From Desulfobacula sp. (lineage in GTDB: Bacteria > Desulfobacterota > Desulfobacteria > Desulfobacterales > Desulfobacteraceae), in the NCBI RefSeq assembly GCF_030611305.1, contig NZ_JAUWQB010000026.1, positions 1 to 42,073 of the forward strand: a stretch of 42,073 nt of DNA, in the 5' to 3' direction. Positions 1 through 42,073 of the stretch are shown here, one piece after another (the first letter of the stretch is position 1; each line of letters begins with the position of its first letter). Made by a program: the position numbers and the translations under genes. The notes beneath the pieces are model-generated. The model ran no database searches, was not told the origin of the DNA, and saw only the letters and a program-made list of their open reading frames with translations.

Positions 1-34
1 GGTACTTTTTGCAAAAGCATATTAAGCATAGCTC

Positions 35-2188
35 ATGATCAGGATTACCGACATACTTGATAAAATTTATGAGTATAATCCCGGAGGCGATTCGGATATT
101 ATAGACCGGGCCTATATTTACTCGGCAAGGGTTCATGAAGGCCAGGTCCGGCTTTCCGGGGAACCCTATCTGTCCCATCCTCTTGAGGTGGCCGATATTT
201 TGGCCGATATGCGGCTGGATGTTGAGAGCATTGCTTCAGCCCTCCTGCATGATGTCATTGAAGACACCCCGGCAACCAGAGAAGATATTGAGAAGATGTT
301 CGGACCCGATGTTGCCCATATTGTTTCCGGTGTAACAAAACTTTCAGCCCTTCAAACTTCAACCAAAATAGCCCAGCAGGCAGAAAGTTTACGAAAAATG
401 ATTCTTGCCATGGCAGATGATATCCGGGTGGTTTTGATCAAGCTTGCGGACAGAATTCATAATATGAGAACCCTTAAATATCACCAGAGTCCTGAAAAGC
501 AGGCGGCTATTGCCCAGGAAACCCTTGATATTTATGCCCCGATAGCCGCACGCCTGGGGATTTTTTGGATAAAGTATGAACTGGAGGAAAAGGCTTTTTA
601 TTATACTTTAAGGGACGAATATGAACATATTGATACCTTGGTGAACAAAGCCAAGGACGAAAAAGAAGATTACATTAAAGAGGTCAATGAGAAACTTCAT
701 GAAAAAATGAGAGAAATGGGATTGGAAGCTGAAATAAAAGGGAGATACAAGCAGCATTACAGCATTTACCAGAAAATGATTTCCCAAAACCTTGAATTTG
801 ATAAAGTTTATGACATTATAGCCTTTAGAATCATTCTTGATTCGGTTCCTCAGTGTTATGCTGCCCTGGGTGCCATCCATTCCATGTGGAAGCCGATTTA
901 CTATAAAATTAAAGATTATATCGGTAATCCCAAGCCCAATATGTATCAATCCATCCATACCACGGTTGTGGGTCCAAAAGGCGAACGGGTTGAAATTCAG
1001 ATCAGGACCAATGATATGGACCAGATTGCAGAATCCGGGATCGCAGCCCACTGGAGTTATAAAGAAGGCTCAAAGGTTGATAAGAGTGCCGGAGAGCTGT
1101 TTTCCTGGATCAGAAAGCTTGTGGAAAACCAGGAAAATTATAATGATCCGGACGAATTCCTGGAAAATGTCCGTATTGATTTATACCCTGGCGAAATATA
1201 TGTATTCACACCTCTGGGCGACATTAAGACCCTGCCTAAAAAAGCCACGCCTGTAGATTTTGCTTATCTGATACATACGGAAGTCGGTGCAGCGTGTACA
1301 GGAGCAAAGGTCAATGGAAAACTTATGCCGCTCACCCATGAGCTGAAAACCGGCGATGCCATTGAAATTATTACAACCAAAGGCCATAATCCAAGCCCTG
1401 ACTGGCTCAATTCTGTAAAAACCGTAAAAGCCAGGACTAAAATACGCTCCTGGATCAATGCCCGGGAAAAAGAGAGAAGTTATTCTCTGGGGCGTGAGAT
1501 GTGTGAAAAGACATTCAGAAAGAGAAACCAGAATTTTAATGCCCTGGTTAAATCAGGGGAAATCAAAAAGGTTGCCGATACCTATGGGTTTAAAAAGATT
1601 GATGATCTGATCGCCAATGTGGGATTTGGAAAACTTACTCCTTTGCAGATTTTGAATAAAGCCCTGCCGAATCTTGAAAAACAGGAAATTAAAGAAGGAA
1701 ATATTCTTCAGAAACTGGTTGGAAAGCGAAAGAAAAAAGAGAGCACAGGCATCATTGTAAAAGGGCTTAATGATATTCTTGTTAAGTTTTCAAAATGCTG
1801 CAATCCTCTTCCGGGCGACCGTATTATCGGTTACATCACACAGGGCCAGGGGGTAACCATTCACCGGAAAGGGTGCTTAAATATTATGAAATTGAGCAAT
1901 GAGCGCCAGATCGAAGTCCAGTGGAGTGATGATTTTACAGAATCCTATCCTGCCAGTATCAAGGTCAGAACGAATGACAGGTTCGGGCTTCTGGCAGATA
2001 TTGCCTCTGTTATCAGTAAATATAAATCTAATATTTTAAGTGCAAAAACCGAAACCCAGGAAACAGGTGTTGGTCTGTTCTATTTTACCATACTGGTTGA
2101 AAGTTCTGATCAGCTTCGAAAAATTATGTCAGAAATCAGAAAAGTGAAAAAAGTGACCGATGTCAAACGGATCATCCGAAACGATTAA
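35..2188 (+). CDS. rel: Bifunctional (p)ppGpp synthetase/hydrolase, Rel/SpoT family
   Basis: Makes and degrades the stringent-response alarmone (p)ppGpp in the cytoplasm. The 717 residues show the full long-RSH order. The N-terminal HD hydrolase domain has H48, H72-D73 and the LADRIHNMRTL segment at 138-148. The synthetase domain has the GRYKQHYSIYQKM segment and catalytic E320 in EIQIRT. A TGS domain begins near 388, a CC-containing zinc-finger/RIS segment lies near 585-610, and a C-terminal ACT domain starts at about 645. Both hydrolase and synthetase residues are intact, so it should be bifunctional and not a RelA-type monofunctional enzyme. The start MIRITDILDK is the usual one for the family, although no strong Shine-Dalgarno is visible in the 34 bases before it. 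Its last 198 bases recur as a diverged partial copy at 18322-18519. Confidence 0.96.
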   Translation: MIRITDILDKIYEYNPGGDSDIIDRAYIYSARVHEGQVRLSGEPYLSHPLEVADILADMRLDVESIASALLHDVIEDTPATREDIEKMFGPDVAHIVSGVTKLSALQTSTKIAQQAESLRKMILAMADDIRVVLIKLADRIHNMRTLKYHQSPEKQAAIAQETLDIYAPIAARLGIFWIKYELEEKAFYYTLRDEYEHIDTLVNKAKDEKEDYIKEVNEKLHEKMREMGLEAEIKGRYKQHYSIYQKMISQNLEFDKVYDIIAFRIILDSVPQCYAALGAIHSMWKPIYYKIKDYIGNPKPNMYQSIHTTVVGPKGERVEIQIRTNDMDQIAESGIAAHWSYKEGSKVDKSAGELFSWIRKLVENQENYNDPDEFLENVRIDLYPGEIYVFTPLGDIKTLPKKATPVDFAYLIHTEVGAACTGAKVNGKLMPLTHELKTGDAIEIITTKGHNPSPDWLNSVKTVKARTKIRSWINAREKERSYSLGREMCEKTFRKRNQNFNALVKSGEIKKVADTYGFKKIDDLIANVGFGKLTPLQILNKALPNLEKQEIKEGNILQKLVGKRKKKESTGIIVKGLNDILVKFSKCCNPLPGDRIIGYITQGQGVTIHRKGCLNIMKLSNERQIEVQWSDDFTESYPASIKVRTNDRFGLLADIASVISKYKSNILSAKTETQETGVGLFYFTILVESSDQLRKIMSEIRKVKKVTDVKRIIRND

Positions 2189-2207
2189 ATCACAGTACAA
2201 AAATAAA

Positions 2208-2242
2208 GGTTCGGGCTGTCTTATATTTAAACTGCCCGAACC
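2208..2242. terminator. Intergenic hairpin between rel and rpmB (left copy)
   Basis: Stem GGTTCGGGC (2208-2216) with GCCCGAACC (2234-2242), loop of 17. Read on the minus strand it is followed by a T-rich stretch (tttattttt), so it best fits the end of the rpmB transcript; on the plus strand it would end rel with a weaker tail. It is repeated identically at 18539-18573. Confidence 0.65.
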
Positions 2243-2283
2243 AGAATGTTTGTATTATTGAAATAATGTAACAGAGAAGCGGT

Positions 2284-2386
2284 TTAGGACGCTTTGGTTA
2301 CTTTTCCTGCTTTAATACAATTTGTGCAGACATCTATTTTTCTAACGCAATCTTGTTTAATAACGGCCCGAACTCTTTGAAGGTTA
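2284..2386 (-). pseudogene. Truncated rpmB: last 33 codons of ribosomal protein L28
   Basis: Reading down from 2386 the frame gives the C-terminal 33 residues of L28 ([20 protein letters not shown] and on to GKVTKAS) and a TAA stop. It matches the end of the intact rpmB at 18615-18809 with a few substitutions and no internal stop. The N-terminal half, including the CxxC pair, is missing because homology ends at 2386. There is no start codon or ribosome binding site, so it should not be expressed. The substitutions are few and in frame, as if this sequence came from a functional gene in a related genome and was truncated recently. Confidence 0.9.
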
Positions 2387-2575
2387 TACTTTACATGTGA
2401 TAATGATTGTCAATCTTTCATAGGTTCTTCCTCTCTTCTTCTTTTGGAGCTTTCCCGGGGAAGAACCTTTATTACATTTTTCTCACGCCGGAACGGTAAA
2501 ACCTTTTAGGGTCGCTCAGGACCACCAGGGTTTTCACATTAGACTAAAAATATGAACTGCAATAGTGACCAAATA
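2387..2575. other. Left junction region of the inserted block, no gene
   Basis: Unique sequence between the end of the left repeat and the stop of the acyl-CoA ligase gene. It holds an inverted repeat GGTTCTTCC (2423-2431) / GGAAGAACC (2459-2467) with a 27-base loop, which may be the operon terminator or an element end. No T-run follows it on the minus strand, which weakens the terminator reading. I see no open frame and no inverted copy of it at the right junction. Confidence 0.5.
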
Positions 2576-4858
2576 TTATTCTGGATTGATAATCATTAAG
2601 GCATCTCCCACCATTATGCCATTTCCTTCCTCTAGGATAAACAACGGATTAATGTCCAGTTCGACGAGATGACGTCCTAAAAGCGAGCCTAAATTTGATA
2701 TGGTAACGATGGCATTAACTGCTGCGTCAATGTCACGTACAGCCATTCCGCGAAAGCCGGAGAAAAGTTTTCTTGTCTTGAGTTCGCATAGCATTTCTAA
2801 CGCTTCTGCTTTATTGACAGGTGCTAATCTCAAACTAGTATCTTTCAATAGTTCAACAAAAATGCCTCCGGCTCCAAAAAGAATAACAGGACCAAATTTA
2901 TCACTGAATCTGAGCCCAACGATGGATTCTATAGCATTTGGCACCATTTCCTCAATAAATATACCGTTGAGTAACGCTTTAGGTGCTGCATTATGTGCGT
3001 TTTCCAGAATTTCGTCGAACGCTTTTCTCAACGCGTCAGGTCCATTTATCCCTATTTTCAATGCACCGATATCGCTTTTATGCAGGATGTCCAGTGAGTT
3101 TATTTTTGCCACTACCGGATAACGAATATGCTCTGCCAATTTAATAGCTTCTCCGGCTGTATTTGCAAGTCCCCCCTTCGGAATTGCAAGGCCCAGTTCA
3201 TGCAACATTTTTTTACTTGCGTATTCAGAAAGCGGATATGCGCCGCTATTATAGTTTGACGGCATTTCGGATATCAACATTGATTTTACCTTTTCGATTT
3301 TCGAAACTCCAATAGCAAGATTATTATAAGAAGAACTCATCTGTACCGGTGTAGTAAAAGCCGTCGGGCCATCATCTTTCATATGAGCTTTATATTCGCA
3401 ATTATGTCTATTCATATTTACAAGCTGCGATAATGCTTTTATAGTCCGAACCCCGTCAAACAAAAGGGGAATCCCATATTTTCTAAGCCCTTCAATCGCT
3501 TCAGACGGAGCTGCCATCCAGGAAACAAGTATTGGCTTTCCACTGGTCTTGCGCGCTTCCTTGACTATTTCAATAATATCTAGTGAAAGCGAAATTGCAT
3601 TCTCTTTATTGCCTCCAAGGAAAAGAACAATTGAATCTGTATCTGGATCGTCAAGAATAATTTTCATGCTTTTCTTTAAAAGGCCCGGAGATGAAATCAG
3701 TTCTGCAGTCAAATCAATGGGATTTTTGTATGACCCGAATTGAGGTATTACATCTTTCAGCTTATTCTGGGTTTCGGTTTTCAGTTCAGGCACTTCCAGG
3801 CCCAGCTCTTCACATCGATCAGCACAAATAATCCCCCCGCCACCGGAAATACTCATAATTGCAACTCGATTACCCTTAGGATTCAAACCCTTGCTTAGCA
3901 CAACTCCAAGGTCAAGCAATTCTTCGATGTGGTTAGCTTCAATTATACCAGCCTTTCTGAAACATGCTGAGTATTCTTCGTCCGAGCCTGCCAGTGCACC
4001 TGTATGTGAAAGCGCTGCTCTTTTACCAGATTGAGAACGTCCAACCTTAAGGCAAATCAGCGGTTTGCCAATTTCTCTGGCTATAATACCAGCTCGAATC
4101 AATTCATCTGGGTTCCTCGATTCCTCTAAATATACGAGTACTCCCTTAACCTCTTTTTTCATGAGTAAATACCGGGCTACCGTAAAAGTATCCAGAGAGA
4201 CTTCATTACCGGTTGTAACCCAATGAGAAAAACCAATTTTTGCTTCCTGAGCTACCCCGAGAATATATGCGGCAATGGCTCCGCTTTGGCTGACCAATGC
4301 GAGATCACCTTTTTGAAGATTTTTTTCTTCCAAGACACTGGAAAATGAAAGCGGAATTGAATCGATCAAGTTTATAAGGCCTAAGCAGTTAGGCCCTAAA
4401 ACAGGCAATCCATTTTTTTGAGACAAATGCTTGATTTTTTCCTGAACATCTTGGCCCTCTTTTCCCAACTCGGCAAATCCAGAACTAAAAATAATCGCTG
4501 ATTTTGCTTTAGCAACCACACAATCTTGAAAAACCGACTCCATGCGGGAAGCCGGTACGATTAATAAAGCGACATCAACCGTTTCCGGGATCTCTTTAAT
4601 ATTGGGGTAGCATCGGATACCATTGATTTCATTATACTTAGGGTTTATAGGATAAATTTGTCCTTTATAATTATTATCAAGTAAAAATTTCAGCGGCCTG
4701 CCGCTTAAGCGAGAAAGATCTCCTGAACACCCGACAATAGCAACCGAGCATGGATTAAAAAGGGGTTCAATGGATATATCTATTGATGGTTCCCGGTCTT
4801 TTATAAAATTTTGGCCATTATCACCTGTAAAATAATGATTTCTTTTATTCTTATTCAA
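2576..4858 (-). CDS. Acyl-CoA synthetase, ADP-forming (acetate--CoA ligase family)
   Basis: Interconverts an acid, CoA and ATP with acyl-CoA, ADP and phosphate in the cytoplasm. This is the fused single-chain form (760 aa): CoA-binding Rossmann domain at about 30-130 (SVAIVGCSGD), two succinyl-CoA-ligase-like domains with the phospho-histidine H285 in ALSHTGALAGSD, then an ATP-grasp domain from about 535 (MLHELGLAIPKG, YPVVAKINS). The start codon is TTG: the upstream in-frame codon is a stop, and GAGAGG lies 8 bases before TTG. It is the last gene of the catabolic operon, 31 bases after the acyl-CoA dehydrogenase. It could activate the imported acid or recover ATP from the final acyl-CoA; the sequence does not decide. 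The acyl substrate is unknown. Confidence 0.9.
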   Translation of the reverse strand: MNKNKRNHYFTGDNGQNFIKDREPSIDISIEPLFNPCSVAIVGCSGDLSRLSGRPLKFLLDNNYKGQIYPINPKYNEINGIRCYPNIKEIPETVDVALLIVPASRMESVFQDCVVAKAKSAIIFSSGFAELGKEGQDVQEKIKHLSQKNGLPVLGPNCLGLINLIDSIPLSFSSVLEEKNLQKGDLALVSQSGAIAAYILGVAQEAKIGFSHWVTTGNEVSLDTFTVARYLLMKKEVKGVLVYLEESRNPDELIRAGIIAREIGKPLICLKVGRSQSGKRAALSHTGALAGSDEEYSACFRKAGIIEANHIEELLDLGVVLSKGLNPKGNRVAIMSISGGGGIICADRCEELGLEVPELKTETQNKLKDVIPQFGSYKNPIDLTAELISSPGLLKKSMKIILDDPDTDSIVLFLGGNKENAISLSLDIIEIVKEARKTSGKPILVSWMAAPSEAIEGLRKYGIPLLFDGVRTIKALSQLVNMNRHNCEYKAHMKDDGPTAFTTPVQMSSSYNNLAIGVSKIEKVKSMLISEMPSNYNSGAYPLSEYASKKMLHELGLAIPKGGLANTAGEAIKLAEHIRYPVVAKINSLDILHKSDIGALKIGINGPDALRKAFDEILENAHNAAPKALLNGIFIEEMVPNAIESIVGLRFSDKFGPVILFGAGGIFVELLKDTSLRLAPVNKAEALEMLCELKTRKLFSGFRGMAVRDIDAAVNAIVTISNLGSLLGRHLVELDINPLFILEEGNGIMVGDALMIINPE

Positions 4859-4889
4859 AGCATTTACCTCTCACACACAGTCTAAAAAT

Positions 4890-6053
4890 TTAACGGTTAG
4901 CCTTACGGTAGCCAAGCTGATCCATAGCGATAATCATCTTACAAATATTCGCAGAGCCTTCAACGATAATATAGGTTGGAATATCACGATAGTACCGGGC
5001 AATAGGAAATTCCGTGGAATATCCATAAGCGCCGAGAATCCGCATCGCATAGTTTGCACATTTCATTGCTGTTTCTCCGGCAAAATATTTAGCCTGAGCT
5101 GTTTCAAGTCCGTTTTTTGTATTGCCCTGATCTTTTTGCCATGCTGCCTTATAGACCAGTAATCTGGCAGCTTCGATCTCAGTGGACATTTGAGCAATGA
5201 GATCCTGATTCATTTGAAACTGCCCAATCTGTTTACCAAACTGCTTGCGGGAGTTGCAATATTTAATAGATTCGTCCAGACAAACTTGGGCGCACCCCAC
5301 AGCGCCAGCGGCGGCAGATATTCGCGTATTGTTTAAGGAACTGAAAACAATTTTAGCACCATCACCGGGTTCCCCCAGGATATTTTCCTTAGGGACCTTT
5401 GTATTGTTTAAAAATATTTCACCTGTTGGTGAGGAGTGGGAGCCAAGTTTTTCCAATTCACTGGTGGTTATACCATTGAAATTTTTCATTTCTACTATGA
5501 ATGCCGACAGCCCCTTGTTTCCCTTGGATTTGTCGGTGTAGGCGTACATTACAATAACATCGGCCACATGCGCATTTGAAATCCAGGTCTTGGAACCGTT
5601 TAGCAACCAATGGTCACCACAGTCTTCAGCTGTAGTTGTTATAGACATAACGTCAGAGCCAGTATCAGGTTCAGTGATGGCAAATCCACCCATATATTCG
5701 GCACTGCACAGTTTTGGTACATATTTCTTTTTTACCTCCTCAGTGCCATACATACAGATTGGGTGGGCGCACCCTAGCCCCAGCAGGTTGTATTGTACGC
5801 GAAGAGAACTGGAGGCCCTGGCGATTTCCTCAGTAATTATAACTGACGCCATAAAGCCCATGTCTTCACCACCGTATTCTTCGGGTATTGTGGCGCCGAA
5901 AAACCCGAGTTCACCCATAGGTTTTATCACTTCTTTTATGGGTAAATAGTTAGACGAATCCCACTCATTAGCAAAAGGGGCTATCTTTTTTTGCGCAAAT
6001 TCCCGGACGGCTTTTTCAAGCATTTTTTGTTCTTTTGTTAATTCAAATTCCAT
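4890..6053 (-). CDS. Acyl-CoA dehydrogenase
   Basis: FAD enzyme that introduces the alpha-beta double bond in an acyl-CoA, passing electrons to ETF. The 387 residues have the usual three parts: N-terminal helices, the beta-domain signature FAITEPDTGSD near 148 with WISNA near 176, and the C-terminal helical domain. The catalytic base is probably E365 in VEGSANICKMIIA, in the place of the YEGT glutamate of short-chain enzymes. SANICKM in place of the common SEIQRL is closer to the short-chain, branched-chain or glutaryl type than to long-chain enzymes. AGGAGAA precedes the ATG. It sits between uspA and the ADP-forming ligase and supplies the first oxidation step of the beta-oxidation set in this operon. 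No etfAB lies in the window. Confidence 0.93.
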   Translation of the reverse strand: MEFELTKEQKMLEKAVREFAQKKIAPFANEWDSSNYLPIKEVIKPMGELGFFGATIPEEYGGEDMGFMASVIITEEIARASSSLRVQYNLLGLGCAHPICMYGTEEVKKKYVPKLCSAEYMGGFAITEPDTGSDVMSITTTAEDCGDHWLLNGSKTWISNAHVADVIVMYAYTDKSKGNKGLSAFIVEMKNFNGITTSELEKLGSHSSPTGEIFLNNTKVPKENILGEPGDGAKIVFSSLNNTRISAAAGAVGCAQVCLDESIKYCNSRKQFGKQIGQFQMNQDLIAQMSTEIEAARLLVYKAAWQKDQGNTKNGLETAQAKYFAGETAMKCANYAMRILGAYGYSTEFPIARYYRDIPTYIIVEGSANICKMIIAMDQLGYRKANR

Positions 6054-6113
6054 TTTAAATATTCTCCTTTTTTGATAAAATATTAATATATAGTTAAATA
6101 AGTATATTTTACG

Positions 6114-6656
6114 TCATGGGTCTGGTACATATTCTTTGCCTGAAATAGGTATAACTAAGATTGGTATTTCAGACTTGCGTAGTACGTATCGAATCGTGTC
6201 ACTAATAAATAATTTCTCAAGGCCTGTTTGGGCGTGAGATCCCATAACGATCAGATCACAGCCATGAGTATCCGCTTCCTTTAATATAACTTCTGTAATA
6301 TTTTTGCCTTCTGCGATTATTTCTATTACCTGTAGTTTATTAAGCTTGGATTCTGGCTCTAATGATTCTTCTTTACAGGAAATACCTAATTGCGGTTGAT
6401 CAACAACCTGTTGTTTCTTGCCGATAAGTACATCCCTTGCTTTTTGATTATGTTTGGATCTTATGGTTTTTAACTTTTTTTCATTTAGTGCGCTGATTAA
6501 TAACCTTTCGGAAGCAGAACTCAACTTACGCATTACATGTAGAAGATAAATTCGGGCTTCGTATTTTTCGGCCAGGCTCAATGAAAAATCAAAAGCAATT
6601 TGTGAATTTTTGGAAAGGTCGGTTGCAAAAAGAATTTTTTTGATTTCAGGAGTCAT
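6114..6656 (-). CDS. Universal stress protein, UspA family
   Basis: Single-domain Usp of 180 aa with the alpha/beta fold signature IKKILFATDLSKNSQIAFDFS at the start and CDLIVMGSHAQTG near 132-145. The usual ATP-loop pattern G-x2-G-x9-G-(S/T) is only partly kept: GSHAQTG is followed after nine residues by DTIRYVL, so the second glycine and serine are lost and ATP binding is doubtful. A central insertion (about 70-105) makes it longer than the common 140-150 aa. It lies inside the catabolic operon between thiolase and acyl-CoA dehydrogenase and is probably co-transcribed. Its role there is not clear. Confidence 0.85.
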   Translation of the reverse strand: MTPEIKKILFATDLSKNSQIAFDFSLSLAEKYEARIYLLHVMRKLSSASERLLISALNEKKLKTIRSKHNQKARDVLIGKKQQVVDQPQLGISCKEESLEPESKLNKLQVIEIIAEGKNITEVILKEADTHGCDLIVMGSHAQTGLEKLFISDTIRYVLRKSEIPILVIPISGKEYVPDP

Positions 6657-6703
6657 GTTTTCAATTTCCTTAATGATAATTTACGACTTAGATCAAAGCC
6701 GAA

Positions 6704-7969
6704 TTACGTCATCCTGCTGATGATTGCAGCAATGCCATGACCGCCGCCGCCGCATATTGTTTCTAATCCATAAACTCCGTTACGCCTGTATAGTTCATGT
6801 ATCAGACTCACCATTCTCATTGTGCCGGTGGCGGCAATAGGATGCCCCAGGGAAATCCCAGACCCGTTCACATTTACTTTATCTTCCAAAACCTTTCCAT
6901 TGATACCCATCAACTTGGCATCCGCAAGAACCTGGACTGCAAAAGCTTCTTGGATCTCTATGAGATCCATTTGATCAATGGTAAGGTTAGCTATTTTTAA
7001 AGCCTTTGTAACCGAAGACGGAACTGCTGGGTAGGTAAGCGTTGGATCTGCTGCTGCTACTGAAAATGACTCCAGACGGGCAACTGGTTTAATCCCAAGC
7101 TGTCTGGCCTTAGTTTTAGAAATTAAAACAACCGCAGCAGCTCCATCATTTTCTGTTGCCGAATTTCCCGCCGTGCACACTCCGCCATCATATACCGTTT
7201 TTAGTTTTCTGAGTTTTTCTATCGATGTTTCTGCCCGTGGCGGTTCGTCCGTATCAAGAATTATGGTTTCTTTTCTCGAAGGAATCGATACTGGAACGAT
7301 CTCCTCTTTGAACTTTCCCGATTTAATGGCCGCACAGGCTTTTTGATGGCTTCGCAGCGACCAATTATCGGCCGCTTCCCGGGTAATACCTTCCTCTCTT
7401 GCAGCAGCCTCTGCCCAAGACATCATCGAGTTCAACTCACCGAATCTTTCAATAGGCTGTGACATGACGCGGGCTCGTTGTATGCGGTCATAAATAGGCA
7501 TGCCCCAAGTGGACACCGCACCATGACCTCTGGGCATAAATCCCAATTTTTGATCAAATCTTCCACCAGTACCCCATTTTATAAATTCGCCCGGGATATA
7601 GAACTCAGTCTGGCTCATGCTTTCAATACCTCCAGCCACAATCACGTCAGCATAGCCGCATTGAATTTTCATTGCTCCGAAACAAATTGAATCCAGGCCG
7701 GAACAGCACCTTCTATCTATTGTGATACCGGGGATATCCATAGGCCACCCGGCGGCAAGCAGCGCCACGCGTGCTATATTTACGGATTCGCCATTTTGGT
7801 AAGATTGCCCCATAATCACCTCGTCGACATCCTCTGGGCTAACGCCGGCCTTCTTTACTACTTCATCAATAACCAGCGCTCCAAGTTTATATGCCGGGAT
7901 GTCTTTAAATCCACCTAGATAGCTGCCGATCGGTGTACGTACAGAACCGCAAATCATTACTTTTTCCAT
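6704..7969 (-). CDS. Thiolase (acetyl-CoA C-acyltransferase family)
   Basis: Cleaves a 3-oxoacyl-CoA with CoA, or runs in reverse. The 421 residues carry the complete degradative-thiolase set: nucleophile C88 in RRCCSGLDSI, H376 in GHPIAATGT and C406 in CGGGGHGIAAI. The N-terminus VRTPIGSYLGGFKD is typical. It is somewhat longer than the common 390-395 aa, with extra residues around 125-160 (a W/F/G-rich stretch IKWGTGGRFDQKLGF), which may reshape the substrate pocket. GGAGGT precedes ATG. It belongs to the catabolic operon and would provide the last step of beta-oxidation. The specific substrate cannot be read from the sequence. Confidence 0.93.
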   Translation of the reverse strand: MEKVMICGSVRTPIGSYLGGFKDIPAYKLGALVIDEVVKKAGVSPEDVDEVIMGQSYQNGESVNIARVALLAAGWPMDIPGITIDRRCCSGLDSICFGAMKIQCGYADVIVAGGIESMSQTEFYIPGEFIKWGTGGRFDQKLGFMPRGHGAVSTWGMPIYDRIQRARVMSQPIERFGELNSMMSWAEAAAREEGITREAADNWSLRSHQKACAAIKSGKFKEEIVPVSIPSRKETIILDTDEPPRAETSIEKLRKLKTVYDGGVCTAGNSATENDGAAAVVLISKTKARQLGIKPVARLESFSVAAADPTLTYPAVPSSVTKALKIANLTIDQMDLIEIQEAFAVQVLADAKLMGINGKVLEDKVNVNGSGISLGHPIAATGTMRMVSLIHELYRRNGVYGLETICGGGGHGIAAIISRMT

Positions 7970-8013
7970 AACACCTCCAATTTTAATTAGTCTTTTATTC
8001 TTCTAAAATGTTC

Positions 8014-9038
8014 TTAATTTTTTCCCTCAAGGATTTGGTTGAATTTTTCTAAGTTAGCAAATACATTTACAGTTTTATTTTGTTCAGCCTCTTTTACTAG
8101 TTCAACCACTTTATCATTAAAAGGAGTGTCGATACCGAGCATATCGCCCTTAGAGGCAATCATTCCATTAATGGCTTCAATTTCAGTTTTTCTCTTCAAA
8201 TGCAGGTCATAAAGCATACTGGCAATAACCTTCCGGTACCCCTTGTAACAATTAATTATTAATGGCTTTACGCGCTCAAGGTCAGATTCACTGTCAGCAA
8301 GTTCAAAATCCTCAAAATTTGTGCCATCAACAGTTAGCAGTTTATACCCTGGGCATGCGCAATTTTTAGCACCTCATTTTTTATAAATGCCGCACACACT
8401 ATTGCTTTCTCATTATTTAAAACATCGCCGTAGGTACAACCCAGGGCTGCTGACATGCCACTCATTGCGGAGTTAAAGGACAATTTAGTCCATCTGACCC
8501 TCATCAAATTCTCAGAAATCAGACATTCTCCGGCTAAATCCAAAATCTTTTTAACTCTATAGAGTCTGGGAGTTATACCGCCATCAATTTCGCCAATTTC
8601 ATAGATTAATTGATCCTTTTCGGTGGTCATCTCGGTAACCCCGGGTTCCACTAAACTGGCCCCCCAATATACAAAGCCGCCGATGACTCTTTCTTTTCCA
8701 ACAAACCGAGAGACAAGCTCTTCTGGCAACCCATTCTGGAGGGTACAAACAATGCTTTTATCGTTTAAATGTGGGAGTATAGCGGGCAGATAAACTTCGT
8801 TGTTGGTACTCTTTGCCAAATAAAAGACGATGTCAAAAGTTCCTTCAATTTCATTTAAAAGGCATGCTTTTACATCGGCATTTAGCTGCATTTTTCCTGT
8901 AATCGTGGCACCCTTCGCATTTAAGGCTTTAACATGGGATTCATAGCCGTCAATCAGTACAATTTCCTGCCCTGACTTACTAATCATCCCTCCAAGTGCC
9001 GTACCTAAAGACCCCACACCCAGCAGTGCTATGCGCAT
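8014..9038 (-). pseudogene. Ketopantoate reductase (PanE/ApbA) family protein, broken by a one-base frameshift
   Basis: Two pieces of one gene. From 9038 the first 234 codons give a Rossmann fold (GVGSLGTALGG at the start) and the central WTKLSFNSAMSGMSAALG segment with the conserved lysine, then stop at 8334 after HAQGINC. In another frame the protein continues at once as LLTVDGTNFEDFELADSESD and runs through ASMLYDLHLKRKTEIEAINGMI, the usual PanE C-terminal motif, to 8014. One added base in the AAA run at about 8337-8339 would rejoin the frames into about 341 aa, a normal family length. So this is either a recent inactivation or a base-calling error. In operon context it is more likely a 2-oxoacid/3-hydroxyacid reductase of the catabolic route than a pantothenate enzyme. 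Confidence 0.82.
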
Positions 9039-9104
9039 TTGTGTAACCCCTCTGATTTTATTGGTTCGATCCGATTACTACCAGCAAATCTAATCCTGGA
9101 TTAA

Positions 9105-9503
9105 TTATCGTTCAATTAATTCAATAGAAACATTATTAGCCGCACAGGCATCTAAAAATGCAATTTTTGAAGCTCCGCTGCCACTTTTTGGATGGAGGTC
9201 AAGTAAAGGCACACTATTGCACCGGAGACTATCAATAGACTCTTCGATGTTTTCAACCCTAACGGCCAGATGATGCAGACCTTCACCCCTTGTCTCTATA
9301 AACTGTTTAAACGCACCATCACCCGTGGGTTGAATCAGCTCCACTAATGTTTCCCCACAACTTAAAAAAGCAATAGTAATATTGTGTTCCGAATTTTTTT
9401 CGATTCCAGTTAACGGAAGACCAAGGATACCCTGATAAAACAGTAACGATAATTCTATGTTTTTTACAATAATGCCAATATGATCTATCAGTAAAGGTTT
9501 CAA
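9105..9503 (-). CDS. Methylmalonyl-CoA epimerase-like glyoxalase-fold protein
   Basis: A 132-residue vicinal-oxygen-chelate protein with two beta-alpha-beta-beta-beta modules. The metal-ligand pattern of methylmalonyl-CoA epimerase is visible: H in IDHIGIIVKNI near residue 8, E in TLVELIQP near 54, H in GLHHLAVRV near 77 and E in VSIELIER near the end. The GDGAFKQFIETRGEGLHH loop is also typical of that family. The start codon is TTG, supported by GGAG seven bases upstream and by the conserved start of the fold at once after it. It sits between enoyl-CoA hydratase and the broken reductase. Epimerase activity on a methyl-branched acyl-CoA is a reasonable inference; another lyase or isomerase function is possible. 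Confidence 0.8.
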   Translation of the reverse strand: MKPLLIDHIGIIVKNIELSLLFYQGILGLPLTGIEKNSEHNITIAFLSCGETLVELIQPTGDGAFKQFIETRGEGLHHLAVRVENIEESIDSLRCNSVPLLDLHPKSGSGASKIAFLDACAANNVSIELIER

Positions 9504-9550
9504 TGGCCCACTCCTTTCTCGAGGTTCTCTAAGTACTTAAATCAGAGTTA

Positions 9551-10330
9551 TTAGTTTTTATAAACAGGGGATCGCTTTTCCAAATACGCTGTCAGTCCTT
9601 CTGAATGATCCTCATTTCCAAATATTATTGTCTGCGAAAGCCTTTCCATCAGCAACCCCGCTTCAATACTTCCGTCAATCCCCGCGTCAATCACAGCTTT
9701 AGCTAATTTTACTGATAGCGCAGACTTCTTAAGGATTGCTTCTGCTGTCGCTTTAGCAGCATCCAGGGCACATCCTACTGCCACAACCTTGTTGACAAGT
9801 CCAATCCGTAGAGCCTCAACTGAATCGATAATCTCACCGGTTAATATCAATTCTTTCGCTTTTGCTGTTCCAACCAGCCGTGACAGGCGCTGAGTGCCAC
9901 CCGCGCCAGGCAGAATTCCTAAATTCAATTCCGGTTGACCAAATTTGGCATTTTCAGAAGCAATCCGGATATCGCAAGCCATTGCTAACTCACAGCCACC
10001 GCCAAGCGCATATCCGTTAATCGCTGCAATACTTATCTTGTCAAGCAGGGCCAGCCGCTTTAGTATTTTAATATTCTTTCCAAGGAAAGTCTCTTTAACC
10101 GACCGATCATTTAATGCATTAATATCAGCACCGGATACAAATGCGCTCTCTCCGGTGCCAGTGAAAATTAGTACTCTTATTTCCTGATCGTTTTCAACCA
10201 AAGTCAAAACCCTATCAATTTCTGCCCAGGTTTCTTTATCGAGAGCATTTCGGACTTTTGGACGATTCACAGTCGTAATACCGATCCCACCGACCTTTTC
10301 AAAAATTAAATTTTTAAACTCAGCTTTCAT
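9551..10330 (-). CDS. Enoyl-CoA hydratase (crotonase family)
   Basis: Adds water to a 2-enoyl-CoA. The 259-residue crotonase fold has both oxyanion-hole segments (SGADI at 66-70 and ALGGG at 108-112) and both catalytic glutamates, E114 (GGCELAMACD) and E134 (FGQPELNLGILPGAGGTQRL), so a true hydratase is more likely than a decarboxylase or isomerase of the superfamily. Its ATG overlaps the stop of the 3-hydroxyacyl-CoA dehydrogenase gene by four bases, so the two are translationally coupled and act in consecutive steps. Confidence 0.93.
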   Translation of the reverse strand: MKAEFKNLIFEKVGGIGITTVNRPKVRNALDKETWAEIDRVLTLVENDQEIRVLIFTGTGESAFVSGADINALNDRSVKETFLGKNIKILKRLALLDKISIAAINGYALGGGCELAMACDIRIASENAKFGQPELNLGILPGAGGTQRLSRLVGTAKAKELILTGEIIDSVEALRIGLVNKVVAVGCALDAAKATAEAILKKSALSVKLAKAVIDAGIDGSIEAGLLMERLSQTIIFGNEDHSEGLTAYLEKRSPVYKN

Positions 10331-11193
10331 TTTACTTGTTTCTCCTTGTAATCATAGATCCCCTTTCCCACTTTCCGACCCAGTCTTCCCGCCTTTACGT
10401 ATTTAACCATTAACGGCGCCGGTCGATATTTATCACCAAGGGTTTTATGAAGGTATTGAAGTATATTCAAGCGAGTGTCCAATCCAACGAGATCTACCAT
10501 TTCAAATGGCCCCATTGGATGGTTTAAACCAAGTTTTACAGCCATATCGATATCTTCTGGCGAGCCTAAGCCCTCTTGGAGCATATTAAAAGCCTCATTG
10601 CCGATCAACGCATTAATTCGTGTTGTTACAAACCCGGGGAACTCGTTAATTTTTACTGTTATTTTCCCCATCTTGCGGCACATTTCCTCGCAATTTTTAA
10701 AAGTTTTTTCTGATGTTTCCAAACCACACACGATTTCAACAAGTTTCATCATGTGAACCGGGTTGAAGAAATGCAAGCCGATTGTTCTTTCCGGTTTGCC
10801 AACAACCGACGCGATTTCGGTTATGCTCATAGATGAAGTATTACTTGCGAATATTGTATGCGCCAGGCATAATTTATCGAGTTCTGAAAAGACCTTTTGC
10901 TTCAATTCAAGATCTTCGGGAATCGCTTCTATGACAAGATCAACTTCGGCCGTTGCCTTTGCCAAATCCGTGGAATATTTTATTCGCTGTAGTGCAGCCG
11001 TTCTCTCCGCAGCTTCCAGTTTTCCTAATGTAACACCCTTTTGGAGATTGGAAGCAATGGTATCAATAGATTTTTCAAGCAAGGCACTTTCTATATCATA
11101 CATTGTCACATCAAAGCCACCGGCTGCACAAACATGAGTGATACCCCTACCCATGACGCCCGCTCCTAAAACTGCAACCTTTTTTCCCATCAT
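10327..11193 (-). CDS. 3-hydroxyacyl-CoA (3-hydroxybutyryl-CoA) dehydrogenase
   Basis: NAD-dependent oxidation of 3-hydroxyacyl-CoA to 3-oxoacyl-CoA. The 288 residues match the short monofunctional type: NAD-binding GAGVMGRGITHVCA at 10-23, the catalytic histidine H141 in GLHFFNPVHMMKLVEIV, SNTSS at 117-121, and the C-terminal dimer domain with NHPMGPFEMVDLVGLD. Two ATG codons lie in tandem (11193 and 11190); GGAGACAAAATT upstream suits the first. It overlaps the hydratase gene by four bases and follows the 3-hydroxyisobutyrate-dehydrogenase-like gene by 15. Confidence 0.94.
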   Translation of the reverse strand: MMGKKVAVLGAGVMGRGITHVCAAGGFDVTMYDIESALLEKSIDTIASNLQKGVTLGKLEAAERTAALQRIKYSTDLAKATAEVDLVIEAIPEDLELKQKVFSELDKLCLAHTIFASNTSSMSITEIASVVGKPERTIGLHFFNPVHMMKLVEIVCGLETSEKTFKNCEEMCRKMGKITVKINEFPGFVTTRINALIGNEAFNMLQEGLGSPEDIDMAVKLGLNHPMGPFEMVDLVGLDTRLNILQYLHKTLGDKYRPAPLMVKYVKAGRLGRKVGKGIYDYKEKQVK

Positions 11194-11208
11194 AATTTTG
11201 TCTCCTTA

Positions 11209-12021
11209 TTATTTGTATCTTACGAGTTGTTTAGCAAGCGACGACAGAAACATCGGAATTTCATGAATTTCCGCCACAGAGAGTGTCATGTCAATATCTT
11301 TATAGAGCAAATCAAGTGTTCCTCCTTTCTGATAATCTTCCTTCCATGATCGAACAATCTGCCAATTGTTGACAACCCATGAATCACCTGTACTTACTTT
11401 GAGCAGATCAAACAACGTATCCGATTTGAGGCCGACCTTGTTTGCCAGATTTTTAGCTTCGTGCACTGCACACATGTTCACCAGCAGAAGCATATTATTG
11501 ATCAGCTTTGCATATTGGCCCATACCTGAATCGCCAAGATAAAAAGTATGGCTTCCGAGCACATCAAATATCTTTTTGTATTTCTGAAATCCACTTTCAG
11601 ACCCACCGACCATAATAGTTAAGTCTCCTGTCCCAGCCCTTTCCTTGCCACCGCTAATTGGAGCATCCAAAAATATTAGGCCTTTCTTCTCAGACTGCTC
11701 GGCCAGATCGCAAGCGATCAAAGGATCAATTGTTGATACAACGATAATGGTTTCAAGTTGACCGGTGTTGGCAAGAACTCCTTTCTCGCCTTTAATAATC
11801 TGTTCAACCTGTGAAGTGGTTCTGACTGCAATGATTACCATTTCGGAACAGGCTGCGACATCCATAGGTGACTTTGCGACTTGGGCACCGATTTTTTCAA
11901 TTTGTCTTAATGATTTTTTGTCAATATCATAAACATTGAGTTTGTATCCGGCATTTATTAAGTTTTTTGCCATTGGATAACCCATCTCTCCCAGTCCAAT
12001 AAATCCTATCGCTTTTTCCAT
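11209..12021 (-). CDS. 3-hydroxyisobutyrate dehydrogenase / tartronate-semialdehyde reductase family
   Basis: Beta-hydroxyacid dehydrogenase family: reversible NAD(P) oxidation of a 3-hydroxy acid. The 270 residues contain the Rossmann motif GFIGLGEMGYPMAKNL at 6-21, the substrate-binding signature DAPISGGKERAGTGDLTIMVGG at 119-140 and the catalytic lysine K172 in GQYAKLINNMLLL. It is slightly shorter than the usual 290-300 aa, with a short C-terminus ending SLAKQLVRYK. It lies between the MmgE/PrpD gene and the 3-hydroxyacyl-CoA dehydrogenase. It suggests that a free hydroxy acid or semialdehyde is part of the pathway; the exact substrate is not readable. Confidence 0.88.
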   Translation of the reverse strand: MEKAIGFIGLGEMGYPMAKNLINAGYKLNVYDIDKKSLRQIEKIGAQVAKSPMDVAACSEMVIIAVRTTSQVEQIIKGEKGVLANTGQLETIIVVSTIDPLIACDLAEQSEKKGLIFLDAPISGGKERAGTGDLTIMVGGSESGFQKYKKIFDVLGSHTFYLGDSGMGQYAKLINNMLLLVNMCAVHEAKNLANKVGLKSDTLFDLLKVSTGDSWVVNNWQIVRSWKEDYQKGGTLDLLYKDIDMTLSVAEIHEIPMFLSSLAKQLVRYK

Positions 12022-12050
12022 TTTGTTTCCTCATTGCTTGGCGCACTTTC

Positions 12051-13385
12051 TTATTGAATATAAATCAGTTTTTCGAGCAAGGCGTTCAGATTATCATGGT
12101 TTTCAAGTCCAATAATCATCTGCCATGTTTCTGCCATATCATCAGGAGGTAGAACATCAGATGTATATTTTTCATACAATAAATGAACTTCATCAATGGT
12201 CAAGGGGGAATCAGGGCCTCCTTTAGCCTGAACTCTTTCCTTAGTAATCTTTCTGCCGTCGGTAAGTAATACTTCGATTTTTGCTATGCCACTCATGAAC
12301 TCTGCTGGCCATTCAGAATGATTAATTACTATCACCTTTTTCCAGGCCTTCTGGAATTCGTAAGATTGCAATACTTCCTGTGAAAAGTGACAACTGTTCA
12401 CATCACCATCTATCATTAAAGCTGCCATTATATGATGAAAACTAAAACGTGCATCTTCTGTATGGATAGGCTCAGGACGATTGCATGTGTTGTCAACCGG
12501 CCCCACATGAATCTTTATGATATCAATGGCATCCACTGTTAATTCCTGCTCTACCAGTATTTCCAGCATCATATCAATATGTCGGTGGGTTAAAAAGCAG
12601 CAAGGGTATTTCTTTATCCACGTCTCATGAACGCGCCATCTTGCTCCTGCCAAATCTTTTACAATTGACTTAGCATCGTAGTTATGGCCGGTACACATTT
12701 GAGATAACCACTTCTCAACATCCCAGCTCCCGGTCATGCCCATCTTTGCTAACTGGGCTGCCATCAATCCATTGCGGCAGGCAACAGCAGATTCAATATA
12801 GTGAGCATCCGTACCGAAATTAATGATGAATCCACTGGCACAGCCCATTGCTATGCCCATAGCATTCTTAAGCTGTTCCCGATCAAGCCCAAGGGCTTTG
12901 CCAGCAGTCACGGACGCACCAATAACGCCATAAAATGGAAGATCCGTGTAACCTTTAGATGATAAAGTAAACATTCCAATCCGGTTCATGACCTCAATAC
13001 CAAGAGCCGCGGCCGTGATAACTTCTTTACCGGTTAAGTTTAATTTTTCTGCCAGAGGAAAAATCACAGGAAAAATAGTAATATCGCTGGTGGCCGAAGG
13101 GAATTGATCATCTTCCAGCTCAGCAGCGTGAGAAGTAATTCCGTTAATAAAGATCGCGTCTTCTATTAGAAATTTCTTTCCAGAGCCTATAGCACCAATT
13201 TCTCCAGGGGCATTTTTTGATTCGGTATACTTGATAATTCTTTTTCCGGCAACGGTTGTAGAGCCCGTTAACATGGCCGCGACTATTTTTGAGGTCAGTG
13301 CTTTTGTATAAAGAACAGTTTCATCTGGTATATCCTGAAAATCAGTTTCAAAAACAAATGCTGCAAGTTGATCCATTATAGACAT
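12051..13385 (-). CDS. MmgE/PrpD family protein
   Basis: Family that includes 2-methylcitrate dehydratase and cis-aconitate decarboxylase (all-helical domain plus a lid domain). The 444 residues show the family landmarks: the GSGKKFLIEDAIFINGITSHAAELEDDQ region near 65-95, a GYTDLPFYGVIGASVTAGKALGLD segment near 145-168 and KYPCCFLTHRHID near 258-270. The shape of the active site, and so the substrate, cannot be assigned from sequence alone; many members act on branched or tricarboxylic acids. AGGAGAGAG precedes ATG. It is the first enzyme gene after the TRAP permease, so it may act on the imported acid or its first derivative. Confidence 0.85.
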   Translation of the reverse strand: MSIMDQLAAFVFETDFQDIPDETVLYTKALTSKIVAAMLTGSTTVAGKRIIKYTESKNAPGEIGAIGSGKKFLIEDAIFINGITSHAAELEDDQFPSATSDITIFPVIFPLAEKLNLTGKEVITAAALGIEVMNRIGMFTLSSKGYTDLPFYGVIGASVTAGKALGLDREQLKNAMGIAMGCASGFIINFGTDAHYIESAVACRNGLMAAQLAKMGMTGSWDVEKWLSQMCTGHNYDAKSIVKDLAGARWRVHETWIKKYPCCFLTHRHIDMMLEILVEQELTVDAIDIIKIHVGPVDNTCNRPEPIHTEDARFSFHHIMAALMIDGDVNSCHFSQEVLQSYEFQKAWKKVIVINHSEWPAEFMSGIAKIEVLLTDGRKITKERVQAKGGPDSPLTIDEVHLLYEKYTSDVLPPDDMAETWQMIIGLENHDNLNALLEKLIYIQ

Positions 13386-13458
13386 TATCTCTCTCCTTTA
13401 TGTATGTTGAAATTCCCGATCGTTTTATTGGATTATTATTCATGTATATTTGATATCT

Positions 13459-14790
13459 CTAATCGATAAGTACCGAGGGCAACCACGTGATGAGTCCTGG
13501 AAAAATTATACAAATAAGTAATCCCAGTTCCATTAATCTCCAAAATGGAAAAGCCCCCCAATAAATGTCCTTGGTTTTAACCTCAGGGGGCGCCACTCCT
13601 TTTAGATAAAACAGAGCATAGCCAAATGGTGGTGTCAAAAAAGAGTCTTGAAGCATTACCGCCATAATGATAACAAACCAAAGTTTATCAAACCCGAGCT
13701 GGTCAGCAATCGGCAGAAAAATTGGAAAAACGATCATAACTATGCCGATCCAATCTATAAACATACCAAGTACAAACAGGATTAACATCATGATTGCGAA
13801 CGTTCCCCATTTCCCGAATCCAACTCCCAAAATTAGATCACGAACAACATCGCCTCCACCCAGCCCTAAAAAAACGCCAGTAAAACAGGTCGCCCCAACC
13901 AGAATCATCATTACCATAGATGTGGTTTTTGCCGTCTGTGTGATTGCTTCAAAAAATTCTTTGGCATCAAATCTTTTATAGGCCAACACCAAAACAAACG
14001 CTAAAAAAGCTCCAACAGCAGATGCTTCTGTGGGGGTTGCTATTCCGAAAAAAATAGTTCCAAGCACACCTATAACGAGGACCATTGGAGGGACCATTGA
14101 TTTAAGAACCATTTTCGCAATTGTTTTATTGGAAACCTCGGAACGTACCTCTTTCGATAATGCTGGCCCCATAGTCGGGTTTAAGTTGCATTTGATTAGG
14201 ATATAACCAATGTAGAGAAATGATAACATCAGGCCTGGTCCAATTGATCCGGCAAAGAGTTTGCCAACAGATAGATTTGCCTGATTGCCCATAATAATGA
14301 GCATAATACTCGGGGGAATTAAAATTCCCAGCGCTCCACCGGCACAGATGCAGCCGCAACTCAGCCTTTTATCATATTCATATTTTAGCATTACTGGCAA
14401 TGCTAAAAGGCCCATTGTAACAACAGAGGCACCGATTATACCGGTACAAGCGCCAAACAGTGTAGAAACCACGATGACAGCTATGGCGATACCACCTTTA
14501 ATTGGCCCGAACAAATATCTCATGGCATCAAAAAGGGTTTCAGCGATTCCAGAACTGTCCAACACCCTGGCCATAAAAATAAAAAGTGGGATCGCCAATA
14601 AAATGTAATCGTTCATTAGATTATAGATGCGCCCTGCAAACATATAAAAACAATCCGGCCCCCACCCGATAAACCCAAAAATTACGGCCAATCCACCTAA
14701 TACAAATGCCAAGCTGTGTCCCATAAGTAACCCAACTAAAAGGCTAATAGACATGAGGATTGTTATCCATTCCGGGCTTACTTCAAACAT
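13459..14790 (-). CDS. TRAP transporter large permease, DctM subunit
   Basis: The ion-coupled transport subunit of a tripartite ATP-independent periplasmic transporter in the inner membrane. The 443 residues are strongly hydrophobic with about 12 membrane segments and typical DctM stretches: LMNDYILLAIPLFIFMARVL, GAASV-like GIIGASVVTMG, SCGCICAGGALGILIPPSIMLIIMG and GIATPTEASAVGAFLA. The start overlaps the end of dctQ by eight bases, so the two membrane subunits are coupled. It works with the binding protein at 15425-16540. Confidence 0.95.
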   Translation of the reverse strand: MFEVSPEWITILMSISLLVGLLMGHSLAFVLGGLAVIFGFIGWGPDCFYMFAGRIYNLMNDYILLAIPLFIFMARVLDSSGIAETLFDAMRYLFGPIKGGIAIAVIVVSTLFGACTGIIGASVVTMGLLALPVMLKYEYDKRLSCGCICAGGALGILIPPSIMLIIMGNQANLSVGKLFAGSIGPGLMLSFLYIGYILIKCNLNPTMGPALSKEVRSEVSNKTIAKMVLKSMVPPMVLVIGVLGTIFFGIATPTEASAVGAFLAFVLVLAYKRFDAKEFFEAITQTAKTTSMVMMILVGATCFTGVFLGLGGGDVVRDLILGVGFGKWGTFAIMMLILFVLGMFIDWIGIVMIVFPIFLPIADQLGFDKLWFVIIMAVMLQDSFLTPPFGYALFYLKGVAPPEVKTKDIYWGAFPFWRLMELGLLICIIFPGLITWLPSVLID

Positions 14791-15289
14791 TTTTTTTCTC
14801 TTTTTTATATTTTTGTATTTCTTTATAAAAAATTACCACCCCCTGCAACAACAGTAAAAAAGCAGATATGGGAATTACTGTTTTAATAGGATACAAAGGA
14901 GGAGCAAAAACGCTCCAGCTTGTTTCTTTTATTGCCCATGATTTGGTGGCATAAACCGTTCCCTGGTACAATAACACAAGACAAAAAGGGAAAAAAAACA
15001 GAACATACGAAAGTATTTGAAGAAAAGCCTGTTTCTTTTGGGTTAACGTCTCAGAAACAACATCCACTCCGACATGAGCGCCATGCAGTAGACTATAGCC
15101 AGCAAGTGTCATAAAATAGAAACCGAATAGTTGCGTTGTTACCTCAAAACTCCAAATTGTCGGTTTGCGAAACACATATCGCATGATTACCTCGATAACC
15201 ACCAGCAAAGTGAGTACTACTATGGAGCAACTGACAATCCTTCCAATCCATTCATTAAGATTGTCTATGATATGGATGATTTTTTTCAC
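14783..15289 (-). CDS. TRAP transporter small permease, DctQ subunit
   Basis: Small membrane subunit that pairs with DctM. The 168 residues form four hydrophobic helices, with the conserved family motif RYVFRKPTIWSFEVTTQLFGFY near 38-60 and GYSLLHGAHVGVDVVSE at about 64-80. The start is GTG, with GGAGATTATATA directly before it. It lies 135 bases downstream of the binding-protein gene, with a strong hairpin between them (15364-15396). Confidence 0.93.
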   Translation of the reverse strand: MKKIIHIIDNLNEWIGRIVSCSIVVLTLLVVIEVIMRYVFRKPTIWSFEVTTQLFGFYFMTLAGYSLLHGAHVGVDVVSETLTQKKQAFLQILSYVLFFFPFCLVLLYQGTVYATKSWAIKETSWSVFAPPLYPIKTVIPISAFLLLLQGVVIFYKEIQKYKKEKKNV

Positions 15290-15363
15290 TATATAATCTC
15301 CAAACCTAAAGAGGTCTTTAATAATTTTAATGTTGCGTTTTATGATTGCAAATCAATCTTGTT

Positions 15364-15396
15364 GCCTGGAAAGTCGCGCAATTTGACTTTCCAGGC
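15364..15396. promoter_or_regulatory. Intercistronic hairpin between TRAP binding protein and dctQ
   Basis: Perfect 12-bp stem GCCTGGAAAGTC (15364-15375) / GACTTTCCAGGC (15385-15396), loop of nine. There is no T-run on the minus strand, so it is more likely an mRNA-stabilising or partial-termination structure that keeps the binding protein more abundant than the permease. Confidence 0.65.
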
Positions 15397-15424
15397 ATCT
15401 GAATATAATATCCTGTGTATAATA

Positions 15425-16540
15425 TTATTCTGAATACTTCTTTATTGCTTCAAGATCAGGAAGCACAGGGTTACGTCCAGCTGTAAAAGGACTCGCTATT
15501 GAACGCCACTTAGCTTCTATTTTCATAAAATTGAGTTGGGAATAGGCTATTTTAGCAAACATAGGATTTTCCTTACTGGATTCAAGAAGATGCTTCCAGG
15601 ATAACTCCTGAATTTTATCTAAATCTTCATCACTGAGCCGAGTAACCTGGATTCCCTTGTCAAGAAATTTTTGAGTCGCAATAGCTGAAGAATATTCATA
15701 ATAGGTATATGTCCAACCGAAAGTAGCCGCTGCAATTGTCTTCAGCAGTTCTTGTGTTTTGGCAGGCAGACTATCCCAAGCTTTTTTGTTTATCATGACA
15801 CCTCCGACTGAAGCTGGTTGATGCCAACCGGGGGTTGCCCAATATTTGGTTACTTCCTGAAAGCCCAACCCCCAATCATTTGCCGGGTCTGAAAATTCAC
15901 CTGCATCTATAACACCCTTTTCAAGTGCTTGATAAATTTCTCCACCTGAGAGCATTACTTGTGAAGCGCCAAGATCTTTTAATATTTTTCCTTGGGTTTG
16001 ACCGGACATCCTGATTTTTAAACCTTTATAATCAGCAAGCGTTCTTATCGGTTTGTTTCCTCTAACCCCTGATTCCGCAGTAGAAACCCAATAGGGCAGA
16101 TAAACAATTCCGAATTGACTATAGAGCTCCTGGTATAATTCGAACCCGCCTCCCTGGTAGATCCAAACCATGTAATCGGAAGGTGTTAGACCCATTGGGA
16201 ACGCTCCGAGCAGATCGAAGGCCGAGTTTTTACCAGCCCAATAGTTTGGCCAATCACCTCCGGCCTGGACTGTGCCTTGTGAGACAGCATCAAGGAGCTC
16301 AAAGGCAGGTACTAAAGCACCCCCTTCAAAAAATTTAATCTGTAGATTATCATCAGCCAGGGTATTAACGAGGTTAACAAAATGCTTGTCGGCCTCAATA
16401 AATTGAATTGACGGAGGCCAGCAAGTTGTCATTTTCCAGTTGATAACTTTTCCAGTTGCATTAGTTGTAAACATTGCTATAAGAACAAACAGAATTGCAA
16501 ATACCTGCAGAAAGTGGCTGTTAAACATTTGCTTTTTCAT
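15425..16540 (-). CDS. TRAP transporter periplasmic binding protein, DctP family (TakP-like)
   Basis: Periplasmic solute receptor for the DctQM permease. The 371 residues begin with a signal peptide (MKKQMFN, hydrophobic 11-26, cleavage probably after TNATG). The body follows the TakP-type pattern for 2-oxo or other monocarboxylates: FEGGALVPAFELLDAVSQG, KGLKIRMSGQTQG with the carboxylate-binding arginine, SGGEIYQALEKGVIDAGEFSDPAND and YWATPGWHQPASVGGVMINKKAWDSLP. I therefore infer a monocarboxylic acid more than a C4-dicarboxylate, but binding cannot be fixed by reading. GGGAGAA precedes ATG. It is the first gene of the long catabolic operon. Confidence 0.93.
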   Translation of the reverse strand: MKKQMFNSHFLQVFAILFVLIAMFTTNATGKVINWKMTTCWPPSIQFIEADKHFVNLVNTLADDNLQIKFFEGGALVPAFELLDAVSQGTVQAGGDWPNYWAGKNSAFDLLGAFPMGLTPSDYMVWIYQGGGFELYQELYSQFGIVYLPYWVSTAESGVRGNKPIRTLADYKGLKIRMSGQTQGKILKDLGASQVMLSGGEIYQALEKGVIDAGEFSDPANDWGLGFQEVTKYWATPGWHQPASVGGVMINKKAWDSLPAKTQELLKTIAAATFGWTYTYYEYSSAIATQKFLDKGIQVTRLSDEDLDKIQELSWKHLLESSKENPMFAKIAYSQLNFMKIEAKWRSIASPFTAGRNPVLPDLEAIKKYSE

Positions 16541-16883
16541 TTTTTCTCCCTTTACACATTAATTGTTATAGGTTTAATTTTGCCATAGTAGACAGATTAT
16601 TTTGTTTGCTGGTCGGTTCACCTCCTCATTGGCTTATGGGGTTTTTAGTTAGCATTGTATGTAGTATTGTATGCAATTGACGCTCCATTTTTTTTTACCT
16701 CTCCACAATTTTGAGATAAAATATCACCTAAATATAAGTGCATCACAAATCGGCTGGCGACCTAAAGCGGGACAGTTTGAACCAGTTTATGAGAGTCATC
16801 CAGCAGGTAGGCCTCAGGAATAGGGCATTCCAGAAGAGCCTTATTCTACTGGGTGTCCCGGCTTATGTCCATAGCCCATAAAT
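16541..16883. other. Non-coding gap upstream of the catabolic operon
   Basis: Holds the operator-like repeat at 16654-16677 and the untranslated leader of the operon. The part near 16740-16880 contains a short minus-strand open stretch ending in TVPL with no start codon, closed by an upstream TAG. It may be debris of a mobile element, but I cannot identify it. Nothing else is recognised. Confidence 0.4.
16654..16677. promoter_or_regulatory. Candidate GntR operator upstream of the TRAP/catabolic operon
   Basis: ATTGTATG occurs at 16654 and again at 16666, a 12-base step; the second forms the near-palindrome ATTGTATGCAAT. Over 20 bases it matches the reverse complement of the 17583-17602 site in 16 positions, and the four differences are all transitions. 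It lies about 114 bases before the dctP start codon. Confidence 0.65.
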
Positions 16884-17558
16884 CTACAATCTAAGTACCC
16901 ATCTTGAGGGTTTCTCTATCTCCTTGGTCAAGCCGCACGCAGCTTCTTTTAGATGCAACAGCATTAGTTTTTTTGCCTTTTCCCCATTCTTCAGTTTTAG
17001 TGCTTCTATAATTTTTTTGTGTGAATCTACATAGTTGTCTATTTGAATCGGAAGTGACAGCCCCTCAGATACCCGTCTGTATATCTTCCTTCGTAGGTCA
17101 CTATCGATTTCCATAAGGGTTTTATTACCCTGTTTTTTTAGAAAATAGTTATGGAATTCCGAGTTTTTTTGCATATATTCCGCATATTTCTTCCCATTGG
17201 CCAATCTTTCCATTTCATTATTAAGTCCATCCAAGAAAGATAAGTCCTTTTTGGAAATGATATCAACACTAACCTGCTCAACGGCATTTGCTTCCAGTAT
17301 GCCTAAAATTTCATAAATTTCTTGTACCCTTTGAGCCGAAATTTTTCTGACGATAGTCCCCGTATCTTTAGTGTGTGATGTATAACCCTCTTTTTCTAGT
17401 TGTAGCAAAGCTTCGCGAACAGGGGTACGGCTGACATTAAATTTTTTAGCCAATGTAATTTCTAATAATTTTTCCCCAGCATTTATCCTGCCATGAATAA
17501 TATCATCAACGATTTGATTAAATACTATTTCCCTTAGTGCTTTTTTCGAAGTGTCCAT
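16884..17558 (-). CDS. GntR-family regulator with FCD ligand domain
   Basis: Transcription regulator, probably a ligand-released repressor of the catabolic operon. With the start at 17558 (MDTSKKALRE) it has 224 aa: winged helix at 5-70 including LAKKFNVSRTPVREALLQLEKEG, then an FCD all-helical ligand domain (about 78-215) typical of FadR-type GntR proteins that sense organic acids. The open frame extends upstream to a TTG at 17633, but that TTG is the -35 hexamer of a good promoter, and the operator-like palindrome at 17583-17602 would then be coding, so 17558 is preferred. The gene is transcribed toward the operon it should control, separated by the 343-base gap. Confidence 0.92.
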   Translation of the reverse strand: MDTSKKALREIVFNQIVDDIIHGRINAGEKLLEITLAKKFNVSRTPVREALLQLEKEGYTSHTKDTGTIVRKISAQRVQEIYEILGILEANAVEQVSVDIISKKDLSFLDGLNNEMERLANGKKYAEYMQKNSEFHNYFLKKQGNKTLMEIDSDLRRKIYRRVSEGLSLPIQIDNYVDSHKKIIEALKLKNGEKAKKLMLLHLKEAACGLTKEIEKPSRWVLRL

Positions 17559-17582
17559 ATTCACAACCGTTAGTTTATATAA

Positions 17583-17602
17583 TATACAATATTGTATACA
17601 AT
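17583..17602. promoter_or_regulatory. Palindromic GntR operator overlapping the gntR transcription start
   Basis: Two overlapping perfect palindromes: TATACAATATTGTATA (17583-17598) and ATTGTATACAAT (17591-17602). The half-site TATACAAT repeats with a 12-base step, the same step as at 16654-16677. The predicted transcription start near 17597 falls inside it, which suits negative autoregulation. Confidence 0.7.
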
Positions 17603-17603
17603 C

Positions 17604-17633
17604 AGCATAAACACATAACTCTTGGCTTGTCAA
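17604..17633 (-). promoter_or_regulatory. Predicted sigma70-type promoter of gntR
   Basis: Minus-strand TTGACA (17633-17628), an 18-base spacer and TATGCT (17609-17604). It leaves a leader of about 39 bases before the ATG at 17558. Confidence 0.5.
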
Positions 17634-17708
17634 CTAAAATTTATTTTTTGTGTTTATTTTTTGTTGAGAGCAAATAACTTGTCTGGATTTGTAGGGACAA
17701 AACTATGG

Positions 17709-17780
17709 CGCTCACATAAATTGAGACAGCTTCGCTCACATAAATTGAGACAGCTTCGCTCTGATAAATTGAGGCGTTCG
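17709..17780. repeat. Three tandem 24-bp repeats
   Basis: Two identical units starting CGCTCACATAAATTGAG (17709-17732 and 17733-17756) and a third, degenerate unit (17757-17780). They may be transposase-binding repeats from the end of a lost element, since mobile-element debris follows. No transposase gene is visible. Confidence 0.7.
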
Positions 17781-17866
17781 TTCACAGCACAATCCATTAA
17801 GAAACCATTTTTTCCCCAAGTAGTATTTTTAAAAAATTTGGCAGGGTAGCCGAACAATGGAGGAGT

Positions 17867-18073
17867 TTAAAGAAAAGATGCTTGAAGTACGTCATTCCAA
17901 TCATGTTTTGATGGACGAAGTCTTTTGATTGAAGGGTATCGGTTGATCATTTTATTTGTCATAGTATCGCCGGTTTTATCAGCATCAAAACCACAGTAAA
18001 TTTTGCAACCGTTTATGATAAAATTTTGCAACCATGCTGGATTATCTGTTATGAGGTATTGCGTAACCAGCAA
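17867..18073 (-). pseudogene. Fragment of a Toprim-domain mobile-element protein (DUF3991/primase-like)
   Basis: The 68-codon frame reads NFIINGCKIYCGFDADKTGD, then the RLRPSKHDWNDVL segment. FDADKTGD is the DxD motif of a Toprim fold, and the terminal HDWNDVL is typical of Toprim/DUF3991 proteins of plasmids and integrative elements. Such proteins are normally several hundred residues; here only the C-terminal part is left, and no good start or ribosome binding site is present. It marks the right side of the inserted block as mobile-element derived. The family name rests on motif reading only. Confidence 0.6.
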
Positions 18074-18321
18074 CAGTTTTTTGTCATCTTTTTGAGGGAG
18101 TTTTAATCTTTGTTTTATAGGAGTCTCTTGCAGAAAAAAAATAATTTATATTTTTAGAATTAACAAGGGTTAATAATTGATGAAAAGCTGCAAGAGAAGC
18201 AGCTTTATGAGAAAATTATCACAGATTTGGTTTGAAGAACAAGAGGTTTTTTTCCCTTTTATTGAAAAACAGGTTGAAGAACGAACCGCTTACAAGGAAA
18301 TTAAAACACCTGGTAACCACT
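18074..18321. other. Degraded sequence at the right junction
   Basis: Broken coding-like sequence on the plus strand. One frame gives DEKLQEKQLYEKIITDLV and a stop at about 18237; a shifted frame continues EEQEVFFPFIEKQVEERTAY and on into the repeat. It looks like the decayed end of an unidentified gene. The open frame from 18232 that runs into the rel fragment is an accidental fusion and not a gene. Confidence 0.45.
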
Positions 18322-18519
18322 TTAGCAGATATTGCCTCGGTGATCAGCAAAAATAAATCAAATATCTTAAACGCAAAGACTGAAACCCAGGAAACAGGAT
18401 TGGCGCTGTTGTATTTTACCGTCCTGGTTGAAAGTTCTGATCAGCTTCGAAAAATTATGTCTGATATCAGAATAGTTAAAAAAGTAATTGATGTCAAACG
18501 GATCATCCGCGCCGAATAA
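18322..18519 (+). pseudogene. Truncated rel: last 65 codons (ACT domain end)
   Basis: From 18322 the frame matches the C-terminal ACT segment of the Rel at 35-2188 (LADIASVIS, AKTETQETG, LVESSDQLRKIMS, DVKRIIR), with about 13 amino-acid differences and no stop before the natural end. All catalytic domains are missing and homology begins abruptly at 18322. The changes are mostly conservative, which suggests a functional relative as source more than long decay in place. Confidence 0.92.
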
Positions 18520-18538
18520 ATCACAGTACAAAAATAAA

Positions 18539-18573
18539 GGTTCGGGCTGTCTTATATTTAAACTGCCCGAACC
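18539..18573. terminator. rpmB terminator (right copy of the intergenic hairpin)
   Basis: Same stem GGTTCGGGC / GCCCGAACC as at 2208-2242, followed on the minus strand by a T-rich tail. It lies 41 bases after the rpmB stop. Confidence 0.7.
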
Positions 18574-18614
18574 AGAATATTTGTATCATTGAAATAATGT
18601 AACAGAGAAGCGGT

Positions 18615-18809
18615 TTAGGACGCTTTAATTACTTTTCCTGCTTTAATACAACTCGTGCATACATCTATTTTTCTAACACAACCTTGTTTAATAACTGCAC
18701 GAACTCTTTGAAGGTTAGGATTAAATTTTCTCTTATTCAGGTTGTGGGCATGACTGACATTATTGCCAACCATTGGCTTTTTTCCGCAAATTGCACATTC
18801 TTTCGACAT
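18615..18809 (-). CDS. rpmB: 50S ribosomal protein L28
   Basis: Large-subunit ribosomal protein, 64 aa, a normal bacterial L28 length. The start [23 protein letters not shown] and the core [13 protein letters not shown] are diagnostic. The zinc-ribbon cysteines C5, C8, C48 and C51 (CAIC, CTSC) are present, so this is the zinc-binding form. AGGAG lies 6-10 bases before the ATG. It is the only complete rpmB; the truncated copy at 2284-2386 shares its last 33 codons. Confidence 0.97.
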
Positions 18810-18893
18810 TTTTATACTCCTAAAGCAAAAATCTTTTTAAACAAAAATTACCTGGGATTGATACAGCAAAAATAAATAAAAGTAAAGAAAATT

Positions 18894-19544
18894 TTAAATT
18901 TTGTTTGCCAATGCCCGGCACTTAGGGATTTTATTCAATGCTTCTTTGCTTTCTTTTGAACCCGGATAGTTCTCGACAAGATACTCATATCTTTTCAACG
19001 CAGCCTTATATCGTTTTGTTTTGTAATAGAAATTGGCCACATAGAGTTCATGTCCTGAAAGGTTTTCCATACAGTTTTTAATATTTTCCTTTGCCTTCTG
19101 GGCATACTCACTTTCAGGGTGTTGGTCAATAAGGCGGTTAAACTGAGTCAGGCTGTTTTTAGCAGGGGTGTGGTCCCTGTCTATCGTATCAATCTGGTTA
19201 AACCAGCAAAGCCCGGTCTGGTAAATAACATAGGGAATAGCTTCATTTCTTGGGTGCATTTTTTCAAATTCTTCATAGGCGATCATTGCTTCGTCATACT
19301 CTTCAAGATGATAATGGGAATCAGCAATTTTTAGCTCAGCTAAAATAGCGTACTTGCTGAACGGATACCAATCCTTCAAGTCTGTATAGGCTTTTACCGC
19401 AGTTTTATAGTCTCCTGAAACAAAGGCAGAAGACCCTTCTGAAACAAGCTCGCCGGCATTTTTTTCCATTTCATGTGACGTTTCAAACCACGAGCACCCG
19501 GAAAGTAGTAAAACAATCGCAAAGAACAAAAATAGTTTTTTCAT
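18894..19544 (-). CDS. bamD: Outer membrane assembly lipoprotein BamD
   Basis: Lipoprotein component of the BAM complex that inserts beta-barrel proteins in the outer membrane. The 216 residues begin with a lipoprotein signal peptide and lipobox LLSGC (cysteine at 17), then tetratricopeptide-like repeats (EGSSAFVSGDYKTAVKAYTDL, ADSHYHLEEYDEAMIAYEEF, NFYYKTKRYKAALKRYEYL). The WYPFSKYA and HPRNEAIPYVIYQTGLC segments are typical of BamD. It is a little shorter than E. coli BamD (245 aa). It starts two bases after the trxB stop, so it shares a transcript with the thioredoxin genes. Confidence 0.9.
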   Translation of the reverse strand: MKKLFLFFAIVLLLSGCSWFETSHEMEKNAGELVSEGSSAFVSGDYKTAVKAYTDLKDWYPFSKYAILAELKIADSHYHLEEYDEAMIAYEEFEKMHPRNEAIPYVIYQTGLCWFNQIDTIDRDHTPAKNSLTQFNRLIDQHPESEYAQKAKENIKNCMENLSGHELYVANFYYKTKRYKAALKRYEYLVENYPGSKESKEALNKIPKCRALANKI

Positions 19545-19546
19545 AA

Positions 19547-20467
19547 TTATAGGTTCCCAATAAAATGTTCTGCAGAAACAGCAGCAATAGCAGCGTCCCC
19601 TACTGCAGTTGCTATCTGTCTTAATGGGGTATCTCTTACATCACCGACAGCATATACGCCGGGAACAGATGTTTGCATTTTTGCATCAGATCGAATAAAT
19701 CCAAATTCATCTGTTTCAACGGCATCATTCAAAAAAGAGGTGTTGGGTAAAATACCGACCCATATAAAACAGCCGTCCGCTTTTATGGTTTTTTCTTCAT
19801 TGGTTTTTACATTTTTTACCTTGACACCCTCCACACCGAAGAAGCCTTCTACACCAGTTGGAATACTGTCCCAAACAAATTCAATCTTATCATTTTCAAA
19901 GGCCCGTTCCTGAAGTATTTTTGTGGCTCGGAGCTCATCTCTTCTGTGAACCAGATAGACTTTTTTAGCAAATTTTGTCAGATATATGGCCTCTTGTACA
20001 GCCGTATCTCCTCCGCCAATAGCAACAATAGTTTTATCCTTAAAAAAAGGAGCATCACATGTGGCACAAAAAGAAATGCCCTTTCCCATGAATTTGTCTT
20101 CGCCGATACCAAGTGTTCTCGGGGATGCACCGGATGCAATGATAAGACTTTTGGCCGTGATACTCCTGTCTTTTAGAACGATTTCTTTTAATTCCCCGGA
20201 AAGATTGAGGGAATGAACCTCTGCTGTTTCAATTTTCAATCCCAGTTCTTCAGCCTGGATTTTCATTTTTTCAGCAAGATCAAACCCTGAAATGCCTTCG
20301 GGAAAACCAGGATAATTTTCTATCCAGTCGGTCACCAGGATCTGACCACCTGGTACGACTTTTTCCAATAGCAGGACATTCATCCTTGCCCTGGCGGCAT
20401 AGATTCCTGCTGTCAGACCGGCAGGACCTGCACCAATAATTACAAGATCATGGTCAGTCGTTGTCAT
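19547..20467 (-). CDS. trxB: Thioredoxin-disulfide reductase
   Basis: Flavoprotein that reduces thioredoxin with NADPH. The 306 residues show FAD-binding GAGPAGLTAGIYAAR at 12-26, the redox pair C134-x2-C137 in SFCATCDAPFF, NADPH-binding GGGDTAVQEA with HRRDELRA, and the C-terminal FAD motif VYAVGDVRD. All catalytic parts are intact. The gene follows trxA by 12 bases with an AAGGAGAGG ribosome binding site in the gap. Confidence 0.97.
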   Translation of the reverse strand: MTTTDHDLVIIGAGPAGLTAGIYAARARMNVLLLEKVVPGGQILVTDWIENYPGFPEGISGFDLAEKMKIQAEELGLKIETAEVHSLNLSGELKEIVLKDRSITAKSLIIASGASPRTLGIGEDKFMGKGISFCATCDAPFFKDKTIVAIGGGDTAVQEAIYLTKFAKKVYLVHRRDELRATKILQERAFENDKIEFVWDSIPTGVEGFFGVEGVKVKNVKTNEEKTIKADGCFIWVGILPNTSFLNDAVETDEFGFIRSDAKMQTSVPGVYAVGDVRDTPLRQIATAVGDAAIAAVSAEHFIGNL

Positions 20468-20479
20468 TATAACCTCTCC

Positions 20480-20806
20480 TTAAAGGACGCCCTTGATAGT
20501 TTCCTCAAGTTTTTCTTTGGCAACCATTCCGGTGATCTGATCTGCTATTTCTCCATTTTTAAAGAAAATCAGCGTAGGAATTGCCTGAACACCATATTTG
20601 CTGGGGCTGATCGGATTTTCATCAACATTTATTTTTACAAATGTCATTTTATTGCCATATTCTTTTTCAAGGGCATCAACGGTCGGGGCAATGGCTTTAC
20701 AAGGACCACACCAGGGTGCCCAGAAATCTACCATTACAGGCTTATCTGATTTGAGAACTTTATCCTCAAAGGAATCATCATCAAGTTCAATTATATTTTG
20801 TGTCAT
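20480..20806 (-). CDS. trxA: Thioredoxin
   Basis: Small redox protein, 108 aa, with the active site WCGPC at 32-36, a preceding VMVDFWAP strand and cis-proline in QAIPTLIFFKNG. It is the substrate of the adjacent TrxB. It is the first gene of the trxA-trxB-bamD transcript; a hairpin at 20907-20953 separates it from the rubrerythrin gene. Confidence 0.97.
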   Translation of the reverse strand: MTQNIIELDDDSFEDKVLKSDKPVMVDFWAPWCGPCKAIAPTVDALEKEYGNKMTFVKINVDENPISPSKYGVQAIPTLIFFKNGEIADQITGMVAKEKLEETIKGVL

Positions 20807-20906
20807 GGCAACCGTCCTAAATTTATGTTTATGGTTTAAAAAATATCCTGTAAATATATGTTCTTATTCATTCTTTGTCAATTAATCAAATGCTGTCTGA
20901 ATAAAT

Positions 20907-20953
20907 AAGGGGCAAACGCTTTTGATGATTTAATAAAAGCTGTTTTACCCCTT
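20907..20953 (-). terminator. Long imperfect hairpin downstream of rubrerythrin
   Basis: AAGGGG (20907-20912) with CCCCTT (20948-20953), extended inward by GCTTTT / AAAAGC around an A/T-rich loop. It lies 29 bases after the rubrerythrin stop and probably ends the aro-rubrerythrin transcript. Confidence 0.5.
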
Positions 20954-20981
20954 AAATTCGTATTGGCAAGTATATTAAATT

Positions 20982-21557
20982 TTACCAGTTTTCAGCCAGC
21001 AGCTCAAAATGAGCCTGTGGATGGACACAAGCCGGGCACATTTCAATGGCCTCTTCTCCTTCATGGACATACCCGCAGTTTCTGCATCTCCATTTTGTGC
21101 TGCCCTGTTTTTTAAATACCATTCCCGTTTCAATATTGACAGCCAGGTCGGTATATCTTTTTTCATGTTGTTTTTCTGCAACAGCAATCATTTCAAATAC
21201 CATGGCAATGGCATCAAAGCCTTCTTTCCTGGCAGTTGCGGCAAAATCAGGATACATTTCTGTCCATTCATATTCCTCTCCTGCTGCTGCCGCTTTGAGA
21301 TTTTCAAGAGTTGTTCCGATCACACCTGCGGGGAATGCACCTGTAATCTCAATTTCTCCGCCTTCAAGAAATTTGAAAAATCGTTTAGCATGTTCTTTTT
21401 CCTGGTTGGCGGTCTCTGTAAAAATATCAGAAATTTGAACAAAGCCTTCCTTTTTCGCCGCACTGGCAAAATAAGTATACCGGTTTCTTGCCTGGGACTC
21501 ACCAACAAATGCGGTTAACAGATTTTTTTCCGTTTGGGTTCCTTTTACGCTTGCCAT
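20982..21557 (-). CDS. rbr: Rubrerythrin
   Basis: Non-heme di-iron peroxidase that protects anaerobes from hydrogen peroxide. The 191 residues combine a ferritin-like four-helix domain carrying the iron-ligand glutamates (GESQARNRYTYFA, ANQEKEHAKRFF, EEYEWTEMYPDFAATARKEG, AVAEKQHEKRY) with a C-terminal rubredoxin-like centre (CRNC at about 158-161 and CPAC near 174-177). GGAGGGAAAAATT lies before the ATG. It follows aroB by 18 bases, so it may be read from the aroF promoter, an unusual neighbour for shikimate genes. Confidence 0.96.
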   Translation of the reverse strand: MASVKGTQTEKNLLTAFVGESQARNRYTYFASAAKKEGFVQISDIFTETANQEKEHAKRFFKFLEGGEIEITGAFPAGVIGTTLENLKAAAAGEEYEWTEMYPDFAATARKEGFDAIAMVFEMIAVAEKQHEKRYTDLAVNIETGMVFKKQGSTKWRCRNCGYVHEGEEAIEMCPACVHPQAHFELLAENW

Positions 21558-21575
21558 AATTTTTCCCTCCTTTTA

Positions 21576-22607
21576 TTATTTAAAGGCCGATGTTATGAAT
21601 TCATTCATTTCATCAAAGCTGATTTTTTCAACCCGTGCTCTTCCAATTTTTTCAAGGAAAATGTAAAAAAGGTCGTTGCCCTGTTTTTTTTTGTCTTTTC
21701 CGGCAGCGCTGATGATTTTTTTTGCATTATAATCAAGGGTTACTGGCAGATTAAGATCATTTAAGAGTGAACGGATTCTTGAAACATCTCCCTGGTTTAT
21801 CAGATGCCTGGCCTGTGAAAATATGGCAGCAGCCACCATTCCCAGGGCGACAGCCCTTCCGTGGCCTGCTTTTTCAATTTTTTCAATGGCATGGCCAATC
21901 GTGTGACCGAAATTGAGTTTTCTTCTTTCGCCAGATTCTTTTTCATCCTGCTGGACCAATTGGGATTTGATTCTTAAGGAATCTGCGACAAGTCTGAAAA
22001 TGGTGTCATAATCAAGGGCAAGGGCTTTTTGTTTATTATTTTCGATAAAATTAAACATGTCGGTATCTGAAATCAGTGCGTGTTTGACGATTTCAGCAAG
22101 CCCGTTTGAAATTTCTTTTTTGGGCAGGGTGTTTAAAAGATCAAGATCACAAATGACAAACTCGGGCTGGTTAAAGACCCCCACCATATTTTTATAGGAA
22201 TCCAGGTTAACCCCGTTCTTTCCGCCAATACTGGCATCAACCTGGGACAAAAGAGAGGTGGATACAAACCCGAAGTTTATTCCCCTTAAAAAGGTAGAGG
22301 CTGCAAATCCCGTAATATCACAGACAATACCACCGCCGATTCCCACAATAAAGCTTGAGCGGTCACAGGAATGATGAACAAGTTTTTTAAATATGGTTTC
22401 AATAGTGGCAAGGGTTTTAATACCTTCTCCAGTTCCAATGGTGATGACGGGAACATTTGGAAAATCTTTTTGATAATATTTTTTTATATTTTCATCTGTG
22501 ATGATAATGGTTTGGGAGTCAGGCAGATAATTTTCCAGGTTTTTAAGGCTTTCTCCTACATAGATGGAAGAAAGCTTTGACCGGCCTTTAACATGGAATA
22601 TTTCCAT
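21576..22607 (-). CDS. aroB: 3-dehydroquinate synthase
   Basis: Second shikimate-pathway enzyme: converts DAHP to 3-dehydroquinate with NAD and a divalent metal. The 343 residues carry the NAD-binding GGGIVCDITGFAASTFLRGI, the substrate stretch QVDASIGGKNGVNL near 165-178, the NGLAEIVKHALI segment, and the metal ligands including LNFGHTIGHAIE. It begins two bases after the aroF stop, so the two first shikimate genes are tightly linked and share the aroF attenuator. Confidence 0.95.
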   Translation of the reverse strand: MEIFHVKGRSKLSSIYVGESLKNLENYLPDSQTIIITDENIKKYYQKDFPNVPVITIGTGEGIKTLATIETIFKKLVHHSCDRSSFIVGIGGGIVCDITGFAASTFLRGINFGFVSTSLLSQVDASIGGKNGVNLDSYKNMVGVFNQPEFVICDLDLLNTLPKKEISNGLAEIVKHALISDTDMFNFIENNKQKALALDYDTIFRLVADSLRIKSQLVQQDEKESGERRKLNFGHTIGHAIEKIEKAGHGRAVALGMVAAAIFSQARHLINQGDVSRIRSLLNDLNLPVTLDYNAKKIISAAGKDKKKQGNDLFYIFLEKIGRARVEKISFDEMNEFITSAFK

Positions 22608-22609
22608 TA

Positions 22610-23617
22610 TTATTTCCCAACAATTGCATGGATGGCGTTCATTTTTTCCATAGCTGCAAAAAACTGATGGGGATATAAAGACTGTGCACCATCGCTCAAG
22701 GCGTCTTCCGGATGATTGTGAACTTCAATCATCACCCCATCCGCACCTAACGCTGCTGAAGCATAAGCAAGGGGTATGACCTGGTCCCTGACACCGGCTG
22801 CATGGCTGGGATCAACAATGATGGGAAGATGGCTTTCTTTTTTAACTGCCGGTACAACAGAAAGGTCTAAGGTGTTTCGGCTGTGTCTTACAAAGGTTCT
22901 TACGCCTCTTTCACAAAGAATGACATTGCTGTTGCCTTCTTCCATGATATATTCAGCCGCCATGAGCCACTCCTGAAGCATGGCTGACATCCCTCTTTTT
23001 AAAATTACAGGTCTTTTTGATTTTCCGGCACGTCTTAAAAGACTGAAGTTCTGCATGTTTCTGGTGCCGATCTGGACAACATCAGCATATTCTTCAACCA
23101 GATCAAAATTTTCAACATCCATGACTTCGGTTACAACGGGCAACCCTGTTTCTTCCCGTACTTTTGCTAAAAATTTAAGGCCTTGTTTCCCAAGCCCTTG
23201 AAAAGAATAAGGAGAGGTCCTGGGCTTAAACGCACCTCCTCTAAATAATTTTGCACCGGCCTCTTTAATAGATTTTGCAATAGACATGACCTGTTCTTCG
23301 CTTTCAACAGCACAGGGGCCGGCAACTACGGGAAAGCTTCCATTGCCGAAAACAGCATCACCAACTTTAATGTGGGTGTTTTCCTGCTTAAACTCCCGGC
23401 TGACAAGTTTATACGGTTTTGTCACCGGAATAACCTCCTTTACACCGTCAAGCCCTAAAAAATGGGTGGCATCGACAGAACCCTTATTGTGCAGAATTCC
23501 GATGGATACCCTGTCTCCTCCGGGTATGGGGCGAGCGGTGTAACCTCTTTTTTCAATTGCGTTTACCGCAGCTTGAATTTTTTCTTCACTTGTGCCTTTT
23601 TCCATTACTACTAACAT
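22610..23617 (-). CDS. aroF: DAHP synthase (3-deoxy-7-phosphoheptulonate synthase), type I-beta
   Basis: First step of aromatic amino-acid biosynthesis (PEP plus erythrose 4-phosphate). The 335 residues have an N-terminal ferredoxin-like regulatory domain (1-70) followed by the KDO8PS-like barrel, as in Thermotoga-type DAHP synthases. The barrel motifs are GPCAVES near 101, FRGGAFKPRTSPYSFQG, EVMD, LKRGMSA and VDPSHAAG. The ferredoxin-like domain is known in relatives to give feedback control by aromatic amino acids. GGAGGGAAACA precedes ATG. Transcription should be controlled by the leader at 23663-23876, so this enzyme appears to be regulated both as protein and as RNA. Confidence 0.95.
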   Translation of the reverse strand: MLVVMEKGTSEEKIQAAVNAIEKRGYTARPIPGGDRVSIGILHNKGSVDATHFLGLDGVKEVIPVTKPYKLVSREFKQENTHIKVGDAVFGNGSFPVVAGPCAVESEEQVMSIAKSIKEAGAKLFRGGAFKPRTSPYSFQGLGKQGLKFLAKVREETGLPVVTEVMDVENFDLVEEYADVVQIGTRNMQNFSLLRRAGKSKRPVILKRGMSAMLQEWLMAAEYIMEEGNSNVILCERGVRTFVRHSRNTLDLSVVPAVKKESHLPIIVDPSHAAGVRDQVIPLAYASAALGADGVMIEVHNHPEDALSDGAQSLYPHQFFAAMEKMNAIHAIVGK

Positions 23618-23662
23618 TGTTTCCCTCCATTTGATTTTGTATCAGTATTCAACCCTTTGAGC

Positions 23663-23691
23663 AATAAAAAAGGCTATAAGTTTCTACAGCC
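23663..23691 (-). terminator. Second hairpin with T-run in the aroF leader
   Basis: Minus-strand stem GGCTGTA (23691-23685) / TATAGCC (23678-23672), with one G.U pair, followed by TTTTTT and more T (23671-23663). It lies 45 bases before aroF and is a tandem terminator after the 3:4 hairpin. Confidence 0.6.
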
Positions 23692-23701
23692 CTAAAATAG
23701 G

Positions 23702-23822
23702 AAAAAGCTGCAATGTTTGCCTGCAGCCTTTTTGTTTTAAGTTATGGTTCTGTTTTTTAAGTTAGACCGCTGCTACAGGTGTTTTTGCGCCACCATCGCC
23801 AAAGTGGGAAACCTGCCGCAGC
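23702..23822 (-). promoter_or_regulatory. trp-type transcription attenuator upstream of aroF
   Basis: Four RNA segments on the minus strand. Segment 1, GCTGCGGCAGG (23822-23812), pairs with segment 2, CCTGTAGCAGC (23779-23769). Segment 2 (CCTGTAGC) also pairs with segment 3, GCTGCAGG (23727-23720), by eight pairs including one G.U. Segment 3 (GCTGCA) pairs with segment 4, TGCAGC (23712-23707), followed by TTTTT. The Trp codons of the leader lie in the 1:2 loop, and the leader stop codon lies just past segment 2. This is the classical mutually exclusive anti-terminator/terminator set. Confidence 0.78.
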
Positions 23823-23876
23823 ACTTTTGCCGGGTTGTTGCCGATTGATTTTTGTTTCTATATACAAGAACAACAT
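23757..23876 (-). CDS. Leader peptide with Trp codons (trpL-like)
   Basis: Short open frame of 39 codons from ATG at 23876 to TAA at 23759-23757. Near its end it reads GFPLWRWWRKNTCSSGLT, with Trp codons at 23801-23799, 23795-23793 and 23792-23790. The bases TGGTGGCGCA are those of the E. coli trp leader (WWR). It should act in cis: ribosomes stall at the Trp codons when charged tRNA-Trp is scarce, free segment 2 and let aroF be transcribed. The start is uncertain: the predicted transcript begins only about five bases before this ATG, there is no ribosome binding site, and the only other in-frame starts are TTG at 23873 and 23867. Confidence 0.68.
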   Translation of the reverse strand: MLFLYIETKINRQQPGKSAAAGFPLWRWWRKNTCSSGLT

Positions 23877-23887
23877 AATGAAAAAAG

Positions 23888-23915
23888 ATTATAAATAATT
23901 AAATTTTTTTGTCAA
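23888..23915 (-). promoter_or_regulatory. Consensus promoter of the aroF leader
   Basis: Perfect TTGACA (23915-23910) and perfect TATAAT (23893-23888), spacer 16, on the minus strand. Transcription should start near 23881. The 328-base gap 23618-23945 is otherwise filled by the leader peptide and attenuator. Confidence 0.75.
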
Positions 23916-24008
23916 TAAAAATAATAAAGATTTTTAAAGTATTGTTTGATTTTAGTTTGCCATCAGGATAGACTTTTGCCGGTTGAAATAAAATTGGCAG
24001 TGAGGAAT

Positions 24009-24659
24009 ATGAAAATCAGGGTAATCATAGCAGATGACCATGCCATTATTCGGGAAGGACTGAAAAACCTTCTTGAAAAAAAGGGGGTGAATGTCATTGA
24101 TATTGCAAAGAATGGCCGTGAAGCCATATCTCTTGCAATAGCGCATCAGCCCGATATTGTGATGATGGATATTTCAATGCCGGATCTCAATGGAGTGGAA
24201 GCAACGGCAGCCATACGACGGGCAGTTCCAAATACTAAGATCATTGCTCTTTCCATGCATTCCAGTAAGAAAATCATAGATAAGATGTTTGCATCCGGTG
24301 CATCGGGATACGTCCTAAAAGAGTCTGCATTTGATGAATTGTATGATGCCATACAGGAAGTCAATAAAGGTAATGTTTATTTAACCCCATCCATTGCCAG
24401 GATGTATGTCGACAGCCAGGGTAATATGGTTAAAGATATCGAGGATATGCCAAAATTCAAAGAAATTTCAAAAAAAGAACGGGAAGTTCTTCAACTGGTT
24501 GCAGAAGGGGAAAAAACCAGGAACATCGCTGAAAAACTGAACGTCAGTATCAAAACAATAGAAACCCATCGCACAAATATCATGAAAAAACTCGGTATTT
24601 TCACTATTGCCGGGCTGACAAAATTTGCAATTAAAGAAGGGATTGTTTTCCTGGAGTAA
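24009..24659 (+). CDS. Response regulator, NarL/LuxR type
   Basis: Two-component DNA-binding regulator. From ATG at 24009 (GAGG just upstream) it has 216 aa. The receiver domain has acidic D9-D10, the phospho-acceptor D54 in VMMDISMPDLNG and the lysine in GYVLKESAF. The C-terminal LuxR helix-turn-helix is ISKKEREVLQLVAEGEKTRNIAEKLNVSIKTIETHRTNIMKKL. The open frame can be extended to 23946, but those 21 residues are not part of the receiver fold. It precedes a histidine kinase by about 125 bases. NarL-type regulators usually pair with HisKA_3 kinases and the neighbour is not of that type, so partnership is not certain. Confidence 0.92.
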   Translation: MKIRVIIADDHAIIREGLKNLLEKKGVNVIDIAKNGREAISLAIAHQPDIVMMDISMPDLNGVEATAAIRRAVPNTKIIALSMHSSKKIIDKMFASGASGYVLKESAFDELYDAIQEVNKGNVYLTPSIARMYVDSQGNMVKDIEDMPKFKEISKKEREVLQLVAEGEKTRNIAEKLNVSIKTIETHRTNIMKKLGIFTIAGLTKFAIKEGIVFLE

Positions 24660-24682
24660 AAAAAGTTTAATTTTTTTGCAAA

Positions 24683-24702
24683 AATCAGGGTTTTCCCTGA
24701 TT
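24683..24702. terminator. Short perfect hairpin after the response regulator
   Basis: AATCAGGG (24683-24690), loop TTTT, CCCTGATT (24695-24702). No T-run follows on the plus strand, so it may only slow transcription between the two regulatory genes. Confidence 0.4.
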
Positions 24703-24784
24703 GAAATACCCTTATCTTTTTACTATATTAAAATTTGTTTGGATTAATAGAGAATATTAATTGGTTATAAGGGAAGGTGCCAAA

Positions 24785-25930
24785 ATGGAACATATTCAAT
24801 TAAAAAGTGAAACTCCCGATGCGATGGAAGCGATTGCAGGTGGAATAGCCCATGATTTTAATAACCTTTTAGCTGTAATTAAAGACAAAACATCGCTGAT
24901 GAAGAATAGCATAAAACCTTCTGATCCGCTTTATCAACACATCATAGAAATCATCCAATGCATTGATAAAGGATCTGAAATTGCAAACCAGTTACTTGGT
25001 TTTGCAAAAGTTGATGAGTATTCTACCAGCTTCATTGATGTAAACCGGCTGGTTCGAAAAGTAGTGGAAAACCTTGATCTTAATGGAAAAAGCATTGTTT
25101 TGGATGTGGAACTTGACTCAAAACCCCTGATCGTTGAAGCAGATTCTGATAAAATCACCCAGGTTTTTATAAGTATTGTCGATAATGCACTACAGGCCAT
25201 GCCAAAACGCGGAAAACTTTCCGTTGTCACTGAATCTGCCGCTATTTTAAATGGAAGCGCAGGTTCTTATGGGTTAAACACTGGATTTTTCGTAAAAATC
25301 ACCATAACAGATACCGGTATCGGTATGGAAAAAGATGTGTTGGAGAATATTTTCACTCCTTTTTATTCCGCAGGCCATGAACGATATCCTGAGAAAAAGG
25401 GGCTGGGGTTAACATTTGCCAAGGGAATCATTCAGAATCATAACGGGGTCATTGATGTGTGGAGTTCTCCAAAGGCTGGATCTTCTTTTTCCATTATTTT
25501 ACCTTTAAAGGAAGCGGCAGGTAATATAGATATTCCTGTAGAAGATGAAAAGCTGGTTCTGGGGAATGAATCGGTACTTCTGGTTGATGATGAGGAAAGG
25601 ATTCTGACGATTGGACGAGAAATTTGCAAGGCGCTTGGGTATAGTGTGCTAACTGTAGCTTCCGGAGAAGAAGCAATAAGACTTTATAAAGAGAAAAAAG
25701 AAGAGATCAATCTTGTTGTTCTTGATATGATTATGCCGGAAATGAACGGACTTGAGACATTCCTGAAACTCAAGAAACTAAATCCCGATATTAAGGTGCT
25801 GATTTCAACAGGATATGCCATTGATGAAAAGGTCCAGAAAATGCTCAGACAAGGGTGCAAAGGGTATATTCTGAAGCCTTACAGTGTAATCGATTTTTCT
25901 CATAAATTAAGAGAAGCGTTAGAATTATAG
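24785..25930 (+). CDS. Soluble hybrid histidine kinase with C-terminal receiver
   Basis: Two-component sensor kinase without membrane segments or a recognisable sensor domain. From ATG at 24785 (AAGGGAAGG about eight bases upstream) it has 381 aa. The dimerisation/phospho-acceptor helix has H23 in IAGGIAHDFNNLLAVI. The ATPase domain has N box SIVDNALQAMPKRG, G1 DTGIGM, F box FTPFYS and G2 KGLGLTFAKGI. The receiver follows from about 262 with D314 in VVLDMIMPEMNG and lysine in YILKPYS. The phospho-acceptor type (AHDFNN) is common in hybrid kinases that act with receivers or PAS proteins. The upstream response regulator is a possible partner. Confidence 0.93.
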   Translation: MEHIQLKSETPDAMEAIAGGIAHDFNNLLAVIKDKTSLMKNSIKPSDPLYQHIIEIIQCIDKGSEIANQLLGFAKVDEYSTSFIDVNRLVRKVVENLDLNGKSIVLDVELDSKPLIVEADSDKITQVFISIVDNALQAMPKRGKLSVVTESAAILNGSAGSYGLNTGFFVKITITDTGIGMEKDVLENIFTPFYSAGHERYPEKKGLGLTFAKGIIQNHNGVIDVWSSPKAGSSFSIILPLKEAAGNIDIPVEDEKLVLGNESVLLVDDEERILTIGREICKALGYSVLTVASGEEAIRLYKEKKEEINLVVLDMIMPEMNGLETFLKLKKLNPDIKVLISTGYAIDEKVQKMLRQGCKGYILKPYSVIDFSHKLREALEL

Positions 25931-25943
25931 ATTGTCTAAAATC

Positions 25944-25977
25944 CTTGCAAACAGCTATTCTAAAAGCTGTTTGCAAG
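25944..25977. terminator. Convergent terminator between histidine kinase and aspS
   Basis: Perfect 13-bp stem CTTGCAAACAGCT (25944-25956) / AGCTGTTTGCAAG (25965-25977), loop of eight, between two converging genes. Confidence 0.7.
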
Positions 25978-26009
25978 TCTTGTCTTTCAAACGTACTCAA
26001 TCCTTGACA

Positions 26010-27797
26010 TTATTCTTTTATTTTGGATACTTTAATTGCAAGTTCCTGAAGCTGTGCTGTTGATGCTTTTGACGGCGCTTCCGTCAGAAGGCAGGTTGCT
26101 TTTTGTGTTTTTGGAAAGGCAATGACATTTCTGATGGAGTCTTCTTTGCACAACAGCATCATCAGGCGGTCGAGCCCGAATGCGATTCCTCCATGAGGTG
26201 GTGCTCCGGATGTCAGGGCATTTAAAAGAAACCCGAACTTTTCATTGGCCTCGTTTTCATCAATTCCAAGACAATCTAATACTTTTGACTGAAGTTTGGC
26301 AGAATGGATACGTATACTTCCGCCGCCGATTTCAATTCCGTTCAACACCAGGTCATAGGCCCTTGATTTAACCGCAAGAGGATTGGAAGAAAGTTTTTCA
26401 ATGTCTTCCTCAAGGGGTGCGGTGAATGGATGGTGCAGGGCTTGATAACGTTTTTCTGTTTCATCATAATCCAGCAATGGAAATTGGGTCACCCAGGTAA
26501 ATTCATAGATATCATCAGAAATCAGTTCAAGTCGTCTTGCCAGTTCATTCCTTAACTGGCCAAGGGCTTCGTTTGTGATTTTCGGCTGGTCTGCCACAAA
26601 GAAAACAATATCTCCGGGTTCAAGGTCCAGTCGTTTTCTTAAGGCATCTTTTTCTTCATCGGTAAAAAACTTGGCAATGGGAGACTGCCATGCATCTTCT
26701 TTGATCTTTATCCAGGCGAGCCCCTTTGCTTTATATACAGCAGCAAAATCAGTCAGCTCGTCAATCTGTTTTCTGGTAAAGCTCGCGCATCCTTTTGCAT
26801 TAATGGCTTTAACAAGGCCGCCATTTTTTACCACGTTTGCAAACACTTTGAATCCGGCATCTTTTACAATATCGGAGATATCACATAATTCCAGGCCAAA
26901 TCGCAAGTCCGGCCGGTCCAGACCAAATCTTGTCATGGCATCGTCATAGGTGATCTTTGGGAAGGGTGTGACAAGGTCCATATCCAGCACTTTTTTGAAA
27001 ATGGCAACGATCATGCCCTCGGCCATCTCCATAATCTGTTTTTCATCAACAAAAGAAAGCTCCATGTCGATCTGGGTGAATTCGGGCTGCCGGTCCGCTC
27101 TTAAATCTTCATCCCTGAAACATTTGACAATTTGATAATACTTGTCAAAACCTGCGATCATCAATAATTGTTTGAAAAGCTGAGGAGACTGGGGCAACGC
27201 ATAAAAGTCCCCCTGGTTGACCCGGGACGGAACCAGGTAATCCCTTGCACCCTCAGGTGTACTTTTGGTCAAAAAAGGTGTTTCAATATCCACAAACCCG
27301 TTATTGTCAAGATAGTTCCTGACAGCTATAGTGGCCTTATGTCTTGCCAGAATATTATTTTTCAGCTGGGGTCGTCTTAAATCCAGATATCTGTATTGCA
27401 ACCGAATGGATTCCGATGCTTCGATCCGGTCGTCAATCGGGAATGCCGGAGTTTCGGCCCTGGAAAAAATGCTCAGTTCATCTATCAATACTTCAATGGC
27501 ACCGGTTTTCATGTTCGGGTTGAGCATATCATAGGGTCTTGCAATGACTTTTCCTTTTACACCAATGACATATTCGTTTCTGATTTCCTGGGCTTTTTTA
27601 TGAACCGCTTTTGAATTTTCCGGGTTAAAAACAATCTGGGTGATACCTTCTTTGTCCCTTAAATCAATAAATATTACCCCTCCATGGTCACGGCGGTGCT
27701 GAACCCAGCCCATTAAAACAACTTCCTTATTGATATCAGTGTCCCTTAATTGGCAACAATGATGTGTTCTTTTTAAATCTCCTAGTAAATCAGTCAC
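26010..27797 (-). CDS. aspS: Aspartyl-tRNA synthetase
   Basis: Class II synthetase charging tRNA-Asp (or both tRNA-Asp and tRNA-Asn, which cannot be told here). The 595 residues are the bacterial type: N-terminal OB-fold anticodon domain (MGWVQHRRDHGGVIFIDLRDKEG), motif 2 FRDEDLRADRQPEFTQIDMELSF, the bacterial GAD insertion domain, and motif 3 GIAFGLDRLMMLL near the C-terminus. The start codon is GTG. It lies 17 bases after hisS and is probably co-transcribed with it. Confidence 0.97.
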   Translation of the reverse strand: MTDLLGDLKRTHHCCQLRDTDINKEVVLMGWVQHRRDHGGVIFIDLRDKEGITQIVFNPENSKAVHKKAQEIRNEYVIGVKGKVIARPYDMLNPNMKTGAIEVLIDELSIFSRAETPAFPIDDRIEASESIRLQYRYLDLRRPQLKNNILARHKATIAVRNYLDNNGFVDIETPFLTKSTPEGARDYLVPSRVNQGDFYALPQSPQLFKQLLMIAGFDKYYQIVKCFRDEDLRADRQPEFTQIDMELSFVDEKQIMEMAEGMIVAIFKKVLDMDLVTPFPKITYDDAMTRFGLDRPDLRFGLELCDISDIVKDAGFKVFANVVKNGGLVKAINAKGCASFTRKQIDELTDFAAVYKAKGLAWIKIKEDAWQSPIAKFFTDEEKDALRKRLDLEPGDIVFFVADQPKITNEALGQLRNELARRLELISDDIYEFTWVTQFPLLDYDETEKRYQALHHPFTAPLEEDIEKLSSNPLAVKSRAYDLVLNGIEIGGGSIRIHSAKLQSKVLDCLGIDENEANEKFGFLLNALTSGAPPHGGIAFGLDRLMMLLCKEDSIRNVIAFPKTQKATCLLTEAPSKASTAQLQELAIKVSKIKE

Positions 27798-27814
27798 GTA
27801 GTGTTTCCTCTATA

Positions 27815-29071
27815 TTATTTTTTAATTATCTTGATCAGTTCAGGAATCAGGGTTTCTATGGCGAGAGATACCTGTTCTTTGGTATTCATGTTTCGTAATA
27901 CAATGGCATTTTCGACCAGCTCATTTTCACCGGCAATCAATACATATTGGGCACCTAGTTTGTTTGCCCGTTTCATAAGGGATTTCAGGCTTTTTCCCCT
28001 GAAATCAATCTCTGTGCGAATGTCGGCCTGGTTCAGCTCACAGGACCAGTGATATCCTTTTTCCATGGCCGCATCACCTAAAGAAATGATAAACAGATCA
28101 AGGGAGAGGGCTTCCGATGTTTTATTAGTCTGTTCCATTACCTCCACCAGTCGGTCAAAGCCAATGGCAAACCCTATCGCGGGTGTTTGGGGGCCGCCCA
28201 GTTCTTTGACAAGGCCGTCATATCGCCCGCCGCCGGCAACTGCACTTTGTGCGCCAAGATAAGTGGTCTGAATTTCCCAGGCAGTCCGGGTATAGTAATC
28301 CAGGCCGCGCACCAGGGATTTGTCCACAATAAAATCAATGCCTTGTTTTTCAAGGGTTGTTTTTACTATATTAAAATGGTCTGAACAGTCATTGCAGAGG
28401 TAGTCCAGGGTTGCAGGGGCATCGGCAAGCGCTTTTCTACAACCTGCTATTTTACAGTCAATGATTCTTAAGGGGTTTTTATCCATCCTTCTTAAGCAGT
28501 TTTCACAAAGCCTGTCTTTTTTTGATTCAATAAAATTCAAAAGTGCTTTTTGAAAGGATGGCCTGCATTCAGGGCATCCAAGGGAATTTATATGTGCTGA
28601 AAGCCCGGTCAGTCCAAGACGTTTAAATAATTCGTTTAACAGAAAAATCAATTCACTGTCAACATAGGCAGATTCCACCCCCAATATTTCTGCATCAATT
28701 TGATAGAATTGACGGTATCTTCCTTTTTGGGGCCTTTCACGTCTGAACATGGGGCCGATCATGTAAAATTTTCTGACAGGGTCTATTGCATACATTTTAT
28801 GCTGGATGTAAGACCTGACAATAGAAGCTGTGGCTTCCGGCCTTAAGGTCAGTTTGTCCCCCTTCCGATCCTCAAAGGTATACATCTCTTTTTCAACAAT
28901 ATCGGTTACTTCTCCGATACTTCTGGCAAAAAGTTCTGTTTTTTCCAGGATGGGAATCCGGATTTCTTTAAACCCAAATGCTTCAAATAAATGTGTTACC
29001 TCTTTCTCTACTTTCTGCCAGAGGGGAATATGCTTCGGCAGTATATCTCTAAACCCTCGTATGGTCTGCAT
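27815..29071 (-). CDS. hisS: Histidyl-tRNA synthetase
   Basis: Class II synthetase charging tRNA-His. The 418 residues start with the typical IRGFRDILPKHIPLWQKVE. Motif 2 is MFRRERPQKGRYRQFYQIDAEILG, and the histidine-specific signatures LVRGLDYYTRTAWEI and GGGRYDGLVKELGG are present, followed by the C-terminal anticodon domain. A zinc-like cysteine set (CPEC, CENC and later CNDC) lies in the insertion domain near 165-230. It begins the hisS-aspS pair; hisD ends 107 bases upstream. Confidence 0.97.
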   Translation of the reverse strand: MQTIRGFRDILPKHIPLWQKVEKEVTHLFEAFGFKEIRIPILEKTELFARSIGEVTDIVEKEMYTFEDRKGDKLTLRPEATASIVRSYIQHKMYAIDPVRKFYMIGPMFRRERPQKGRYRQFYQIDAEILGVESAYVDSELIFLLNELFKRLGLTGLSAHINSLGCPECRPSFQKALLNFIESKKDRLCENCLRRMDKNPLRIIDCKIAGCRKALADAPATLDYLCNDCSDHFNIVKTTLEKQGIDFIVDKSLVRGLDYYTRTAWEIQTTYLGAQSAVAGGGRYDGLVKELGGPQTPAIGFAIGFDRLVEVMEQTNKTSEALSLDLFIISLGDAAMEKGYHWSCELNQADIRTEIDFRGKSLKSLMKRANKLGAQYVLIAGENELVENAIVLRNMNTKEQVSLAIETLIPELIKIIKK

Positions 29072-29178
29072 TATTTTTTCTTTTACCTAAAAATTATTAT
29101 CAAAATTTAAAACAACCGTTATTTATAGATTAAAATCAGGGTGTTAGTCAATACGTAAAATGATGTTTCAATAAATTG

Positions 29179-30474
29179 TTATTTTCTGATTTTAACCGAG
29201 TTAGCATGGGCAGTCAGCCCTTCGGTTTCAGCCAGTCGGATCACATCGTCGGCTTCCTTTTTAAAGGCAGCTTTTGAATAATGAATTAAACTGGTTTTTT
29301 TTGTGAAATGCTCAACACCTAAAGCTGAAGAAAATCTTGCTGTCCCGGCAGTGGGCAGGACATGGTTGGGCCCTGCAATATAATCTCCCATGGGTTCAGG
29401 GGTGTACGGCCCTAAAAACAAGGCGCCGGCATTCTGTATTTGGTTGATATAATCAAAGGGCTCTTTGACAATCAGCTCAAGATGCTCAGGTGCAAGACGG
29501 TTTGAAAGTTCGATTCCGGTTTCAATGTCCGGGACCAGCATAATGGCACCGAACTTTTCAATGGATTTCTTTGCAATATTTTTTCTGGATAGTTTTTCAA
29601 TCTGGTTTTCAATGGCGGCAACTGTATTTTTGGCAAGGCTTGGTGAATCTGTCACAAGTATGGAAGAGGCCATGGCATCGTGTTCAGCCTGGGAAAGAAG
29701 GTCTGCTGCCAGAAATTGAGGGTTTGCGTGTTTATCGGCAATGATAAGTATTTCGCTGGGGCCTGCAATCATGTCAATTCCTACTATGCCGACAACAATT
29801 TTTTTAGCAAGCGTCACATAGATATTTCCAGGACCAACAATCACATCTGCTTTTGGGACGGTTTGGGTTCCATAGGCCAAGGCACCTATTGCCCAGGCAC
29901 TTCCAGCTTTAAAAACTGAAGTAATTCCAATCCTTTGGGCTGCAGCAAGAATATATGGGTTGATTTCACCGTTTTCCATGGGCGGGGTCATAAGATTAAT
30001 GGATGGAACACCAGCTATTTTTGCAGGAATTCCTCCCATTAATACAGATGACACCAAAGGGGTTTTCCCTCCCTTTGCTCCTGGCGCATAAACACCTGCA
30101 GTACTCACTGGTTTGACAAGTTGTCCCACCATGACACCGTTTCTGGGTGTATCAATCCAGGAGTTTTCTTTCTGTTTTGAATGAAAATATTCAATTTGAT
30201 TGACAGATCGGTCTATGGCTTTTAAAAATGATGTATCAACGTTTTTTAATGCAATTTCAAACTCTTTTTGGGTCACTTTTAAAGAATCAATGGTGACTTT
30301 TTTTGAATCAAATTTCTTGGTGTATTCAACAAGGGCTTCATCCCCCCGTGTTTTTACATCTTCAAGATAGGCTTCAACCCTCTCATAATCCTGTTTTGAG
30401 AATCCCAAGCCTCGTTCTATGGTATCTTTTACTCTTTTTTCTGCACTCTTGGAAGGATATTGATATATTTTCAT
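29179..30474 (-). CDS. hisD: Histidinol dehydrogenase
   Basis: Last two steps of histidine biosynthesis: L-histidinol to histidine with two NAD. From ATG at 30474 (MKIYQYPSKS) it has 431 aa, the family length. The family signature is intact: the AGPSEILIIADKHANPQFLAADLLSQAEHD region with the zinc and catalytic residues, and LAPEHLEL with GPNHVLPTAGTARF. The open frame extends six codons further to a TTG at 30492, which I consider less likely. It lies upstream of hisS without other his genes nearby. Confidence 0.96.
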   Translation of the reverse strand: MKIYQYPSKSAEKRVKDTIERGLGFSKQDYERVEAYLEDVKTRGDEALVEYTKKFDSKKVTIDSLKVTQKEFEIALKNVDTSFLKAIDRSVNQIEYFHSKQKENSWIDTPRNGVMVGQLVKPVSTAGVYAPGAKGGKTPLVSSVLMGGIPAKIAGVPSINLMTPPMENGEINPYILAAAQRIGITSVFKAGSAWAIGALAYGTQTVPKADVIVGPGNIYVTLAKKIVVGIVGIDMIAGPSEILIIADKHANPQFLAADLLSQAEHDAMASSILVTDSPSLAKNTVAAIENQIEKLSRKNIAKKSIEKFGAIMLVPDIETGIELSNRLAPEHLELIVKEPFDYINQIQNAGALFLGPYTPEPMGDYIAGPNHVLPTAGTARFSSALGVEHFTKKTSLIHYSKAAFKKEADDVIRLAETEGLTAHANSVKIRK

Positions 30475-30602
30475 TCTTTTTATTATTCCCAAAAAAATAT
30501 GGTTTATATTGTGGTGATTATGTGGTCTTTAAATACCGATAAATTTCAGACATATATAAAAGCTTTGGCTCTTTTTATAGCAAAAGAAAATCTATAAATC
30601 CA

Positions 30603-31772
30603 TCAAATAAATTTGAACAGGGTTATTTCAGGAAAAGTTCCAAGCCTTAACGGCGGCCCCCAGTATCCGGTACCCTGGCTGACATAAAGCTGTGTGTTTT
30701 GATATTGGTATAACCCTTTCACAAACGGGTGTTTAAGCCTGATAAAATAATCAAACGGGAAATACTGACCGCCATGGGTGTGACCGGATAACTGTAAATC
30801 GAACCCTGCCTGTGAGGCCCTGTAAATACTTTTGGGATGATGGGCGCAGAGCAGTTTGAAACTCTTTTCAGGGCATCCTTGAATGGCTTTTTCGGGGCTT
30901 GATTGATGATCCTGGAAAAAAGTTCCGGCCCTGATATCCGTCACGCCTGAAAGGGTTAAAAGTCCGTTGTTATATTCGATAACCCGGTGTTCATTGATGA
31001 GCGGCTCAAACCCTAACATCTTTACTTCACGAATCCATCTTTTTGCACCGGAATAATATTCATGGTTGCCTGTGACAAAATATTTTCCAAGGGGTGCATA
31101 AAGATCCATCAAAGGGGAAACATCAAGGGCAAGGTCCTGCGGAGACCCGTCTGCAAGATCTCCTGTGAAAACAATAAGATCGGCTTTCAGGGTGTTGATT
31201 GTATCGCAGGCGCGCTTAACATAATCGTATTTGATGGTAGAGCCCACATGAAGATCTGTAAACTGAACAATTTTGAGCCCCTTTAAGTCTTTGAGGTTTT
31301 CTTTTAATTTAATATCAATTTGGACAGCCTTTGGATCCTGTAGGGCGGTGGCATATCCAAAGGCAGTGGTGGATGTGCTCAAAGCAGTGATTGTTAAACC
31401 TGATGCCTTAAAGAGAAAAATTCTTCTTTCCGGATTAAAAAAGGGCAGTTTTTCTGATTTTATAAAGAGTTGTTTTGTTTTTAATATCATCAGAGAAGGT
31501 ATGATCAGAAGATCGCGGAAAAAGGCAAGGCAAAAAAGGTAACTGACAAGGCCAAGTGATGTATATCCGATCCAGGCTAGGCCCGTTGAAATACCGGGAA
31601 AAATAAAGTTGACCCGTAAATAAATATGCACCATCAAAGAGATAAGGGAAAGGAAAAAGATACCCCAACAGTATAGTGCAGCCCGTTTTTTCAGAAGAGA
31701 CGGGATTAACCTAAAACCGGTGTAAAGGTAAATGATAAAAAGAAAGCTGGTGAAAATAAAAAAGAAGGTCAT
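30603..31772 (-). CDS. Membrane-anchored metallophosphoesterase (YkuE/YaeI type)
   Basis: Calcineurin-like phosphoesterase on the membrane. The first 100 residues hold about three hydrophobic helices. Near 116 comes a twin-arginine-like RRIFLFKASGLTITALSTST stretch, then the metallophosphatase domain from about 165 with all metal motifs: FTDLHVG, FTGDLADG, TGNHEYYSGA, CAHHPKS and LSGHTHGGQY. The catalytic domain probably faces the periplasm. Relatives act on lipid pyrophosphates or phosphodiesters; the substrate here is unknown. It is separated from the AOR gene by a strong terminator. Confidence 0.88.
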   Translation of the reverse strand: MTFFFIFTSFLFIIYLYTGFRLIPSLLKKRAALYCWGIFFLSLISLMVHIYLRVNFIFPGISTGLAWIGYTSLGLVSYLFCLAFFRDLLIIPSLMILKTKQLFIKSEKLPFFNPERRIFLFKASGLTITALSTSTTAFGYATALQDPKAVQIDIKLKENLKDLKGLKIVQFTDLHVGSTIKYDYVKRACDTINTLKADLIVFTGDLADGSPQDLALDVSPLMDLYAPLGKYFVTGNHEYYSGAKRWIREVKMLGFEPLINEHRVIEYNNGLLTLSGVTDIRAGTFFQDHQSSPEKAIQGCPEKSFKLLCAHHPKSIYRASQAGFDLQLSGHTHGGQYFPFDYFIRLKHPFVKGLYQYQNTQLYVSQGTGYWGPPLRLGTFPEITLFKFI

Positions 31773-31812
31773 TTGGTTATCTTAAATATTGGCAGATTAA
31801 GTTACAATTGAA

Positions 31813-31843
31813 AAAATAAGGGCAGAAGTACTGCCCTTATTTT
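31813..31843 (-). terminator. Terminator downstream of the AOR gene
   Basis: Perfect 13-bp stem AAAATAAGGGCAG (31813-31825) / CTGCCCTTATTTT (31831-31843) with five-base loop; on the minus strand it is followed by a T-run. It lies 28 bases after the AOR stop. Confidence 0.8.
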
Positions 31844-31870
31844 TGATCAAACGCTATTTAAACTTACGGT

Positions 31871-33598
31871 TTAAAATTTAAGCGTTTCTGACAATTCCTC
31901 GAGAGTAAAATCCCACGTTGTATTATGAGGAGGAAATGTTTCATTAAACATCTCCGGAAGCTGGTCATCAATTTCTGTGAACCCGGCTTTCCTGTTAAAT
32001 TCCTTTTCATTGTTCAGGATGGATTTTCCAAGGGCAACAATATCATTTGGTGTGAGCGTCAGTCCATATCTTGCGTTAAGCATGTCTACAATGGTTGGAA
32101 CCCCGTCTTCATCGTCAAGTATGGCAAAGGCAATAAACAGACAAAGTCCTGCTGCATCAATGGCTGCTGTGGCAACCTGAAGGTTCTGGGAAAGCTCAAT
32201 ATTTCCTTCTTTTTTGCAAGGGTCGATGGTTCCGCCAACACTCAAAATATTAGCAGTCACACCGTAACCTGCCGTATGATCAGCCCCCATGGGAGTTGTG
32301 GCATAGGTCACCCCAACGCCTTTACAGGATCTTGGATCATAGGCAGGAAGGGCCTGCTTTTTGACTACAGGTATCCTGTCCACACCAAGGGCCTCGCCAG
32401 TGAACACAGAGCCATTTCCAATGATTTTTCCTTCAGGAGCAAAATCACCAACTTTTGACAGAAGATCTATGGCAGCCTTGCCATCTCCCCAGGGAATCAT
32501 GCCGCCTTCCATGGCAATACCTATAGCGACACCCATTTCAATGGTATCAAGGCCGAAATCATCACACAGCCTGTCCAGCATGGCAATATCATCCAGTTCC
32601 TTGATGGTGGTATGGGCACCAAAGGCCCAGATGGTTTCATATTCAAACCCGGATGTGAGATACTTGCCATCTTTGTCATGGTAGACATTGGAACATTTAA
32701 TCACACAACCCGGATGGCATCCTTCGGTTGTAACACCGCCTCTTTGTTCAATGAGCTCCGCCATTTTTTCGCCGCTGATATCCTGGGCATGCTCAAATCG
32801 GCCGGATCTGAAGTTTTTGGTAGGGAATGCGCCAGCTTCATTGACCAGATTTACCAGCACAGCCGTACCATAGGAAGGCAGGCCTTGTCCGGAGACGGGA
32901 TGACTTTTTAACATGTCCACCCATCTTTTGTTGGCGGCTTTAAACGCTTCCGGATCTTTAATTTCAACACGGGGGGCACCTTTGTCATCCACGACGATGG
33001 CTTTGATTTTTTTGGATCCCATGACCGCACCCAGACCCCCTCTGCCGTGGGCACGTCCCGGCCTTCCATTCAAATCGGCCTGGTTCATACTGGCCCCTTT
33101 GAGGCATTGTTCGCCTGCCTGGCCAATACTGATAACGGCAACATTTTTACCGTATTTTTGCCATAGTTTTTCCATCACTTCATAGTTACCCGCATTCGTA
33201 AGGTCTCCTGCCGGCAGAACTTCAACACTATCATTGTTAATCACAATGATGCTGAACTCATCTTCTTCCGGCTTATCTTCAAGAACCAGGGCTGCAATGC
33301 CCAGTCTTGCAAGTTTCTGGGAAGCATATCCACCGGAATTACTCTCTTTGATGCCACCTGTCAGCGGTGATTTGGCCCCGGCTGACAATCTGCCTGAATT
33401 GGCTGCGGGGGAACCGGTAAGAAGTCCCGGGGAAAAAATCAGTTTGTTTGCTTTTCCAAGCGGATGACAGGTCGCCGGCACTTCATCCAGAATCATTTTG
33501 GATGTGAGTGCCCGGCCTCCTAAACCTGCATAAGCTTCCGGTACTTCTTCAAACCCAAAGGTTTTTTCTTTTGTGTTTACCCTTAAAAGTTTTCCCAT
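31871..33598 (-). CDS. Aldehyde ferredoxin oxidoreductase family (tungsten enzyme)
   Basis: Oxidises aldehydes to acids (or the reverse) with ferredoxin, using a tungsten or molybdenum bis-pterin and one 4Fe-4S cluster, in the cytoplasm. The 575 residues have the N-terminal pterin domain (GRALTSKMILDEV, SPGLLTGSPAANSGRLSAGAKSPLTGGIKESNSGG), the GRGGLGAVMGSKKIKAI stretch at 186-201, cluster cysteines C294, C298 and C302 (GCHPGCVIKC) with the fourth probably in AAGLCLFIAFAI, and GADHTAGYG. GGAGGGG precedes ATG. No MoaD-like, ferredoxin or NADH-coupling subunit lies beside it, so it probably works as a single subunit with free ferredoxin. The substrate aldehyde is not known. Confidence 0.93.
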   Translation of the reverse strand: MGKLLRVNTKEKTFGFEEVPEAYAGLGGRALTSKMILDEVPATCHPLGKANKLIFSPGLLTGSPAANSGRLSAGAKSPLTGGIKESNSGGYASQKLARLGIAALVLEDKPEEDEFSIIVINNDSVEVLPAGDLTNAGNYEVMEKLWQKYGKNVAVISIGQAGEQCLKGASMNQADLNGRPGRAHGRGGLGAVMGSKKIKAIVVDDKGAPRVEIKDPEAFKAANKRWVDMLKSHPVSGQGLPSYGTAVLVNLVNEAGAFPTKNFRSGRFEHAQDISGEKMAELIEQRGGVTTEGCHPGCVIKCSNVYHDKDGKYLTSGFEYETIWAFGAHTTIKELDDIAMLDRLCDDFGLDTIEMGVAIGIAMEGGMIPWGDGKAAIDLLSKVGDFAPEGKIIGNGSVFTGEALGVDRIPVVKKQALPAYDPRSCKGVGVTYATTPMGADHTAGYGVTANILSVGGTIDPCKKEGNIELSQNLQVATAAIDAAGLCLFIAFAILDDEDGVPTIVDMLNARYGLTLTPNDIVALGKSILNNEKEFNRKAGFTEIDDQLPEMFNETFPPHNTTWDFTLEELSETLKF

Positions 33599-33635
33599 TT
33601 TCCCCTCCTTGACTACTTAGGTTAATAAAAAACAA

Positions 33636-34817
33636 TTATTTTCTTTTTTTTCGTCGTTTTTTTCTGCCGGGTGGCGCCATTTTTACCAGTCGGGGTTCAA
33701 ATTTTGCCACAATTTCAACAAGATCCTTTTGTTGATCCATGACAACTTCAATGTTTTTATATGCCATGGGTATTTCATCAAGTCCAGCAGAAATTAACGT
33801 CACGTCTTTTTTTTGTAAAATTTTTTGTAAATCTTTAAAACTGAATCGTTTCATGGCAGCATTTCGGCTCATTTGCCGTCCGGCCCCATGGGCGGCTGAA
33901 TTTAAAGATTCATCATTTCCAAGTCCCCTGACAATAAATCCCGGATCAGCCATGGATCCGGGGATGATACCCAAAACTCCTTTGTCAGCAGGTGTTGCCC
34001 CTTTGCGGTGGACAATCACGGAGCGTAACCCGATTTTTTCCTTCCAGGCAAAATTATGGTGATTTTCTATTGTCGCAATTGATTCTTCCCCAATAAAGCT
34101 CAACACGGCAGTGTGAATAATTTCATGGCTGGCAGATGCATATCTTCCCATAAGTTCCATGGCCTTGAAGTATTCAATACCTTCTCCTCTTTTCATGTCC
34201 AGCCAGGCAAGATTGTTTAACGGCCTGCCAAGTTCAGGATGAAGCCTTTTTGCAAGATTAGAGTAATGGTCGGCTATCCTGGCGCCTGCACCCCTGCTGC
34301 CCGAGTGGGTCAGAAACGCAATATATTCTCCTGCCGTTAGACCGATGTCATCGCGGGTTAGGCAAAGTTTACCAAATTCTGCAAAGTGGTTTCCTGAGCC
34401 GCTGGTTCCCAATTGTTTATGGGCCTTGTCTTTTAAGGATTTGACGACATGACTGAATGTCCAGTCTTCATCCATTACCCGATGCTGCCTGGGGCGGGAA
34501 AACTCTTCTCCCACACCGAATTTTGTCTGGGTTTCAAGGGCCTGTCTGAAGACCTGTTTATGGGTCTCATAATCTTTGAAAGGTATGGGCAGCACAGACA
34601 TTTTCATCCGGCAGGCTATGTCAACCCCGACGGCATACGGGATGATAACATCCTTAACCGCCAGCACACCACCGATGGGCAGCCCGTATCCCAAATGAGC
34701 ATCCGGCATCAAAGCACCTTTGATGGAGACAGGAAGGCTTACAGCATCTTCCATTTGCGATACTGCAGCAGGGTCTATATCTTTTCCCCAAATAGTATAT
34801 TTCGCCTTTTTTGTCAT
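33636..34817 (-). CDS. rtcB: RNA ligase RtcB family protein
   Basis: GTP-dependent RNA ligase that joins 2',3'-cyclic phosphate or 3'-phosphate to 5'-OH ends for RNA repair. The 393 residues retain the manganese and guanylylation residues: D66-C69 in GVDIACRM, N143-H144 in GSGNHFAEFGK, H171 in HSGSRG, H254 in ENHHNFAW and the nucleophile H310 in SAAHGAGRQMSR. A very basic tail, GRKKRRKKRK, ends the protein and could bind RNA. It is of the short bacterial class. No rtcA or rtcR is present; it ends the minus-strand series and follows hcpR by 20 bases, so the two may be transcribed together. Confidence 0.93.
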   Translation of the reverse strand: MTKKAKYTIWGKDIDPAAVSQMEDAVSLPVSIKGALMPDAHLGYGLPIGGVLAVKDVIIPYAVGVDIACRMKMSVLPIPFKDYETHKQVFRQALETQTKFGVGEEFSRPRQHRVMDEDWTFSHVVKSLKDKAHKQLGTSGSGNHFAEFGKLCLTRDDIGLTAGEYIAFLTHSGSRGAGARIADHYSNLAKRLHPELGRPLNNLAWLDMKRGEGIEYFKAMELMGRYASASHEIIHTAVLSFIGEESIATIENHHNFAWKEKIGLRSVIVHRKGATPADKGVLGIIPGSMADPGFIVRGLGNDESLNSAAHGAGRQMSRNAAMKRFSFKDLQKILQKKDVTLISAGLDEIPMAYKNIEVVMDQQKDLVEIVAKFEPRLVKMAPPGRKKRRKKRK

Positions 34818-34837
34818 ATATTTGGTGCTTTTTTAAC

Positions 34838-35515
34838 TTAAGAAAGACTGCCTGATTCTGACAGTTCAAGAAGCCCTTCAAGGTCTTTAATTAAAATGGT
34901 TTTGGTCTGTACCTCAATATAAGAAGAAGCCATCATTTTTTTAAATATTCTGGAAACGGTTTCAGGGGTGGTGCCGATCAGGTTGGACAATTGTGCCTTT
35001 GATATGGGAAGGATCACCTGTTTTTTGTTTTTCTGTTCTTTGGAAAGCGTGAGAATATAGGCTGCGAGTCTAGCAGGGACTTCCTTTAAACTTAAGTTTT
35101 CAATCTGTATGGTAAATTCCCGGAGTCGTTTGGACAGATCTGCCAGCAGGTTCATTCCAAGCCCTGGTGTTGCAGTAATCAAGTCTACAAATTTATGTCT
35201 GGGAAGAAAAATAATGTCTGATTTTTCAAGCGCCATGGAAGAGGCTGGGAAATTTTTTCCTTCAAAAACCGGGACTTCTCCAAAGGTGTGGCCGGGACCG
35301 TAAATATGAAGGATCTGTTCTTTGCCCTCAAAGGAAAGTTTAAAAATTTTAATTTTTCCTTTTTCAACCATATAAAACCCATCCCCCTTATCTCCTTCAT
35401 GGAAGATTATTTCCCCTTTATCAAATTTGAGGGTTGTGGCAATGGTAGCTGTTTTTTCCAGGTGCTCATCAGAAAGAGTTGAAAAAAGAGGGATGGCTTT
35501 TAATTTTTTAATAAT
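34838..35515 (-). CDS. hcpR: Crp/Fnr-family regulator, HcpR-like, with probable ATT start
   Basis: Regulator of the hybrid cluster protein gene that it faces. The frame contains a complete cyclic-nucleotide-binding-like beta roll (LKAIPLFSTLSDEHLEK, KGEIIFHEGDKGDGFYMV, then GPGHTFGEVPVFEG), a dimer helix and a winged helix LPISKAQLSNLIGTTPETVSRIFKKM. The first ATG (35371) would cut away about 48 residues of the beta roll. Between that ATG and the upstream in-frame TAA there is no ATG, GTG or TTG, but TGGAG at 35528-35524 lies eight bases before ATT at 35515. With that start the protein has 225 aa, the normal family length. No cysteine set for an iron-sulfur cluster is visible, so a heme or other sensor is more likely than an Fnr-type cluster. 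Confidence 0.8.
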   Translation of the reverse strand: MIKKLKAIPLFSTLSDEHLEKTATIATTLKFDKGEIIFHEGDKGDGFYMVEKGKIKIFKLSFEGKEQILHIYGPGHTFGEVPVFEGKNFPASSMALEKSDIIFLPRHKFVDLITATPGLGMNLLADLSKRLREFTIQIENLSLKEVPARLAAYILTLSKEQKNKKQVILPISKAQLSNLIGTTPETVSRIFKKMMASSYIEVQTKTILIKDLEGLLELSESGSLS

Positions 35516-35591
35516 ATATAATTCTCCAGTTAACTTTCGAAAATAATTAAAAAATTTTTAAAATCAAAAAAAATCAAAAAAAGTAAGATTA

Positions 35592-35607
35592 CTTGATCCA
35601 GGTCAAG
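35592..35607. promoter_or_regulatory. HcpR-type operator upstream of hcp
   Basis: CTTGATCCAGGTCAAG is a near-perfect palindrome of the TTGAC-N4-GTCAA type described for HcpR, with one C to T change. A TATAAT box follows at 35624-35629, so the site sits near -36, an activator position. It lies in the divergent hcpR-hcp region. Confidence 0.65.
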
Positions 35608-35690
35608 GATTTATATCTTTTTTTATAATAACTTCAAGCCAGGATGTAAAGATTAATTGTTCATTAACTATAATATAAGGAGAAAGTAAC

Positions 35691-37334
35691 ATGTTTTGTT
35701 TTCAATGTCAGGAAACAGCGAAAAACCAAGGATGCACCATTAAAGGTGTTTGCGGAAAAGAGAATGATACAGCCATTCTTCAGGACCTGTTGATTTATAA
35801 CCTCAAAGGAATCGGTGTTATTGCAAGCGCGGCAAAGGCAAAAGGTTCAGCAACTCCCAAAGATGCCGCTCTGTTTGTTGCCCAGGCTTTATTTACCACT
35901 ATTACAAATGCAAATTTTGATGAAGAAAAATTGGTTGACTGGATTCAGCAGGCGCAAAAAGTTAAAAAAGAGCTTTATGAAAGAGTGAAGGATCAAGTGG
36001 GGTCGGATCTTCATGAGAGTGCCACCTGGTATTCCGATGATGTGGCTTCCTTTAAAGCCAAGGCTGAAACCATTGGTGTACTTGCCACGGAAAACGAGGA
36101 TGTCAGATCCCTTCGTGAACTTCTTATCATCGGGTTAAAAGGGATTGCCGCTTATGCAGATCATGCATCGGTTCTGGGCGTAGAAAAAGATGAAATTTTT
36201 GATTTCATGTTTGAGGCACTTGCGTCCACCACCCAGGATCTCTCCGTGGATGAAATGGTGGGCATGGTACTTAAAGCCGGTGAGGTTGCAGTCACTACTA
36301 TGGCAGCTCTTGATGAAGCCAATACAACAGCTTACGGCCATCCGGAACTTTCCGAAGTAAATCTCGGTGTTAGTACAAATCCTGGAATACTGATCTCCGG
36401 ACATGATCTTAAAGATATGGAAGAACTTTTAAAACAGACGGATGGGACCGGCGTGGATGTATATACCCATGGTGAAATGCTTCCGGCCAATTATTATCCT
36501 GCTTTTAAAAAATTTGCCCATCTTAAAGGCAATTATGGCGGTTCCTGGTGGCATCAGAATGAAGATTTTGAATCCTTTAACGGCCCTGTTCTCATGACCA
36601 CCAATTGCATTATCCCCATGAAAAAGAAAAATACCTACAAAGATAAGGTCTTTACCACTGGTGTGGTTGGCTTTCCAGGTGTAAAACATATTGCAGACAG
36701 GGTGAATGGAGGTGCTAAAGATTTTTCTAAAATTGTTGAGCTTGCCAAAACCTGCAACGCACCGGAAGAAATTGAAACCGGTAAAATTGTCGGCGGGTTT
36801 GCCCACAACCAGGTGCTGGCGCTTGCAGACAAGGTGGTTGATGCTGTAAAATCAGGCGCAATCAAACGATTTATTGTCATGGCCGGTTGTGACGGTCGTC
36901 AAAAAGGAAGAAATTATTTTACCGAAGTAGCTGAAAAACTGCCTAAAGATACCATAATTCTGACTGCCGGATGTGCAAAATACAGGTACAATAAATTGGA
37001 TCTGGGCGATATCGGCGGAATCCCAAGGGTGCTTGATGCCGGACAGTGCAACGATTGCTATTCACTTGTCGTCATTGCCCTTAAACTCCAGGAAGCGTTT
37101 GGTCTTGATCATATCAACGATCTGCCGATTTCCTTTGATATTGGATGGTATGAACAAAAGGCGGTTGCCGTTCTTCTGGCTCTGCTTCATCTGGGCGTAA
37201 AGGGTATCCGACTTGGACCCACACTGCCGGCCTTTGTTTCCCCGACAGTACTGAATGTTCTGGTTGAAAATTTTGATATTAAACCGACTACAGATGCTGA
37301 TGCTGATATAGCAGCTATGATGCAGGGTAAGTAA
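35691..37334 (+). CDS. hcp: Hybrid cluster protein (hydroxylamine/NO reductase)
   Basis: Iron-sulfur-oxygen enzyme that reduces hydroxylamine or nitric oxide and protects against nitrosative stress. The 547 residues carry the N-terminal cluster motif of strict anaerobes, C3-x2-C6-x8-C15-x5-C21, and the hybrid-cluster ligands (H and E in [10 protein letters not shown] and MTTNC, CDGR, CAKYRYN, and the [10 protein letters not shown] region). AAGGAG precedes ATG. It is preceded by the HcpR-type operator and a TATAAT box, and followed by three small genes that probably belong to the same response. Confidence 0.96.
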
Positions 37335-37349
37335 ATAAAGAAAATGTAT

Positions 37350-37380
37350 AGCCGGTGTATGAAAAGATCATGCACCGGCT
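37350..37380 (+). terminator. Hairpin between hcp and the HD gene
   Basis: AGCCGGTG (37350-37357) / CACCGGCT (37373-37380). No T-run follows, so partial termination or processing after hcp is more likely than a full stop. Confidence 0.5.
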
Positions 37381-37410
37381 GTAAACCAAAAGTTTGCAAG
37401 GAGGCTTAAA

Positions 37411-38145
37411 ATGAAATGCCCGGGACAAGATACCCAATACTGGAATAAAGACGCTATCTTTGAAACTGAATGTCCGGAATGCGGTCATCCCATGGAGTTT
37501 TTCAAGGATGACGCCACTCGAAGATGTGCAAACTGCAAAAAAAAGATTGTTAATCCCAAGATGGATTTTGGCTGCGCTTCCTATTGTAAATTTGCCGAGC
37601 AATGTCTTGGAACGCTGCCTGAAGAATTTGTCGCCCAAAGAGATGATCTCTTAAAAGACCGGGTGGCCGTAGAAATGAAAAGATATATGGGCACGGATTT
37701 TAAACGTATTGGGCATACTGCAAAGGTGGCTAATTTTGCAGAGAAAATCGGAAAAAAAGAAAAAGCAAATCTTGCCGTGGTTCTTTGCGCGGCATATTTA
37801 TATGATATCGGTGTAAAAAATGTTCTTGAGAAACATGATTCAATAAAACCTGAATACATGGAAAAAGAGAGCCCGAAAGTGGCAAGAGTTCTCATGGAAA
37901 AACTGGGAGCAAAAGAGGAATTGATCAATGAAGTTATTGAGATTGTGGGACACCATAATCGTCCGGCAAAAAAAGACAGTTTGAACCGCAAAGTTTTGCA
38001 TGATGCGGATATGCTGACCCATATGGTAAGTTGCGAAGGGAAAAACGGTGTTGATGATAAGGAGTTTTTCGCCAAACTTGACCGGCTTTTTTTAACCACA
38101 GCCGGAAACGAGCTTGCAAAACAGGTGTTGGTAGGGACGAATTAG
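37411..38145 (+). CDS. Zinc-ribbon and HD-domain protein of the hcp cluster
   Basis: A 244-residue protein of unknown function. The N-terminal 70 residues are cysteine-rich: a zinc-ribbon C21-x2-C24, C39-x2-C42, then C55, C59 and C65. An HD-phosphohydrolase-like helical domain follows (H102 in RIGHTAKVANFAEKI, GHHNRP at 180-185 and HDAD at 197-200). The defining HD pair is changed: the usual LHDIG is LYDIG, with Y131 before D132, so one metal ligand is lost and hydrolysis may be impaired. GGAGG precedes ATG. Its place after hcp suggests a part in the nitrosative stress response. This is inference from position only. Confidence 0.8.
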   Translation: MKCPGQDTQYWNKDAIFETECPECGHPMEFFKDDATRRCANCKKKIVNPKMDFGCASYCKFAEQCLGTLPEEFVAQRDDLLKDRVAVEMKRYMGTDFKRIGHTAKVANFAEKIGKKEKANLAVVLCAAYLYDIGVKNVLEKHDSIKPEYMEKESPKVARVLMEKLGAKEELINEVIEIVGHHNRPAKKDSLNRKVLHDADMLTHMVSCEGKNGVDDKEFFAKLDRLFLTTAGNELAKQVLVGTN

Positions 38146-38155
38146 AAAATAAAAA

Positions 38156-38194
38156 TTAAATCATATGCGATCTAAAAAAGCGCATATGATTTAA
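38156..38194 (+). terminator. Hairpin between the HD gene and the ferredoxin gene
   Basis: Perfect 14-bp stem TTAAATCATATGCG (38156-38169) / CGCATATGATTTAA (38181-38194), loop of 11. It lies shortly after the HD gene stop. Confidence 0.55.
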
Positions 38195-38222
38195 ATCAAT
38201 ATAGAATGAGGGGGACGACGAT

Positions 38223-38978
38223 ATGAAAGTGACCAGAAAAATAATCGAAATAGATGAAGAACTGTGTGACGGTTGCGGAAATTGTGTGCTTGCCTGTGCA
38301 GAAGGTGCGATTCAAATCATAGATGGTAAGGCAAAAGTGATTGCAGATAAATATTGCGATGGCTTGGGTGCGTGCATAGGTGACTGTCCCCAGGATGCTT
38401 TAAAGATCATAGAAAGAGAGGCAGACGATTTTGATGAAGAAGCTGTTGAAGTGTTGTTGAAACAGCAGAAAATTCAAAAAAAAGAAGCAGAAACCATTGC
38501 CTGTGGCTGTCCTTCCAATACAATCAGTACCTTCCCGACAGCCAACGAAAGTCCTTGTGACTGTGCTAATAAACCAATAACGCAGGCACCCGGTCAATCA
38601 TCCGGCAGCGCATCCAGTCTGGGTCACTGGCCGGTTCAGATCAGATTGGTTCCGGCGGGTGCACCATTTCTCAAAGACGCAGATCTTGTGATTGCAGCCG
38701 ATTGTGTGCCTGTGGCTTATCCGGCCTTTCATGCAGATTTTTTGAAAGGAAATGCTGTGATGATAGGGTGCCCCAAATTTGACAATGCCGACGAAAATGT
38801 TGAAAAGCTTTCCCAGGTATTTAAAGTGTCAGGGATAAAAAGTATCACATCCGTTGTCATGGAAGTGCCCTGCTGTTCTGCCCTGCCGATAATTATTAAG
38901 AAGGCTCTAGAAAAAGCAGATGTTGATATCCCGCTTAAAGAAGTTGTGGTCAGTCCCCGTGGACAAATCCTTTCATGA
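38223..38978 (+). CDS. Ferredoxin-domain electron carrier of the hcp cluster
   Basis: A 251-residue protein with an N-terminal di-cluster ferredoxin domain. The first site is complete, C15-x2-C18-x2-C21-x3-C25 followed by AEG instead of the usual CP. The second is CDGLGACIGDCPQ (C45, C51, C55), with leucine 48 where a cysteine is expected, so only three ligands remain. A linker with CGC and CDC cysteines follows, then a C-terminal domain of unknown function (IRLVPAGAPFLKDADLVIAADC and further, with VPCCSALPIIIKKAL). It resembles the ferredoxin proteins linked to hcp (FrdX type). Its stop overlaps the next gene start (ATGA). Confidence 0.82.
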   Translation: MKVTRKIIEIDEELCDGCGNCVLACAEGAIQIIDGKAKVIADKYCDGLGACIGDCPQDALKIIEREADDFDEEAVEVLLKQQKIQKKEAETIACGCPSNTISTFPTANESPCDCANKPITQAPGQSSGSASSLGHWPVQIRLVPAGAPFLKDADLVIAADCVPVAYPAFHADFLKGNAVMIGCPKFDNADENVEKLSQVFKVSGIKSITSVVMEVPCCSALPIIIKKALEKADVDIPLKEVVVSPRGQILS

Positions 38979-39761
38979 ACTGGTCTGAAGATGCAGACAG
39001 GGCCATAAAAAAAATTCCTTTTTTTGTAAGACAAAAAGTTAAAAAAAAAAATTGAGAATTTTGTTGAACAAAAGGGAAAGACATTTGTTGAATTGTCGGA
39101 TGTGACTGAATTGAAACAAAAATTCCTTTCCAAAGGCGGGATGGAAAAAGAAATTAAAGGATATGAGGTCACAACCTGCTTTGGGGGTGCCGGATGCCCG
39201 AACGCGGCAAATTCATGCACCCAGCTTGCAAAGGATATTGAAACAATTATTGAAAAAGAGAATATCCTTTCCTTTTTAAAAGAGACTGTAAAAGGGGATC
39301 TAAAATTCCACCACGAGTTCAGGGTTGCGCTTTCCGATTGCCCGAATGCCTGCTCAAGGCCTCAGATTGTGGATATCGGTATCATTGGAGCGGTTCTGCC
39401 AGGTGTTTTCGATGAAGCCTGCACCCTTTGCAGTGCCTGTGTGGAGGTTTGTGATGAAAACGCCGTTATGCTGGATGAAGAGAATGTTAAGCCTATAATT
39501 AGTAGCCATCAATGCCTTTATTGCGCCAAATGCATAAGCGCCTGCCCCACTGGAACTCTCGGGGAAAAAGGAAAAGGCTTCCGGGTGATGCTTGGCGGAA
39601 GATTGGGGCGCCATCCCAGACTTGCCATGGAAGTTCCGGGACTCCACACCCATGATGCGGTATTGAGCATCGTTCACAAGTGCCTGAAGTTTTATAAATC
39701 GAAGTCTAAAAACGGCCAGAGATTTTCCTATATCCTCTCCTCGGTGGATCAGGTCATATAA
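38975..39761 (+). CDS. Small siroheme/ferredoxin sulfite-nitrite reductase-like protein, frame broken at an A11 run
   Basis: From ATG at 38975 (overlapping the previous stop) the frame reads MNWSEDADRAIKKIPFFVRQ, a PCP_red-type N-terminal domain, then stops just after eleven A (39041-39051). With one A fewer the frame continues IENFVEQKGKTFVELSDVTE to the stop at 39761, total about 261 aa. The remainder has the siroheme-4Fe-4S ligands C-x5-C (TCFGGAGCPNA) and C-x3-C (DCPNACSRP), followed by two complete 4Fe-4S sites (CTLCSACVEVC and CLYCAKCISAC). It is a small single-chain sulfite or nitrite reductase-like protein. The break may be a sequencing error, a mutation, or a slippage site that makes two products. 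A TTG at 39093 could start a shorter form. Confidence 0.75.
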
Positions 39762-39811
39762 TTTGTAAGAAATTTACCTACACCAGAATCAGAAATCCTC
39801 TAATTGATTCA

Positions 39812-39840
39812 TTGACTACATATTTAGTAGCCTGCTAAAT
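39812..39840 (+). promoter_or_regulatory. Possible promoter of the TAXI TRAP genes
   Basis: TTGACT (39812-39817), 17-base spacer, CTAAAT (39835-39840). An ATTTAG / CTAAAT inverted repeat lies across the spacer and -10. Confidence 0.4.
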
Positions 39841-39886
39841 GGTAGAGATGGATTTTATGTTTTAACACCAAACACAGGAGAATCGT

Positions 39887-40852
39887 ATGAAAAGTAAACG
39901 TTTATTAGTTATTGGGTTTATCGCTGTACTCACCCTGGCATTTTGCCAGACAGCCTTTACAAAAGAAAGACTCGTATTCGGTGGCGGCCCTGCCGGTGGT
40001 ACATTCCAGGTGGTTGCCAACGCAGTCCAGGTGTATAAACCTGTAAAAGCGTCTAGCACGTTTAAAGTGCAGGCACAGTCTTCAGCAGGTTCCGTGGAAA
40101 ACATGAGAAAAACAGATGCCGGTAAACAACAATTTAGTGTTGTTTATTCAGGTCATGTTTATCTGGGTCGAAACGGCATGATGAAAAATGATACCAAAAA
40201 GTATGAAAATGTCCTGGCTGTTGCATGGCTCTATGGTGCACCTGGCCAATTGATAACCCGTGTCGGTTCCGGAATCAAAAGCGTAAAAGATCTTGTCGGC
40301 AAAAAAGTGGGTGTTGGTAATGCCGGTTCCGGTGCATTTGCAAACTGTGAACTCTTTTTCAGTCACATGGGTGTCTGGGATAAAATTGAAAGAAATGCAA
40401 TGGGCTACAATGATGCAGCCCAGGCATTCGGAAACAAGCAATTGGATGCTTTCTGGCTGTTTACAGCTTTTCCGAGCGGTGCTGTCATCATGGCGGCACA
40501 GACAAATGACATTGCCCTTGTAAACCTTGATGCAGATGCTCAAGCAAGCGGATTTTATAAGAAATATCCGTATTTTACAAAACTGTCTGTCCCTGCCAAT
40601 ACCTATAAGGGTGTAGATTATGACTCTCCTTCCTTTCAGGATTCAGCCCTTTGGGTAGCTAATTCAAAAGTGCCTGCAGATTCTGTATATGAAATCCTTT
40701 CCCTTATTTATACTGATGAGGGGATGGCCCATATGCATGCTGCGAAAAAGACATTTAAGAAGATGGCCCTTGCAACCGGTGCTGACGGTGTTGTAACGCC
40801 TTTCCATCCGGGTGCTGAAAAATTCTGGAAAGATAAAGGTATTTTAAAATAG
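39887..40852 (+). CDS. TAXI-family TRAP transporter solute-binding protein
   Basis: Periplasmic receptor of a TRAP-TAXI transporter. The 321 residues begin with a signal peptide (MKSKRLLVIGFIAVLTLAFC, cleavage near TAFTKE), then the TAXI signature LVFGGGPAGGTFQVVANAVQ, SSAGSVENMRKTDAGK, and the KDLVGKKVGVGNAGSGAFANCE segment near 129-150. It is followed after 144 bases by its membrane partner, with a perfect 17-bp hairpin between them. TAXI systems carry small organic acids or amino acids such as glutamate; the substrate cannot be assigned. Confidence 0.94.
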   Translation: MKSKRLLVIGFIAVLTLAFCQTAFTKERLVFGGGPAGGTFQVVANAVQVYKPVKASSTFKVQAQSSAGSVENMRKTDAGKQQFSVVYSGHVYLGRNGMMKNDTKKYENVLAVAWLYGAPGQLITRVGSGIKSVKDLVGKKVGVGNAGSGAFANCELFFSHMGVWDKIERNAMGYNDAAQAFGNKQLDAFWLFTAFPSGAVIMAAQTNDIALVNLDADAQASGFYKKYPYFTKLSVPANTYKGVDYDSPSFQDSALWVANSKVPADSVYEILSLIYTDEGMAHMHAAKKTFKKMALATGADGVVTPFHPGAEKFWKDKGILK

Positions 40853-40936
40853 ACATAAGTTAGTTTAACGGGTATATCTTAATTTAAGGTACGGGTTTTA
40901 AATAAAGAAAATTCGTATCCTCTAACCGGTAACCGA

Positions 40937-40973
40937 ATCACTGGGGACAGATTTGAAATCTGTCCCCAGTGAT
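40937..40973. repeat. Perfect 17-bp inverted repeat between TAXI genes (REP-like)
   Basis: ATCACTGGGGACAGATT (40937-40953), loop TGA, AATCTGTCCCCAGTGAT (40957-40973). The GGGGACAGATT core resembles scattered palindromes of REP type in related genomes. Its place between binding protein and permease genes suggests a stabilising end for the first part of the transcript. Confidence 0.7.
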
Positions 40974-40996
40974 TTCAAACAACAGGAAGGCAAACC

Positions 40997-42073
40997 GTGT
41001 ACGAAAAGTTAAATAGATTTGAGAAAATTGTGTTTGATGCATGCTCAGTGATCCTGGTCGTTTTTTACTCCTATGCTGCGGTGATTCATCCCATGGCAAC
41101 CCAGTATCACAGGGGCGTTTACATCATTATAACCTATTTGCTTGTCTTCCTTTTATACAAATCAAAATCAAAAATTATGAGGGTTGTGGATTATATCCTC
41201 ATTCTTCTTTCCCTTGCCTCCATCGGATACTGGATGTTTATGTTTGAAACCATTAATTACCGTACTGGTGCGGAAACACAAACGGATATGGTGTTTGCCA
41301 TCATTGGTGTATTAGTGGGTATCGAACTTGCCAGACGGGTGGTGGGCAAAGTATTTGTTTTTCTGGGTGCAGTAATGCTTACCTATGGTGTTTACGGGTA
41401 TCTGGCACCGGATTTGATTTCCCATGCAGGCGCTCCGTTTACTGAATTGTGTGTCAGTATATTTTATAAAAGTGATGGCGTGTTTGGAATTATGGCCAAT
41501 GTTCTGGCCACCTATGTGATTTTGTTTGTGCTCTTTGGTGCTTTTTTAGAAAAATGCGGTGCCCAGAAATTTTTTATTGACTGGCCACTTGCTGCAGTGG
41601 GTCATAAAATCGGTGGTCCTGCAAAAGTTGCAGTTATTGCAAGCGGACTTTTTGGTTCCATCTCAGGTTCTGCCATTGCAAACACTGTTTCAACCGGTGC
41701 ATTCACAATACCAATGATGAAAAAAGCAGGGTTTAAGCCCCATGTAGCAGGCGCAATAGAACCAGCAGCTTCCATAGGAGGCATGTTCATGCCGCCGATT
41801 ATGGGCGCAGGTGGATTTATCATGGCTGAGCTTACAGGTCTGCCTTATTCAAAAATAATGCTTGTGGCGATATTCCCTGCACTAATGTATTTTTTCTCAG
41901 TCTTTGTCATGGTTCATTTTGAAGCAAAAAAACACAATATTATTGGTGAAAAGAGTGAATTTTCCGCCACAGAAATCTTTAAAAAACAGTGGTTTTATAT
42001 ACTTCCACTTGTCATAATCACAATTTTTATGCTTTCAGGGTATTCTCCAGGTTATTCTGCGATTCTTGGTCTT
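40997..42073 (+). CDS. TRAP transporter 4TM/12TM fusion permease (partial, cut by window end)
   Basis: An open frame from GTG at 40997 runs to the last base without a stop: 359 codons are visible and the family is about 620-680 aa. AGGAAGG lies seven bases before GTG. It begins VYEKLNRFEKIVFDACSVIL, the start of the small four-helix (DctQ-like) part. The DctM-like part then shows GAFLEKCGAQKFFIDWPLAAVG, ASGLFGSISGSAIANTVSTGAFTIP and EPAASIGGMFMPPIMGAGGFIMAE, all hallmarks of TAXI fusion permeases. It works with the binding protein at 39887-40852. Confidence 0.93.
   Translation, partial: MYEKLNRFEKIVFDACSVILVVFYSYAAVIHPMATQYHRGVYIIITYLLVFLLYKSKSKIMRVVDYILILLSLASIGYWMFMFETINYRTGAETQTDMVFAIIGVLVGIELARRVVGKVFVFLGAVMLTYGVYGYLAPDLISHAGAPFTELCVSIFYKSDGVFGIMANVLATYVILFVLFGAFLEKCGAQKFFIDWPLAAVGHKIGGPAKVAVIASGLFGSISGSAIANTVSTGAFTIPMMKKAGFKPHVAGAIEPAASIGGMFMPPIMGAGGFIMAELTGLPYSKIMLVAIFPALMYFFSVFVMVHFEAKKHNIIGEKSEFSATEIFKKQWFYILPLVIITIFMLSGYSPGYSAILGL

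Follow-up and report, generated by a model that had tools for sequence, protein, structure and literature searches.

Integrases and transposases are often invoked to explain how bacteria gain large sets of genes. One whole contig (42,073 bases, hereafter the window) of a Desulfobacula sp. draft genome (3.57 Mb in 159 contigs) raises the question of how a catabolic gene block came to lie between two housekeeping genes, rel and rpmB, parts of which are repeated at the inner ends of the block. Here, we argue that the arrangement probably arose by Campbell-type integration of DNA from a congener into the convergent rel–rpmB junction.

The block is bounded by direct repeats of 396 bp each (1991–2386 and 18322–18717), which align without gaps and with 42 mismatches, the same count as in an earlier note on this DNA. 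In a BLAST-type search, the match begins 3 bases later (90% identity), and the two segments are each other's sole matches genome-wide. The mismatches are unevenly spread: the rel tail (198 bp) has 31, the intergenic region (95 bp) 2, and the rpmB tail 9; one exact run of 62 bp spans repeat positions 196–257. The earlier note's reading that rel is whole only to the left of the block and rpmB only to its right, with truncated copies at the inner ends, is confirmed. The complete, native rel (35–2188, plus strand; 717 aa, RelA/SpoT family, TIGR00691 above cutoff) begins 34 bases after the contig start, and its first 1956 bases are 91–93% identical to those of the sister genomes G025, G010, and G024. 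The complete, native rpmB (18615–18809, minus strand; 64 aa, Ribosomal_L28 profile) encodes a protein 97–98% identical to that of the same three sisters and is followed by bamD (18894–19544, minus strand; TIGR03302 above cutoff), a syntenic right flank that is close to rpmB in sisters too. Within the left repeat, the native rel tail is followed by an intergenic hairpin region (2189–2283) and a truncated, probably foreign rpmB' (about 2284–2386); within the right repeat, a truncated, foreign rel' (18322–18519) is followed by the hairpin region at 18520–18614 and the native rpmB end. The hairpin has z-scores of -3.05 and -4.48 on the two strands.

The site without the block is common in the genus. 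A search of sister genomes for an empty site, which the earlier note had suggested, found rel and rpmB tail to tail and block-free in 21 of 25 congeners (about 1–180 bp apart in 13 of them and 1421–1739 bp apart in 8); the genes are separated in 3 of the 25 and without match in 1.

The two copies of the rel tail differ in ancestry. At the 31 differing sites, the left copy is matched by G025, G010, and G024 at 28, 26, and 27 sites, respectively, and the right copy at 3, 2, and 1. In the tree of rel tails, the left tail groups with these three genomes (support 0.617), and the right tail belongs to a clade (support 0.866) that includes G018, G007, G008, and G021 among others, which gives modest support to a source of the inner rel' within another clade of the genus or close to it. 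Among the sampled genomes, G018 matches rel' best (85–87%), so the donor is not among them; rel' is about as close to that clade as the native rel is. The rel' frame has no stop or frameshift, and 21 of the 31 differences fall at third codon positions (p 9e-5), which indicates that rel' diverged as a working gene.

For rpmB, the ancestry appears to flip relative to rel, with the outer (right) copy native and the inner one foreign, a weaker case that turns on 9 differing sites. At these, G025, G010, and G024 match the left copy at 2, 1, and 3 and the right copy at 5, 8, and 5. Fisher tests of rel against rpmB left/right counts, made for five sisters (G025, G010, G024, G009, and G006) out of 24 compared rows, gave p values of 0.002 (G025), 1e-5 (G010), and 8e-4 (G024), which are only a guide since differing sites are not independent. 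Outside these tests, G022, nearly as close in rel, has 20 left and 6 right matches in rel and a tie (4 and 4) in rpmB, and G003 has 20 and 6 in rel and 3 and 4 in rpmB. Of the trees proposed in the earlier note, the rel tails thus divide by clade, but the left rpmB' falls in no clade; none of the 24 sister sequences is closer to it than to the right copy, and some of its divergence may therefore reflect decay.

The intergenic region between these tails is unusually alike in the two copies. A control comprised 14 of the 21 sisters having both genes (G024, G009, G018, G016, G012, G002, and G003 were left out) plus the two host copies, giving 120 pairs. Among the 60 compared pairs with rel identity of 80–88%, the host pair has 98% intergenic identity and the next pair 91%; the only other pair of the 120 to reach 97% is G023–G011 (98.2%, with rel at 93.9%). 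At 12 diagnostic intergenic columns, the left copy is native-like at 5 and other-clade-like at 6, and the right copy at 4 and 7; neither these columns nor a tree of the region favours one ancestry. The native/foreign switches in both repeats fall between repeat positions 195 and 306, in this nearly identical tract, and the sparse intergenic differences relative to those of the rel tails place the exchange there.

These observations would follow if a donor molecule, most simply a circle of ~16.3 kb bearing the catabolic operon and a 0.4-kb rel'–rpmB' segment from another congeneric species, recombined once with the resident convergent junction. The crossover would have occurred in or beside the intergenic hairpin, conversion would have made that tract alike in both copies, and the product would read native rel, foreign rpmB', block, foreign rel', native rpmB. 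We infer the circular donor, the single crossover, and the conversion alike. Both host genes and the common hairpin stay intact, so the insertion is expected to be harmless. The earlier note had proposed Campbell-type entry from a related species, and the native outer rel, the foreign-looking inner rel', and the empty site in sisters support it, rpmB more weakly. Against it, a scan of the 14 block genes turned up none for replication or transfer.

The ~16-kb insert is a foreign degradation-gene set, and its 14 genes were identified by profile searches against Pfam and NCBIfam. All 14 genes lie on the minus strand and encode an NDP-forming acyl-CoA synthetase (2576–4858), glutaryl-CoA dehydrogenase Acd (4890–6053; NF045552 above cutoff), a universal stress protein (6114–6656), a thiolase (6704–7969), a ketopantoate-reductase-like protein with an incomplete C-terminal domain (8334–9038), a VOC/methylmalonyl-CoA epimerase-like protein (9105–9503; score below the curated cutoff), an enoyl-CoA hydratase (9551–10330), a 3-hydroxyacyl-CoA dehydrogenase (10327–11193; NF006722 above cutoff), a 3-hydroxyisobutyrate-dehydrogenase-like protein (11209–12021), an MmgE/PrpD family protein (12051–13385), the TRAP transporter large permease DctM (13459–14790), small permease DctQ (14783–15289), and solute-binding protein DctP (15425–16540), and a GntR/FCD regulator (16884–17633).

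By DNA, the whole operon is in no other of the 26 genus genomes, with at most 11 candidate places scored per genome; among the places scored, matches beyond the host block are partial, the best at 69% (glutaryl-CoA dehydrogenase) and the rest short fragments and IS repeats. A PrpD search of the family (86 genomes, the host and 85 others) gave no close match outside the host; in 395 phylum genomes, 9 reach E 1e-60 including the host, the best other at 42%. A wider contig search found one PrpD locus at 53%, in Paradesulfitobacterium ferrireducens, with thiolase, hydratase, hydroxyacyl-CoA dehydrogenase, and acyl-CoA dehydrogenase close by. The block DNA matched 13 of 389 genomes of the order at E 1e-80 (including the host) and pointed to G765, of another family in the same order, in which 12 of the 14 block genes are collinear and in the same orientation (locus L130; 33–83% protein identity). 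This operon has transposase genes on both flanks, which helps the earlier note's idea of a mobile catabolic cassette. Unlike the host block, it lacks matches to the PanE-like and VOC genes, has an additional gene, for a short-chain dehydrogenase, adjoining the synthetase, and is flanked by different transposases; rel and rpmB have no match in the 31 kb covered by L130 and L133.

A circle need not have been the vehicle. If a congener carried the block at its own rel–rpmB junction, with the ends already duplicated, a linear piece could have been swapped in by one crossover in each intergenic region. That single step would account both for the 98% intergenic identity and for a missing gene: a phoH-like gene lies between rel and rpmB in the close sisters G025 and G010, but not in the host or in G024, so either the host lineage, like that of G024, had already lost it, or a plain crossover was not the whole event. 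Yet both crossovers would have had to hit about 110 bp despite kilobases of donor homology, the first origin of the duplication would be left unexplained, and the genus DNA search and family PrpD search found no such donor. We consider such a replacement rather unlikely.

The edges of the block, on which the earlier note is silent, bear on its assembly. Both are truncated transposase genes. On the left, fused to rpmB', lies a truncated IS200/IS605-type element (2387–2520, minus strand; Y1_Tnp) that retains its own start and tnpA as far as codon 11–12, codon 4 being a stop; it is 95% identical to a copy at locus L062, where tnpA is full (2972–3370). On the right, fused to rel', are the upstream part and 5' end of a frameshifted DDE transposase gene (18121–18321, plus strand), two pieces of which match locus L069, which carries DUF772/DDE_Tnp_1, at 92% and 87%. 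Beside it is a fragment of a DUF3991/Toprim protein (17867–18145, minus strand; Toprim_2 just under cutoff), part of which is within a 74% DNA match to locus L079; in G021, this protein adjoins istB. By eye, the rpmB'/IS200 and transposase/rel' junctions have at most about 4 bases in common, and both edges look like illegitimate joins. The 0.4-kb rel'–rpmB' piece probably joined the operon earlier, non-homologously, inside two transposase genes.

The same junctions count against a misassembly, in which the common intergenic stretch led the native contig to be fused with a free circle or with DNA of a second species in the sample. The draft is in 159 contigs, the 62-bp run is exact in both copies, and the contig starts 34 bases before rel, all of which suit an artefact. 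Still, 62 bp is easily bridged by read pairs, the copies differ at 42 sites, and the few bases common at the edge junctions are too few for k-mer joins; an artefact would, moreover, itself point to a circle with rel'–rpmB'. We regard misassembly as quite improbable.

Highly improbable, in our view, is a duplication within the lineage, by template switch or tandem duplication of the 396 bp at block entry with later decay of the inner copies. A backward template switch would suit the arrangement taken alone, the joins at both edges look illegitimate, and rpmB' is possibly partly decayed; against this, rel' groups with another clade and is about as close to it as the native rel is, its frame is open, its differences lie mainly at third codon positions, and the intergenic region barely differs. 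Clade placement and codon pattern also led us to reject an old tandem duplication, which is largely refuted for rel. An integrase-type island or ICE/IME was rejected (no integrase by Pfam and NCBIfam among the 14 block genes, the larger minus-strand ORFs; no tRNA in the window; end repeats that are 396 bp of two housekeeping genes), as were a composite transposon (each end has a broken piece of a different IS kind, rather than an intact copy of the same one), a plasmid source (no near match to the block in plasmids), and a viral source (two exact junction patterns without match in viral contigs).

On the preferred reading of Campbell-type integration, excision of the block by recombination between the repeats, as the earlier note had predicted, would be possible. 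Unlikely, and offered as speculation, is that the cassette is an integrase-free mobile unit, its captured 0.4-kb convergent-gene junction serving as a portable homology site by which it would shuttle between circle and chromosome within the genus via host recombination, always leaving both housekeeping genes and the terminator intact. The mixed-ancestry ends suggest that a 14-gene catabolic operon entered from a congener by plain homologous recombination, with a housekeeping junction as the site. An insertion of this kind, having neither integrase nor tRNA site, would escape searches that rely on such marks; systematic searches could look for partial gene copies whose ancestry is mixed.

Campbell-type (single-crossover, insertion-duplication) integration is a textbook mechanism. 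As in the textbook, the insert lies between direct repeats of target DNA, the outer genes are whole and the inner ones cut, and the native/foreign switch lies inside the repeat; unlike the textbook, the event here would be natural and interspecies, the repeats are ~11% diverged, the circle is conjectural, and the two copies hardly differ over the exchange tract. A literature search for natural Campbell-type islands, in restricted wording, returned no match. Homology-facilitated illegitimate recombination, in which unrelated DNA gains entry to a chromosome with the help of homology, is reported to combine a homologous end with an illegitimate join at the opposite end (PMC3240628), whereas here the chromosome joins both look homologous and the illegitimate ones are internal to the incoming DNA. 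In transformation-induced merodiploidy, repeat-bearing donor DNA (the repeats being incomplete IS copies) yields by unequal exchange tandem duplications of about 100–900 kb of chromosome (PMC3784515), whereas in the present case foreign DNA separates the repeats. The mechanism is a textbook one, and the present case is well resolved.

The 396-bp direct repeats at 1991-2386 and 18322-18717 are real: aligned with each other, the two copies differ at 42 positions and require no gap, exactly as the earlier note had counted by hand, and a genome-wide search found no third copy in this draft genome (3.57 Mb in 159 contigs, one of which, entire, is the window). From left to right, the locus consists of complete rel, an intergenic hairpin, a truncated rpmB (rpmB', about 103 bases), the block, a truncated rel (rel', only the final 198 bases of the gene), the intergenic hairpin again, complete rpmB, bamD, and the genes for thioredoxin reductase and thioredoxin. 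Because each repeat contains the 3' end of rel, the 3' end of the convergent rpmB, and the hairpin that they share, neither housekeeping gene would have lost its end or its hairpin through the insertion. This hairpin presumably terminates transcription; it is not among the sites listed by a simple terminator scan.

The entry of the block is best read as Campbell-type integration of congeneric DNA, i.e. a single crossover of a circular molecule into the chromosome that duplicates the ends of the target. An empty site, which the earlier note had suggested seeking in sister genomes, is indeed present: with one genome sampled per species, 21 of 25 congeners show convergent rel and rpmB with no block between them. 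The two genes are separated in three others (G007, G008, and G013), and G015, a genome that is 56% complete, gave no match. Among the 21, the gap between rel and rpmB measures about 1-180 bp in thirteen and about 1421-1739 bp in eight. The long gap of the close sister G025 contains a gene of 439 amino acids (5115-6434 of stretch L084), which we take to be of the PIN/PhoH type, and among the five long-gap genomes compared, G010, G006, G016, and G012 resemble it in the start of the gap. The window's genome has no close relative of the phoH-like gene (best match 42%), and G024, another close sister, likewise lacks one at this site. Species of the genus differ in whether a gene of this presumed family sits between rel and rpmB; that of the window is among those without it there.

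At the 31 sites at which the two rel tails differ, the sisters side with the left copy (left versus right matches: G025, 28/3; G010, 26/2; G024, 27/1; G009, 20/4; G006, 17/11), and at the nine differing rpmB sites they side with the right copy (right versus left matches, in the same order: 5/2, 8/1, 5/3, 7/0, and 8/1). Fisher p values for this flip in ancestry are 0.002, 1e-5, 8e-4, 1e-4, and 0.02, respectively, and, the sites being linked, serve only as a guide; the flip at rpmB is not clear in G022 (4 to 4) and G003 (4 to 3). Trees of the two rel and two rpmB tails (198 and 103 bp, modest support) agree with mixed ancestry: the right rel tail falls in a clade with support of 0.866 and the left in a group with 0.617, and the right rpmB tail joins G010, G006, G025, and G003 (0.812). 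The left rpmB tail stays unplaced, outside any group, and part of its difference could be decay, since it is never nearer than the right copy to any of 24 sister sequences. The right and left rel tails are about equally close to the other clade of the genus (for example, 85.4 vs 84.3% identity for G018 and 84.8 vs 84.8% for G011), which would not be expected if rel' were a decaying copy of native rel.

Only 2 of 95 intergenic positions differ between the copies, compared with 31 of 198 in the rel tails. Among the 60 pairs with rel identity of 80-88%, drawn from 14 sisters and the two copies, this pair has an intergenic identity of 98%, the next best being 91%, and both ancestry switches lie within this tract, the sequence of which favors neither parent clearly. 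A crossover with conversion would leave such a near-identical tract in both copies; alternatively, a gap in the resident junction could have been repaired with the incoming circle as template, which would have the same effect and would in addition eliminate any phoH-like gene resident there. The main rival to Campbell-type integration is linear replacement, in which the donor already carried the formed structure. Recombination between the repeats within their 62-bp exact run is predicted to recreate the native site.

Since both block edges are truncated transposase genes, the foreign rel'-rpmB' piece was probably linked to the operon through breaks inside these two genes. The left edge (2387-2520) represents the first part of an IS200/IS605-type element, comprising the element end and 11-12 transposase codons, with a stop at codon 4, and continues directly into rpmB'; a related copy whose transposase gene (Y1_Tnp) is complete occurs elsewhere in the genome (L062). 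Contigs C84, C159, C158, C41, and C156 of this genome, G000 (stretches L063-L067), have ends that lie within copies of an IS200-type element sharing 99-100% identity, indicative of a recent burst of this element that fragments the assembly. The left-edge copy shows 93-95% identity to six other copies, five of which share 99-100% mutual identity (all partial, at contig ends), and therefore does not belong to that burst; the copy on C92 has only 82% identity. The right edge is the frameshifted start of a DDE transposase gene that leads into rel'. The partners at this join would have TTAG in common if the donor rel had TTAG there, and several members of the other clade have rel bases giving TTAG at the two variable sites. 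To the left of this transposase lies a DUF3991/Toprim fragment (17867-18145), the full counterpart of which in G021, of the other clade, directly follows istB (L079, 778-2398) and may be carried as a passenger by an IS21-like element. Short tandem units similar to CTCACATAAATTGAGACAGCTTCG occupy 17700-17790 and, by eye, look like the repeats found at the ends of IS21-type elements.

The block differs little from its flanks in base composition (GC 40.8% vs 41.7%). Its cargo encodes an NDP-forming acyl-CoA synthetase, a glutaryl-CoA dehydrogenase (NF045552, above cutoff), a stress protein, a thiolase, PanE-like and VOC proteins, an enoyl-CoA hydratase, a hydroxyacyl-CoA dehydrogenase, HIBADH-like and MmgE/PrpD proteins, a three-gene TRAP transporter, and a GntR regulator. 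The operon likely serves dicarboxylate uptake, activation to the CoA thioester, and beta-oxidation via a glutaryl-CoA-like intermediate; for the terms sought, the passages of PMC11887813 that were examined contain nothing on it. Among 86 genomes of the family, PrpD was matched at E 1e-40 in two, that of the window and G007, the latter match having 29% identity and two in-frame TGA codons. In G765, from another family of the same order, 12 of the 14 block genes are collinear (33-83% protein identity) and are flanked on both sides by transposase genes, with no match to rel or rpmB in the 31 kb read around them. Nothing in the G765 operon matches the PanE-like gene (8334-9038), which ends partway through the C-terminal domain (the ApbA_C match extends to position 57 of 125); this gene could thus be a broken insertion. 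Farther afield, Paradesulfitobacterium ferrireducens, of what we take to be a Gram-positive lineage, carries a PrpD relative (53% identity; L110) near genes for thiolase, hydratase, and hydroxyacyl-CoA and acyl-CoA dehydrogenases, and so much of the catabolic set is present in that lineage as well.
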